From NCBI GenBank assembly GCA_949358305.1, contig OX442314.1, positions 34,779,608-34,843,607 of the forward strand: DNA of 64,000 nucleotides, given 5' to 3'. Of this stretch, positions 1-64,000 are shown in pieces; within the stretch, counting starts at the first letter, position 1; every line of letters begins with the position of its first letter. The notes under the pieces were generated by a model that was not told the origin of the DNA, did no database searches, and worked only from the letters and a program-made list of their open reading frames with translations. This DNA is from Strigamia acuminata. Lineage: Eukaryota > Arthropoda > Chilopoda > Geophilomorpha > Linotaeniidae. The position numbers and the translations under genes are program-made.

Positions 1-199
1 TCTAGGTTCCGGTAGTGGCAACGCGTTGACGGCCACCAGTAAGATCAAGAAGTTCCAGGAGATCCTGCCGCGAAATAAAAAGTAAATTCCATCTTCCCAG
101 GCCAAGAGTTGTACACGTCGCCGTTGGGCCACGCGTGGTTTTGTCCGTTTGCAGTGATCAGTTTGCAGTACACCGCTCCTATCTTTTCGACCGGATTGC
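1..199 (-). CDS. Terminal exon B1 of array unit I (partial at window edge)
   Basis: Candidate last exon for the three-exon minus-strand gene at 1297-3814. On the minus strand an acceptor (ttccgttatag) ends at 200, and the exon starts with one G followed by CAA TCC, the phase that the exon 2 donor needs. Visible features are QSGR near the start, LQTDHCKR (the family DHCKW motif), a basic stretch (QRRR) and then a hydrophobic segment NFLILLVAVNAL. The basic tail and stop lie beyond base 1. The frame is open throughout. It is assigned to the B1 type because its acceptor region and flank match the copies at 9952, 14608 and 41481. Function is unknown. Confidence 0.5.
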
Positions 200-529
200 C
201 TATAACGGAATTAGTTTGTTAGCGAGTGCTGTTTTAGTGCCCCACTTGGACAGAATTACGGGTGAATTTATACACACTTAAAAACTATTCATTGATGGAA
301 ATCTTTTAAATCGTAAAGATATTTTGTACCTAAAAGTAATTTTTTGCATTCACAAGTGAAGTTTGAGCAACTGAAATTTGACGTGCTGAAAAGGACTATT
401 TAGCACTAAGCTAGTGCTTTTTTACACTAAATTTGTGTCTTTATACACAGAATTTGTGACATTTCTGATAATAAAACACCAATTCAGACGGAAAAAGTGC
501 TCTTGAGTGCCATATTAAACTAAAAAAAA
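200..529. other. Conserved non-coding spacer upstream of B1
   Basis: No gene seen. The stretch aligns by eye with the spacers at 10238-10680, 14909-15268, 40207-40320 and 52240-52440, for example the blocks ending gtatctaaaag and gagcaactgaaa. It is therefore part of the repeated array unit and would be intron if A exons splice to B1. Confidence 0.5.
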
Positions 530-1040
530 ATTCCATTTTACCCTGAAAAAAATGACATTTTACCCTGAAAAAAATGCCATTTTACCCTGAAAAAAATGCC
601 ATTTTACCCTGAAAAATTGCCTTTTTTTGTAGAAAATAGCTACTGGAATGCCATTTCAGACTAGAAAATTGCCATTTCAATTAGAAAAATGCCATTTCAA
701 GTTAGAAAAATGCCATTTTAAGTTATAAACGTGTCATTTTATGTTAGAAAAGTGTCATTTCAAGTTAGAAAAGTGCCATTTCAAGTTAGAAAAGTGCCAT
801 TTACAGTTATAAAAATGCCATTTACAGTTATAAAAGTGTCATTTCATGTTATAAAAGTGCCATTTCAAGTTAGAAAAGTGCCATTTCAAGTTATAAAAAT
901 GCCATTTCAAGTTATAAAAATGCCATTTCATGTTATAAAAATGCCATTTCATGTTACAAAAAATGCCATTTCAAGTTATAAAAGTGTCATTTCAAGTTAT
1001 AAAAGTGCCATTTTAAGTTAGAAAAATGCTGTGGATTAAA
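530..1040. repeat. 21-22 bp minisatellite, CCCTGA then CAAGTTA variants
   Basis: About four copies of a 22-bp unit (gccattttaccctgaaaaaa plus 2 bases) precede roughly eighteen copies of a 21-bp unit built on tgccatttcaagttataaaa. The period of 21 is seven codons, so spurious ORFs run through it. The array sits between terminal exons B1 and B2, as does the related array at 10690-11400. Confidence 0.9.
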
Positions 1041-1296
1041 AAAAAAAACACATTGAAACCACAAAAGTATATTCCTTCACAATAAAAATGACAGAAAAGA
1101 AATAAAACAAACAATAAATCTTTGAGCACGTATATATTTTTTATCTAAGAAACAGTGCAGTGTTTGAAATTCATACATTTTCTCTTTACATGAAAAATTC
1201 AGACTACACAATGTCCAAACGGCACGAATTTTTGTTTTGCTTTGGGTTTTCAAAAATTATTTTTTTGGTGTTTTATTATTGTATCTTCCTCGCAAG

Positions 1297-3814
1297 TCAT
1301 TTCCAGGGCCACGGCGGGAAGCAAGGAAGTATGAAACGTCGGGGACTTCGTTGAATGGCCTTACAAGGGTCACGTCCGTATACGAACAGGACTATGAGCA
1401 ACACCACTAAGACGCATAGGAAGAAAAGCGGGGTGAATCTGAAGGTAAATGCGAGGAGAATTCCGTTAGAGCTGATGAAGACGGACATACCGCGAATTTT
1501 GGAACCATGAGTTGTTGGCCATTTACAGTGATCAGGTTGCCTTTCATTCGTCAAATAAATTTTGCCGGATTTTCTGCAATGGATTCGTTTGTTAGCGAGT
1601 GCAGTTTTATTGTCACTTACCGGTATACAGAATTGAGCGTAAATTTATGTATTCTAGGCAGAAGTGCCATTTTACACGGAAAAAGTGCCATTTTACACGG
1701 AAAAAGTGCCATTTTACACCAAAAGTGCCATTTTACACGAAAAAAGTGCCATTTTACACGGAAAAAGTGCTTTTTTACACGGAAAAAAAGCCATTTTACA
1801 CGGAAAAAGTGACATTTTACACGGAAAAAGTAACATTTTACACGGATAAAGTGACATTTTACACGGAAAAAGTGACATTTTACACGGAAAAAGTGTCCTT
1901 TTATCCGAAAAAGTGCCATTTTACGCGGAAGAAATGTTATTTTACACGAAGAAAATGCTATTTTACATGGAAAAAGTCCTATTTTACATAGGAAAAGTGC
2001 CTTTTTGCACTTGAAGAGTGCCATTTTACACGGGAAAAGTGCCATTTTATACTCGTATTGTGCATTCAGCACTGCTTTGGCATTCCTGCTGGTGTCTGTC
2101 CACACTCGCAACAGTCACAGAAAGCGCGTCATGCTTATATCTTGCAAATCACCTTTAAAAGTGAGACACGATGAACATTGAAAGACTACTGGAATTAGCG
2201 AAAAAAGCGGTGTACCCGTGATCACGGTGTTGTGGGGATCAAAAAAAGGACGCCGAGTTCCAAAACGTTTTGTCATTGACAGTAAAAGATACTACTGTGA
2301 ATGTTTGAAAGGAGGAAGGTGAAATATTTTGCAGTCTCTTTCACACTGTGTTTTTGTATCACACACGGCTTAGTAGTGCAGGGGTTTGTGTCTCGTCTAG
2401 AATCGACTCTTCAATGTCTATGTAGAAATGTATTATAAATATGGAAACACATTGCCGTTGCGCCTCACTCAAAATCGGCTCGCAACCCACCAGTGAGCCG
2501 CGCCCCACAGATTGAAAAACACTGGCTTAGTGTGTATTGAATGTTTCTCTCTGGAATTAAATTTTTGTCTAATGTTGGATTTTTGTTTGTAAAATTTGCT
2601 ATACAGTATGTATACAGGGTGTTTCGTTTAAGATGCCCAGTCAATTTCCAGAATAAGTATATGCTTTTTTAAAAAACCAAGCAGACTATCCAATAGCATA
2701 GTAGGGATGCCGAATCCAAGGGTGTAATCAAATTTCATGCCAGATATGCAACAATGGACTTTTCATTTGCTAACTCGTTAGCTGGTTGAGATAGAGCAAA
2801 ATTTCCAATTACAAAGTTGTAGAGAATCATAAAATTAGTAATACCCAACTGATCTTAGTCACCATAAGTTAACTGTTTTTTTTTTTAAAAAAATGAAAAC
2901 AAATCAGCAAATTGAAAATTTTTATTCTTAGAAAATAAAATAATTTAGGCATTAAAAAATACAGTGGTTTTTCTTGTTTACTTGCATAATAATGCAAATT
3001 TGAATACATTTATTGAAGAAATTCAGTACTTTTGCAGTAGAAATTTAATTTTTGCCACAATGGCTGGCTTTATTTCAGCTGCTTTGTTTTTATTTTAAAA
3101 TGAGAAAATTTAACTTAAGAAGACTAAGATAAGTTTGATAGTACTAATTTGATGGTGGTCTACAACTTTGTAATTGGAAATTTTGCTCTACCTCAACCAG
3201 TTAACGAGTTAGCGAATGAAAAGTGCATTGTTGCATATCTGGCATAAAATTTGATTACACCATTGGATTCGTCATCCCTACTTTGCTATAGGATAGTCTG
3301 CTTGGTTTTTTAAAAAAGCATATACTTATTCTGGAAATTGACTGAGCATCTTAAACGAAACAACCCTGTATATTAATTTGGTATTAATCCGGCACTGTCT
3401 TCGGAGTTTGATTAACATTTGAATTAATAATCCGTACCGGTAATAATAAAATAATTTCGAAATAAGTTTGTTTACAATTTCTGTTTCGTACTGCACAGAC
3501 ACTGCGAACCGCCTTCATTCCAATCGGCGAAAACAACCTCGTTGTACTCATGGTGCGGCTCGGTGCATTTTCGGCGACAGAAAAAGCATTGCATGAAATG
3601 CTGCCGTTCATCCCAATCGTACCCGGCCATCTCGCGAATTCTATGAGCGTCGTCTACGAAAATAAATAACAAAATAACAAAAGCACAAAAATATATATAT
3701 TTTAAATTTATTACCAATTTCCGATGACGACAATACGACCGTTTTTAAGTCTTGACCGTGACAGAACACGGCAGAAAAGAGCAGTAAACAAAACAAATCC
3801 GGCGTGGAAACCAT
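1297..3814 (-). CDS. Array unit I: Cys-rich single-pass membrane protein, three exons
   Basis: Predicted CDS is complement(1297-1573, 3476-3653, 3715-3814), 184 aa. Exon 1 gives MVSTP plus a hydrophobic signal peptide ending near SAVFC. The 61-nt intron is gtaata...tag. Exon 2 contains CFFCRRKC and CLC, ends KQKL and splices at gtaaac. Exon 3 (type B2) starts KSGK, has DHCKW, a transmembrane stretch around FFLCVLVVLLIVLF, and a basic Cys-containing tail with a TGA stop. The phases (1, then 2) join without a break. An AATAAA lies about 20 nt past the stop (1272-1277). The start chosen is the ATG conserved in all copies before the signal peptide. Without splicing, exon 2 ends in an immediate TAA, which would leave a secreted form. 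A role as a receptor, antigen or toxin-like protein cannot be told apart here. No family match is recognised. Confidence 0.6.
1655..2065. repeat. 21-bp minisatellite, TACACGG variant, in intron 2 of unit I
   Basis: About 18 imperfect copies of a unit reading gtgccattttacacggaaaa plus one base. Open frames cross it on both strands, but they translate only the repeat and shift phase between entries, so they are not genes. The same variant occupies the same intron in unit V (53400-53600) and, briefly, in unit III (11990-12110). Confidence 0.9.
2380..2530. mobile_element. hAT-like MITE remnant in intron 2 of unit I
   Basis: The segment begins caggggttt and ends ttgaaaaacactg, and contains the block ctcgcaacccaccagtga. 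Such ends are common in small hAT-derived elements. A related copy lies at the same intron position in unit V (53930-54165), while unit IV has an uninterrupted sequence there. I see no coding capacity. Confidence 0.5.
2615..3368. mobile_element. 754-bp MITE with ~208-bp terminal inverted repeats, TA target
   Basis: The left end cagggtgtttcgtttaag and the right end, read in reverse, cagggttgtttcgtttaag continue as near-identical inverted arms (2615-2822 and 3162-3368). TA dinucleotides flank both ends (2613-2614 and 3369-3370), as in Tc1/mariner-type non-autonomous elements. The centre is AT-rich with no ORF. It lies in intron 2 of unit I. Confidence 0.85.
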
Positions 3815-3868
3815 GATGTTTTCTCGAAAAAATCGCCTGCAAAATTGTTGCATATAGAATAGAAATCG

Positions 3869-3874
3869 CACGTG
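3869..3874 (-). promoter_or_regulatory. Conserved CACGTG box upstream of unit I exon 1
   Basis: A palindromic E-box lies 55 nt before the ATG, inside a block (tcgcacgtgatgacaacaatgg on the plus strand is split here only by one base of drift) that recurs upstream of exon 1 in units II, III and IV and in the extra exon 1 of unit V. Conservation against otherwise drifting spacers suggests a promoter or 5'UTR element. No binding protein can be named. Confidence 0.4.
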
Positions 3875-4026
3875 ATGACAACAATGGAGAAAGATGAATG
3901 ATAATAAACAATAAAACTCTATACTTTGTGTGTAAGAATGTTGCACTAAAAACGCCAGGGCACGATTGACCATGACCAATTCAATGTCAGCACCGATGGT
4001 GCAAAGATACAGAAGATTGAGAAATG

Positions 4027-4063
4027 CAAAATACACTCATGAAACTTTCATGAGTGTATTTTG
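4027..4063. repeat. Perfect 18-bp-arm hairpin at the unit I / copia junction
   Basis: Bases 4027-4044 are the exact reverse complement of 4046-4063, leaving a one-base loop. The left arm reads caaaatacactcatgaaa. It lies where similarity to the array flank stops and before the copia-derived block starts. Confidence 0.85.
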
Positions 4064-4099
4064 TTTTATTAATTCAAATTTGAGATTACATTTTGAGGG

Positions 4100-4300
4100 A
4101 TTTTTTGGTTTTACACATTGATCAGGTGAAGAAGGTGTGTGTTGTAATTTTGTGTCAATTGGCTCCAATGTATTGAAAATCCCGACTGATGGTCTGCACC
4201 GCCAGGGGGAGTTGTATTGTAATCTCGCGGCCCCAACACGTCTAACGGCACTTCCGGTTTGGACCGCATTGTCGTACACACTCATTCGTTCTCGCGTAAT
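4100..4300. repeat. Dispersed repeat shared with 42096-42240
   Basis: The blocks ccgccagggggа-like core, gtaatctcgcgg and cacttccggttt occur in the same order and spacing here and at 42096-42240. Here the block sits just upstream of a copia-type gag, so it may be LTR or leader sequence. The other copy is not attached to copia coding sequence. Confidence 0.45.
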
Positions 4301-4360
4301 CAAGATCGCCGAGACCCAACATCGGATTTATCATCGCCAATCACCAAAACATTTACAAAA

Positions 4361-5620
4361 ATGTCAACCGAAGCAATGAGGATCGAAAAATTGACCGACG
4401 ACAATTACAGTACGTGGAAACTATGCCTCGAGAGCGTCTGTTACGACAGCGGTACGTGGGAGACTCTTACGACTAAAAACCCACGACCAATTGCAAATGC
4501 AACGGACCCATCTCTCAACGCCGCCGAAATTGCCGCGTGGGACAAGGCGAACGGCAAAGCAAGAAGAGACTTGCTATCATCAATCACGTCCGAACAAATG
4601 AAACACGTTATCGGGATCGCAAGCGCATACGACATGATGGAACGAATAAAAGAAGTACACGAGGATTCGGGTGATATTCGAATCACCAGGTTAATCGTTA
4701 GTCTAATGACGAAGCGATTGTCAACGGATGGTGATCTAAAAAATCACTTACGATTCTACGCCGATACTATTCGTATTCTTGACGAAAATGCGACAAAGAT
4801 CACAAACGATATGCTTGCGACGACGGCTTTGTTACTTAGCTTGCCCGATAAATACGCAAGCATACGATGCGCAATTCGGGCACTATCCACCACGCCACCA
4901 TTCGCCGAGGTCGCCAGTAAATTAACCGACGATCTGCACAGAAGAGAAGCCGCCGCCGCATTCGCACCAAAATCGGAATCCACTCAAGACGCGATGCTCG
5001 TGAAAAACGATAAATCGAAGGATAATCAGAATCGGAACAAGAGCGACAAGAAGTGCGATTTCTGTGGACGACTTGGACACGAAAAAGCGAATTGTTTTTT
5101 CTACAAAAAACAACTAAATACCGAAAAATCCGAGAAGTTATCGATCGCGGAATCGTATTTACTGAACGCTGAAATCGTCGCCTTCATACGAGAAAACCAA
5201 AAGCAATGGATTTTGGACAGCGGCGCAACGAGCCACACGTGTGCGGACGAGGACAAATTCGAGGAAATCGACAAAAGCGTGGAAGGAAATATGCAATTGG
5301 CCAGCTCAGACACCTCGAAATCGATCGGACTAGGAACAGTTGTATTTTCGAATGAAAAAGGAGAGACGATAAGACTAGAAAACACGCTTTTAGCACTAGA
5401 TATGCGAATGAACATAATGTCCGTCAGTAAAATCACTGACAAAGGATTTGGCGTCAACTTCGACGATATATGCGCGAAAATAATCAACCGAAAAACGCAG
5501 AAAGTCATTAGAACTGCGAAACGTAAAGGGAACCTGTATTTGATCACCGAAGCGGAAGAAAGAACGAACGCGCTGAAAACCAAATCGAAAATCCAGCAAT
5601 GGCACGAAAAATTCGGGGCT
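4361..5620 (+). pseudogene. Ty1/copia-type gag-protease fragment, 3' truncated
   Basis: The frame opens at ATG 4361 (MSTEAMRIEKL) and encodes a copia-type Gag (UBN2-like, with DDNYSTWK), a CCHC zinc knuckle CDFCGRLGHEKANC near residue 235, then an aspartic protease active site LDSGATSH near residue 285 and the start of a GAG-pre-integrase domain (WHEKFG). Similarity stops at about 5620, where the frame runs into GCCATTT minisatellite sequence and terminates at 5719. Integrase, reverse transcriptase and RNase H are missing. No downstream LTR is visible. The reading frame itself is unbroken, so truncation rather than point decay removed function. It lies between array units I and II. Confidence 0.8.
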
Positions 5621-5635
5621 GCTGCCCTCCGAGCA

Positions 5636-5790
5636 ATAAAAATGCCATTTCGAGCTAAAGAATGCCCTTTTTTAGCTGTAAACATGCGGTTTATAGACGA
5701 AAATGAATGTGCATTTTGAACAAAAAATATACTATTTTATGCTGGAAGTGTGACATTATGTTACAAAAAGTGCGATTTTTAAATAACAAT
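5636..5790. repeat. Degenerate GCCATTT minisatellite
   Basis: A few imperfect units (aaaatgccatttcgagct and relatives) directly abut the copia truncation point. The motif aacatgcggtttatagacga recurs at 9027 and 40873, so this is array-unit sequence. Confidence 0.6.
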
Positions 5791-6151
5791 TTTAAATTTA
5801 CCATATTTGAAATGTCGTAATTTGAATAAAACTAATTTTGATTGAATACTAGGTGAACTTCTGTCTAAAATGAACTTTTTTCTTGAGACGAATAAAAACC
5901 ATGCTTTAAAGTCAAAGACAAGATTTATTGTGATTCTTTGGGGTTTACATATACGAAACACAGGAACAATGGTTAAACTTGATACAACATATTTTCTTTC
6001 TTCTACATGAAAATATGTTGTATGCACAATTGTTTGTACGTCTTACAGTTTGTTGACATTTTAAACGAAAATAAACAAGACCAATTTTGGTTTTGTTTTG
6101 TCTTTTTTGTTTGCCGTTTTAATATCGCTTGTTCTTCGCTAACTATTTAAG
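5790..6151 (-). other. 3' flank of terminal exon B1, unit II
   Basis: Sequence from about 5905 matches the 3' flanks of B1 at 9780-9950, 14400-14600 and 41280-41470 (for example tttgtttgcc, atatcgcttgttc, ttcgc). It represents the 3'UTR and extreme end of the unit II B1 exon, cut off from its 5' part (7638-7755) by the insertion at 6152-7665. The remaining bases hold no gene. Confidence 0.5.
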
Positions 6152-6722
6152 AAGGATAATAATTTTTCTTTCTTGTATAATTGCTTGTGAAAATCGGATG
6201 ATTTTACGTGTGAAGTGAATTGTTGTTTAATCGTTGTGTTATATTTGAATAGCCATTTTACTTGTTAATTTTAGTTGCTGTTTACATGTCATTTATATTG
6301 TTTTGTCTTTATACATTTTTGATGATATTTGTCATTTCTAATTAGATTGATTAGTTGATTTAGATATTGTTTTCCATTTTATAATTCAATGTATTTAATT
6401 GTTCTCATTTGAGTGTGTTGACCTGTTTGACTTGTGTGAAGTTTTTACCCCCAAATGTTAATTGGCCAATTAGTGAGACTTTCTCGCTCAAGAGCACCGT
6501 TGTCATTGGTGCTCTGAAACTTGTCATGCATTCCTTTTTTTACCCCTTCTTTTTAATTGCTTGAACTAGAATAAACCAGTGTACTTTTTACCTCTAAAAC
6601 GTGTGGTCGTGTTCTTTATTGCTCCGACGCCATCTTAGAATTGCAACACAATCTCAACTTTACCCATCATTTGTATCCAGGAACTTTTAGAAACTTGTTG
6701 CTAAGTTTGTATTATTTTTATC

Positions 6723-6968
6723 TTATGCAAATTTAACATTGCTGTTAAATGTGGCAGAAATTGACTTATTACATAGTTTACACATATATCTGATCATTTT
6801 TGTAGCAGCATAATTCTTATTTTTGTCATTTCCTTTGACATCATACCCAAAAAATTGAGTCAAAGGACCTAAATTTACTTTAGGTGTCAACAAAGATTCT
6901 GTAGGCTCTTCCTGATTTGACATTATTGAAAAAATGAAATAAGAAATAAGTAAATAACTTGCTGCCAC
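6723..6968 (-). pseudogene. Possible BED-zinc-finger-like exon fragment
   Basis: An 81-aa minus-strand frame contains LGPLTQFFGY, then YMCKLCNKSISA. The spacing of an aromatic block before CxxC resembles the start of a BED finger as found in hAT transposases, but the His/Cys second half is absent. The upstream residues MAASYLLISYFIFSIMS are probably not part of it. This is a weak call and it may be a chance ORF. Confidence 0.25.
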
Positions 6969-7244
6969 GTGCTAAATCAAAATCACGAAAATAACGAAAG
7001 AGGAATGCCGAAAACGAGTGAAGGAATGACAAAAATTACGAATGGTGAAAATTACGAATGAGGAATACCGAAAACAACGAGTGAGGAATGACGAAAATTA
7101 TGAAAGATGAAAATTTACGAATACCGAATGCTTATGTAAATGTGATCTACTGATTGGTACATTGTTTTGTTATACAGACGTTTTATTTTCGTATTGTTAC
7201 GCATGCCGTGAAACACCCCCGAGGAACTTAACTTCCCTGCAATC

Positions 7245-7303
7245 AATGACGTTCAAAATTATTCGTACCATATTATATGGTACGAATAATTTTGAACGTC
7301 ATT
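7245..7303. repeat. 59-bp palindrome (28-bp arms, 3-bp loop)
   Basis: Arms 7245-7272 and 7276-7303 are exact reverse complements. The left arm begins aatgacgttcaaaattattc and the loop is tta. Such a perfect long hairpin is likely to be young or under replication constraint. It may be a minimal foldback element. Confidence 0.85.
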
Positions 7304-7309
7304 AAAACG

Positions 7310-7480
7310 TATTGATTAGCGAGAAATTCAGCGAAATTTTCGCTGATTTTCTCGCTAATAAACCATTTTTCATTAGCTTCGCTGAAAAAATCGCTAATTT
7401 CATATTAATTAGCGACTTTTCACTTTCGCTAAAATAGCGATAGCTTCGCTAAAGTAGCGATAGCGAAATTTGAATAGCGA
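7310..7480. repeat. AGCGA/TCGCT-rich foldback repeats
   Basis: Short units such as attagcgag, tagcgatagc and cagcgaaa recur in both orientations over about 170 bp, giving many small hairpins. No gene. Confidence 0.5.
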
Positions 7481-7660
7481 GCCCAACACTGGGCTCACCC
7501 CAGCCAGTTTGGGGTGAGCTGCGCCTAGGGAGTTTACATCTCCTAGTCACATGACTTGGTTTGTCAAGTGCCAAACCAAGAAATAATAAAATACAAATAA
7601 TATTCTTAAATGGTAAAAAATACTTTATTTATCGAGATCACCATATAGTGATCGATTTTA
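7470..7660 (-). mobile_element. Diverged Ty3/gypsy LTR fragment, minus orientation
   Basis: Read on the minus strand it shares ordered blocks with the LTR at 17326: tggtgatctc at the start, then ccaagtca..atgtgac, ctaggc, tcacccca...ggggtga and tgggctcgc. It is shorter and clearly older. It interrupts array exon B1 of unit II and supplies its premature stop. Confidence 0.6.
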
Positions 7661-8581
7661 GTTTTGGTTTGTCATTTTTTCGGCCCATGAGTGGTACTTT
7701 CCGTTTGCAGTAATCAGCTTGCGGTTCAACGCTCGTATCGGCTTGGCTGGATTGCCTACAACGGAATTAGGTTGTTAGCTAGTGCTGTTTTAGTGCCACT
7801 TGGATAGAATTACGTGTGAATTTATAAACTGAATAAACACTATTCTGTGCACACCTGCGGATTTTGTATTGTTTGTATTGATGTGACACAAAAATCAAAT
7901 TTTTGAAACAAAAATCAAATTTTTGACACAAAAATCAAATTTTTGACACAAAAATCAAATTTTTGACACAAAAATCAAATTTTTGACACAAAAATCAAAT
8001 TTTTGACACAAAAATCAAATTTTTGACACAAAAATCAAATTTTTGACACAAAAATCAAATTTTTGACACAAAAATCAAATTTTTGACACAAAAATCAAAT
8101 TTTTGACACAAAAATCAAATTTTTGACACAAAAATCAAATTTTTGACACAAAAATCAAATTTTTGTGTAAAAAATTGTGCTTAATTAGCTTTTGGATTAA
8201 TAATCCATAATAATAAAATAAATTAAAAAATAAATTTGTTTACAATTTTTTTTTCGAACTGCACACACACTGCGAACGGCCATCATCCCAATTTACGAAA
8301 ACATCCTCGTCTTTCTCGTGGTATCCTTCGATGCATTTTCGACGACAAAAAAAACATTCCATGAATTGCTGCCGTTCATCCCAGTTGTAGCCGGCCAACT
8401 CCCGAATTCTATGAGCGTCGTCTATAAAAATAAATAACAGATTAACAAAAGCAAAAAATTTATATCTTTTAAATTTATTACCAACTTCCGTTGATGACAA
8501 TGCGACCGTTTTTAAGTCTTGATCGTAACAGGACACGGCACAAATTAGCAGTAAACAAAACAAAATCGGCGAGGAAAACAT
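7638..8581 (-). CDS. Array unit II: truncated Cys-rich protein, transmembrane part lost
   Basis: Predicted CDS is complement(7638-7755, 8244-8421, 8482-8581), 131 aa. Exon 1 gives a signal peptide (MFSSPILFCLLLICAVSC) and exon 2 has CFFCRRKC and CVC; both keep the family lengths (100 and 178 nt) and splice sites. Intron 1 is 60 nt. The terminal exon starts QSSQ with ADYCKR, then runs into the LTR-derived insertion and stops at a TGA after about 15 foreign residues. The transmembrane segment and basic tail are gone, so the product, if made, would be secreted. It may be a pseudogene. Confidence 0.5.
7893..8165. repeat. 20-bp tandem repeat, ~14 near-identical copies
   Basis: The unit acaaaaatcaaatttttgac contains the self-complementary core caaatttttg. 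Copies are almost identical, implying recent homogenisation. It lies in intron 2 of unit II. Similar single units occur at 50240 and, as gcaaaacttaaatttttgac, at 54215-54330. Confidence 0.95.
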
Positions 8582-8635
8582 GATGTTTTCTCGAAAAATT
8601 TGCCTGTAAAAATGTCGCATATAGAATAGAAATCG

Positions 8636-8641
8636 CACGTG
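8636..8641 (-). promoter_or_regulatory. Conserved CACGTG box upstream of unit II exon 1
   Basis: Same E-box and neighbouring gatgacaac-like block as in unit I, 55 nt before the ATG at 8581. Confidence 0.4.
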
Positions 8642-8844
8642 ATGAAAACAATAGAGAAAGATGAATGAAAATAAACAATAAAACTATTTTTTTCTGCAGT
8701 ATTATTTCTAATTTTTGATATTTTTTTTTGCACTCGAAAGTGCCACTTTACAGTAGATAGTGGATTCTTACGCTGGAAAAATGCTATTTTAAACAGGAAA
8801 ATTTTTATTTTGAGCAAGAAAAATGCCACTTCATGTAAGTAAAG

Positions 8845-9180
8845 CGTTATTAAAGTTATAAAAGTGCCATTTCAAGTTATAAAAGTACCATTTCAAGTTG
8901 TTAAAGTGCCATTTCAAGTTATAAAAGTGCCATTTCAAGTTGTTAAAGTGCCATTTGAAGTTATAAAAGTGCCATTTCAAGTTATAAAAGTGCCATTTCA
9001 AGTTATAAAAATTCTATTTTTAGCTATAAACATGCGGTTTAAAGACGAAAGTGCCATTTTGAACAAGGAAGGTACTATTTTGAGCAAGGAAAGTACCATT
9101 TTGAACAAGGAAAGTACCATTTTGAACAAGGAAAGTACCATTTTGAACAAGGAAAGTACCATTTTGAACACAAAAGGTAT
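8845..9180. repeat. Two adjoining 21-bp minisatellites upstream of unit II
   Basis: About eight copies of gtgccatttcaagttataaa plus one base (8850-9020), then about six copies of agtaccattttgaacaagga plus one base (9045-9175). The second variant also lies upstream of exon 1 in unit III (12700-12905). Confidence 0.9.
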
Positions 9181-9185
9181 TGGAA

Positions 9186-9420
9186 TGTTGTGTTTACATT
9201 ACAGTATGGCAATGTGGTATTCTACAATGTGGTGCCATATGAGTGGTGCCAATGATTATTTAGTCTACTTGTGTAGTGTCATGTAACCACGTCTTTCTAA
9301 TGGACAGTTTTAACCCCCAGTTTAAATAAAGCCACCCAAAGAATAAGACATGCTTCGAGTCCCTCACTTCAAGAAGTTAGAACATATGAACATCACTAGC
9401 AAATTGGTAGCAGAGGGCAG
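9186..9420 (+). mobile_element. Copia-like LTR with primer-binding site
   Basis: Bases 9186-9400 start tgttgtg and end ctagca, include an AATAAA about 75 nt before the end, and are followed by attggtagcagagggcag, which resembles the TGGTAxCAGAGC primer sites of copia-type elements that use initiator tRNA-Met. Internal sequence continues only to about 9605 with no gag. It is probably a truncated element inserted in the minisatellite. Confidence 0.5.
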
Positions 9421-9951
9421 GTCGACTCGACCATTTATGAAAATTATGAAGGAAAAACACGGGTAAAAACCATTTACATGTGAGATGCAATTGCGAAAGA
9501 AACGCCATAATTGAGTCATTGACTATCTGTGGTCAACATGAGTAGAAGATGTATCGAGAGCAAGAAAACTTGGAACTATAATTGCCACGGTTTTGGCCAC
9601 ATCATTGAAGTGCAATTTAAAGCTAAAAAAGTGTCATTCTGTTGTAGAAAGTGCCATTTTTTACAGTATAAAAAAAATGCATTTTAAATCGCAATGCTAA
9701 AAAGTGCCTTTCCGTTCAAAAGTGTGTTGGTGGAATGGAAAATACATTTATAACGCACACAATAGAAATAGTGGAAAAGAAATAAAACAAACGATAAATC
9801 GTTGTGCATATAACATATTTTCATGTAGGAGAAATAATACAATTGTTTGTACTTTTTACATTTTCTTCTTACATGAAAACTGTTGACATTTTAAACGAAA
9901 ATAAACGAGACCAATTTTGGTTTGGTTTTGTCCTTTTTGTTTGCCATTTTA
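9421..9951. other. Spacer: truncated copia leader, then B1 3' flank
   Basis: From 9421 to about 9605 there is leader-like sequence without an ORF. From about 9610 there are single GCCATTT units, then from 9770 the conserved 3' flank of a B1 exon with AATAAA read on the minus strand at 9949-9954. No gene. Confidence 0.45.
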
Positions 9952-10237
9952 TTATCGCTTTTCCGTCGCTAACCATTTACCGAACCCTATGATGATGGGG
10001 TCGTTTCGGAGGCGTCGAAAGAGGAAACGCAAAATTTTATTTGACAATAGCAACACGATTATGGTAGTCAGTAAGATGCACCAACAGTCAAGCAGGGAGC
10101 TTCTGCCGCTAACTGCAATGGAAATTGCGGGTCCGGATTCTATCAATCTGGGCAATCGCTTGTAGCCCAAGAGCGGTACTGTCCGTTTGCAGTGATCAGC
10201 TTGCGGTTCGTCGCTCGTATCGGCTGGGCTGGATTGC
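9952..10237 (-). CDS. Alternative terminal exon B1 of array unit III
   Basis: The acceptor ctttctag ends at 10238, and the exon opens G CAA TCC (QSSPADT...), with ADHCKR, then the hydrophobic span CWCILLTTIIVLLL and a basic tail (FLFRRLRN) ending EKR-TAA. Joined to exons 12145-12322 and 12383-12482 it gives 187 aa in frame. If used, the B2 exon at 11600-11873 would be skipped and intron 2 would be 1,907 nt. An alternative view is that it belongs to a separate decayed locus, but its phase compatibility argues against that. Confidence 0.5.
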
Positions 10238-10689
10238 CTAGAAAGGAATTAGGTTTTTAGCTAGTGCTGTTTTAATGCCATTTGGATAGAATTACGTGTG
10301 ATTTTATTAAGAGAATAACGACTGTTCTGCGTATTTTGTATTGTTTGTATTGATGTGTATCGCTTTATTGTTAGCGTTTAAATTTATTGCTTGCAATTGG
10401 ATTTTATTGTAAAATATTTTTTTGACCGGAAGTACGTCTGAAATTCGTAACTTTTGACTCCGAAATTTGACTTTTACGAAAATCGCTAAGAAGGTCGAAT
10501 TCAATTATCCAATTAACGATTTGTGTAAATTCACATAATCATTGATGAAAATCTTTTAATTCGTTAAGTCATTTTGTATCTAAAAGTAAATTTTTGAATT
10601 CACAAGTGAAGTTTTAGCAACTGAAAACTGATATTTCACACAGAATTGATGTCATTTCACACGAAAAAATATCAATTCAGACGGAAAAA
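10238..10689. other. Conserved spacer between B1 and minisatellite, unit III
   Basis: No gene. It matches the spacers of the other units, and 10510-10575 is the paralogous uninterrupted version of the site into which the giant MULE inserted (15269 and 40206). Confidence 0.5.
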
Positions 10690-11400
10690 GTGCCATAAAG
10701 TGCCATTTTACACGGATAAAAATGCCATTTTACGCTGAAAAAATACCATTTAATAAAAAAAAATACCATTTGACAAAAAAAATACCATTTTTCACTGAAA
10801 AATACCATTTTTCACTGAAAAATACCATTTTTCACTGAAAAATGCCACTTTACACCGAAAAATGCCATTTTACGCTAAAAAATGCCACTTTACGCATTTT
10901 ACACTGTGCCATTTTACACAAATGTAGTGTCATTTTGCAGAAATAAAGTGCCATTTCAAATTATGAAAATGCCATTTCAAGTTATGAAAATGCCATTTCA
11001 AGTTATGAAAATGCCATTTCAAGTTATGAAAATGCCATTTCAAGTTATGAAAATGCCATTTCAAGTTATGAAAATGCCATTTCAAGTTATGAAAATGCCA
11101 TTTCAAGTTATGAAAATGCCATTTCAAGTTATGAAAATGCCATTTCAAGTTATGAAAATGCCATTTCAAGTTATGAAAATGCCATTTCAAGTTATGAAAA
11201 TGCCATTTCAAGTTATGAAAATGCCATTTCAAGTTATGAAAATGCCATTTCAAGTTATGAAAATGCCATTTCAAGTTATGAAAATGCCATTTCAAGTTAT
11301 GAAAATGCCCTTTCAAGTTATAAAAGTGCCATTTCAAGTTATAAAAGTGCCATTTCAAGTTATCAAAGTGCCATGTCAAGTTAGAAAAATGCTGTGGATT
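10690..11400. repeat. GCCATTT minisatellite, ~21 near-perfect CAAGTTATG copies
   Basis: Degenerate ACACGG and CGCTGA units (10690-10920) precede 10948-11390, where gccatttcaagttatgaaaa plus one base repeats with hardly a change. Two long ORFs, one on each strand, translate only the heptapeptide repeat. Confidence 0.95.
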
Positions 11401-11599
11401 AAATAACACATTGAAACACACAAAAGTGTGTTCCTTCACAATAAAAATGACATAAAAGACACAAACAATAAATCTTTGAGCACGTATTTATTTTTTATTA
11501 AGGAAATAGTGCAGTGTTTGAAATTTTTTACATTTTCCCCTTTCATGAAAAATTCAGACTAAACAATGTTCAAACAGGACAAATTTTTGTTTTCGCAAA

Positions 11600-12482
11600 T
11601 CATCTGCCGAGCCACCTGCAGTAACGAAGTCTGAAACGTCGGAGACGTCGTTGGATCGCCACACCAAGGTCACATCTGTTTGCGAAGAGGACGACGATCA
11701 ACGCCGTAAAGAGGTATAGGAAGAAACGCGGGGTGAATCTGCAGTTAAATGCGAGCGTAATTCCGTCAGAGCTGATGAAGACGGACAAACCGCGAATTTT
11801 GGACTCAAAAGCTGCTGGCCATTTACATTCATCAGATTGCCCTTCATTCGTCGAAATAGTTTGGCCGGATTGCCTGCAATGGGATTCGTTTGTTAGCGAG
11901 TGCTGTATACTTATAGACTATTCATTGATGAAGATATTTTACTTCATAAAGGTAAATTTTTCCATTCATGAGTGTATTTTTAGGAAATGACAATATTTTT
12001 GCCGAAAATGTGCCATTCTAGGCAGAAGTGCCATTCTATACAAAAGTTTCTTTTTATCCGTAGAAGATGCCGTTTTACATGAAAAAAACGCCATTTTACA
12101 CGGAATCCGTAATAATAAAATAACTTCAAAATAAATTTGTTTACAATTTCTGTTTCGTACTGCACAGACACTGCGAAGCGCCTTCATCCCAATCGACGAT
12201 AACATCCTCTTCTTTCTCGTGGTATCCTTCGATGCATTTTCGGCGACAGACAAAGCATTCCATGAAATGCTTCCGTTCATCCCAGAGGTAGCCGATCAAC
12301 TCGCGGGTTCTATGAGCGTCGTCTACAAAAATAAAGAAAATAAGAACAAAAGCAAAAAATTTATATATTTTAAATTTATTACCCATATCCGATGACGACA
12401 ATGCGACCGTTTTTGAGTCTTGATCGTGACAGGAGACGGCACAAATGAGAAGTAAACAAAACAAAATGGGCGAGGAAAACAT
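11600..12482 (-). CDS. Array unit III: Cys-rich single-pass membrane protein, best-preserved copy
   Basis: CDS is complement(11600-11873, 12145-12322, 12383-12482), 183 aa. Exon 1 encodes MFSSPILFCLLLICAVSC and a short DQD segment. Exon 2 carries CFVCRRKC and CLC. Exon 3 (B2) starts QSGQ, has DECKWP, SVFISSDG, the transmembrane run FFLYLFTALIVVLF and a strongly basic tail (QRRLRRFRLR). Introns are 60 and 271 nt. All three exons are open, with consensus GT/AG borders, and no transposon lies inside. Topology by the positive-inside rule would put about 100 residues outside and the Arg-rich tail in the cytoplasm. No domain match is recognised. Confidence 0.65.
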
Positions 12483-12536
12483 GATGTTCTCTCGAAAAAT
12501 TCGCCTGTAAAAATGTCGCTTATAGAATAGAAATCG

Positions 12537-12542
12537 CACGTG
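12537..12542 (-). promoter_or_regulatory. Conserved CACGTG box upstream of unit III exon 1
   Basis: Same E-box, 55 nt before the ATG at 12482. A possible 3' splice site (tttttacag) closer to the ATG hints that a 5'UTR intron may exist. Confidence 0.4.
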
Positions 12543-12699
12543 ATGACAACAATGGAGAAAGGTGAATGAGAATAAACAATAAAACTGTATATTTTGCTGC
12601 AGTATTATTTTCTCATTTTTGATATTTCTTTCTGCACTAGAAAGTGCCACTTTACAGTAGATAGTGGATTCTTAAGTAAGTAAACATGCGGGTTAAGGA

Positions 12700-12910
12700 A
12701 GAATGTGCCTTTTTGAACAAGAAAAGTGCCTTTTTGAACAAGAAAAGTGCCTTTTTGAACAAGAAAAGTGCCTTTTTGAACAAGAAAAGTGCCTTTTTGA
12801 ACAAGAAAAGTGCCTTTTTGAACAAGAAAAGTGCCTTTTTGAACAAAAAAAGTGCCATTTTGAATAAGAAAAGTGCCATTTTACTATTAAAAGTGCCTTT
12901 CATGCTTTAT
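12700..12910. repeat. 21-bp minisatellite, TTTTGAACAAG variant
   Basis: About nine copies of gtgcctttttgaacaagaaa plus one base upstream of unit III exon 1, mirroring the position of 9045-9175 in unit II. Confidence 0.9.
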
Positions 12911-13199
12911 AAAAAGTGCCATTTTGAATTTAAGTTGTGCCTCTTTACACTCAAAAATGCACTCATAATGCTAAACACTCCATTTTCACTCAGAAACAAG
13001 TGTCGTGGTGGAATAGAAAATACATTTCCACAGAAATGCATTCCTTTCACAATAGAAACGGCGAAAAGAAACGCAACAAACACTTTTAAGACTTAAACCC
13101 TCGTATATATATTTTTTATGTAGGAGAAATAACAATTCAATGTTTATAATTTTAACATTTTTTTCTTACATGACAAATTCGGACATTTTAAAATAATAA
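12911..13199. other. Array spacer
   Basis: Scattered GCCATTT-like units, then a diverged B-type 3' flank (cttacatgacaaattcggac). No gene seen. Confidence 0.35.
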
Positions 13200-13499
13200 A
13201 CAATACCAATTTTTGTTTTGTTTCGTGTTTGTGCTTTTCTGGCGTGATTGTCGCTTGTCCTTCACAAACCATTTGCCGAGCCAGGTGTTTCGCGGCCGCT
13301 CGCGATCGGTGTGGGGAAGTCGGAGGCGTCGGAGGACGGCCGGACCGTCGCCATAGCCGAGTCCGAATCACCCGAAGAAGACGCACATCAGAAAGAGGCA
13401 GAGGAGGTCGAGCGGGGTGACTCCGACGGAAAAGGCGACGTAAACTCCGTCTCGGTTGATCATGTTCATGATGCACGAACGTCCGCATTTGGGACACAT
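13200..13499 (-). pseudogene. Diverged terminal-exon-like fragment (third B type)
   Basis: A minus-strand 43-aa frame (13368-13499) reads MCPKCGRSC, then INRDGVYVAFSVGVTP and a hydrophobic stretch LLCLFLMCVFF before TGA. The order SVFISSxGI..F..TP + transmembrane in exon B2 is similar. Past the stop, another frame continues with a basic tail (RTRLWRRSGR). The upstream part is cut by a MITE. A frameshift and the lack of an acceptor suggest a decayed or rearranged copy. It is GC-richer than its surroundings. Confidence 0.35.
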
Positions 13500-13507
13500 T
13501 ACAAGTA

Positions 13508-13759
13508 CCGTATTTTACCAAACTGCCACTTTGAGCTGCGGCTTTAAATCGGGAGCGGCTCCAATTCGGGGGCGGCTCCAATTCGGGGGCGCCTCTTATT
13601 TGAAATAGTGGCCAATATCGTACTATAACGTTCATTGAACGCATATAGCTGCGGCTACTATTCGAAGGCGGCTCTTATATACAAGTCGCCTATCTCGGTC
13701 GCGGCTACTATTCGAGGGCGGCTACAATTCGAGGGCGACTCTTATTCGGTAAAATACGG
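13508..13759. mobile_element. 252-bp MITE with CCGTATTTTACC ends, TA target
   Basis: The left end ccgtattttacc and the right end ggtaaaatacgg are inverted, with TA at 13506-13507 and 13760-13761. The interior is made of GC-rich ggcggctccaattcgggg-type units in varied copies. No ORF. Confidence 0.75.
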
Positions 13760-13761
13760 TA

Positions 13762-14400
13762 CTAGTTTTAAAAAATCACACACGACCCAAAAAATAACAA
13801 TAAATCCTAAAAAATACGAAAGCACGAGTTTTCTCTGAGATTTAAACAACCTATTTAGATTGTTTATTTCCAGCCTGTTTAAACCCATTTAAACGAGCTT
13901 CTAATCGAGAATCTCGTTTAAAAGTTCGTGCAAACGGGTTTAAACGACCGTTCATGAGCTATTAAATTGTAAAACTCACTTAAACACAGAAAAAATCTAT
14001 CTTTATTGCAACAGGAATCCATTTGCCAACAAAAAAGCGCAATTCATTGATTCAGTCATTCCTTCAAACGCAATTAACTAATTTGAATTGCAGTGATGAT
14101 ATTTCACTAGTTGATTGATTTTCCCTAGCTTGTAATACCAAATTCGAAATAATGTTTTGTCGCAGTATTTTTTGGTCAGTCTGTTCACGGCGACGACGTA
14201 ATTGGCTGTAACAGCCTTTGTTCGTCGTCGAAAGTGGCGTCATCTGTAACTTGCACTCGAAACGTCTTCCAACCCCCCCCCCCCCCACCCCCAAAGTCGT
14301 CCGGGCGTTTCCCATCAAACTTGGGGATTTCTAGCGGTTTTTGCCTCATATTTTGATGAATTACGGGTGGTGGCGTTGCGCGAGCGGTTGTGCACAATAG
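13762..14400. other. Non-coding spacer with homopolymer C run
   Basis: It contains repeated tttaaac motifs (13840-13960), a C-rich run with one interrupting A (about 14273-14290), and otherwise unique AT-rich sequence. Short ORFs across it lack any recognisable domain. Confidence 0.4.
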
Positions 14401-14607
14401 AAATAGTGGAAAAGAAATGAAACAAACAATAAATCGTTGTGCATATAACATATTTTCATGAAGGAAAAACAATACAATTGTTTGTACTTTTTACATTTTC
14501 TTCTTACATGAGAAATGTTGACATTTTAACGGAAATTAAACAAGACGAATTTCGGTTTTGTTTCGTCCTTTTTGTTTGCCATTTTAATATCGCTTGTTTT
14601 TCGCAAA

Positions 14608-14908
14608 CTATCTTACGAGCCGGTTGAGGATGCGATAGAGTCGGAAACGTCGAATAATTCGGGGAGGTCGAATACGACGGAAGCGTCGCAAGAGGTAAAT
14701 ACAAATTTTAGCTGACAATAGCAACATGCCGATAAAAACCAGGAAGAAGCACATCGAGTCAAACAGAGAGATTTTGCCGCGAGCTTCCAGCTCAAATCCG
14801 TGTTTTATCTCCAAGGTGGGTAAATGTCGGCTGTAGCCCTCGAGTGATACTGTCCATTTGCAGTGATCGGCTTGCAGTTCAAGGCTCGTATTGGCTTGGC
14901 TGGATTGC
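14608..14908 (-). CDS. Orphan terminal exon B1
   Basis: The exon opens G CAA TCC after the acceptor ttccgttatag and encodes QSSQANT, ADHCKW, then FELEARGKISLF, the transmembrane run CFFLVFIGMLLLS and a long Arg-rich tail (LLRRFRRIRPPRIIRRFR) ending in TAG. It is the longest B1 tail seen. Its exons 1 and 2 are not within 15 kb, because the giant MULE at 15277-40198 landed in the spacer upstream. If the locus were ever spliced, intron 2 would exceed 25 kb. Confidence 0.5.
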
Positions 14909-15268
14909 CTATAACGGAATTAGTTTGTTTTAGCTAGTGCTGTTTTAGTGCCATTTAGATAGAATTACGTGTGAATTTATAAACAGAATAAAGACTATTC
15001 TGTGAAAACCTGCGTAATTTGTATTGTTTGTATTGATGTGTATTGCTTTATTGTTAGTGTTTAAATTTATTGCTTGTAGTTGGGTTTTATTGTAAAATAT
15101 TTTTTTGATTTGTGCATTGTACGCTTGACCGGAAGTATGTCTTAAATTAGTAATTTTTGATTTGTATCGTAAGGTTTTTGACTCCGAAATTTTAATTTTA
15201 CGAAATTCGCTAAGAAAGTCGAATTCAATTATCCAAATTACGATTTGTATAAATTCAGATATTCATTG
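14909..15268. other. Conserved B1-upstream spacer, interrupted by MULE insertion
   Basis: No gene. Similarity to 10238-10560 ends exactly at the 8-bp target duplication (15269-15276). Confidence 0.5.
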
Positions 15269-15439
15269 ATGAATATGGGGTGCCGTTCCAACGGCGAATC
15301 GTCCAAGGGCGAATCTGGCCATTCGGACGAATGGCGAATTTCGACTTTATTCTGTCCAAAACAGTCCCAACGGCAAATTTCTCCCAATTCAGCATTGGGA
15401 CTGCTTTTGGACCTTTCTAATGGCGAATTGGTAAACGAT

Positions 15440-15810
15440 TTGCCATTGGAAACGCAAAAACGTGACCAATGGCGAATATGTGTGTGCTGAATTTCGCCAT
15501 TGGAAACGCAAAAACGTGACCAATGGCGAATATGTGTGTGCTGAATTTCGCTATTGGAAAGGGTTTTGCGTTTCCAATAGCGAATATGTGTGTGCTGAAT
15601 TTCGCCATTGGAAACGCAAAAACGTGACCAATGGCGAATATGTGTGTGCTGAATTTCGCCATTGGAAACGCAAAATCGTGACCAATGGCGAATATGTGTG
15701 TGCTGAATTTCGCCATTGGAAACGCAAAAACGTGACCAATGGCGAATATGTGTGTGCTGAATTTCGCTATTGGAAAGGGTTTTGCGTTTCCAATGGCGAA
15801 TTGAAATTGA
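15440..15810. repeat. 54-bp tandem units with internal hairpin
   Basis: Each unit contains cgccattgg and, 16 bases later, ccaatggcg, so it can fold into a 9-bp stem, followed by aatatgtgtgtgctgaattt. Two units carry a variant (gctattggaaagggttttgc). These are possible transposase-binding or subterminal repeats. Confidence 0.9.
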
Positions 15811-16077
15811 ACGAGCCGAGTGTGTATTTAAAGTGCTTGTGAGTCACGAGCGAACGATTTGGTTTGTTTAAACTGGTCGACTGATTTATTTAGAAAGTTC
15901 TGCTGTTTAAATAAGACGAATTAAACAGAACGTTGAGTGGACGTGATTCCCTAAAGCAAACGAACTGTGGACGTGATGCCAGGCGAGAGGTGACCGGATG
16001 TCACAGTGCTAAAGCCAATATTGGCCTAATATTGGTAGGCTACAAGAACGTATTGCTAGCTGATCGATTTTTACACA

Positions 16078-16280
16078 TGCCGCATTTGCGCGATCGAATA
16101 CAGCTAAACACCCGCCGTATTTGGGCGATCGAATACAGCCAAACACCCGCCGCATTTGCGCGATCGAATACAGCTAAACACCCGCCGTATTTGGGCGATC
16201 GAATACAGCCAAACACCGGCCGTATTTGGGCGATCGAATGCGGCGGATGTTTGGCTGCATTCGATCGCGCAAATGCGGGC
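16078..16280. repeat. 33-bp tandem units with GCGATCGAAT
   Basis: Units alternate gcatttgcgcgatcgaatac and gtatttgggcgatcgaatac, each followed by agc(t/c)aaacacccgcc. The right arm has more copies (38910-39185). Confidence 0.9.
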
Positions 16281-16325
16281 AGTGTTTGGTCGGTTCTCAG
16301 GTCTTAAAAAAATAAATAATAATTG

Positions 16326-17034
16326 AAATTGAACGAGCCGAGTGTGTATTTAAAGTATTTAAAGCAAACGAACTATGGACGTGATGCCAGACGGATGTCA
16401 CAGCGCTAAAGCCAATATTGGCTATAATTGGTAGGTTACAAAAACGTATTGCTAGCTGACTCCGACTGGTCCGCAACACACGCAACACACGCTGCTGGTT
16501 TTAATTCAAAGTTATCTTTATTTGTAATTCTAACTGGTTATGTAGTGCAATCGTCAGCTCCTATTGGCTGTTTAAAATAAAACGTTATTGAGACGTTCTC
16601 GTCTCCTTCCCATTCTCGTGTTCGTCTCGTCTCGTGTTCCTCAGGAACCCGAAAATTCTACAATTCATTAGTTCGAGACCAGCAGGACATGAACAGTGTT
16701 ACACAACAATTTAGAACCCAAACGGACTCAGCATCGAACGGAATCACATGTGCGAGGTCAAGTTAAACTTTCCATTCGATATCGATGCGAGTAACCTTGT
16801 ATGTATATAAATATAACGCCTCACGCAGCACGTAAAACGTATTTACACGACATTTTTACTGAAATAAAAGTTTGAAATTAAACAAAAAGCAATTTGAGGC
16901 ACAAAACTGTGCATTTAAGTGCAAAAATTCATACTTTTGGCTTAAATTTTGAAACTTGTATAAACAATGCCGTGTGGGTCCAAAAAACGCTTAAATAAAT
17001 GAAAAATGAATTTTAAAATGAATTTTTGTTACAG
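16326..17034. other. MULE interior, left side, no confident gene
   Basis: A partial duplicate of terminal-repeat sequence (16330-16460), then unique sequence with a TATA-like stretch (tatataaatataacgcc, about 16802) that could be a promoter. No long ORF. Confidence 0.35.
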
Positions 17035-17139
17035 GCATCGAGTAACAGCACCGGACATTACGTTTACTTCACCAAACATAAAACGAAGATAGTACGACGG
17101 ACAACGCACCCGAAATTTATGGAAGATACATATTTTTAA
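17035..17139 (+). CDS. Possible short terminal exon
   Basis: After the acceptor-like tttttgttacag an open frame of 34 codons reads ASSNSTGHYVYF then THPKFMEDTYF and stops at TAA, with AATAAA about 75 nt later (17214). The composition looks coding-like, but no upstream exon or family could be identified. The gypsy insertion at 17326 lies just downstream. Confidence 0.2.
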   Translation, partial: ASSNSTGHYVYFTKHKTKIVRRTTHPKFMEDTYF

Positions 17140-17325
17140 TATTGTGTAAATTATTATGTCTATACATTAATGCTTCTTTTTGGAAAGGAGATCGAAAAAA
17201 CCGTTAATAAAACTTCTGTTATTCTATATTATGGAATGGATTTTTTTGTGTTAATAAAATAAATTTTAGAAATTTTTCTAATATTTGAATTAATAATCAT
17301 TTGGATTGAAATGAGCACGGTGCTT

Positions 17326-18284
17326 TGTGGTGATCTCAAAATATTCACCAACTTAGAAGATTAAATTAATTATCTTCTAATTAATTTGACTGTGGCACAC
17401 GCCAAGTCAGATCATGTGACCGAGGGGAGAAATCCTCTCTAGGCACATATCACCCCAGGTTGTCCGGGGTGAAAACGGTTATTAGCCGTTATGGTGCAAT
17501 ATGGTGTAATAACCACTAGTTGCACCCATTTGAGCTAAGTGCGCAGGTTTTCTGCGCAATATTGAAGCGTGCTGGGCTCGCGTCTTGGCTCAAATCGGGA
17601 CTCTGAAAAATACAACAACAACCTCAACATCACTGCGATATCTGCTCCGACAATACGTATTGATAGAGGACCGTTGTAACTCAGTTTCACCTGCTATCTT
17701 TGTGCCACCCAAAGCACAAAGCCAGCAATTCTGCTTGAATTAGCCGTAGCTAATTCCAGCAAACGAGAAGAAGAAGTTTCCCGACGATCGTGAACCATCG
17801 CCGTCGCTGCCGCGCGAACGACAGCCACCGCCATCGTACGAGAGCCGGACGCCTACAGCCGTCAACCACCGCCGCCGAGCCGTCGCACGAGCCGTAGAAG
17901 GAGCCCACGAGAACCATCGTCTTCGACCATCGTTCGTGAGTTCAGCAAACGAAGACAATTCGCCTTCGCCTAACAACTGTGTGTTGTTTAAGCGCCATTT
18001 TAGCGCTTTGTAGCTTGCAACAGTCGTTGCAAGCCCTTCCATTGTTCCCGCTCATTTCATTTCGCGACTTGTCGCCATTGTGATATTTTTAACTAGTCAT
18101 TGTAATTTAAACGAATAAATACATATTTGTGATTTTTATTAATAAAACTGTCTTTTTATTTCTTTTCCTTAAACTTAACCCCTAGATAATTTAAGGCCGC
18201 CGATTGTAAGTCTTTTATAGCATTCACCTGCGGTTTCTGCTTAATTTATTAGAAATTAAGTGGATAAAAACCCGGATCGCAGCA
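17326..18284 (+). repeat. 5' LTR of gypsy element 1
   Basis: Starts tgtggtgatctc and ends gatcgcagca. Includes AATAAA signals near 18113 and 18141. A 100-aa minus-strand ORF occurs at the same place in both LTRs and is considered non-coding. Confidence 0.95.
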
Positions 18285-18286
18285 CG

Positions 18287-18304
18287 TGGGGGCCCGTCCG
18301 GGAT
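18287..18304 (+). promoter_or_regulatory. Primer-binding site, tRNA-Pro type
   Basis: The 18 bases tgggggcccgtccgggat start two bases after the LTR and differ by one base from the well-known tRNA-Pro primer site of gammaretroviruses. Gypsy element 2 has a similar site at 55684. Confidence 0.7.
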
Positions 18305-18398
18305 AGTCATTGTATAAATTTTGATAGTTTAAAATTTACCCGCCATTTTTATCTTGCTTATCTTTCTTCTCTATCCTTTCTTTGTCTTCATTTGAAAA

Positions 18399-21300
18399 AT
18401 GGCGACTCCAGGCGAAAAGAGACCGAGAGGCAGACCAGCGAAGAGACGAGTGGCGATCGATCTACCAGCCGTGGATCAAGAAGTGACTGAGTCACAAGAA
18501 CTGTTTGAAACTATGGATCAAACAGCTAACTGTAACTCGGCACAGTTAATCGTGAATGAATTCACGCAAGCGTTGGAGCGACAACAGCCATCCCCGCCCA
18601 GCGGCCAGTTGGACTTAAAAAATCCAACTGGAAGTGGCCGTTCCAAGTCGCAAAACGATGATTTGAATTTACGAATTCAATCATCAAGTGCAGAGCACTC
18701 GCTGAATTCATCACCAGTCCAAGGTGCAGCACAGCAAGATTTAGAGAACTCCAACATGGAAGTTTCTCATTCTCCAGTGCGTGTTACCATGATGGACGCA
18801 CTCCGTGAGCAAGCTAGGCTCGAGGGAGTAAAAGTCACTAGCGAAATGACTGTGGAACAAATCCACAAAGCTATGGTTCGCAAACAAAGTCAAAAAGACG
18901 TTGAAATCGTCAGAACAAGCTTGCAAGCAGAGTTCGAGCGAATGCGTGCAGAAATGCATCAGCAAAATGCCGAACTAAAACAACAACGTGCGAATGACCA
19001 TGTTAAGTTGTTACAATTAGAGCAGGAAAAAGCTTCCTGGCTAATTACTGACGAAGAGCAACAACAAAGGCTCGAGCAACTAAATCAAGCACAAAAAGAT
19101 TTAGAAATTGCTAATGAAAATTTGAGATTGGCCAACGCAAATTTGCGAGAAGCCAACACAAATTTAATGACTGCCGAACTAACCGCCCCAGTTCGAGCGA
19201 GGGAAGTAATTCCCTCCACGTCTCGAAATTACGAGAATTATGCTGCAGAACAAGCAGCAAGAGCTAAGAGATTAGCGCAACGAGAAAATGAAGTATTTCT
19301 CGCTCGACAGCAGTCTGTAATTGATGCTGGTCAAGCCGCCAAAAGTCAAAGTACTGCAGAGCAGTTATTACGTGCCGACTTAGCTGCGCAAGCTCGTGAA
19401 AACGAGATTCTTCGCGCAGATCTATTGACGGTACAAGAAAACTTTGCAGTAGTCGTACAAAAAGTACAAGACGTTTGTGGCGAAGATAATTTTGCAAAGC
19501 CAGCCCCAGTTTTGCAAAAAGGTGCTTCCAAATCACCTGAGTTGATTGATTTAACATCAGCTAAACCAAAAGTCAGTCGACAATCAAGTTGGACTGACAG
19601 CGATGACTCACGCAGTAGTCGTGGAAGCCGTAATAGTCATCACAGTCGCAAAAAGAGAAAGCGACAACCAGACCCGACCGAATATCATTCCCCAAAAGTT
19701 CCGCAAAATTCGGATAGATTCTTTAGCAATAGTGACCAATTAATTGGATTGCTGGCGAAAAAGAATAAAGAACGTGAGAAACCACACGATCGTGGACGGT
19801 CACACGATAATCCGCGAGAAGGCTCACCAAAACGAGATTGTCACAACGACATCCGTGATGGGCCGAGATACCGTGGAAATCCGCCAGGTGGTGACCCACC
19901 AGGTGGAGACAGTTCAGATGGACATGGAGGTGGCCACTCACGTGACCACAATTCGAATGGCAATCGAAATGGAAGGGGACCACCAAATGGAGACCGTCGT
20001 CCGCCAGATGGCGACGATCCTCCGGACCCTGATCCGCCGCCAAATCCGAATCATGAATCTGCGTCAGATACAGATTCCTCACGTCCCAGTGTGAGAGGGC
20101 GATCTCGTCACAGAACACGTAGTAGAACTCAAAGACCCGATTTTTACACGAAAGATGAGATTGACCAGTTGTTGAGGCAAAATGCTCAACAACAGCGAAA
20201 AAGCAGAAGGGATAAAATTATTTTGCAAAAAATAAGTGAATTTACTTCTGATAAATGGACTCATCAAACAACAGATGAAAAGTTCATTAGATGGGATCGA
20301 GTTATCCCACATGCCTATAATGGAAATTGGCAAGCAGGGTCAAACCTCTTGCTGGAAATATTCGAACTAGGCAAAGTTCACAGTTTTAGCTGTGAAGGTG
20401 CATTGGCCCATCTAGTACCAAGAATACTAGTTGGCGGTGTCAAGGAGTGGTTTCGCAGGAAAGACTTCACGAAGTGGGATGACTTCGTTAAACAATTTAT
20501 GTTTAAATTTGGTGAATCGAGCGAAGACATCAAGACGCTTTGGAGATGTCTTAAGCAACGAAAAGGCGAAAGCTTACATTCGTACATGCTAAGAGCAGAG
20601 AATCTGCTTGGCAGAATGCCACATGCTGTTACTGATGCAACAGCAGATGATCAGTTTAGAGCTGGCCTCACAGAATATAGTAAAAATATTCTGATGATGT
20701 CGGACGCTCCCGACCCGGGGAAATTCTCCGAGTTAAACGAGTTCATGGAAGTCAATCAATTGCGCATTGACGAAAAGTACAAAGCTTACCTTACAGAAAG
20801 CGAAAGGTCAGCGTACTTAAAGCGAGAGAAAAGACTCGCTGAGCAAAACAATGAAACCTTTAATGGTTTGAAATTGTTGCAGCCACCTAGTTACGAAGAC
20901 TTTCTAGACGAAGTGGATGAGAAGAGTTCGAAAAAAGAATCTTCCAAAAAGGGCGTCAAAAATCCTCATTCAGTTCCTAAGTTACATGCAAATATAACTG
21001 GAGCTGAAACTCCGTCGTCTGAAGCTGAAGAAGCTGAAGAGGAGGAGGAAGCAGGAGATGAGACGTTGGCTTTATTAGCCAAAGCAGCGGCGCTGTTAGC
21101 AAAAAATAACCCCGTTGCAGGCAAATGGAAGCCAAAAATGAAACCAAAAAATGTTTCATTTGACGCATCAAAGGTGAATACCGAAAGGAATTCAAAATCA
21201 CCCGCGGTGTCGCCAGAGCGCCGGTCTGACGCTCGTTCTCGTTCTGCCTCGCCAGCAGCAACGAAAAAGAAATCGCCTGCCACTGATCCATGCAATTTAT

Positions 21301-21422
21301 GCAAAAAATTAGGGCATTGGCAAAAAGACTGCCCTTCCTCTAAAAAGGACAAACCAGTGTCAACAGCTGAGTTTGAAAAAGCAGTCAAGATCATAACTGA
21401 CATGTTTCGAAAAAACTTGTAG
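18399..21422 (+). CDS. gag: Gypsy 1 Gag polyprotein
   Basis: 1,007 aa forming the nucleocapsid and capsid of the element. An AT-hook-like motif KRPRGRPAKRR lies at residues 7-17. A Gln/Glu-rich probable coiled coil spans about 140-340. An Arg/Ser/His/Gly/Pro-rich low-complexity region spans about 400-580. A retrotransposon Gag (capsid) domain lies near 600-770, with WFRRKDFTKWDDFV and YMLRAENLL. An acidic segment follows, and one CCHC knuckle CNLCKKLGHWQKDC near 964. The start is the first ATG after the primer site and leader. Gag of Ty3 relatives is usually 300-500 aa, so the long N-terminal extension is odd. The stop TAG (21420) lies 4 nt after a slippery heptamer that leads into pol. Confidence 0.9.
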   Translation: MATPGEKRPRGRPAKRRVAIDLPAVDQEVTESQELFETMDQTANCNSAQLIVNEFTQALERQQPSPPSGQLDLKNPTGSGRSKSQNDDLNLRIQSSSAEHSLNSSPVQGAAQQDLENSNMEVSHSPVRVTMMDALREQARLEGVKVTSEMTVEQIHKAMVRKQSQKDVEIVRTSLQAEFERMRAEMHQQNAELKQQRANDHVKLLQLEQEKASWLITDEEQQQRLEQLNQAQKDLEIANENLRLANANLREANTNLMTAELTAPVRAREVIPSTSRNYENYAAEQAARAKRLAQRENEVFLARQQSVIDAGQAAKSQSTAEQLLRADLAAQARENEILRADLLTVQENFAVVVQKVQDVCGEDNFAKPAPVLQKGASKSPELIDLTSAKPKVSRQSSWTDSDDSRSSRGSRNSHHSRKKRKRQPDPTEYHSPKVPQNSDRFFSNSDQLIGLLAKKNKEREKPHDRGRSHDNPREGSPKRDCHNDIRDGPRYRGNPPGGDPPGGDSSDGHGGGHSRDHNSNGNRNGRGPPNGDRRPPDGDDPPDPDPPPNPNHESASDTDSSRPSVRGRSRHRTRSRTQRPDFYTKDEIDQLLRQNAQQQRKSRRDKIILQKISEFTSDKWTHQTTDEKFIRWDRVIPHAYNGNWQAGSNLLLEIFELGKVHSFSCEGALAHLVPRILVGGVKEWFRRKDFTKWDDFVKQFMFKFGESSEDIKTLWRCLKQRKGESLHSYMLRAENLLGRMPHAVTDATADDQFRAGLTEYSKNILMMSDAPDPGKFSELNEFMEVNQLRIDEKYKAYLTESERSAYLKREKRLAEQNNETFNGLKLLQPPSYEDFLDEVDEKSSKKESSKKGVKNPHSVPKLHANITGAETPSSEAEEAEEEEEAGDETLALLAKAAALLAKNNPVAGKWKPKMKPKNVSFDASKVNTERNSKSPAVSPERRSDARSRSASPAATKKKSPATDPCNLCKKLGHWQKDCPSSKKDKPVSTAEFEKAVKIITDMFRKNL

Positions 21423-21456
21423 ACGCAGATCCATCAGGTCTAGTGGACGCTGCGTC
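21410..21456 (+). promoter_or_regulatory. Probable -1 ribosomal frameshift site, gag-pol
   Basis: The heptamer A AAA AAC (21410-21416) is in the correct Gag phase. Pol is open in the -1 frame from before the heptamer. Five bases further, gacgcag (21422-21428) can pair with ctgcgtc (21450-21456), giving a 7-bp stem around a 21-nt loop. Confidence 0.7.
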
Positions 21457-24400
21457 ACCTCCGAAATCGGAATCAGAGAATGAAAATCTGAAGATAATGG
21501 AAGATGTTGGAGAAGCTATTGATGAATTAATTCGTCAAACTGAACTAAAAGAAAATGGATCTCTTGATGTAAAAAAGGAGATTGTCGGCGAAACCCCGAC
21601 TGAAGAAGACACTTCCAATATTCAAGATAAAGTCGAAGTTAAAGACGATAGACCAAGCTCAGTTCCAGAGACACCTGGAATTGAGGAATGCATTAAGTTA
21701 TTTGCAACTACAACTCTTGATACCAATGAGTTATTAGATGAATTGCCTTTGGAGCCTCCAATTACAATTCCTCATAAATTGCGCAAGTTTGAGTGCAAAG
21801 TGGCTGGAATACCAAACAGCCAAGACCTTCCGACGTTAAAGTTAGAAACGTTAAAAGGTGTAATAACCGGAATGTTGGACTCAGGAGCAAATAAAAGCTT
21901 CCTAGCCACTTCAGTTATTAATCAATTAGGTCTAGAAAAATATCTACGACCTATCGGACCTGGTGTCAGAGTCACGACGGCAAGTGAAGAAGTCACTCCA
22001 GATGGAACCATTCATCTTTCATTTCGATGGACACATGGCACGTTACGTCATCCGTTCATCGTAATACCAAATAAGTATCCAATGGTACTATTGGGTTGCG
22101 ATTTTATGAATAAATTAAAAATCCAACCTAATCCACAGACGATGTCTTGGAATTTCACGCAACCTGTGGATGCAGATTTACCCTACATTCCACAAGCGTT
22201 GCTGGATCGTTATTTGGAGAAAATAGAGGAACCCGATTCCTCATTTGTGACCTTTGCAAAAGCTTACGCTGCAAGTGTAACTCAAAGCAAAATTGATGAA
22301 GAGAATTTCATCCAAAAGTTAGTCAAAGAAGCTAACTTAAATTTGGAGCAATCCAAATTATTAGAAAAGATGTTATCCAAACATAAAAGGATTATTTCTA
22401 AAGATCCAGGTAAAACACACCTGGTTAAGCACAAAATTGAGCTTGACACGGAGAAACCCATCCGTGTCCCCTTTAAGAGCATAAACCCTCAAAAAAGGGA
22501 AATAATCAGACAACTTTGTCAAGACATGATTGACAAAGGCGTAGTCGTCAAAGCTGAAGGCGATTACGGAATGAGGCCAGTCCTAGTCATGCGACCAGGA
22601 AACGACCCACGCTTGTGCATTGATTTTCGCCCCATCAATACACATACTAAGTACAACCCACCTCAAATGCCAACAATTGAGGAAATTCTGCGAGAAATCG
22701 GAGAATTCGAGTGGGTCAGTACTATAGATCTGACCAAGGGATATTGGCAGATAGAATTGCGCCCTGAAGACAGAGAAAAAACTGCCTTCTGGAGCCCAAT
22801 GGGAAGACTAATGTTTTTAGTCATGCCTTTCGGATTAGTAAACGCACCAACTACCTTCCAAGAATTAATGGAAAAAGTTTTGGGTGACGTTTACAGAAAA
22901 TTTGCATGGGCATATTTGGATGACATAATTGTTGTATCCAAATCGTTCGAAGAACACATTAAACATTTAGATATAGTGTTTAAAAAATTGGCAGAAGCTA
23001 ATTTACATGCGCACCCTGGCAAGACGCATCTCTGTAGAAAGGAATTAATTTTTCTAGGCTACAAAGTAGGAGTAGAAGGACTTGCAGTAGACCCTAAAAA
23101 AGTCGCTGCAATTACGCAATTTCCTGCTCCTACCAATCTTAAGGAATTACAAAGATTTCTAGGCATGGTGAATTTCTTTCACCGCCTAATCAAGAATTTG
23201 GCCACAGTGGCAGAACCACTAAGGCCACTCTTGAAGAAAGATGCGGAGTTCGATTGGGAACTGCATCATCAAGCAGCATTCGACGCAATAAAAGACCTGC
23301 TTACGAATGCTGAAACAATGAAGATGCCTGACTTGTACATGCCATTTATTGTTCATACTGACGCCAGTAAACAAGGGTTGGGTGCAGCCCTTACACAAAA
23401 GAAAATTGTGGATGGCCAAGAAGTCGAAATGCCATGCGTGTATGCAAGCAGAAGCTTGCAACCCGCTGAAAAGAATTATACTGTGACAGAATTAGAATGT
23501 CTCGCAGTAGTATGGGGATTACGCAAATTTCGCCCATACTTAGAGTACACTACATTCACTGTACAAACGGATCACCAAGCACTTAAGTGGTTGATGTCGT
23601 TATCTGACCCGTCGGGCAGATTAGCTCGTTGGCAAATGGAGCTAATGGCGTATTCGTTCGAAATACAATACGTCAAAGGTCCGCTGAATGTAATAGCAGA
23701 CGCATTGTCACGTGCACCTGTCAGCGCACCTGACGAACCAGAAGACGATGGCGATAATGATGATTTATTATCATATTGTCCATCTCCTTGCCGAAGTTGG
23801 CAAATGGGAAAATTGAACGAATTACCCAAGTCAATAATAGTTAATGACGACGATCAAGCATTAATTAATTTTTGTATTAACATGCATGATCCGTCAGGAA
23901 CCCCTGACGTCGAATTAAGAGCTATGATGGCTAAAAAATTCGAGCTGCCAACAACAAATGTTTTAATTAAAGCATTTGCAGCTAAAATTGCGAAGCAATT
24001 AGAATGTGATCCTCCAACGAGAGATGACATTATTGCAGCGCAAAAAGCAGACGAATTTTGCCAACATATTCGCAATTACTTGCTAAACAAGCAATATCCA
24101 AGTTACATAGTAACTCGTCTTCAAAGAAGAAACTTTGAAAGACACGCGAGTACTTATCTCATTGAAGAAGATATGCTACTCCATTATCATCCTACCTCCA
24201 CCGATGAATTGGGAGAGGATGGTAGGGCACTTAAAGTTGTTGTGCCAAGAAAATTGATTTATAAAATCATTTGGTTGATGCACGGACATCCACTGTCCGG
24301 CCACCCAGGCATTGCGAGGACAATGTACCGAACTCGAAGAGTTTATACCTGGAAAGGTATGAAACGTGATATTACACGTTTTATTCAACATTGTCAAGGA

Positions 24401-25669
24401 TGTCAGGCATGTAAGCCGAGATCAAAGACCGAAATTGAAGGCGCTCAAATTGGACCATTTGGACCATTTGACTGCCTCAGTGTGGATTTGTCTGGTCCCA
24501 AACCAAGAACCAGAAAAAACAATACCCACATTTGCGTCATCGTAGATGTCGCTACACATTGGCCCGAATTATTTCCAATGTGTAATCCAACGGCAATAAA
24601 AGTTGCCAACACAATTTATCACTTATCAATGACTTTCGGATTTCCGAGACAAATCATAAGTGATAATGGACCACAATTTCGATCACAGGTCTATAAAGAA
24701 TTTTGCAAAAAATTCGACATGTCGCGAACACCGACATCGATTTATCATCCACAAAGCAATCCTGTGGAGAGAACCAATCGAGATATTAAATATTTAGTTT
24801 CGATTTATTTAGATATTCATGACCAATGGGATGAGTATCTACGCGAATTTGCATTCAGTTTGAGAACAACTGTAACAAGAGGCAGAGATTATTCTCCTGC
24901 TTTCTTAAATTTTTTCCGAGAATTAAGAATTCCTTGGGATCCAAGAATTCCGGAAGGAATTTTAGTCATTGATCCAAAAAATCCGCATTTATATGTTCAG
25001 AAATTAGAAACAATAATTGCAGAGACGTATCAGCATATGATGTCTCACGTCTTAGATTTGAGACGCCGTGTCGAAGCTGAAAAATCAGATAAGAAATTCG
25101 ACAACTTCAGACAAAATGATTTAGTCTGGCGAGAGTCTCATATTCTCTCAAATGCCGCTAAAGGAATAGCAGCAGGCATTTCACCGAAAAGGAATGGGCC
25201 TTATGTAATTATCAAAAGGTTACAAGGAGGCGCCTTTCAACTTCGACGGCTGAGTGATAATAAAATTTATCCAGCTGTTCACGGCACTGAATTAATGCCG
25301 TACTTTCCCGTTTTCAACCAAGAAATTTGGCTGGAAGGGGAGGAAGTGGGTCAAAAAACAAAGAATATTGTTAATACCTTGGATGATGCTAAATTATCCA
25401 AAATTCCTGTCGAAAACACGGAATCGAGTAAAAAATCGAAACTCAAAAATAACGAAGTCGATGAAATAAACCAGCGACTTGAAAATGTTTCTCTTGATGA
25501 AAATCTAGAAAAGGAAATGTTTTTAGAAAAAGAGAAAATTTCAAACAATGAAGTATATAACTCATCTGACATTGGAGACGATGCTGATGACAATCTAAAC
25601 AAGTTGGATTGTACTTCGCGAAAGTCAAAGTACAACTTGAGATCTCGCGTTCCGCGAGCCAAGACATAG
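21416..25669 (+). CDS. pol: Gypsy 1 Pol polyprotein
   Basis: Made as a Gag-Pol fusion by -1 frameshifting. The frame is open from 21416 and there is no suitable ATG near its start. An acidic linker is followed by a retropepsin (LDSGANKS, ~21875), reverse transcriptase with YLDD (~22914), RNase H (HTDASKQGLGAAL, ~23355), the integrase HHCC finger (HGHPLSGHPG...CQGCQAC, 24280-24415), the DDE core with SVDLSGP, ISDNGPQF and NPVERTNRD, and a GPY/F-like motif NGPYVI (~25195). A charged C-terminal tail ends in RSRVPRAKT. About 1,417 aa with no stop or frameshift. No chromodomain is seen. Confidence 0.95.
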   Translation, partial: LVDADPSGLVDAASPPKSESENENLKIMEDVGEAIDELIRQTELKENGSLDVKKEIVGETPTEEDTSNIQDKVEVKDDRPSSVPETPGIEECIKLFATTTLDTNELLDELPLEPPITIPHKLRKFECKVAGIPNSQDLPTLKLETLKGVITGMLDSGANKSFLATSVINQLGLEKYLRPIGPGVRVTTASEEVTPDGTIHLSFRWTHGTLRHPFIVIPNKYPMVLLGCDFMNKLKIQPNPQTMSWNFTQPVDADLPYIPQALLDRYLEKIEEPDSSFVTFAKAYAASVTQSKIDEENFIQKLVKEANLNLEQSKLLEKMLSKHKRIISKDPGKTHLVKHKIELDTEKPIRVPFKSINPQKREIIRQLCQDMIDKGVVVKAEGDYGMRPVLVMRPGNDPRLCIDFRPINTHTKYNPPQMPTIEEILREIGEFEWVSTIDLTKGYWQIELRPEDREKTAFWSPMGRLMFLVMPFGLVNAPTTFQELMEKVLGDVYRKFAWAYLDDIIVVSKSFEEHIKHLDIVFKKLAEANLHAHPGKTHLCRKELIFLGYKVGVEGLAVDPKKVAAITQFPAPTNLKELQRFLGMVNFFHRLIKNLATVAEPLRPLLKKDAEFDWELHHQAAFDAIKDLLTNAETMKMPDLYMPFIVHTDASKQGLGAALTQKKIVDGQEVEMPCVYASRSLQPAEKNYTVTELECLAVVWGLRKFRPYLEYTTFTVQTDHQALKWLMSLSDPSGRLARWQMELMAYSFEIQYVKGPLNVIADALSRAPVSAPDEPEDDGDNDDLLSYCPSPCRSWQMGKLNELPKSIIVNDDDQALINFCINMHDPSGTPDVELRAMMAKKFELPTTNVLIKAFAAKIAKQLECDPPTRDDIIAAQKADEFCQHIRNYLLNKQYPSYIVTRLQRRNFERHASTYLIEEDMLLHYHPTSTDELGEDGRALKVVVPRKLIYKIIWLMHGHPLSGHPGIARTMYRTRRVYTWKGMKRDITRFIQHCQGCQACKPRSKTEIEGAQIGPFGPFDCLSVDLSGPKPRTRKNNTHICVIVDVATHWPELFPMCNPTAIKVANTIYHLSMTFGFPRQIISDNGPQFRSQVYKEFCKKFDMSRTPTSIYHPQSNPVERTNRDIKYLVSIYLDIHDQWDEYLREFAFSLRTTVTRGRDYSPAFLNFFRELRIPWDPRIPEGILVIDPKNPHLYVQKLETIIAETYQHMMSHVLDLRRRVEAEKSDKKFDNFRQNDLVWRESHILSNAAKGIAAGISPKRNGPYVIIKRLQGGAFQLRRLSDNKIYPAVHGTELMPYFPVFNQEIWLEGEEVGQKTKNIVNTLDDAKLSKIPVENTESSKKSKLKNNEVDEINQRLENVSLDENLEKEMFLEKEKISNNEVYNSSDIGDDADDNLNKLDCTSRKSKYNLRSRVPRAKT

Positions 25670-26011
25670 TGTTGTCTTTCACCTTTTGGGTTTACCCAAA
25701 AGATCCGAGAAAGCAATCTCGTGACGTCATTCGTAGTACCCACTCGAATGACAACGTTAATCATACGTTATAATTAGTGACGTCACAAAGCGTCTCTAAT
25801 CCAAGTTCGTGTTTGCAATCAACGAACTTAGTCACTTTTTCAAAAGTTTCGAGAGTGTATGCATCGCATCGCCTACGTTACGACCCGAATAGTTCGACAA
25901 CCTGATCGTAAGTAATTTTTCTGTATGAAAAATTTGATAAAACATAAGATTTATGTATTATTTCTCTTTCAAGACGAAAGAATTTCCGAAATTACCGGAA
26001 AACGAAAGAGA

Positions 26012-28654
26012 ATGGACGAGGAAGCGATCCAACTCCAGGCGGACGGAGAAATGCCCATGGAAGGGGCAAATGAAGACGTTCAATTGACGCTTCAACAACG
26101 GGTAAATTATTAGAATAAATTTTTACCAAGTGTTTAAGTCAGAAAAATTGAGTAATTTCACTTTTCCTGACTTCAAACACAAGCCGCTAAAAAATAAAAA
26201 TGGCGGCTATAAAAGTCACGTGCTTCAAGCATGTGCGAAGGGAGTTGCCATGACAACCAACATCCCTTAGTGACTCACAGCCACAAGCGCTAAGCTTAAA
26301 AAATATTTCAAATAAGAAATTATTTGTTTATTTTTAAATAAACTAATTTATTTATTTTTCTTCGAATATAGATCGAGAGGGATCGAGAAACACCATTCGC
26401 GCTTCCCGATCACGTGCCGACTCAGCACCCGCTGATTTTTCGAGCGGCATTGCCCGAAAAAATCAGAAGACTGAAGACGGCAAACAATACCTGGTGGAAG
26501 TTGCGCCACGACTTCAGCAGATCAGCGCTGCAAGGATTTGGTGCAAAAGGAAGATTCATCGAGCGCCTTCACGTGGACGGTGTCGACGAAATCGAGTGGA
26601 CGCTCGACGAGAGCCCCCCAGGACCGCTTGCAGCAGAGTTGCTGCACAACCAGTGGCCAGTGACGCCACGAGAGCGTCACGAGCGCAGAAGAGCGCTAAA
26701 GAGTACCGGAATTAATTACGGTGCTCTAACCCAATTGAGGAAGAACCTCAAGACGACACAACGCGAAGTCGTTAAACGGTATCGCAAATCCGTTCGTGAC
26801 GGGAACCCACAACTTCCCGTCACACAAACCGAGCTCCACCAGTTGGCGCTCGCCGGGTGTTTTAACGATTTTCCGGGATTTTTCCCGTCCAAAGCACTCC
26901 GAGCTGCCGCGGTGCAGCTTCGCGTCGACGAAAATCGACAACTGGCTCGAGAACACGAGGCAGAGGAGCAAGCGCGTTGCGCTCTCCCTTTTTATCAAGA
27001 AGATGGAATTCCGGCCCCAGCGGCCATCAATCCTCCGCCGCAAGACGAGGATTTGAGGGTGGGGCAACTCCCTCCGCCGGTTCCAGTCCGACCGATGTTC
27101 CGCGAATCAAGCCGCGATCGAGAGGAACGTCAGAGGCGATCACGCCCATATTCGACTGACGCGCAGCCATCACGCCCGCAGTCGCGACGAGGACGGACAC
27201 CAGAGTCGTTTGGCTCGTCGTCTTCGCTGAGTTTCGAATCGGACTCCACAATTAAGTCCGCCCGAAGTAGCCGAACCGCCTCCACGTTCAAAGTGGACAA
27301 CCCGGCTACTCCATACGCCATGAGACGTGTCGTCGGTGATATTTCTCCCGACTGTAGCGTGCCTGTACCTGGACACGCTAGCCGCTTGCCCGAACAAGGT
27401 TATGTTTCCCGCTTGCCGGCTGGAGTTAGCAACCTGCAACTCCGGCCATTTTTCAGTGAGTCGTTCGGCCCACAATGGACCTGCTACGAGCAGCAACCCA
27501 TTAGAGCGCAGCAGGAAGTGCTCCAGAAGCTGGACGCATACCAAAGCGCCCAGATCGCCGAGTCGCAGAAGGACTGGCAGAGACTAGCTGAAAGGCTAGA
27601 AGTCTCCGACATCAATACCATTGATGATCCCCGTCTGATGGATTTTCAGCGTCAGCTAATTCCGGGGATGACTAGGGTGTTGTACCCTGGTGTTCTTCCT
27701 TCGCCAGGACAGGCGTTAGCGGCCATTACGTACCTTTGGACCGCGCCGATGGGCCTGTCGGAGAAGAAAGTCGAGCTGTGGTACCACCTCAGGCTCGACC
27801 CGCCTACGATCTTAGCCGAGCTAATAAAGCAAGTCGTAGCAAACGGTGAGACCGAAGAAGAGGCCGCCGTTCGGTTGCGAACCGAGTGGTCCTTTGCGAA
27901 GGCCACGGCGCGAATGACCGGAAGACCACCGCTTCCAGTTACAAGCGCCACAGCAGCTGCGTCACTGGCTGTTTTCCAGTCGGCCCAAGAGGGCGCTGGA
28001 TGTTCATTTTGGCCAGAGAACGCCGGAAGTTCTCAAACTCCAGCCGGAGTTCAACGGGTAGTCGAAACCCGTCAGCTCCCCGGTGTGGGTCGAGCACCGG
28101 GACGAGGCGTCACACCCTCGTCAACCTCCGCACCCGCGTTGGTTTTCTTGGGCCCGCAGTGCCATTTTGACGATGCCACGACGGAAGACTCACGTCCGCC
28201 GCCGCCGCCGCCAGCCAAGCCGGAGACGAAGGTCAAGCCGCTGAAAAAAGAGTCGGCTTTCAAGACCCTGATGCGCCTGTATCCGCACTTCTATTTGACG
28301 CCGGATACGCGAACACTGCTTAGCAACAACCACAAGTTGTCGAGGCAGGTGTTTATGTGGCTCGAGGACCACATCCGGGTGTTAAGCCCACCATCAGTGC
28401 TCCACGATCGACTCCTGAGAGCACGATTGGCGCCAGAGGATCCCATAGAGTTTGCGGCGCTAGGATTTTTCAACCGAGCGAACTCGGCGAGAATCATCCA
28501 GGTTTGGCTTCATGTCAACCCTGGAATGGTCTCCGGACCAAACGCAGGTCGCGACCTGTGTACGGTTAACGAGCGGTCCAACCCGAGGGACGACACCACG
28601 GATATGATGCGCCCGTTGACGCCTGAGCGAACTCAGACCATGGACGAATCATAA
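26012..28654 (+). CDS. Gypsy 1 ORF3, spliced accessory protein of unknown function
   Basis: Predicted join(26012-26101, 26372-28654), 790 aa. Exon 1 (MDEEAIQLQ, acidic, 30 codons) ends LQQR at a gtaaat donor; the acceptor is gaatatag; both borders are phase 0. Without splicing a stop follows within four codons. An upstream acceptor (tctctttcaag, ending 25973) suggests a spliced subgenomic mRNA. The protein has an N-terminal Arg/Trp-rich domain (WWKLRHDFSRS; TELHQLALAGCF), an Arg/Ser-rich linker (RRSRPYS, PQSRRGRTPES), a middle region with ITYLWTAPMGL, a Pro run and a C-terminal domain (LYPHFYLTPDTR). There is no signal peptide, transmembrane span or furin site, so it does not look like an envelope protein. 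A homologous ORF lies at 62761-64000. Confidence 0.65.
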
Positions 28655-28706
28655 ATTGGTTCGTTCATTTTCTCTCCATGTAAGATTCGTCTTAAATGGG
28701 GGGATG

Positions 28707-29665
28707 TGTGGTGATCTCAAAATATTCACCAACTTAGAAGATTAAATTAATTATCTTCTAATTAATTTGACTGTGGCACACGCCAAGTCAGATCATGTGA
28801 CCGAGGGGAGAAATCCTCTCTAGGCACATATCACCCCAGGTTGTCCGGGGTGAAAACGGTTATTAGCCGTTATGGTGCAATATGGTGTAATAACCACTAG
28901 TTGCACCCATTTGAGCTAAGTGCGCAGGTTTTCTGCGCAATATTGAAGCGTGCTGGGCTCGCGTCTTGGCTCAAATCGGGACTCTGAAAAATACAACAAC
29001 AACCTCAACATCACTGCGATATCTGCTCCGACAATACGTATTGATAGAGGACCGTTGTAACTCAGTTTCACCTGCTATCTTTGTGCCACCCAAAGCACAA
29101 AGCCAGCAATTCTGCTTGAATTAGCCGTAGCTAATTCCAGCAAACGAGAAGAAGAAGTTTCCCGACGATCGTGAACCATCGCCGTCGCTGCCGCGCGAAC
29201 GACAGCCACCGCCATCGTACGAGAGCCGGACGCCTACAGCCGTCAACCACCGCCGCCGAGCCGTCGCACGAGCCGTAGAAGGAGCCCACGAGAACCATCG
29301 TCTTCGACCATCGTTCGTGAGTTCAGCAAACGAAGACAATTCGCCTTCGCCTAACAACTGTGTGTTGTTTAAGCGCCATTTTAGCGCTTTGTAGCTTGCA
29401 ACAGTCGTTGCAAGCCCTTCCATTGTTCCCGCTCATTTCATTTCGCGACTTGTCGCCATTGTGATATTTTTAACTAGTCATTGTAATTTAAACGAATAAA
29501 TACATATTTGTGATTTTTATTAATAAAACTGTCTTTTTATTTCTTTTCCTTAAACTTAACCCCTAGATAATTTAAGGCCGCCGATTGTAAGTCTTTTATA
29601 GCATTCACCTGCGGTTTCTGCTTAATTTATTAGAAATTAAGTGGATAAAAACCCGGATCGCAGCA
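28707..29665 (+). repeat. 3' LTR of gypsy element 1
   Basis: Same length (959 bp) as the 5' LTR, and no difference was noticed on reading both. It is followed by the target duplication gctt. Confidence 0.95.
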
Positions 29666-32600
29666 GCTTTTGTAGAAGCGCGCAAAGCATTGCGGAGTAC
29701 CTGCTCTGCACGCAGGAGCAGCAAGCGGTACAGCCAATCTAGCTGCCTGATTTAACATTGTTGTCCCAAGAGCAGCAATCGGAAATGTAGAAAGCGGCGC
29801 CTAATCGCTTCAAACAACACGTTTTTGAAAAGTTTAATTCTTTTCATCACATATTGTCTATGTTATTATTCATTAAGCAGAGCCGGCTTGTGGGTCTTGC
29901 AAAAAATGTTTTTATTTTGGCAAAGTATTTTTTATCCCAAAAAGTTCATTTGTAAAGTAGATTGTCTCTAAAAAGAGTCTATTGCAGCACATGATAATGC
30001 ATTTATTTGCCTAAAAATGTCTAAAAATGCATTTATTTTCGCCAGGTCGCTTACTACGACAAGACTGAAACGTTGCAAATGAGATTGCACAAATTTTGAC
30101 AATTTTGCATTAAAATGACCCAAAAAAAATGCATTTTTACACGCAGATTGCAATTTGTCTGTCGAAAGAAACGTTTTCTAGTGGTTTCTGCAGATGATGA
30201 TGTTAATCTGAGCCAGCCATTTGATCTCTCTCGTTTACAATGCTACATGAAATACGGATTGCCGAAACGGGACTCAATTTTAAGATACAATCGGACTCTC
30301 CAACCCAGCTGGGTTTTGGAACACTAAAAAAACAAAAGCCGCATTGAACTTTACAAGTGTAGGGCCATCCACGTATTTGAAATGTTTCGCAACACCAAAA
30401 TATAGTAGGCACTTGATTCAAAATTTGATCGTGAAGATGGTGATGAGGAAACTGAAGTGTTTCATTATTGAACATTGCAATTATTGCACTAGAATGCAGA
30501 GAATTCTCCGCATTCATCGAGGTTTGATAACCGATCGAATGATTTGATTTTTTGACGTTTTTGATGGATTTAAATGTGAAAAAAAGTTATTTTTGGTTGG
30601 AAAATATCGATTTGAGCTCGAATTTTGATGAATTTGTTATGAAAATGTGAATTTTTGATGGTTTTTAACACTTTTAACCGATTTACATTCTGATTAATGT
30701 GGATACGTTTAGGAATTGTTCCATTTATGGTTTGTTTTGGCCAATCATGCGCTGTTTAGTTTCGTACTGACAATTTTGCATTAAAATAGCACGAAAAAAT
30801 GCATTTTTACACGCAGATTTCAATTTGTAAGTTTGCTTACTGTTAAAACTATTTATAGGAAAAGGCAAACTGTGTAAGATTTGTATTACTTTTCATTTTA
30901 ATTTTTTTTTCTCAAATATACTTGTAGAAAGTACGATTGGGAGGACAGCAGTGCCTGCATATGGACATGATCAAGATCTATTTTGAAAACGAATAATTAT
31001 ACAAAAAATATTTAATATTTTTGAAAAATTGTACTTCCTTATTTTAAATTTGATGTATTTTTCTTTCAATTGAATAAAAACATATATTTTAATTTTTTCA
31101 TCGATTTTTTCATTCCAACATGATTGACGGCCGGAAAATGAAGGCAAAATTGTCTATTTTAATAAAAATAAAAACATGATCAAATGTTGAAGAAAGAACT
31201 AGCTGCTAAGCTGATTGAAAAAAAAAGAATTTGAAACAAACGTCGAAGAAGTAGACACGATAAGAGCATCGTCCGATTTCGTGGGAAATGAGACGCGGCA
31301 TCGAAAAGTGATATCCTCGTAAGTTGCGAGGCAGGAAAGCCACGCGTAATGAACCTCGATTCAAGAAACGACCTTAAAGCCGAGACAGCAAATTACGTGA
31401 ATTAATTATAACCGTTGACTAAATGCAATTAAAAGTTTTATTCAACATATTGGAACGTATTGGAACACGTATTGCAACCAGTATTAGACACTCTGGATAA
31501 CTTTTTTAATGTTTTTGAGATGGCGGAAATGTAAAACCAAGATGAAACGATCATCGCTGTTCAAATATTCGTTCTAATGAACACGAACCAGATGTCGGAG
31601 ACGGACATGCATTTGGTCATCATTGACACAATTAGAGAGTCTCGTTTTAAAGGTGAAACGCAATAAATTGGCGGAATTTGTCATACTTATACTGAATTGG
31701 GAAATAAGACACGTGGACGACGAGAAAACAACACGACTTGGGACCATAGCTTTTGGATGAGAACAAAAAACCATTCGACTATTTTCCGACAGTTTCGAGC
31801 ACAGGACACATGTTTTATTGCAGTTTATCCAGTAGGAGGAGGTTTACCGCTCCCGTGGGCGACACAGACTTGCACATGCAGTTCTATAAAAATGAAGAAA
31901 CGACGATAATTTTTGATAACATCACAGAATAAAAATTCGTGTTTTTATTTCGAATTGAAAATGTAGCGGTCGGTTTATTTTGACGATCAAATTGAAGGCA
32001 GCAATTGCAGGCTTTTGCCAATCGGTGACAAGTATTTCTTCGACTTGGAAATCCACATGAAAATCTTGGAGAGTTGTATAAATGAGAGAGAAATTGCCGG
32101 GTAGTTGGCAAAATTAAAAATGTAAAAGTCAGTGCAGAAATTCGACGGAGAAATTAATATTTTCCCGAGAGTTGATAATTCCACTGATTTATGAATACAT
32201 CAGCACATTTTTGAATTCGTGGAAGATAAATTAGAGATAAACAAAATATATCGATCTCGTTCAGTTTGTGACGATTCTACTTTTGGTTGAATTATAAGCC
32301 ATTAAACGAGATAAATCGGTCGGAACAAGACATTGCTAAACCTAACAATAACCTAACCGAGATAAGCTACGAAATATGTGCAACGTGAATAAATAACCAG
32401 AATAGCAAATAACTTACGGTTTTCCATGTTTATTATCAATACAACTGGTTCTGGGTTCTGGGCATGTGTAAACATAACCGATCGTTTTTGACGTTGCAAT
32501 CGAATTCTTTCGAAGGTCGCCATGTCGTTTTTTCACTGTTCGATTGAATCTACGTTGGAACGACGTATCGTGGGCGGACATGAGTGTATCATGGTTTTGA

Positions 32601-32840
32601 TTATACAATACGAATGTAAATATAATCAGGTATGTGTTTATTTTGTAAATAAACTTTTAACACGAATAAACTTAAAAATGCATTGATTTGCCTAAAAAAG
32701 GTCTAACTTGCCTAAAAAAAGGTCTTTAATGCATGAAAATGTTTATAACTGCTTAAAAAAAATTTGTCGTTATTAAACCTGTTACTTTCTCTCCTAATTT
32801 TATGTTAAATGGGCCACACATAGTCTTTGCACTCGTTCCC
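29666..32840. other. MULE interior, AT-rich, no confident gene
   Basis: About 3.2 kb without a recognisable ORF. It contains a ~50-bp block with aaaatgcatttttacacgca twice (about 30105-30160 and 30775-30830) and runs of gcatttatttgcctaaaaat (29995, 32680). It may include remnants of the transposon's other genes. Confidence 0.35.
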
Positions 32841-32844
32841 GAAG

Positions 32845-34525
32845 CCTTCCAAGCCGGCCTCGCCATCAAACCGTATCAAACATTTTTTGCAAAGCAAAAG
32901 GTAGTTGTCACAAAGTCATTCATTACTTTAAAAAGAATTTCTTGCCTTTTAGTCCTAACTCAAAAAATGTAGCACCTATGTGCCAAGTCTAATCCCTATT
33001 GTTTCAAAGTTTCCTGTCCTTTATGCAAACTTTCCCTTTGCCGACCCAATGTCGCCAGACAGGCAATTATTTCAATTAACATAATTTAGATCTACGAAAA
33101 TACCCCTTTCCTTTGTGTAACTCAAAGGTTATAAAGACCCAAATTTTCCGATTCTCCTCACTTTTCGAAGTATCTTCTGCGTGCGTACCAACGTGCACCC
33201 AAAGATCCACTCCTTCGCAAACTGAACGCAAATTTAGGACGACCACTGAAAAACTCGATTCGAACTCTCCATTGACGGTAAGAAATTTATTGTATTGTTT
33301 CTTACCCTGTTGAATAGCTTCGAGTTGTTACATTAGTGAGACGTCTGATAATATTAACTCAGAATCGTGTATTTTCTTGAATTCTCTTCGAATTTAGGAA
33401 TCTCAACCCCTTATTGGAGGCTTTGTAAACGCGCATCACAGTACTTCGTGATTCTTGTTATATATATATACATATATATATATTGGATATGGTTTTATTA
33501 GATTATTAATTAGTTCTTAATAAATATGTTTATCTCTTAAATGTCACACACTTGTGTTGGCTCAACATGTTATTTTGATCACATTCACCTATCAAATCAC
33601 ATTGTCGATTGTTACGAAGTCGGATATTAATCCTTATTCACTTGTTTATTTCTTCTCTACACCTAAACTAATTTGTGGTCACATGTGCAGTGACCTCCCC
33701 TATCCCCCCTACCTCTGGAGTGACTCACGGCCGCATTCGATTGCAAACGATTTTCACTGATTTCATATTGACACTGCAAAGATTAATTTTACTGATTTCA
33801 TTTAATTATTCCTTTTTTTCTCTGATTTCATTTGAGATATTTTCGATTTATAGTGATTTCATTGATATATTAATAATTTTCATTGATTTCATTGAAATAT
33901 TCTTGATTTTCACTACTGATTTCATTGAAATACAGTATTCCTGATTTTCAGGGAATTTATACAGATCTTCAGTGGATTTATACTGATTTTCAGTGGATTT
34001 TTATTGATTTCCGTGGATTTAATGCAAAGCGATGTCGCCGAGATATTATTCGACAAACTCGCCACACAAAACATCAAATTAATCGAGTAAAAATTTAAAA
34101 AAATCAATAAATCGATTAATTTGATCAATTTCCAGATTAATTTTTCATCAGCAAATTTTCTAATCACCCACACAGGGGCGGATCTAGCTTTTCGGGGGCC
34201 CGGGGCTTGAGGTTTTTTCGGGGCACCTTTCACCCACATTTTTTAATCAATTTTCACGTGATTTTTTTTTTATTTATTTATTTTTTTATAATATTTTTTT
34301 TTTTTTTTTTTTTTTTAAGGAATTTAAGTGAAGTCACATTATTCAGCAATAGTCATTCTGTCCAAAAGACTATTTATTTCTGTACTAAGCCGTGGAATAG
34401 TAGGAAGTTTTCATTAGAAGCAACTCGCGCATTTCAATTCTTTTTAAGGTAATGACTTTGTGACCACAATCTTTTGCTATGCATAAAATGTTTGATACGG
34501 TTTGATTGCGAGGCCGGCTTGGAAC
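32845..34525. mobile_element. Foldback element with ~100-bp inverted arms
   Basis: The arm at 32850-32945 (tccaagccggcctcgccatc...) matches the arm at 34435-34520 inverted (gcgaggccggcttgga). The interior has TA microsatellite (33460-33482) and degenerate tgatttcattgaaat repeats (33750-34030) but no gene. Borders are approximate. Confidence 0.55.
34174..34240 (+). mobile_element. hAT-type terminus fragment
   Basis: The start caggggcggatctagc followed by a G/C-rich block resembles the ends of small hAT elements. The matching opposite terminus was not found. Confidence 0.3.
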
Positions 34526-35055
34526 AAAAAAATATATTTTTAGACTTTAAAATATAACTTAGCTAAAATATTAGACGCTTTTTAAAAAAAAACTTAGTCT
34601 ATATTTTGAAAACTTATATTTTAAAGTTGTTAGCAATGAGAGAGCGGCTGACAAGAGAATTGACAACTGTTCTGGTTGGAAAATGTGCACAAACTGATTT
34701 ATTCGAGCTCTTTACAATTAAAAAGTAAACAAAACAATTCTCGAACTTAAAATGTTACGACTTCTTCAATTGGTTGGCTTGACGCGACGTCATCAAACGA
34801 CACCGACAGGTGCGCTACGTGGCAGGTGTTCGCCCCAGGCGCAAGGTCATCGCACAGACGTGAGGTCATCCTATGGCCTCACAAAAGTCTAAAAATATAT
34901 TTTTTTGTTTCATTTCTTCTGGTAGAACTTACTGCTGCTATTCTCTTGGTTATTTTCTACTTTAGTATAAAGAAATTCTTACAATTCATCCAGAATTGTA
35001 TGTTAACTAAATTTCACGTCATTATGACGTAATTGTAAACTCTGCCAACGGAATT
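34526..35055. other. MULE interior, no gene seen
   Basis: AT-rich sequence with one more GC-rich patch (34780-34870). Short ORFs only. Confidence 0.35.
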
Positions 35056-35940
35056 TTTTCTTTAAAGATCATAGGAAAAGAAATAAAAAATTTCTCTCAT
35101 AGCTTTGAAATAACCATGTTAAATCAAAATAAATTAGGCGCATTCAATTCTAAATTACCAAATTCCGATTTCAAAAACTTGATTACAGAATCGGTTTTTA
35201 ACTTTTAACGAGTTAAACAACTAAACATCTGTAATGCAGGGAAGCATTACATATTAGACTTCTAAATCCTGTCCCTCTGTCCCTAAATAAAACACCGAAA
35301 TAAAAGAAGATACAGTAATTAAATAAAAAATAAAATTTTTGGCCAAAATAGAGCAACAACAAACCAAATCCCGCCAAAATTCGATCAAAAATGATCAAAT
35401 TCGCGTAAGATAGCTCAACAACAAAAATATAAAAATAAATAATACTGTAATTTGTATTAACGACAATCAAAAATCTAATAGTTTTGCATTTTCCGCTACA
35501 AAGCCGTCGCCGGTTGCTAGGAGACAGCGAGACGGCTGCACTGTAATGCGCGTTGATTCGTTCGTAAATTGGTTGTTTTTTTTTGTTTGATACATTTAAT
35601 CGGAAAACTTTTTGATTTGATTTGATTTATTGAAAAGAGGAGCCAGGGCCGTTTCTACCTATGAGGCGAAGAGGCGGCCGCCAGGTGGCCATGCCGTGGT
35701 AAGTAACTTTACCAAGGCCGCCTCTTTGCCTCATAGGTAGAAACGGCCCTGAGAGGAGCGAAAAGTGTATCTTAATTATGCGTTTTTAAGATTTTTCATT
35801 CGAAATTCGAAAGTTAGATTACATTGCATCTGCCATGCGGCTAAAAGTTATTCATTTAAAATGGGTACATAACCTTTTTTAAGGTTATTTCAAAGCTATG
35901 AGAGAAATTTTTTATTGCTCTTCCTATGACCTTAAAGGAT
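35056..35940. repeat. Inverted repeat pair (~60-65 bp arms) enclosing a MITE
   Basis: 35056-35114 (tttctctcatagctttgaaa) pairs with 35874-35940 (tttcaaagctatgagagaaa). The sequence 35114-35212 recurs as a direct repeat at 38728-38835. Confidence 0.65.
35644..35751. mobile_element. 108-bp hAT MITE with perfect 8-bp target duplication
   Basis: Ends cagggccgtttctacctatg and its inverse, ~25-bp inverted repeats. The duplication agaggagc is at 35636-35643 and 35752-35759. No coding capacity. Confidence 0.9.
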
Positions 35941-36192
35941 TTTGAAGAGATTTGAATTTTTTTCCATCGTTTTTTGAATAAAACTCATTTTTTTGCGGTT
36001 TTTTTTAAAAATAAAATTGAATTTTTCATCAATTTTGAATTAAATTGAGTTTTTAAAAAAATGTTTTTGAATCAAATTGAATTCTCAAAAGATTTACATG
36101 AGGCTTTGTGATGTTATTTTGTAAATTTTTAATTTATTAATTCTTTATTAATTCTTTTAATTTTACAGCGGATATCAATATCAAATACAGAC

Positions 36193-37365
36193 ATGCAAGC
36201 CACTATCATCGAAGGATTCCGAAAGAATTCTAAGCTGTATTTAATAGATGGACTACTCTATAGGCGCGATTCCTCAAAGGACAATAAAGCATACCTGTCG
36301 TGCAATGACAGAGCTTGTAGTGGAAGGGCGATTTTGCAAACAATCACAAATGAATCACTAATTTCAAAAGAACATAATTTAGCACATCTGGATGCACACG
36401 TAGATGTAGCAAACAGGCAGTTTGCAGTTGTCGTTAAAACACGTGCTGAAGAAGAACCTTCAGTTAGCTTACGCACCATTTACCATGCCGCTGGTTTAGA
36501 GATCCCTGAAGCAACGACATCATTCAGGTCTGCGGAGTCGGGAATGGCAAAGAGGCGGCGTCTGAATTTCCCAGTATTGCCTGACACTTCAGAGGAGTTA
36601 GCCCAGCTGTTACCCGAAATAATGCATGGCCAAACGATTGGAGAAGAGATTTTTTTTCGAGAGCGACTGGTTGCGGGTGATGTAGAGATGTTAGTTTTCG
36701 CAGGGCCTCGAATGGTCACTGCCGCGACGAATGCTACGCTTTACCAGATGGATGGGACATTTACAGTTGTTCCGTTACCTTATTACCAACTGTTCACCAT
36801 ATTCGCCATTACGAACGGATTTGCACTGCCTGTTCTGTTTGTGCTTATGACAGGCAAGACCCAGGCTGCGTACGAGACTTTGCTACGGTATGCAAAGAGC
36901 CTTAACTTAATGCGAGCTCAGGACCTAACCATTATCACCGACTTCGAGACAGGCTTGCTGCCAGCCATTCACCAACAGCTGCCTAATGCCCGGCACCACG
37001 GCTGCTACTTCCACTATTGCCAGGCTCTCTGGAGGAAAGTTCAAAGTCTGCGAATGATAAGAGAATACCGAACTGTGGTTGAGATCAAAAGCATCGATTG
37101 TTGTACCCGCACCGATTGTTGTACCCGCACCGATTGTTGTACCCGCACCAATGCCTGTTGCTCGGCCACGCCCAAACACGCGCGCCCGTGTGCGAGATGC
37201 AAATGTAGTACCACCTGTAGTTGCGCCACGAGATGCAAATGTAGTACCACCTGTAGTTGCTCCACGAGATGCAGACGACATGAACTGCATAATATGTCTA
37301 ACTGCCAGAAAGAATGCCATTTTTCTGCCATGTGCACATGGCCACTGCTGCTTGCCTTGCAGTGA
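36193..37365 (+). CDS. MULE transposase with FLYWCH zinc finger
   Basis: The protein would cut and join the ends of the surrounding transposon. Residues about 8-75 form a FLYWCH-type finger (FRKNSKLYLIDG, CNDRACSGRA, HNLAH). Residues about 187-290 match the MULE transposase core: DGTFTVVP, ITDFETG and CYFHYCQALWRKVQ, with the first two Asp positions kept. After about residue 295 the frame enters Cys/Thr-rich repeats (DCCTRT x3) and ends, while the +1 frame continues as a Pro-rich linker and RING finger (37079-37480). The C-terminal third of a usual MULE transposase is therefore missing in this frame, by deletion, frameshift or an unseen intron. An acceptor-like tttacag lies at 36168, so an upstream exon is possible. 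Confidence 0.7.
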   Translation: MQATIIEGFRKNSKLYLIDGLLYRRDSSKDNKAYLSCNDRACSGRAILQTITNESLISKEHNLAHLDAHVDVANRQFAVVVKTRAEEEPSVSLRTIYHAAGLEIPEATTSFRSAESGMAKRRRLNFPVLPDTSEELAQLLPEIMHGQTIGEEIFFRERLVAGDVEMLVFAGPRMVTAATNATLYQMDGTFTVVPLPYYQLFTIFAITNGFALPVLFVLMTGKTQAAYETLLRYAKSLNLMRAQDLTIITDFETGLLPAIHQQLPNARHHGCYFHYCQALWRKVQSLRMIREYRTVVEIKSIDCCTRTDCCTRTDCCTRTNACCSATPKHARPCARCKCSTTCSCATRCKCSTTCSCSTRCRRHELHNMSNCQKECHFSAMCTWPLLLALQ

Positions 37366-37480
37366 GCGGGTGATGCGTGGAGAATATACGGATGCCGCGG
37401 GAGTTCAGCGTGTGGGTAGAAGACCTCATTGCCCCTTCTGCCGTGGTCGCGTGGTTAGCGTGCTCAGAATTTTTCTCTAA
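37079..37480 (+). CDS. RING-finger frame overlapping the transposase 3' end
   Basis: Open in the +1 frame relative to the transposase. Repeats IVVPAP (three) and RDANVVPPVVAP (two) precede a C3HC4 RING of the IAP type: CIICLTARKNAIFLPCAHGHCCLPC and CPFCRGRV, given here in two parts as residues 70-94 and about 122-129. Such RINGs act as ubiquitin E3 ligases in known families. It ends in TAA. Probably the original C-terminus of a transposase-RING fusion, now out of frame or reached by splicing. Confidence 0.6.
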   Translation: MRSKASIVVPAPIVVPAPIVVPAPMPVARPRPNTRARVRDANVVPPVVAPRDANVVPPVVAPRDADDMNCIICLTARKNAIFLPCAHGHCCLPCSERVMRGEYTDAAGVQRVGRRPHCPFCRGRVVSVLRIFL

Positions 37481-38866
37481 GATGTCATTTTCTTTTTTTA
37501 CATAATAAACATTATATTCCAATATTTTAAAACCGCAATAAACAATTTAAAACTGCTAGAATTCATTCGAAATTGGAATAAAAACATGAAATTAGTGCAT
37601 TATTTGCCTCTTTAACTTCCTTGACCGCAACACTCCGAAGTGCTTCAAATTTCCCACTCACTTTGTAAGCGTTTTAAATACACACTAGGCTCGTTTGAGA
37701 AAATGATTTGTCCGTGTCCTCGTTCACTTTTCGATCTGCGCGACGGTCGACAGTCGATGGCTGACGGCCGTCGGACGTCGTACGTCGACTGTCGACCGTC
37801 AACTGTCGAATGTCGTGGCCGTCAGCTGAAGACTGTCGCGTCCGTCGGATGACAACAGCTGACGGTCAATCATGCTTTATTAGTTCGTTAGTTCATTTTT
37901 AACTTTGCTAAATGTTTTTTCATTCTTGTACAGTCACATCTTATTATTTCATTCGGTTTTGTTCCAATCAATAAATAAATAAATACTCTTAATTTAAGAA
38001 AAAAAATTCAATATTATATTTATTCGCATTAAATTACAATTTGTATGCAAATTAAACAATTTTGCTAGATGAGCAAAAAGACACTCAGATGTGCGATCAC
38101 ATACTATTTGCTATGGCGTATTGGCGAAGGAAATGCTTTTAACGACGATGGATTTAATTAAGCGTTGTTCAACAGCAAAAACAATTTTACAATGCTGGCA
38201 TATGTGGATCTGTGTGGATGTTAAAGCAAATATCGTGTGTTATGTGAAAAATAGAAAATTACAGCAAATAATCCAAAATACCAGCATCCAAAAATTTTAA
38301 AAAATTAAAAAAAAAATAGCCGAAAATTATCAAAATAACCTGAAGTAACACCAAATAACAACAAAAAAATTACCGAAAATAACAGAAAATAACAGAGAAT
38401 CATCAAAAATTACCAAAAAAATAGAAAAAAAATTGACGGTTTTAGGATTTAGTGTATTATTTTGGTGGTGATAAGTTGGCAGTAAAAACCTTAGCGGTTT
38501 GGAATGGGTGGTGGTGTTGTGCTATGCTATGCAGCTAAAACAGCTTTACATGACACTTTACAATAATTAAATGCACATATTTAAAATATTTAAAAAAAAT
38601 TATAAGTACCGGTATACATTATAAATACACCATAATTTGTGATAAAAGATGTTGTAGATGTGTATGTTTTGTGATGTTAAACGACTTTTGAATGCAGCTA
38701 TTGTGTACTTTTTAAAAATCTTCATAATAACCATGTTAAATCAAAATAAATTAGGCGCATTCAATTCTAAATTACAAAAATCCGATTTCAAAAACTTGAT
38801 TACAGAATTGGTTTTTAACTTTGAACGAGTTAAAAACCGATAATCAAGTTTTTGATTATCTATTTA
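37481..38866. other. MULE interior, right side, repeats only
   Basis: 37725-37860 is a cluster of GTCGAC, GTCGAT and GACGGTC motifs in both orientations. The rest is AT-rich, with aaattaccgaaaataacag-type repeats (38300-38430). No gene seen. Confidence 0.4.
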
Positions 38867-40198
38867 AATTATTATTTATTTTTTAAAGACCTGAGAACCG
38901 ACCAAACACTGCCCGCATTTGCGCGATCGAATGCAGCCAAACATCCGCCGCATTCGATCGCCCAAATACGGCCGGTGTTTGGCTGTATTCGATCGCCCAA
39001 ATACGGCGGGTGTTTAGCTGTATTCGATCGCGCAAATGCGGCGGGTGTTTGGCTGTATTCGATCGCCCAAATACGGCGGGTGTTTAGCTGTATTCGATCG
39101 CGCAAATGCGGCGGGTGTTTGGCTGTATTCGATCGCCCAAATACGGCGGGTGTTTAGCTGTATTCGATCGCGCAAATGCGGCATGTGTAAAAATCGATTG
39201 GTACTGTTGCGGATCAGCTAGCAATACGTTCTTGTAGCCTACCAATATTAGGCCAATATTGGCTTTAGCACTGTGACATCCGGTCACTTCTCGCCTGGCA
39301 TCACGTCCACAGTTCGTTTGCTTTAGGGAATCACGTCCACTCAACGTTCTGTTTAATTCGTCTTATTTAAACAGCAGAACTTCCTAAATAAATCAGTCGA
39401 CCAGTTTAAACAAACCAAGCAAACCAAGCACTTTAAATACACACTCGGCTCGTTCAATTTCAATTCGCCATTGGAAACGCAAAACCCTTTTCAATGGCGA
39501 AATTCAGCACACACATATTCGCCATTGGTCACGTTTTTGCGTTTCCAACGGCGAAATTCAGCACACACATATTCGCCATTGGTCACGTTTTTGCGTTTCC
39601 AACGGCGAAATTCAGCACACACATATTTGCCATTGGTCACGTTTTTGCGTTTCCAATGGCGAAATTCAGCACACACATATTCGCCATTGGTCACGTTTTT
39701 GCGTTTCCAATGGCGAAATTCAGCACACACATATTCGCCATTGGTCACGTTTTTGCGTTTCCAATGGCGAAATTCAGCACACACATATTCGCCATTGGTC
39801 ACGTTTTTGCGTTTCCAATGGCGAAATTCAGCACACACATATTCGCCATTGGTCACGTTTTTGCGTTTCCAATGGCGAAATTCAGCACACACATATTCGC
39901 CATTGGTCACGTTTTTGCGTTTCCAATGGCGAATTTCAACATGCACATATTCGCCATTGGAAGCGTAAAAACGTTCCCAATGGCGAATTTTACATTAAAA
40001 ACAAATCTCCCACATTCGCCCTTGGAAACAGAAAATATCTTTCCAATGGCGAATGTGGGAAATAAAACATTCCTGCACTCAAAAAACGTTTCCAATGGCG
40101 AATTTAATAAAATTTGCCATTGGAAACGTCAAAATAGGTTTCTAAAGGCGAATTTCCAAAATTCGCCCTTAGACGATTCGCCGTTGGAACAGGTACCC
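38867..40198 (-). repeat. Right terminal inverted repeat of the MULE
   Basis: Inverse of 15277-16325 but longer: more 33-bp units (38910-39185) and about nine 54-bp units (39470-39960). Long ORFs across it (up to 247 aa) translate only the 54-bp unit. Confidence 0.85.
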
Positions 40199-40206
40199 AT
40201 GAATAT

Positions 40207-41115
40207 CTTTAAAATCATAAAAATATTTTGTATCTAAAAGTTAAAAAGTAAATTTTTGAATTCATAAGTGGACTTTTAGCAACTGAAAACTGACTTGCGG
40301 AAAAGAACGATTTACCACTGAGCTAGTGCCATTTCACACGGAATTAGTGCCATTTCACACGGAATTAGTGCCATTTCACACGGAATTAGTGCCATTTCAC
40401 AATAAATTAGTGCCATTTCACAATGAATTAGTGCCATTTCACAATGAATTAGTGCCATTTCACACTGAATTAGTGCCATTTCCAACGGAATTAGTGTTTT
40501 TTCACCCAAAATTAATGTCATTTCACACAGAATTAATGTCATTTCACCAGAAAAAATGCCATTAAGTACCATTTTACACAGAAAAAAATGCCATTTTACG
40601 CTGAAAAATACCATTTACCGCAGAAAAAAATACCATTTTACACTTACTCGTAAACAATACCTTTTTACTTTAAACAAATACCATTTTACTCTAAACAAAT
40701 GCCATTTTACTGTAAGCAAATATCATTTTAGTCTAAACAAATGCCATTTTACGCTAAAAAATGCCACTTTACGCTAAACAATATAATTTTACACAATTTT
40801 AAGTTATAAAATTGCCATTTCAAGCTATAAAAATGCCATTTCAAACTGTAATAATGCCATTTCAAGCTGTAAACATGCGGTTTATAAACGAAAGTGCCAT
40901 TTTTAACAAGAGATATGCCATTTTAAACATTTGCTATTTTATACTAGATAAATGCCATTTTATGCCATATGTACAATAGCATTTTTTGCTAATTAAGTAA
41001 AATTTTACGCTATGAAAATGCCATTTTATGCTAGAAAAGTGCCATTTTAGGCTAGGAAAGTGCCATTTTAGGCTAGAAAAGTCTCATTATGTTACAAAAA
41101 GTGCCATTTTTAAAT
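40207..41115. repeat. Array spacer and GCCATTT minisatellites
   Basis: A conserved spacer (40207-40320), about twelve ttagtgccatttcacacgga units (40325-40560), mixed TACACAG, ACTCTAAAC and ACGCTA units (40560-40790), then CAAGCTAT and similar units to about 41110. It continues the array interrupted at 15276. Confidence 0.85.
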
Positions 41116-41480
41116 AAAAATTGGAATTGTAAACTTACCATACGTGTGTATATGTACAGTATAAAAAAATGCATGTTAAACCGTAATGCTAAAAAGTGCA
41201 TTTCTATTGTTCAAAAGTGTCTTGGTGTAATGAAAAATATATTTGTAAATTGTAACGCACAAAAGTGCACTCCTTCACAATAAAAATAGTGGAAAGGAAA
41301 TGAAACAAACAATAAATCTTTGTGCACACAACATATTTTCATGTAGGAGAAACAATACAATTGTAGTTTTACAGTTTGTTGACATTTTAAACGAAAATAG
41401 ACAAGACGAATTTTGGTTTTGTTTTGTCTTTTTTGTTTGCCATTTTAATATCGGTTGTTCTTCGCAAACTATTTTATGAA

Positions 41481-41739
41481 TCAGTTGAAGATGCGGAATA
41501 TTCGGTTGCGTCGGAGGCTTCGCCAGAGGTAACGACAAATTCTCGCTGACAATGTCAACACTCCTATAAAAACCAGGGCGAAGCATATACCAACAAACAA
41601 AGAGGCTTCGCCGTGAGATGCCTTGGCTCCGGCAATTTTCTCCGAGGTGGTTAAATCTCGCCTCTGGTTCACGAGTGGTACCGTCCATTTGCAGTGATCA
41701 TCTTGCAGTTTAACGCTCGTATCGACTTGGCTGGATTGC
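41481..41739 (-). CDS. Orphan terminal exon B1
   Basis: The acceptor ttatag ends at 41740 and the exon opens G CAA TCC: QSSQVDT, DDHCKW, then a 45-residue linker, the transmembrane run FVGICFALVFIGVLTL and the basic tail RYLWRSLRRNR ending IFN-TGA. Phase and motif match the family. The nearest candidate exons 1-2 are at 50325-50662, beyond the BEL insertion, so use would need an ~8.6 kb intron. The 3' flank (41280-41470) is conserved with other B1 copies. Confidence 0.5.
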
Positions 41740-42095
41740 CTATAACGGAATTAGTTTGTTAGCGAGTGTTGTTTGAGTGCCACTTGGTCTAGAATTACGT
41801 GCGAATTTATAAACAGAATAAAAACTATTCTGCGTATTTTGTATTGTTTGCATTGATGTGTATCGTTTTATTGCTTGTAATTGGATTTAATTGTAAAATA
41901 TTTTTTTGATTGACAGGAAGTAAGTCTGAAATTCGTTACTTTTGATGTGTATCGTATGGTTTTTGACTCCGAAATTTGACTTTTACGACAATCGCTAAGA
42001 ATGTCGAATTAAATTATCAATTGTGTGTATTCAATTATGTGTGAACGGGATCCAGCGAAGTCGATTCCGCTTGTTTCAAATGGCGTGCTTGGAGT
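41740..42095. other. Conserved B1-upstream spacer, broken at ~42036
   Basis: Similarity to the other spacers stops near 42036 and array sequence resumes only near 49900. The interval is foreign DNA, including the BEL element. Confidence 0.45.
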
Positions 42096-42240
42096 TACGC
42101 CATCTGTTGTTATTTTGTGTCACCTGGCCAAATGTATTCAAAATTCTGAATGAGGGTCTCCACCGCCAGGGGGATTGTATGGTAATCTCGCGGAACCCAA
42201 CACTAACAGCACTTCCGGTTTCGTTACAATAACGTGTGGT
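42096..42240. repeat. Dispersed repeat, second copy of 4100-4300 block
   Basis: Shares attttgtgtca, ccgccaggggga, gtaatctcgcgg and cacttccggttt in order with the block upstream of the copia fragment. Possibly a solo LTR piece. Confidence 0.45.
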
Positions 42241-42309
42241 TCGTATGCGATAACGTGTTTGCGAATAAAACGACTTAATCCATCCTAAATTAATGCGATC
42301 TTCCATTAT

Positions 42310-42700
42310 CGATTATCAACACGATCGAGTGGCAACAATCCCCATCGCTCCTTGACCAAACGTCCTTGGCGCACACATCGACTCAATACTGTTATTATCA
42401 TCTTCCTGGCTCGCGTCATCCAAAATCGTTCTCGAAAGTTGCTCGGTGTATCTGCTACGGTAGCCCTCCACGTATTTTCCGCTCGTGTTCATCCGTAATT
42501 ATTAACTTCGTGACGTAGTTATTGCTCGGTAAGATGTATGGCTCTCGGACAGCGCGCTCGATATCTGCTAATGCCCAACGATGAGTGGCTTGCATTAACC
42601 CGTCTTCGTCCAAGATTGGCAACATTTAATCAAAACTCATTCTCTGCAAACGTCCAATCCAGTACTTCTCGCCTTTAATTATCTCTTTTCTTGTTAGCTC
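42310..42700 (-). pseudogene. Decayed BEL/Pao pol fragment
   Basis: Minus-strand translation gives EKYWIGRLQRMSF, then LPILDEDGLMQATHRWAL, REPYILPSNNYVTKLI and ERWGLLPLDRV. These match the pre-integrase/integrase N-terminal part of the intact BEL element (its ATHRWGS and EKWGLLPIDRV segments). Several stops and frameshifts interrupt it, so it is an old relic of a different BEL copy. Confidence 0.65.
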
Positions 42701-42970
42701 ACCTTTTATTTTATTATTAGTTCTTAAGTTCTGTGTAAATCGCAGTTGTTCTTGTTACCTTGCTAAATCGCAGTTGTTCTTGTTACCTTGCTAAATCGAG
42801 TGTTATCGATGATTGGACTTCCTCATTTATCGTGTTTTTGTTTGTTTGCACAACAATGTCCTTCTTGATTGGCCATTTTGACTAGTCCTTGCACAACCAT
42901 CGTGGTCCTTTCGTCCAGAAATCGTTATCGGTGAGTTCTTTGATTGTTACGCCTAGCAGAATGTGCACTT
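42701..42970. other. Relic sequence next to the BEL insertion
   Basis: A 36-bp unit beginning aaatcgcagttgttcttgtt occurs twice (about 42735-42800). No gene. It ends with the target site cactt (42966-42970). Confidence 0.4.
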
Positions 42971-43269
42971 TGTGGAAACTGGCGGTTTCCAAAGTGAACC
43001 AGTTTAATTATGTCTTTTAACACCGTGGCGCAAGTGAAAAAAGCTCACTTGTGACCCGGATCTGTATTCTTGGAATTTAAGGATTAGCTTAATCCTTTTG
43101 TGTTATATACCTAAAAATTTGAATAAAATTTCACTGTCTTTTCAAATGTAACCTTGTCTACATCGTTCTTTGAGTTTACAACAACCTTCGATCCGAATCC
43201 GACTCCATCCGTAGTTTTAATAAGTTTAAAGAGTGTTTCATTTATACAAGTTGCTCGTGCAACGTTACA
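42971..43269 (+). repeat. 5' LTR of BEL element
   Basis: Starts tgtggaaactggcggtttcc and ends gcaacgttaca. It is followed directly by a primer-binding site, tggtgccgaaacccggga (43270-43287), for a tRNA I cannot name. Confidence 0.95.
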
Positions 43270-43318
43270 TGGTGCCGAAACCCGGGAAACATTTTTGAAA
43301 ACGAACCAGAACGCGAAA

Positions 43319-46300
43319 ATGGACGATTTGGCAAGAAGTCGTGCACAAAGGGAAACACAGAGAAAAAGCGTGCGTGCGCTTTTTGCGAAATTGACGAAAG
43401 AAATGGCCGAGGATCCCCTCAACGAGGTACGATTATTATGCATACAAGCCCAACTAATCACAAAACGTTTAAAAATCGATAAACTGGACACAATAATCGC
43501 CGACGGGATCACCGACGTGAACGAGGTGGACCAAGACGAATTCGAAGCGGAAGAACTACAAGACGAGATGACCGCCGCCCGAATCACACTCGAAGTCGCC
43601 TTGAAAGAACTCGAGCAAATGAAACAAACACCACCACAGCAAATACCACCGCAAGTACCACTCGCAAATATACCACTAGCTAACCCTCTTTTCGTTCCAC
43701 CTGTGCAAAACCCGAACCCAATCCAACCACAATGTGCAGTGATGAAACTACCGAAGTTAGAAGTCGCCAAGTTTAAAGGCACGCCGGAAACCTGGACGGG
43801 ATTCTGGTCCGACTTCGAATTGAGCGTGCACAATAATACGGCGTTGCCCAAAACCGCCAAGTTTGTATATTTGCGGTCACTCGTCGAAGGACTTGCAGCG
43901 AATGCGATCAGCGGACTGACCGTAACGGAACTTAACTACGACACCGCCATTACCCTACTCACCAATCGATTTGGTCGCAAGGAACAAATTGTCGGTGCGC
44001 ACATGGCCAAGCTGCTCGAAATGCCATCCGTGAAACGAGTAGAAGATGTGGCGGCCCTACGGAGACTCTATGATTTCTGCGACCTGCATATTAAAAGCCT
44101 CGAAAACCTCGGAGTACCGGCGGAAACCTTTGGCCCATTGTTATGCCCACTACTCGCGCGTGCTGTGCCAACCAGCATACAACATGATTTTGCACGTCCA
44201 CGAGGAGATGCACCTTGGGTTGTTAAAGAATTTTTGGACTTTTTTAGATTCGAAGTAGCGATGCGAGAGCGTACAGAAGCCGCAGACAAAACCAACAATA
44301 AAACACAAGAATCGACGGAAGCCCCGAATACCAAAAAAGAAGAGGTGAAGAAAACCAATTACAAGTCTAATAATCACAGTTCCGCTTCAGCCCTCTCCAA
44401 CATTGTCTACAAATGCACGTTTTGCGAGAAAGAAGATCACAAGAGTCCAGACTGTCCGTTGTCCGTGGAGAAACGAAAGGAAGCGTGTTTCAAGGCCCGA
44501 CGTTGTTATCGATGCTTAAAAGAGAATCATCAGGCTCGCCAATGCAACACCCGATTTAAATGCCGAAAATGTGAGCAGAAACATCACACGTATTTGTGCG
44601 ATAAGGAAGACAACAAGAAGACGGAAACAACTTTGACTTCGGCCGTTCAAGAATCAACAAGTACAGAAACCGTGATGTTCCTGCAGGTCGTCGTGTTGGA
44701 GGCCAACGGAGACAACGAGAAGAGAAGAGTCCAATGCTTCTTGGATGGGGGATCCCAAAGAAGCTTTATAACTGAAAAACTGTCGAGAGAACTGCAACTA
44801 GAGAAGATTGGTGAGCAGTCAATCGCCCTCTTGACTTTCGGATCTACTGAACCAACAATTGCCAAACGGAAACAGGTGAAGTTAAGTTTGAATAACTGTG
44901 AAAATAGAAATTGCAATTTAGAAATCAAAGCGCTTGAGTCGCCCTGGATAACTCCAACATTACGAGGAAAACCTGACGAACGAGTATTGGAAAAACTAAA
45001 GAAATACAACATCAAACTGGCTTACGACAACAGCGTTCACAGGGACGACGGCGTTTCCATCTTAATTGGCGTCGACAACTTTTGGAGAGTTACAACGGGA
45101 AAGCAGCAACGCATCGACGAAAATCTCATGGCAATCGAAACCATATTTGGATGGACGTTGCACGGCTCAACCGGAGAGACTGAAACAACCGTGTCGTCTT
45201 TAGTACGGGTAAACAAGATTTTAGTTGCCGATAATACAGATGAACTTTTAGAAAAATTCTGGAACTTGGAATCGATTGGGATTCGCCACGAGACTATGGA
45301 ACCGGGAATCGATGAAGTGGACACGTTGAAACGATTCAAAGAGCAGATCGAGTGGGTAGGTGACCATTACGAAGTGGGATTCCCGTGGAAGATTGACCGC
45401 AAGGAATTGAACGACAATCGAGATGTTGCAAAAAAGCGTTTGTGGAGTTTAATTAACCGTTTTCGAAAAAATCCCAAGTTATATTTAGACTATAAAAAAG
45501 GGATCGACGAACAACTCGCCTCCGGAATCTTGGAAAAAGTTCCGAAGAACTCGAAACCAGACAACCCGTATTATATCCCTCATCGACCAGTAATTGACGA
45601 AACTCGAGCCACAACAAAGCTAAGAATTGTGTATGACGCGTCGTCACACGCAAAAGGATGTTTAGCGCTAAACGACTGTCTGAGTAAGGGTCCGAATATG
45701 TTACCTCATCTAATAAACATTGTTTTGAAGTTCCGAACCGGCAAATACGGCGCAATCGGCGACATCGAGAAAGCCTTCCATCGAATACATCTCAAGACGG
45801 ACGAACGAGACGTCACACGACTTTATTGGATTGAGGACGGGTGGAACGGTGAAGAGTCGGTAAAACTAATTGAATTACGCCAAACTCGAGTTCCATTTGG
45901 GACAGGACCCAGTCCATTTTTACTAAATGCAACAGTAAAAGAACACGTCGACAAGTTTGAAGACCAATACCCGGACACATGCGACAAGCTGAAAGAAGAC
46001 TTGTATGTAGACGATTTTGTAACAAGTATTGACAATTCGAACAAGTTAATTCAAATTTATGATGAGAGTCGTGAGATTTTGCAAGCCGCGAACATGAAAT
46101 TAACCAAATGGAAGTCGAATGATATGAAATTACAAGAGAAAATTATACGAGATGACCCAGATTGTGACGTGACAGTTTTTCAAAAGAAAACTAAGGTTTT
46201 GGGGGTAGTTTGGGATATTGAGTTAGATAAATTGGGATTAGACATTACTGCATTGATTAACGAGATTAACTTGACCAAATACACCAAAAGATTTATTGTA

Positions 46301-48601
46301 AGAATTACCGCAATGATTTTTGACCCGTTGGGAATGGCAAACCCCTTTGTGATAACTGCTAAAATTATTTTTCAGGAACTTTGGAAATTAAATGTTGGGT
46401 GGGATGACGTCATTCCAGAATATGTGAAGATAAAATGGGAAAATTGGTATGTTCAGATACCCTACCTCGAAAATTTAAATTTAGAGCGCAAATTGTTAAA
46501 TTGGGGAGGAAATTGTAGGAAAAGGATTCACATCTTCTGTGATGCCAGTCCGAGAGCGTATGGCGTAGTAGCCTACACTCGAGTTCTGGACGAAACAAAT
46601 GCTGTTAATATTGATTTTATCATTTCCAAGTGTAGAGTGGCGCCTGTAAAGGAACTAACATTACCAAAGCTGGAACTGATGGGCGCGCTACTGGCAACAA
46701 GACTGATTCCAACATTGAAAGCGACTCTTGGGTGTGAGGATTTCACAATTTGGACCGATTCCAAGATAGTTTTGCACTGGATCCGCGACACCAAGAACCG
46801 ACCAGCGACATTCGTGTACAATCGTGTACGAGAAATTGTCGAGAATACATCGAGAGACGATTGGCGCCACTGCCCAGGGAAAGATAATCCGGCCGACCTG
46901 GTAACGAGGGGAGTAAACGTGAAGCAGCTCACCGAGGAACCATTCTGGCTGAAAGGACCGACGTGGATGTCAGGCGACGAATCCGGATGGCCAAATGAAG
47001 ACGATAAAGCAGTTCCAATCGACGAAGATGAAGAAAAAGACGTGATCGTGACGCTGACAGCAATAACAACACCAGACATTGATTTTAACCGTTTCAGCTC
47101 GTGGAAAAAACTAAAAAGAGTTACTGCTTGGGTTTTTAGATATATTACGAATCTGAAGACGAAAAACAGGGATGGAGAACCGCTGAGAAACGAGGAACTC
47201 GAGCAGAGCGAACGATATTGGCTGAAATACTTACAACAAGTGGGATTCCAGAGAGAAATTAGATGTTTGACTGACCAAAAACCAATTGAAAAATCATCAT
47301 CAATTTTGAAGTTGGCGCCAATATTAGACGACAATGGGTTGTTGAGAGCCACACACCGATGGGGATCTGTCGAACTTGACCGCAATACACGCGAACCCTT
47401 TTTATTACCAAACGAACATTTTATAACTAAATTGATTGTTTTAGGCAAACACGAACGAGCTTTACACAGTGGACTGGCCGACACATTGAGTGGACTTCGA
47501 GAGAGATTCTGGATCGCCCGTGCGAGAAAAACAATCAAGGGAATCATCCACAAGTGTGTTTGCTGTCGGAAAATACAAGGACGTTTAGCCAAAGAAAAGT
47601 GGGGATTGCTACCCATTGATCGTGTTACGCCGAGTGAGCCGTTCGAAATATGTGGAGTCGATTTTGCGGGTCCTCTCTACACCAAATTGGGTAACAAAGT
47701 GTATATTGCCCTGTTTACATGTGCTGTGACACGTGCAGTTCACCTGGAATTGCTCTCCAACTTGAGTACCGATAAGTTTATTGACTGTGTGAAGCGTTTT
47801 ATTTGTCGGCGAGGAATTCCCAAAACTATATACTCCGATAACGCCAAAACGTTTAAAAGGACTGACAAGGAAATTAATTTGTTTTTGAAATATTTACCAG
47901 AAGAACAGTTTCAAGGATTTATTACGGAGAAACAAATTACATGGAAATATATTGTTGAGACTGCACCTTGGTGGGGTGGTTTTTGGGAGCGCATGGTGCG
48001 TTCCGTGAAACTGGCGCTAAAGAAAACGATTGGGAAGAACACACTTGATTATGAGGGACTTGTGACCATACTCGCAGAAGCTGAAGCTGTTGTGAACTCC
48101 AGACCATTAACCTATGTTTATGATACTCCTCATGAAGAATTACCCCTTTCCCCCTCTCATTTTCTCTTAGGAAAACGCATTTCATTTCTGCCGACCGCAC
48201 CGAAATATTCCACCAATCCGGGATCAAAAGATGACATCTTAAGAGCGTGGAAATACCGACAAACACTTATCCAACGATTTTGGGACCGTTGGACGAAGGA
48301 ATACTTAATCGAATTACGCCAACACCGAGGCGTCACCAGTCATACGAAATTTAACGTGGGAGACATCGTGATCATCGAGGACCAAAACCGGCCGCGACTT
48401 ACGTGGAAACTCGGACGCATCACCTCCGTGAAGGAGGGTCGTGACGGCTTGATTCGCTCCTGCGAAATCCAGATGTCCAACGGGACACGTCTACGAAGAC
48501 CCATCCAGAGACTATGCAACCTCGAAGTGGAAACCGAAGTCCCAGTCTGCCGGGACGGGGGGACTGTGGAAACTGGCGGTTTCCAAAGTGAACCAGTTTA
48601 A
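43319..48601 (+). CDS. BEL/Pao Gag-Pol polyprotein
   Basis: 1,760 aa from ATG 43319, the first Met after the primer site; the open frame also extends upstream into the LTR. Gag has a DUF1759-type domain (FKGTPETWTGFWSDF, residues ~140-280) and three zinc-knuckle-like motifs near 365-430 (CTFCEKEDHKSPDC, CYRCLKENHQARQC, CRKCEQKHHTYLC). The protease motif reads FLDGGSQRSFI near 474. Reverse transcriptase has YVDDFV near 895, followed by the Pao/RNase H region (FCDASPRAYG, TDSKIVLHW). The integrase has an HHCC finger (~1378-1420), then the Asp, SDNAKT and WWGGFWER motifs (~1446-1550) and a C-terminal DUF5641-type domain (FWDRWTKEYL). The last 12 codons and the stop lie inside the 3' LTR. Confidence 0.95.
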   Translation: MDDLARSRAQRETQRKSVRALFAKLTKEMAEDPLNEVRLLCIQAQLITKRLKIDKLDTIIADGITDVNEVDQDEFEAEELQDEMTAARITLEVALKELEQMKQTPPQQIPPQVPLANIPLANPLFVPPVQNPNPIQPQCAVMKLPKLEVAKFKGTPETWTGFWSDFELSVHNNTALPKTAKFVYLRSLVEGLAANAISGLTVTELNYDTAITLLTNRFGRKEQIVGAHMAKLLEMPSVKRVEDVAALRRLYDFCDLHIKSLENLGVPAETFGPLLCPLLARAVPTSIQHDFARPRGDAPWVVKEFLDFFRFEVAMRERTEAADKTNNKTQESTEAPNTKKEEVKKTNYKSNNHSSASALSNIVYKCTFCEKEDHKSPDCPLSVEKRKEACFKARRCYRCLKENHQARQCNTRFKCRKCEQKHHTYLCDKEDNKKTETTLTSAVQESTSTETVMFLQVVVLEANGDNEKRRVQCFLDGGSQRSFITEKLSRELQLEKIGEQSIALLTFGSTEPTIAKRKQVKLSLNNCENRNCNLEIKALESPWITPTLRGKPDERVLEKLKKYNIKLAYDNSVHRDDGVSILIGVDNFWRVTTGKQQRIDENLMAIETIFGWTLHGSTGETETTVSSLVRVNKILVADNTDELLEKFWNLESIGIRHETMEPGIDEVDTLKRFKEQIEWVGDHYEVGFPWKIDRKELNDNRDVAKKRLWSLINRFRKNPKLYLDYKKGIDEQLASGILEKVPKNSKPDNPYYIPHRPVIDETRATTKLRIVYDASSHAKGCLALNDCLSKGPNMLPHLINIVLKFRTGKYGAIGDIEKAFHRIHLKTDERDVTRLYWIEDGWNGEESVKLIELRQTRVPFGTGPSPFLLNATVKEHVDKFEDQYPDTCDKLKEDLYVDDFVTSIDNSNKLIQIYDESREILQAANMKLTKWKSNDMKLQEKIIRDDPDCDVTVFQKKTKVLGVVWDIELDKLGLDITALINEINLTKYTKRFIVRITAMIFDPLGMANPFVITAKIIFQELWKLNVGWDDVIPEYVKIKWENWYVQIPYLENLNLERKLLNWGGNCRKRIHIFCDASPRAYGVVAYTRVLDETNAVNIDFIISKCRVAPVKELTLPKLELMGALLATRLIPTLKATLGCEDFTIWTDSKIVLHWIRDTKNRPATFVYNRVREIVENTSRDDWRHCPGKDNPADLVTRGVNVKQLTEEPFWLKGPTWMSGDESGWPNEDDKAVPIDEDEEKDVIVTLTAITTPDIDFNRFSSWKKLKRVTAWVFRYITNLKTKNRDGEPLRNEELEQSERYWLKYLQQVGFQREIRCLTDQKPIEKSSSILKLAPILDDNGLLRATHRWGSVELDRNTREPFLLPNEHFITKLIVLGKHERALHSGLADTLSGLRERFWIARARKTIKGIIHKCVCCRKIQGRLAKEKWGLLPIDRVTPSEPFEICGVDFAGPLYTKLGNKVYIALFTCAVTRAVHLELLSNLSTDKFIDCVKRFICRRGIPKTIYSDNAKTFKRTDKEINLFLKYLPEEQFQGFITEKQITWKYIVETAPWWGGFWERMVRSVKLALKKTIGKNTLDYEGLVTILAEAEAVVNSRPLTYVYDTPHEELPLSPSHFLLGKRISFLPTAPKYSTNPGSKDDILRAWKYRQTLIQRFWDRWTKEYLIELRQHRGVTSHTKFNVGDIVIIEDQNRPRLTWKLGRITSVKEGRDGLIRSCEIQMSNGTRLRRPIQRLCNLEVETEVPVCRDGGTVETGGFQSEPV

Positions 48602-48863
48602 TTATGTCTTTTAACACCGTGGCGCAAGTGAAAAAAGCTCACTTGTGACCCGGATCTGTATTCTTGGAATTTAAGGATTAGCTTAATCCTTTTGTGTTAT
48701 ATACCTAAAAATTTGAATAAAATTTCACTGTCTTTTCAAATGTAACCTTGTCTACATCGTTCTTTGAGTTTACAACAACCTTCGATCCGAATCCGACTCC
48801 ATCCGTAGTTTTAATAAGTTTAAAGAGTGTTTCATTTATACAAGTTGCTCGTGCAACGTTACA
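48565..48863 (+). repeat. 3' LTR of BEL element
   Basis: Identical by eye to 42971-43269. It contains the pol stop codon at 48599-48601. Confidence 0.95.
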
Positions 48864-48868
48864 CACTT

Positions 48869-49889
48869 ATACACAACTGTAGATGACGCTGTGGTGGTAC
48901 CATTCGGACTAGATTTATTCTACTAGATTTATTCATGAGTCATTTTATGACCAAAACAATTAAAAGAAATTCATCAGACTTTGCTTCATTTTTAATCAAA
49001 ATAATACCAAATTACTCTGCTTGTACTCTGTTGTTGTACCTCTTTTAATTAAATATTACTCACTACCTATTTTAACCTATTCAACCTATTTTAACTACAT
49101 GTGTAAACAGATGATATTAAAACTTGAGTCCATTACATTTGTCTCTCTACATATTTCTGTTCTGGAATAAAATAAAATTGTTATTTTTAATGAATATCTT
49201 AAAAATAACATAAAACCTTAATTTATCTAATGGATATTTGGACATTTACATCTCCAATGCATTGCAAGCTAGTAGCTGAACCACACGATCAGCATACTAA
49301 CCACACGAGGGCGCCACCGTCGATATGACGTTTACGACGCAACAATGATTGCACAAACTACAAAGGCTCCGACAGAGAGTGTCCGCTCTTACTTTCTTTA
49401 CTCTATGATAATGTGCAAGTTGGGTTGATGGGGGTTTTAGCTGAGCCACAGCTTGGATTTTCTGTATTTGGCACATTTTTTCATCGTCCATGCCCCCCCC
49501 CCCCTGGTTTTCTGGGCCCGTGCTAACTGTAGGTGCTACACCCCTGATTGCTACACCATTAGTAAATCCTCCAAATCATAGCATAGCTTGACTGTTTAAT
49601 GTTTTCTACACGTGAATAATGAAAAGCGCCTTTTTCATTTAATGAGTTAAAGTTACTTTGAGTAATCGATGGTACAGGATTTAAACTGATTGAAACATTG
49701 AAGAGTAGCGCGCGCGCACAAATTGGTTTATATAAGAACAGTAAATATTTTGTTTAAAACAGGATATGTAAATACACTTTCCCCCACCTAGATTTAATCA
49801 TAGACTCATCCCATTAGGTCATCTAAGTGACCCTTGGCGACCAAACATGGCGTCGCCTCCAATTCCCCCTTTCCACTCGTTTTTTTAAA
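48869..49889. other. Non-coding interval between BEL element and array
   Basis: AT-rich sequence with a C-run (about 49493-49503) and no recognisable gene. Short ORFs such as 49297-49491 have no family features. Probably the remainder of older insertions. Confidence 0.4.
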
Positions 49890-50324
49890 CGCCAGTTTTA
49901 ACAAAAACACAATGCAGCGTTTGAAATTTTTACATTTTCTCCTTACAAGAAAAATTCGGACGAATTTTTGTTTCGTTTTTGGTTTTTTAAAATTATTTTT
50001 TGGTTATTATTATTGTATTCTATCACTGTAAATAGCTAAGCTTACGGTGTTGTGGGGATCGTAAATAGAACGCAGAGTCCCCACGTTTAGCCATTAACAG
50101 TTAAAGATATTCTTAATGTTTGAAAGGAGTAAGGTGAAATATTTTGTAGTCAGACACTAGTAACTGTTTCGGTTATTACACACGACTAAGTAGTTAGTGC
50201 ATATAGTATTGAATGGCTCTCTCTTAAATTAGATTGATACAAAAATTAAATTTTTGACACAAAAATCGTCAATTTTAAGTAATAATCCGTAATAATAAAA
50301 TAATTTCAAAATAAATTTGTTTAC
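49890..50324 (-). other. B2 3' flank joined to intron 2: B2 exon deleted in unit IV
   Basis: 49900-50028 matches the 3' flank of B2 (compare 1150-1280), and 50035-50220 matches intron 2 of units I and V (ggtgttgtggggatc). The B2 exon that should lie between is missing, with no inserted DNA, indicating a clean deletion. Confidence 0.5.
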
Positions 50325-50662
50325 AATTTCTGATTTGTACTGCACACACACTGAGAAACGCTTTCATTCCAATCGGCGAAAACACCCTCGTTTTTCTTCT
50401 GGTACAGCACGGTGCATTTTTGGCGACAAAAAAAGCATTTCATGAATTGCTGCCGTTGATTCCAGCCGTAGCCGGCAAACTCGCGAATACTATGAGCGTC
50501 GCCTACAAAAATAAATAACAAATTAACAAAAGCAAATAATTAAAATATTTTAAATTTATTACCAATTTCCGATGACGACAATACGACCGTTTTTAAGTCT
50601 TGGTCGTGACAGAACACGACAGAAATGAGCAGTAAACAAAACAAAACGGGCGAGGAAAACAT
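50325..50662 (-). CDS. Array unit IV: exons 1 and 2 only
   Basis: Exon 1 is 50563-50662 (MMFSSPVLF-like start region with MFSSPVLFCLLLISVVFC from 50662) and exon 2 is 50325-50502, with the family lengths of 100 and 178 nt and a 60-nt intron. Exon 2 has CFFCRQKC and CVC. Its first codon becomes Gly instead of Asp. The donor gtaaac is intact, but the adjacent B2 exon has been deleted. The nearest B1 exon downstream is at 41481-41739. Without a terminal exon the reading frame would stop at the TAA within the donor, giving a 92-residue secreted peptide. Confidence 0.5.
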
Positions 50663-50716
50663 GATGCTTTCTCGAAAAAGTCGTTTGTAAAAATGTCGCA
50701 AATAGAATCGAAATCG

Positions 50717-50722
50717 CACGTG
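50717..50722 (-). promoter_or_regulatory. Conserved CACGTG box upstream of unit IV exon 1
   Basis: Same E-box, 55 nt before the ATG at 50662. Confidence 0.4.
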
Positions 50723-51244
50723 ATGACAACAATGGAGAAAGATGAATGAAAATAAACAATAAAACTGTATATTTTCTGTGTGCTGGGCTACTATTTCTAA
50801 TTTTCGATATTTCTTCCTTAAATTCAGCACTAAACAGTGCTACATTACCATTTAAGCTGGAAAATTTATATTTTAAGCAAGAATATTGCCACTTTAAGTA
50901 AATTAAGCGCCATTTCATGTTAAAACACCATTTCAAGCTATAAAAATGTCATTTTTAGCTGTAAAAATGTCGTCTTTAGCTATAAAATTGCCATTTTATG
51001 CAAGAAAAGTGCCGTTTCAAGCTCTTTTTCAATTGAAAGGGTGGAAAAGAAAATGAAACAAACAATAACTTTTTGTGCACATAACATATTTTTATGTAGG
51101 AGAAACAATACGATTGTTGGTACTTTTTACATTTTCTTCTTACATAAGAAATGTGGACATTTTAAACGAAAATAAACAAGACAAAATTTATCTTTTGTTT
51201 TGTTCATTTTGTTTGCCGTTTTAACATCGTTTGTCATTCGCAGA

Positions 51245-52239
51245 CTATTTTCTGAACAAGTTGACGATGCGGTAGAGTAGGAAAATTCCAAGGCGTCGGA
51301 GGTCGTAACAGAGACCAGAAGAGACTCTAGGATCCGACAGTACCAACGCGAGTCCGGCCACCGCTAATAAAACAATCCAATCCGACCAGCAGATCCTGCC
51401 GCGAGTTGAAAAGTAAATTCCGTAAATCCACGACTATTCATCGCGCGACTACTCATCGTGTACAGCAAATCGCGTCTACATCGTCACTTATTATCGGTTC
51501 AATAATCATTGTATCATTGTATCATTGTATCATTGTATCATTGTATCATACTTGTGTCTCATTTCTTTTTACTCCTTTGGAGTGCGATCAAATAAATAAA
51601 TAAATAAATAAATAATCGCGTGCAAAGTAATCGCGTGGCCAACTCATCGGGGTGACAATTGGGTGGTCGTCAATAAGTAATCGCGCGATTCATCGCGTCA
51701 TTCATCGCATTTCAAAAATCTAAATGATTTTGTACTTTTAAGATTTTTTAGGTGTGTTGGGCAACGTACAACGCTGTACCTTTAACTGTGATTGGTGATT
51801 GAAACCAAACGAACTGTTTAATTGTAATTCACTCAATTTTTTAGCCATTTTTATACAATTGTCCGTCGAATTCTGTAACGAGTCACTTGAAATTGTGGCA
51901 GTTGTTGTTCAACATTCAAGTTTATATTGACGCAGATGCCTCTTTGAGTCAGGGCTGGAGTGGGTACAAATTTAATACCGGGAAATCTGGATGGGACGGG
52001 CCACAGGGATGGGCCACAGAGACGGGCCAGTCGACGACCGCCCAATTGTCGCCCCGATGAGTTGGCCACGTGATTTCGTTGCACGCGATTACTTGTCTGC
52101 GCGATTAGCTGTACACGATGCGTGGTTGCGCGATGATTAGTCGCCGTACCTGATCGAGATCTGTCCTTGTTGCTCGTGGGCCATGCGTTCGCAGTAATCA
52201 GTTTGCCGTACATCGCTCGGATCTTCTTGACTGGATTGC
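51245..52239 (-). pseudogene. Terminal exon B1 of unit V, split by a TIR element
   Basis: The 5' part (about 52150-52239) has QSSQEDPS and TDYCER after a normal acceptor. The 3' part (51245-51425) has GIYFSTRGRICW, the hydrophobic run WIVLLAVAGLALVL and LFRK-TAG, closely matching the exon at 1-199. About 720 bp of foreign DNA separates them and introduces a stop, so the exon as it stands would encode only about 33 residues. Confidence 0.6.
51426..52150. mobile_element. ~0.72-kb element with imperfect inverted ends inside exon B1
   Basis: The left end (cgactattcatcgcgcgact, catcgtgtacagc) is inverted at the right end (gctgtacacgatg, gcgcgatgattagtcg). The interior has about five tcattgta units (51508-51548) and an aaat run (51590-51615). 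The GTAATCGCG-type motifs recur (51620-51700). No ORF for mobility; non-autonomous. Confidence 0.6.
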
Positions 52240-52730
52240 CTATAACGGAATTAGTTTGTTAGCGAGTGCTGTTTTAGTGCCACTTGGACAGATTTACGTG
52301 CGAATTTATATACACTTAGTAAAGAATATTCATTGATGGAAATCTTTTAAATCATGAAGACATTTGGTATCTAAAAGTATATTTTTGCATTCACAAGTAA
52401 TGTTTGAGCAACTGAAAATACACGTGCTGAAAAGTACTATTTAACAAGCTAGTGCCTTTTCACACGGAAAAAGTGTCATTTCACACGAAAAAACACCAAT
52501 TCAGCCGGAAAGAGTGCCCTTAAGTGCCATATTACACTGAAAAAATACCATTTTATGCGAAAAAAAAATGCCATTTTATGCAGAAAATTGCCACTATAAT
52601 TTTACACTAGTGTGCCATTTCAGATTAGAAAAGTGCCATTTCAAGTTAGAAAAGTGCCATTTCAAGTGAGAAAAGTGCCATTTCAAATTCGAAAAATGTC
52701 ATTTCAAGTTAGAAAAATGCTGTGGATTAA
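52240..52730. repeat. Array spacer and short GCCATTT minisatellite, unit V
   Basis: Spacer matching 10238-10680, then degenerate CACACGG and CAAGTTAG units (52450-52720), the same variant order as between B1 and B2 in units I and III, but with only about ten copies. Confidence 0.7.
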
Positions 52731-52978
52731 AAAACACATTGAAACACAAAAGTGTATTCCTTCACAATAAAAATTACAGAAAAGAAATACAAAAAAACAA
52801 TAAATCTTTGAGCACGTATATATTTTTTATCTAGAAATCAGTGCAGTATTTGAAATTTTTACATTTCCCTCTTCATGAAAAATTCAGACTATACAATGTC
52901 CAAACAGGGTTTGTGATTGGCTTTGGGTTTACTAAATTATATTTTGGTGTTTTATTACTGTATCTTCCTCGCATATCA

Positions 52979-54799
52979 TTATCTGAGCAACCTGTAGAAA
53001 CGTCGGAAGCATCGTTTGATGACCTTACAATAGTCTCTATACAGGGCGACGACCAACACCACAAGGAAGCATAATAAGAAATACGGGGTATAACTGCAGT
53101 TAAATCCGAAGGTAATTCCGTCGAAGTTGATGAAGAAGGACATACCGCGAATTTGGGACAAAGGATCTGTTGGCCATTTGCAGGGATCAGGTTTCCTTTC
53201 GTCCGTCGTATAAGTTTGGCCGGATTGCCTGCAATGGGATTCGTTTGTTAGCGAGTGTTGTTTTGTTGCCACTTATACAAAATTGCGCGTGAATTTATGT
53301 ATATTTATAGACTATTCATTGATGAAGATCTTTTACTTCAGAAAGGTAAATTTTTCCATTCATCGGTGAATTTTTAATAAATGACAATTTTTGTGCCGAA
53401 AAAGTGCCATTCTAGGCAGAAGTGCCATTCTACACAAAAAAGTGTCTTTTTAACCTAAAAAGTGTCCTTTTACACGGAAAAAATGCCGTTTTACGCGGAA
53501 AAAATGCCGTTTTACGCGGAAAAATGCCATTTTACACGAAAAAGGTGCCATTTTACACAGGAAGAGTGCCATTTTTCAGGAAAAGTGCCATTTTATACAC
53601 GAATTGTGCATTCAGCACTGCTTTGGCACTCCTGCTGGTGTCTGTCCACACACGCAACAGTCAAAGAAGGCGCGTGATGCTTATTTTGCAAATCCCCTTT
53701 AAAAGTGAGACACGATGAACCATTGAAGGACTAATAGAATTATCGACAACAGCGGTGTACCCGTGATCACGGTGTTGTGGGGATCAAAAAGAGGACGCCG
53801 AGTTTCAAAACGTTTTGTCATTGACGGTTAAAGATACTACTGCTAATGTTTGAAAGGAGGAAGTTGGAATATTTTGCAGTCTCTGACACACTGTTTTTGT
53901 ATCACACACGGCTTAGTAGTGCAGGGGTTCTCAAAGGCAATACATCGCGATCCAATTCGTCCCGAACGCATTGAATTTTTCAGTGAAACATATTGACTAG
54001 TAGCTAGTCAAAAAATAAAACGGAAACAATTAAATAGACGAAATGTATTGGACATATAGAAACACATTGCTGTTGCGTCTCACTCAAAACCGGCTCGCAA
54101 CCCACCAGTGACCCACCAGTGACCCACCAGTGACCCGCGCCACAAAGATTGAAAAACACTGGCTTAGTGTGCATAGTGTATTCAATGTTTGATGTTTCTG
54201 TCTTAGATTAAATTTTTGGCGCAAAACTTAAATTTTTGACGCAAAACTTAAATTTTTGACGCAAAACTTAAATGTTTGACGCAAAACTTAAATTTTTGTC
54301 GCAAAACTTAAATTTTTGTCTAAAGTTGAATTTTTGTTTGTAAAATTTGTTATTTTAGATATTAATTTGGTATTAATTCGGCACTGTTTTCGGAGTTTAA
54401 TTAGCATTTGAGTTAATAATCCGTAATAATAAAATTATTTCAATATAAAATTGTTTACAATATCTGTTTCGTACTGCACAGACACTGCGAAGCGCCTTCA
54501 TCCCAATCGGCGAAAACATCCTCGTTTTTCTCGCGGTACCGCTCGATGCATTTTCGGCGACAGATATAGCATTGCATGAACTGCTGCCGTTCATCCCAGA
54601 CGAATCCGACCATCTCGCGACTTATATGAGCGTCGTCTGTAAAAATAAATAACAAAATAACAAAAGCAAAAAATTTATATCTTTTAAATTTATTACCAAT
54701 TTCCGATGACGACAATACGACAGTTTTCAAGTTTTGATGGTAACAGGTCACGGCAGAAATGAGCAGTAAACAAAACAATAAAATGAGTGAGGAAAACAT
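52979..54799 (-). CDS. Array unit V: Cys-rich single-pass membrane protein, three exons
   Basis: CDS is complement(52979-53228, 54459-54636, 54697-54799), 176 aa. Exon 1 is one codon longer than in other units (MFSSLILLFCLLLISAVTC). Exon 2 has CYICRRKC and CLC and ends KQIL at the gtaaac donor. Exon 3 (B2) starts QSGQ, has DPCKWP, SFFINFDGI, the transmembrane run FLLCFLVVLVVALY and tail KRCFRRFYRLLR-TAA, with AATAAA just downstream. Intron 1 is 60 nt; intron 2 (1,230 nt) holds the TACACGG minisatellite and a hAT remnant. The promoter block of this exon 1 is missing; a second exon 1 lies directly upstream. Confidence 0.6.
53400..53600. repeat. 21-bp minisatellite, TACACGG variant, unit V intron 2
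   Basis: About nine imperfect units (aaaatgccgttttacgcgga and relatives), at the same position and of the same variant as 1655-2065. Confidence 0.85.
53930..54165. mobile_element. hAT-like MITE remnant, unit V
   Basis: Starts caggggttctcaaa and ends ttgaaaaacactg, with the block gacccaccagt repeated three times. Same insertion position as 2380-2530 in unit I. Confidence 0.55.
54215..54330. repeat. 21-bp tandem repeat, five copies
   Basis: Unit gcaaaacttaaatttttgac plus one base. Related in core (aaatttttgac) to the 20-bp array in unit II intron 2 (7893-8165). Confidence 0.85.
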
Positions 54800-54860
54800 G
54801 ATGTTTTCTCGGAAAATTCGTCTGAAAAAATTTTTAAATTTTAAATTTTAAATTTATTAC

Positions 54861-54960
54861 CAATTTCCGATGACGACAGTTTGACCGTTTCTAAGTCTTG
54901 ATCGTAAAGAGACACGACGGGAATGAGGAGTAAACAAAACAAAACTGGCGAGAAAAACAT
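54861..54960 (-). CDS. Extra signal-peptide exon (duplicated exon 1)
   Basis: 100 nt encoding MFFSPVLFCLLLIPVVS and ending SSSEI at a gtaata donor, as in other units. Its intron continues directly into the 5'UTR acceptor-like tttttcag and then the second exon 1 (54697-54799), with no exon 2 between. This looks like a partial duplication from unequal exchange. It has the CACGTG box that unit V exon 1 lacks, so it may supply the promoter and splice either to 54636 or to the next exon 1. Confidence 0.5.
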
Positions 54961-55010
54961 GATGTTCCTCGAAAAAGTCTGTAAAAATGTCGCATAAAGA
55001 ATAGAAATCG

Positions 55011-55016
55011 CACGTG
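55011..55016 (-). promoter_or_regulatory. Conserved CACGTG box upstream of duplicated exon 1
   Basis: Same E-box, 51 nt before the ATG at 54960. The gypsy 2 LTR lies only 55 bp further upstream and separates it from the rest of the original promoter region. Confidence 0.4.
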
Positions 55017-55070
55017 ATGGCAACAATGGAGAAAAATGAACGAGAATAAACAATACAACTGCAGTACTAT

Positions 55071-55681
55071 TGTGGTGACCACGAGGTCACAAAAGTGTTT
55101 TAATTAATCATAACCTAATAAATAGTGATTTTAATATTGATAGTAAAATGATTGTCAGATTATTGCGGAAAAACTAGCTATACTAGTTTTACCGTTTCTG
55201 CGGGACTGACGTGACAACGTCATAAATTTGCATAATTCCCCGAATTCATGCAAATACGTCATTTCCGGTCCAGCCACTATTTAAACCCGTGTCTGACCGG
55301 AAACCCCCACTATATAGATACCAGAGCAACATTAGCATCACCACCTCACCGTCAGGCCGTTTTACCGGATTGATAGAGGATCGATGCCCGTTGCCAAATT
55401 CATCTATAAATCACAGTCACAGATATTTATCGTAGCAATACTACGATAGTAATATCTATCGAAGCGAAGCGTTTGCGAACACGTGTTTCGCCAGACGCCA
55501 TTACCCTAGACAACAGTAGAAGCCACGTGTAAGACTGCCGTGCAGCAACAAATCGTATCCGCCAACAAGGATCCGAGACCACATTGTTAAGTATTATTAT
55601 TGTATTATTACAAGTGTGAAATAAAGGGTGTTATTAGTAAGATATTGTGTAAGTTTATTTACCGGAACCAAGGTTACGACA
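55071..55681 (+). repeat. 5' LTR of gypsy element 2
   Basis: 611 bp, starts tgtggtgaccacgagg and ends ggttacgaca. The end is placed by the primer site that follows two bases later. Confidence 0.75.
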
Positions 55682-55683
55682 CG

Positions 55684-55701
55684 TGGGGGTCTGTCCGGGA
55701 T
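55684..55701 (+). promoter_or_regulatory. Primer-binding site, tRNA-Pro type
   Basis: tgggggtctgtccgggat, matching the gypsy 1 site at 16 of 18 bases. Confidence 0.65.
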
Positions 55702-55767
55702 AGTTTTGAACATTCAAACTATTTTAAATAAACATATCTTACGGTTTGAACTTTGCAAACCATCGAA

Positions 55768-58212
55768 ATGACGAAAAGTAATAAGAACCGAAAACCCCCG
55801 ACCGCAAGCGCCCGAAAAACCGCCATGGAAAAAGCCAAGGCGGCAGCCGAAGCGTTAGCCAGCCCGAAGTTAAATACAACGCCAAGCCACGTCGAGAAAA
55901 CGACCGTCGGCAAAACACCGATTGAAAAGACGCCGAAGAGTGTAGAGCCTAACCCACCGATAAACGATAACCAATCCGACAAAAGTCAAGACGGATTTAA
56001 CCTATTTGACCAAGACGACGGAGCTCAACACAATCGAGTAACCATTCAACACGGATATAATTCGACGCGATCTCAAATCAATCAATGTCTGGAAGCTTAT
56101 ACAATCGCTCGGTTAGAAGGGATACCATTCGATGAAAATGGAGATCCCCTGGCCCAGATGGAAATAATACTTCGTCTAACTAGGGAAGGAGCAGAAAAAC
56201 GGGCCGCCAGACGGGGGAAAAGGAGCATCAAACGCCAAAAGACCGGTGGCCAAACAACCGACTCGTACGACTCGACCCAAACCGGTTCCGACGCGGACAA
56301 CGAAAGTGAGGCCGATTCAATGACCTCGAAAGGAATTCACGTCCAGGGATGGGCCAGTATCATAGACGAGCCAGTCGAAATCCAGAATGAATTTTTGGAG
56401 GCTTTCCAGCAAGACAATCGGAACAATCGAGGAAGACAGTCATGGGCATTCGCGCAATCCTTCGCCGCTAAAGCTGGCCACACCAGCCAAACGCCGAACG
56501 ACCCGAATTCCGAAATGATACGATTAATCAATCAGCGTAATCAAATCCGGAATCAGCAAGGACAAGATAGGTTGGCAATGCCAAGCCTCGATGACATACG
56601 AACAGTTAAAGCTAACGTTGACGCCGCTAACGAAGCAGCAAAAGCCAAGATCAGGACCACTAACGACGCCGATAAGAAAGCCGCGAAAGTCAATTCGCAA
56701 CTATACGGAAGGAGAAAATCAACCGTATTAATAAAACAAAATAACGGGATCCTAAGCGGAACAGCCGTGAATGGAATCTTTCCCCCCGGAACACAGCTGA
56801 CTGCGACTTCGCCAGCTTTAACTAATCAGAATTCCCCTCAACACCAGAATTCTTCACAAAGCCACCAATTCCTTCCTCAAAACGGAAATATTTCACCAAG
56901 TTATGGGAGTCAGAGCCAATCCGACCCCATATTGGAAGAGCGATTACGAATGATAGAAGAACGCATACGTGCCGATTCACGGACCGGCCGAAACCAAGAC
57001 TTGGATGAACGAGACGAACGGAATGAAAACCTACTCCGAAAATATTCAGCCGACCGTTGGGCACTAGATAACAAAGACCGAAACATCAAATGGCCTTAGC
57101 TACGCCTGATGAAATTCGACGGTACGTGGAGGGCAGGAAATAAATTTCTAAATGAGGTGGCACTCACCATCTCGAGACTCGGAGCCGAACCGGACGAAAT
57201 GGTAGTTAAGGGACTGCCAGAAATGCTGGTAGGAGAGGCGAGAGAATGGTATGTGGAGGCAAACTTGAAGTATTGGGAACAATTTGTGGTCGCCTTCAAT
57301 ACGCAATATGGTGAGACACAAAAAGAGATTAGACAACGAGTCAGTCTCATGCAGCAGGCGACCGGAGAAGAGCTACGAGCCTATTTTCTACGAGCTAAAA
57401 GTCTGTTCAACGAACTGTATACTCCGCTGGACGCTTACGCTCAACGACTGATTTTTGATAAAGAATTGAACGAGGCGTCCAAAAAGGTGCTTCGCGATAT
57501 GAACGCTCCAACAACCGACAGCTTCGAACAACTGTTGAAATTTGTCGATAAACGTCACGAAGAAGTAAACGACCGGTACACAGACGCTCTAACACCGGAA
57601 GAAAGAAAATTAGTCCAACTTCGCATACAGCGAATCCACGCCAGAAATAACGACGCAGGGCGATTAATCCGGTCGCGAACGTTCCTAAACGGAGACATAG
57701 AGGCGGCCCCGCCAAAGAAACCCAGCGACAAGTCGACTTCTAACCCGATACCGGCTCCAAAAGCTTACAGAGCCAGTACAAACTCCGACGCAACTAATCT
57801 CGAAGAAGGGAAGGAAAGTGAAGACAATAACTCCGAGCAAAACTCAGGAGGGGATACCAGCGATAGCCAACAAGAAGAAGAGATTCTCCACGCTAACATG
57901 GGGAAAGAAATCGCCCCAAGCTACCGACCCCGAATGAAAACCGCGAATAAAACGGAGCACCACAACCCAAAAAGCGAAAAACCCTACGAGAAAAAAGAGT
58001 TCGTGAGACGACCATACCCAAAAACAGATAACTCCACCACAAAACCTTGTAATTACTGTAACGAGGTGGGACACTGGAGAAGAGATTGCCCGAAACGAAA
58101 GAAGAGGAAGGAAGAGAAGGAAGCCGCCAAAAACGACGCATTGTTAGAAAAGCTAACAGCTAAATTCGAAGAACTGACAAAAAACTGGTTAAAGCAGACA
58201 GAAAAAAAATAA
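55768..58212 (+). pseudogene. gag: Gypsy 2 Gag with one in-frame TAG
   Basis: One frame from ATG 55768 to TAA 58210-58212, broken only by TAG at 57097-57099. The N-terminal part (MTKSNKNRKPPT) is Lys/Ala-rich, with a Gln/Asn-rich middle. The stop falls at the beginning of the capsid domain, right before FDGTWRAGNKFL, the counterpart of the NWQAGSNLLLEI segment in gypsy 1. After it come WYVEANLKYW, LRAYFLRAKSLF, an acidic Ser-rich segment and a CCHC knuckle CNYCNEVGHWRRDC near the end. The stop is followed by CTA, a context that favours readthrough in some viruses, so either a nonsense mutation or recoding is possible. Confidence 0.8.
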
Positions 58213-58225
58213 TAAATCTGTCTGC
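58194..58225 (+). promoter_or_regulatory. Probable -1 frameshift site, gypsy 2
   Basis: The heptamer A AAA AAA (58203-58209) precedes the gag stop and pol is open in the -1 frame from it. The octamer gcagacag (58194-58201) is exactly complementary to ctgtctgc (58218-58225), so the slippery run would sit in the loop of a hairpin. Confidence 0.55.
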
Positions 58226-61200
58226 ACGCCCGGAAGACCAAACCCCAAACTTTACCACGAATACGACAATTAACCAGGCAATTAACGAAGTAATTACGGA
58301 AGAAGTAGTCAAACTAAAACTCGAATTAAAAAATAAAAAATCGAAAGAAACTAAAACAAATAATAAAGAGATTAGCGACTCAAGTTCGGAAGACGAATTA
58401 AAAGCCAAATGGATAAACACCAATTGGTTAGAAAAACAAATTAAAGAATTACAGAAAAAGGTCGTTTATTTCACTACAGCTTACTTCACCACAGAAAAAC
58501 ACGAATATAGTGGCCCAACCACTAATACGGCAGACGGCGAAAAAATAGCCGAAATATTCCAAGAATTACCTCACGCATACGAGGAGGCCCCACCTCGAAA
58601 GAAACGCATTTTACATTGTAATTTGGCTAAAGAGAGGAAGGACTCACTCGCGATGTTAACAATCAAGTTTAACGACAAAAAATTCATCGGTTTGTTGGAT
58701 TCGGGAGCCGACCGGTCCTTTATCTCTTCAGATCTATACGAGTCGTTAGACAAAAAACAACGCGACAAACTACGGGGAATAAGCGAAAAGGTGGCCGTAA
58801 AAACCGCTGCTGGAGAAGTGCGTCCAGTAGGGGTACTGACAACAAAAGTCACATGGGAGGGCGGCGTAATAACCCACCCTTTCATCGTTTTACCAACCTA
58901 CGACACGGTCCTACTCTTGGGTATGGACATCATGGCCATAATGGAGATCCAGCCGAACCCCATAACGAGGTCCTGGAACTATATCGACAAACGCGAGGAC
59001 CCCCGACTAATGACGGTACCTACCGAACTCCTAGATTCAAACGACGAAGAAGACGAATGGAAAGACGGAAATTTGAAGCAATTCGTACAAGATTACGATT
59101 TCAAATCTTTTAACGCCCGACTCCAAGAAGACAATTTGGCTCACGATCTGGCCATGGACGCGAACCTAGGAGAAACCCAGACTAAATTACTTGAAGAAAT
59201 GCTACAAAAACATCGAAAATTCCTGACTAAAGAACCGGGAAAGACGAATTACGTAAAACACGAAATAGAATTGAGTACGGATAAGCCAGTACGAGTTCCT
59301 TTCAAGGGCATGAACCCCCAAAAACGCGAAATCGTCAAGACGATCTGTCAAGACTTGCTAGACAAGGGGATAGTGTCCGAGGCATTAGGAGAATACGCGA
59401 TGAGAATCGTACTCGTCATGCGTGCAGGATCGGAACCCAGACTATGTATCGATTATCGACCATTAAACGCCATTACCGTTATCGACCCCGTCCAGATGCC
59501 ATCAATCGAAGCTATTCTTCGAGAATTAGCCCCATTTAAATGGGTAACAACGATGGATCTGTCGAAAGGATATTGGCAGGTCGAACTCCGTAACGAAGAC
59601 AAAGAAAAAACCGCTTTCTGGTCCCCGATGGGCCGATTGATGTTTAACGTCATGCCGTTTGGGCTAGTAAATGCTCCGGCAACGTTCCAACGATTAATCG
59701 AGAAAGTCTTAGGCGACGCACTGCATAAATACGCCTGGGCTTATCTGGACGATATTATTATTGTCTCCCAAACTTTTGACGAACACATCAGACATATCGA
59801 CGAAGTAATACGTCGTTTAGCAGAAGCCGGACTCCACATACACCCCGGAAAGAGCCAGTTTTGCCGAAAAGAACTTGCGTTTCTTGGATACAAAGTTGGA
59901 GTCAATGGCTTATCCATAGACCCAAAGAAAGTGCGAGCAATCACCGATTTTCCAGCACCTACGGACGTGAAAGGGGTACAACGTTTTTTAGGAATGGTAA
60001 ATTTCTTCGGCCGACTCCTGCCACATTTAGCAGAAGTCGCGGCCCCAATCACCGATCTTTTAAAGACTGTCCAGAAAATAAATCCAAAAGAGGACCCACC
60101 GAAAGACCTCGAAATCAAATTTAAATGGACCAACCATTGCGAAGCAGCGTTTGACAAAATCAAACAAATGCTAATCGACACCAAAACCATCCCTCTTCCC
60201 GACTTGAATCGCGAATTTATCTTACATACAGATGCAAGTAAAATCGGATTGGGGGCTGCGTTGATGCAAATGCACGAAATCGACGGCATACAACAAGAAG
60301 TACCCACGATCTTCATCAGCCGGAAAATTCAAGCCGCCGAGAAAAATTACTCAGCGACAGAGCTCGAATGCTTGGCGATCGTATGGGCAGTCCGTAAATT
60401 CAGGCCTTACCTCGAGTTTACAAAATTCACCGTTCAGACTGACCATCAAGCGTTAAGGTGGTTCATGGGCCTTAAAGAACCTTCGGGCCGAATGGCTCGA
60501 TGGCAATTGGAACTCATGGCCTACGACTTACAAATCGAGTACAAACCAGGGAAGTACAACACAGTCGCCGACGCGCTCTCTAGAGCTCCTGCCTCAGAAC
60601 CCGACGAGCCAGACGACGACGGCGACGACGATTCTCGGATAGCTTACTGTCCCACCCCGATCAGGAAGTGGGAGTTCCGAAAACAGAACGAACTACCAAA
60701 AGAAAAGTTGGAATCTTCCGACGAAAAATACGTCGGATATTGGATGAGAGCATATCAGTCGGCAAAAGATGCCAGACCAAATTACGACTTAACGATCGAA
60801 CCCAGAGTCTCAGATAAATTCGTACGAGCCTTCGTTTCGCGTGTGAGTAAAGGCACGAACTGTGTCCCTCCCACTCGCGAGGAGCTCATTAGAGCTCAGA
60901 AGGACGACACCATTTTCTGCAAAAGGTTCTACGACTATTTAACTAACGAGACTTTCCCGAGCGACGTCTATAGTGAAGAACACCGAGAGGAATTTAAGAT
61001 CAAAGCATCCGCTTATCTGATAGACGATGGCCTATTGTTAAAATACCATCCGAACTTTCGGGACGACTTGACAGAGTCAGGGAGTTCAATTAAAGTCGTA
61101 ATTCCAAGAAAAGTCCGTACACAAATTCTGTGGATGGTACACGGCCACCCCCTAGCTGGACATGCCGGCGTAGCGAGGACCCTCTACCGGGCCAGTCAAC

Positions 61201-62513
61201 TATACTATTGGCCTGAAATGAGAAGAGACATCGTACGGTTTATCCGACACTGTCCACGTTGTCAAGCCTGTAAACCCCGAAATAAGGCTAACTACGAGAA
61301 CTTGTCACTCGGACCGTTCGCTCCCTTCGATTGTTGGAGCGTGGACCTTATGGGCCCTAAAATAACGAGTGCGAATAGCCACAAATACATACTCGTGATC
61401 ATGGATGTCGCAACAGGATGGCCAGAATTGTATCCGATGGCCCACCCGACTAAGCAGAAAATAATCCAGTGCCTTTACGAAGTCGCGTTACATTTTGGCT
61501 TCCCGCGGAAATTAATTTCCGATAACGGCCCACAATTCGCATCAAGACTATACAAGGACTTCTGCAATCAATTCGACATTCAACCATCATTTACGTCAAC
61601 GTATAACCCACGGGCTAATCCCGTGGAGCGTCTCAACCGCGACATAAAATATGCGCTTGCTATTTTCACAGACGTACATTCCAAATGGGACGAGTTCCTT
61701 AAAGAAATAGCATTTAGCATCCGAACGACCATTTCGAGAAACCGCGGCTTTTCCCCGGCTTATCTCAACTTCGCTCGAGAGCTACGAGTGCCCTGGGATC
61801 CACGCATCCCAGAAGGAATTCGAAAAGTCGACCCAAAAAATCCTCACATCTACGTACATCAGCTAGAACAAGCAATTTCGGCCACCTACCAACATATGAT
61901 GTCACATGTGTTTGACATGCGCGAACGAGTGAAAAAGTCTGAAAAGAACACACAATTTTGTAATTTCAAAATCAATGATCTCGTATGGAAGGACACTCAC
62001 ATTTTATCCAGTGCAGATAAAGGGATTCATGCCGGCTTAGCCGACAAACGAGACGGCCCATACGTAATTACCAAAGCCCACGGCGGGAACGCATTTTCTC
62101 TACAACGTTTGGCCGATAATGTAAATTTTCGATCAATCCACGCTCGAGAACTGACGCCTTACTTGCCGGAATTTCCACAAGAAGAATGGGCCGAGGACCA
62201 AACGCAGCCATCTCCATCGCCCACAATACGAGATATGTTCGACGACGTCGCCACCATTTCAAACTTGAACGAAAGTACGACTCACGAAACTCCAGACAGC
62301 GCCGAACTAACTAGCGCCCCAGATGGAAATTTAGGAGGGGAGGAAGCAGCAGTTAACGAAGAAACTCCTAAAACTCCTGAAAAAGAAAGAGAGATTACTA
62401 AAAAATCCACACGATCGAGAAGTAAAATACCGAAACCTATAACACGACAAAGTACAAGAAAAAAGGTACCAAACCCGTTTATAAAGGACGGTAAAATCAC
62501 CGGGAGGACATGA
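58209..62513 (+). CDS. pol: Gypsy 2 Pol polyprotein
   Basis: About 1,434 codons open from the frameshift site. A charged linker of about 140 residues precedes the protease (LLDSGADRSFI, ~58695). Reverse transcriptase has AWAYLDDIIIVS (~59740), RNase H HTDASKIGLGAAL (~60225), and the integrase finger HGHPLAGHAG...CPRCQAC (61140-61275). The core has SVDLMGP, ISDNGPQF and NPVERLNRD, and the GPY-like motif is DGPYVI. The tail is Lys/Arg/Ser-rich. All catalytic residues are present and no stop is seen. The closest relative in the window is gypsy 1 Pol. Confidence 0.95.
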   Translation: MINLSARPEDQTPNFTTNTTINQAINEVITEEVVKLKLELKNKKSKETKTNNKEISDSSSEDELKAKWINTNWLEKQIKELQKKVVYFTTAYFTTEKHEYSGPTTNTADGEKIAEIFQELPHAYEEAPPRKKRILHCNLAKERKDSLAMLTIKFNDKKFIGLLDSGADRSFISSDLYESLDKKQRDKLRGISEKVAVKTAAGEVRPVGVLTTKVTWEGGVITHPFIVLPTYDTVLLLGMDIMAIMEIQPNPITRSWNYIDKREDPRLMTVPTELLDSNDEEDEWKDGNLKQFVQDYDFKSFNARLQEDNLAHDLAMDANLGETQTKLLEEMLQKHRKFLTKEPGKTNYVKHEIELSTDKPVRVPFKGMNPQKREIVKTICQDLLDKGIVSEALGEYAMRIVLVMRAGSEPRLCIDYRPLNAITVIDPVQMPSIEAILRELAPFKWVTTMDLSKGYWQVELRNEDKEKTAFWSPMGRLMFNVMPFGLVNAPATFQRLIEKVLGDALHKYAWAYLDDIIIVSQTFDEHIRHIDEVIRRLAEAGLHIHPGKSQFCRKELAFLGYKVGVNGLSIDPKKVRAITDFPAPTDVKGVQRFLGMVNFFGRLLPHLAEVAAPITDLLKTVQKINPKEDPPKDLEIKFKWTNHCEAAFDKIKQMLIDTKTIPLPDLNREFILHTDASKIGLGAALMQMHEIDGIQQEVPTIFISRKIQAAEKNYSATELECLAIVWAVRKFRPYLEFTKFTVQTDHQALRWFMGLKEPSGRMARWQLELMAYDLQIEYKPGKYNTVADALSRAPASEPDEPDDDGDDDSRIAYCPTPIRKWEFRKQNELPKEKLESSDEKYVGYWMRAYQSAKDARPNYDLTIEPRVSDKFVRAFVSRVSKGTNCVPPTREELIRAQKDDTIFCKRFYDYLTNETFPSDVYSEEHREEFKIKASAYLIDDGLLLKYHPNFRDDLTESGSSIKVVIPRKVRTQILWMVHGHPLAGHAGVARTLYRASQLYYWPEMRRDIVRFIRHCPRCQACKPRNKANYENLSLGPFAPFDCWSVDLMGPKITSANSHKYILVIMDVATGWPELYPMAHPTKQKIIQCLYEVALHFGFPRKLISDNGPQFASRLYKDFCNQFDIQPSFTSTYNPRANPVERLNRDIKYALAIFTDVHSKWDEFLKEIAFSIRTTISRNRGFSPAYLNFARELRVPWDPRIPEGIRKVDPKNPHIYVHQLEQAISATYQHMMSHVFDMRERVKKSEKNTQFCNFKINDLVWKDTHILSSADKGIHAGLADKRDGPYVITKAHGGNAFSLQRLADNVNFRSIHARELTPYLPEFPQEEWAEDQTQPSPSPTIRDMFDDVATISNLNESTTHETPDSAELTSAPDGNLGGEEAAVNEETPKTPEKEREITKKSTRSRSKIPKPITRQSTRKKVPNPFIKDGKITGRT

Positions 62514-62760
62514 TAAAGCAAGAAAAATCCAAAATGGTTGGCATAACCAATCAAAAGCGACAAAACAATATGACGTAATTACCCCGACCTCCTAGGGACA
62601 AAAACAATCACAAGGAGACTCCAACAATCAACTACGTATTACATACGAAAGCCAATCAAGATACTTAACCTCGACTACCCTTTCAACTTTGCACTCCGCG
62701 TTCTGTCACGACGACAACAGGTGTTTGACAAAAATCGCAACCAACAAATTAAATCAAGAA
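62514..62760 (+). other. Pol-ORF3 spacer of gypsy 2
   Basis: Non-coding by my reading, ending in the acceptor-like ttaaatcaag just before ORF3 exon 1. It corresponds to 25670-26011 of gypsy 1, which ends in ctctttcaag. Confidence 0.4.
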
Positions 62761-64000
62761 ATGCGAAGAAACTGGAAGCAATCACCCGACAACGAGGAGG
62801 AAGAAATGGATCGGGACCCGAGCGAAGACGAATGGAACGATCCCGCAAGATGGGACGAGGTTGAACCAGAAGAGAATCGGGAAAAGCCCGATAGTAACGA
62901 AAAGGTAAAATTAACAAAGAGTTTAATTCGTGGCTAAAACCACGAAAAACACGTGAAACAATATTCGTAAAAAGAAAACATCTTTATTTCAACAATACGA
63001 AAAAATTTACGAAGACCTTTATTAAAAAAACTCAACACGTGTAAAAAGCACATGGTCGACCATGGCGCCATCTTGAATCCAAATTCGGAATTTAACAAGA
63101 ATCTAATTTTTATATTCATTCCTCAGCCGGAACACCAACTTACGTGGGGACCCATCGACCCGCAAAACGTGTCTTCGGGTACACTCTGGAGAAGCGAAAT
63201 TCCGACTCCATTTCGAAGAGCGTTAGAAGACGACGTCGACACCGGACCATGGAAAATTCGGCTCACTTCATCCCGAGCCCGATCGCGATTTTGGGCAAGT
63301 CAGGAGACCCTGATACACTACTTCCCAGAAAAGATGCGCGACGCACTGAGGACTGAAATTCCAGAGCGCGACGACGCACCAGCACCGCTCCCAAACAAGT
63401 TTTTGGAAAAAGACTATCCAAGCGAGCCCGAAGAGTGGGCCGTCCTCGAGAAGTGGCAAAACGCCGCTACAGACGAAGAACGCCGACAAATACACAGAGA
63501 CTATTACAACGAAGTCAGACGGACGGCGTATCGAGATCTCTTCAAAATACTGAAACCAGCAGGGTATTCAACAGATGAGATAAAAACTTGGTTAAGCCAG
63601 GTTCGAGGAGAAAGACCAGACGTTCCCAATTGGCGACCCGAACACGGATTTATCACCTCACAGAAAGCAATGCACCAGCTCCACTACCTAGGCATCTTTG
63701 GGCGCAAGCGACAGAAAGCGGAGAAGCGACTCTCGAGCGAATTATTAAATAACACACACGACAACAAGCGACGACGCCTGGATCAGCCAAGCACGTCGTA
63801 CAGCGCGCAAGATCGATCGCAGTCTCATCCTCGAGTTTATTACCGACACGCTCGAGAACCCTCACCACGACGAGAGCCCAGAGTCGAGAAACCACGAGAA
63901 GTCGAGACATACCGCTACTCCAGAAATCGACCGAACCAACGCGGATGCCTCAGGTTATCGAGGCCACGAGCAGAAATATGGAGACACTTTGAGAAATCAC
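62761..64000 (+). CDS. Gypsy 2 ORF3, spliced, partial at window edge
   Basis: Exon 1 is 62761-62904 (MRRNWKQSP, very acidic, 48 codons) with donor gtaaaa; the intron is 222 nt; exon 2 starts at 63127 after cattcctcag and stays open for 291 codons to the window end. Both borders are phase 0, as in gypsy 1. Segments WKIRLTSSRARSRFW, YNEVRRTAYRDLFKIL and KAMHQLHYLGIF align in order with gypsy 1 ORF3 (the last with TELHQLALAGCF). A possible nuclear signal KRRRLD and an Arg/Ser-rich linker follow. No transmembrane or signal sequence is seen. Function unknown. Confidence 0.6.

Follow-up and report, generated by a model that had tools for sequence, protein, structure and literature searches.

The window, a stretch of 64,000 nucleotides from the centipede Strigamia acuminata (contig OX442314.1, here C1, 34,779,608-34,843,607), holds a minus-strand cluster of small genes built from a leader exon (exon 1), a cysteine-rich exon (exon 2) and candidate terminal exons (exon 3) (Table 1). 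An earlier note on this DNA had described an undocumented family of small cysteine-rich membrane proteins here, and the six exon 1 copies, five exon 2 copies and three last exons (53228, 11873 and 1573, our type I) on which it relied lie where it placed them, with AG/GT borders and matching phase. The exon lengths hold as well: exon 1 measures 100 nt (54960, 50662, 12482, 8581 and 3814) or 103 nt (54799), and exon 2 measures 178 nt in all five copies. The predicted junctions 3476|1573, 12145|11873 and 54459|53228 are exact, and the spliced type I models stay in frame, at 175, 176, 183 and 184 aa. The proposed CxxCRRKC pattern needs a small amendment, as CRRKC is present in four of the five window copies and the 50502 copy reads CRQKC; the inventory, while correct in its exons, had missed the type II and type III terminal exons and the array beyond the window. 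At window 54697-54960 exon 1 is duplicated in tandem, and a possible acceptor separates the copies. Scans of the window with Rfam (gathering threshold) and for tRNA genes were both empty.

Table 1. Exons of the cysteine-rich family and mobile-element frames, in window coordinates.
Feature	Position	Strand	Details
Exon 1, duplicated upstream copy (leader peptide)	54861..54960	-	100 nt, ATG to GTAATAAA donor
Exon 1, gene 54799	54697..54799	-	103 nt
Exon 2, gene 54799 (Cys domain)	54459..54636	-	178 nt, CYICRRKC...CLC, donor TT|GTAAAC
Exon 3 type I (Cys, hydrophobic span, basic tail)	52979..53228	-	Open frame, acceptor CAG
Exon 3 type II, broken after ~100 nt	52137..52239	-	
Exon 1, gene 50662	50563..50662	-	100 nt
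Exon 2, gene 50662 (CFFCRQKC)	50325..50502	-	178 nt
Exon 3 type II, open; perhaps of gene 50662, insertions between	41481..41739	-	
Exon 3 type II, open	14608..14908	-	
Exon 1, gene 12482	12383..12482	-	100 nt
Exon 2, gene 12482	12145..12322	-	178 nt
Exon 3 type I, gene 12482	11600..11873	-	
Exon 3 type II, gene 12482, second candidate last exon, open	9952..10237	-	
Exon 1, gene 8581	8482..8581	-	100 nt
Exon 2, gene 8581	8244..8421	-	178 nt
Exon 3 type II, truncated	7683..7755	-	Similarity to other type II exons stops at 7683
Exon 1, gene 3814	3715..3814	-	100 nt
Exon 2, gene 3814	3476..3653	-	178 nt
Exon 3 type I, gene 3814	1297..1573	-	
Exon 3 type II, gene 3814, crosses window's left edge	1..199	-	Open 100-codon frame with Cys
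Copia-type gag	4259-5719		
RT/RNaseH/integrase polyprotein	21443-25669		
MULE transposase frame	36193-37365		

By searching the whole assembly (237.5 Mb, 157 contigs), we found that the window captures only part of a large single-strand cluster on the minus strand of C1 at 34.50-34.83 Mb, whose exon copies extend ~277 kb past the window's left edge and are sparse at 34.525-34.62 Mb. A 301-base probe spanning exons 1 and 2 gave at least 31 DNA matches, all 31 of them on the C1 minus strand between 34,502,730 and 34,834,668, and an exon-2 query returned at least 31 rows, 28 in the array and one each on C8, C10 and C11; these counts are lower bounds, since the search scores the best candidates only. 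The 28 array rows represent 27 copies: 25 full-length ones (one with a stop), one divided between two frames and one fragment, leaving 24 of the 27 stop-free. The copy with one stop (674741), the split copy (750515/750579) and the fragment (670422) stand outside the exon-2 profile and the omega runs. An initial pattern search of the whole genome returned 11 matches elsewhere.

The exons lie amid repeats. Minisatellites of ~21 bp (AAAATGGCACTTTT-like) adjoin many of them, at window 524-1029, 1662-2049, 8853-9170 and 10703-11392 and again at 12705-12900, 40324-41082, 52612-52720 and 53398-53603. Tandem arrays of 35 bp and 54 bp units at 15287-16320 and 38912-40240 form an apparent inverted pair ~24 kb apart that encloses the retroelement and MULE transposase frames; the segment is perhaps one large inserted element. 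Direct repeats at 17319-17618/28700-28999 (99%) and 42971-43269/48565-48863 (100%) flank long open frames, that of the second pair running from 43154 to 48601, and such near-identical repeats are as expected of recent LTR insertions.

The regularity of exon 2 exceeds chance. The 22 copies of equal length carry no in-frame stop, compared with 17 and 75 stops in the two alternative frames, a count from which one array copy with a stop was excluded beforehand; an alignment of 14 copies has ten invariant columns, and three relatives outside the array have the intron phase and cysteine spacing in common with it. The in-frame pN/pS of exon 2 is 0.73, versus 0.89 and 0.81 in the other frames, and that of exon 1 is 0.70, versus 0.58 and 1.35, so that the substitution pattern alone fails to single out the coding frame. 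Intron 1 (window 12323-12382 and its counterparts) has a mean pairwise identity of 0.92 in our conservation profile of 21 copies, compared with 0.86 and 0.81 in the flanking exons, and is also more conserved than synonymous sites, perhaps through splicing constraint or gene conversion. We dropped a reading of this contrast as accelerated exons, since divergence at synonymous sites exceeds that of the intron too.

The cysteines divide the copies into two sets. Among 27 aligned copies, four have exactly C-x3-C-x21-C-x-C, 21 have the same pattern and one more cysteine, and two more have x22 or x19 in place of x21. The four-cysteine set comprises the three genes outside the array and a single diverged array copy (L036, 34.62 Mb), and the other 23 of the 24 stop-free array copies bear a fifth cysteine three residues ahead of CxxxC. 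All 24 stop-free copies have an AG acceptor, and 22 of them have a GT donor superimposed, at one fixed place, on an in-frame TAA. In these 22 copies GTAA comes after TT, AT or TC, and without splicing the frame reads a G-ending codon and then TAA. The donor G is retained even in the two copies whose codon is ATG and in the one with TCG. The remaining two copies have GAAAGT in place of a donor and read on into minisatellite-like sequence.

Terminal exons were located with tblastn, using seven type I-III queries against the retrieved sequence. Of 24 places found, 16 have an open frame in the needed phase, a first cysteine and a later hydrophobic stretch; because these exon-3 sets were picked for being open, their lack of in-frame stops holds by construction. 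The first cysteine stands at exon position 13 in type III and at 17 in types I and II, or 19 in two type II exons. The best 19-residue hydropathy mean is 1.88 to 3.14 in 15 of the 16, the weakest span (1.45) being that of the type II exon at 199, and the tail after the span is basic in types I and II. A second cysteine ahead of the strongest span is present in three of the 16. Among the other eight places, five are cut short or contain a stop and one matches weakly. Of the remaining two, that at -3657 is open and has the cysteine but runs into a minisatellite, and that at -87673 stays open over 101 codons and has a tyrosine in the cysteine position, following an exon 2 that has five cysteines. 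Given these exceptions, the coupling of the fifth cysteine to a sixth is a strong tendency and no rule, and we infer that it may reflect one joined protein. A CTAAC- or CTAAA-like stretch lies upstream of both type I and type II exons, and type III has TAAC only; AATAAA or ATTAAA lies at most ~70 bases past the stop in most of the 16, with neither near 11873 or 199. Type III exons occur at five places in the retrieved sequence and at one further place as a search row. Protein searches with all three types recovered the array and produced nothing convincing outside it (one C4 row, E 0.04), and for several exon-2 copies no terminal exon was found within the retrieved sequence.

The three dispersed genes encode small peptides of secreted type. 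Their first exons (148, 82 and 130 nt on C8, C10 and C11) are each 1 modulo 3, their phase-1 introns span 64, 83 and 61 nt, and they carry the same exon-2 motif. The C8 and C10 genes stop five and four residues after CxC, and C11 has a tiny third exon. These peptides end about where the array copies carry the donor and TAA; the array TAA aligns one residue past the C8 stop. Beyond the leader, their best 19-residue hydropathy means are 0.09-0.43, with no membrane span by this measure. Three protein searches (types I, II and III) located no terminal exon for any of the four four-cysteine genes, and none of the three gave a row at 34.525-34.64 Mb. In the exon-2 tree, which was midpoint-rooted for drawing only and in which 13 of the 24 inner branches are open, L036 falls outside the other 23 array copies (91/96), and the array clade is recovered at 96/89. 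A weak further relative of the exon-2 domain lies at G000:C3:25132230-25132352(+), with 41% identity over 41 aa (E 0.012, C11 query).

The earlier note had recognized no known family. Neither a large protein set nor Pfam (over its cut-off) yielded a relative, PDB searches by sequence yielded none that was convincing, and two exon-2 profiles detected no PDB chain at E below 1. Exon 2 does have kin in its three secreted-type paralogues, and its cysteine spacing and predicted fold resemble those of centipede 2ds-CS-alpha-beta peptides. AlphaFold models predict a helix and two strands forming a hairpin (pLDDT 82.8 and 87.4), and fold searches returned no significant match.

Selection was compared across copies by dN/dS, as the earlier note had suggested. 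Exon 2 has an omega of 0.71 (lnL -1794.74, versus -1797.43 at omega 1); fixing omega at 1 costs 2.68 log-likelihood units (~p 0.02, chi-square, 1 df), and a per-site parsimony count finds no positive and seven negative sites. For the terminal exons of types I, II and III, omega detects no purifying selection: it is 2.0 in type I (three copies; above 1 at ~p 0.02), 1.6 in type II (eight copies; above 1 at ~p 0.002) and 0.79 in type III (five copies; no departure from 1). A set of three closely related type II copies gives 50, the upper bound. The values above 1 may mean diversification or decay, and could come from selection or from compensating frameshifts and misalignment.

The genes of this cluster appear to resemble secreted, cysteine-held peptides to which an additional last exon has apparently supplied a membrane anchor. 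In the best explanation, exon 1 would encode the leader (signal) peptide and exon 2 a predicted helix and beta-hairpin domain with CxxxC and CxC, and the stop codon of the secreted ancestor would lie under the array's 5' splice site (TT|GTAA). Use of this site would bypass that stop and append a type I, II or III terminal exon that brings a partner for the new fifth cysteine, a predicted membrane span and a short tail, yielding a type I membrane protein whose ectodomain has six cysteines; intron retention would leave the TAA to end a soluble form. The sequence itself shows the exons with their phases, splice motifs and open frames, as well as the paralogues and the cysteine differences. Fold, leader and membrane span are predictions, splicing, alternative last exons and a tethered role at the cell surface are inferences, and a surface function as ligand, receptor or decoy is a guess. 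The receptor, antigen or selfish toxin-like roles named in the earlier note may or may not apply. We think that the family may work like a tethered peptide, a secreted small domain turned type I membrane protein.

With moderate confidence, we regard the locus as a tandem array, evolving by birth and death, whose small membrane proteins derive from a secreted peptide. In this explanation genes of the C8/C10/C11 kind, secreted and ending at exon 2 or one tiny exon later, would be the ancestral kind. The explanation is favoured by the AG acceptors (24/24), by the donor with TAA (22/24) and its G kept despite codon change, and by 16 open terminal exons with cysteine and span in the needed phase. 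The dispersed genes, with their phase-1 introns (61-83 nt) and no later hydrophobic stretch, point the same way, as do the absence of a terminal exon from the four-cysteine genes against the fifth cysteine of 23 copies, the tree position of L036, the AlphaFold confidence and the exon-2 omega. Weighing against it are the terminal exons without purifying selection, the 8 unfit places out of 24, the two donorless exon-2 copies, the copies without a terminal exon, the second cysteine in 3 of 16, the failure of fold searches to give a significant match and the odd number of cysteines, five, in the retained-intron form. The arrangement of leader, cysteine domain and hydrophobic-span exon proposed earlier is backed by sequence, gene structure and genome relatives, and as an interpretation it is partly supported.

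One competing reading concerns the alternative last exons. In three window intervals (genes 54799, 12482 and 3814) a type I exon precedes a type II exon and no exon 1-2 match separates them, an order that argues against these being leftovers of two genes between which exons 1-2 were lost, although the three may share one ancestry. Rearrangement and insertions are common in the window, and three type III genes in L034 have one terminal exon each. We treat the leftover reading as a serious possibility that falls somewhat short of probable. That the array is mostly decaying, with few active copies and the rest pseudogenes scattered by transposon insertions, is suggested by the broken terminal exons, the weak exon-2 constraint and the retroelement and MULE frames inside the window; with 24 of 27 located exon-2 copies stop-free, we consider it unlikely. 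We also doubt, a little more strongly, that the family is secreted only, with exon 2 ending at the TAA and the downstream open frames belonging to other or dead genes. In favour of such a family, 22 of 24 copies carry the in-frame TAA, one residue past the C8 stop, the terminal exons show no purifying selection and one open terminal exon has no cysteine; the fifth exon-2 cysteine in 23 copies and the near-constant cysteine in 16 open terminal exons, the three diverged terminal-exon types all matching phase, and the donor G kept when the codon changes all speak against it. Last, that the unit is a non-coding satellite or part of a known transposon rather than host genes, the alternative the earlier note had set against its own reading, is highly improbable despite the tandem arrangement and many 21-bp minisatellites, given that the 31 DNA matches found are confined to a single array and strand, that the frame is stop-free and that spliced-looking single genes exist elsewhere.

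If the splices of the preferred explanation are real, the acquisition of a membrane anchor by a secreted peptide would be unusually legible here: one genome still holds dispersed secreted-type genes, a four-cysteine array copy and many derived copies. It would suggest a route from peptide toxins or defensins to surface recognition molecules and offer a gene family for centipede immune, gland or reproductive roles. We put forward only tentatively, as a rather unlikely extension, that a toxin- or defensin-like family was converted to a large changing surface set by a donor over its stop codon and a recruited cysteine-bearing membrane exon, each gene switching between soluble and tethered forms and picking among anchors.

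Among centipede peptides, the closest comparison is with SLPTX15, assigned to Scolopendridae in Table 1 of PMC4379518, where its four cysteines follow the pattern C-C-CxC. The exon-2 copies have this pattern of the 2ds-CS-alpha-beta peptides (SsTx, U-SLPTX15-Sm2a). In SsTx, as described in PMC7232367, C20 and C46 are 26 apart and a helix is joined to a beta-sheet; C26 and C52 of exon 2 are also 26 apart, and AlphaFold predicts a helix and beta-sheet here. This likeness is one of cysteine spacing and predicted fold, the sequence comparison, made via PDB chains only, having detected no similarity, and array members depart from SLPTX15 by having a fifth cysteine, a predicted anchor and, in another exon, a candidate sixth cysteine. 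PMC6878950 presents GEOTX 1 and 2 as venom peptide families seen only in Strigamia maritima, and CHLTX01 as one common to S. maritima and Craterostigmus, all without recognized relatives. The array comes from the same genus, and its genes or the dispersed ones could be members of GEOTX 1, GEOTX 2 or CHLTX01; the exon-2 domain could also fall outside all three, and it may belong to SLPTX15, to GEOTX or to neither. PMC11312834 takes a tick peptide and SLPTX16 as its subject. Literature searches of partial coverage named no membrane-anchored centipede peptide family, which is no proof of absence in print.

Three-disulphide CS-alpha-beta defensins hold six cysteines (C-C-C-C-CxC) in one domain, whereas exon 2 has five (C-C-C-CxC) or four, its extra cysteine standing three residues before CxxxC and the candidate sixth past CxC, in exon 3. 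The IgM heavy chain and stem cell factor are made in soluble and membrane forms through alternative 3' ends. The centipede genes would differ from both in being an array of short peptide genes, in having a donor that overlaps the stop codon and in being known from sequence alone; what they would share with these two is the choice between a stop-containing end and a spliced membrane exon.
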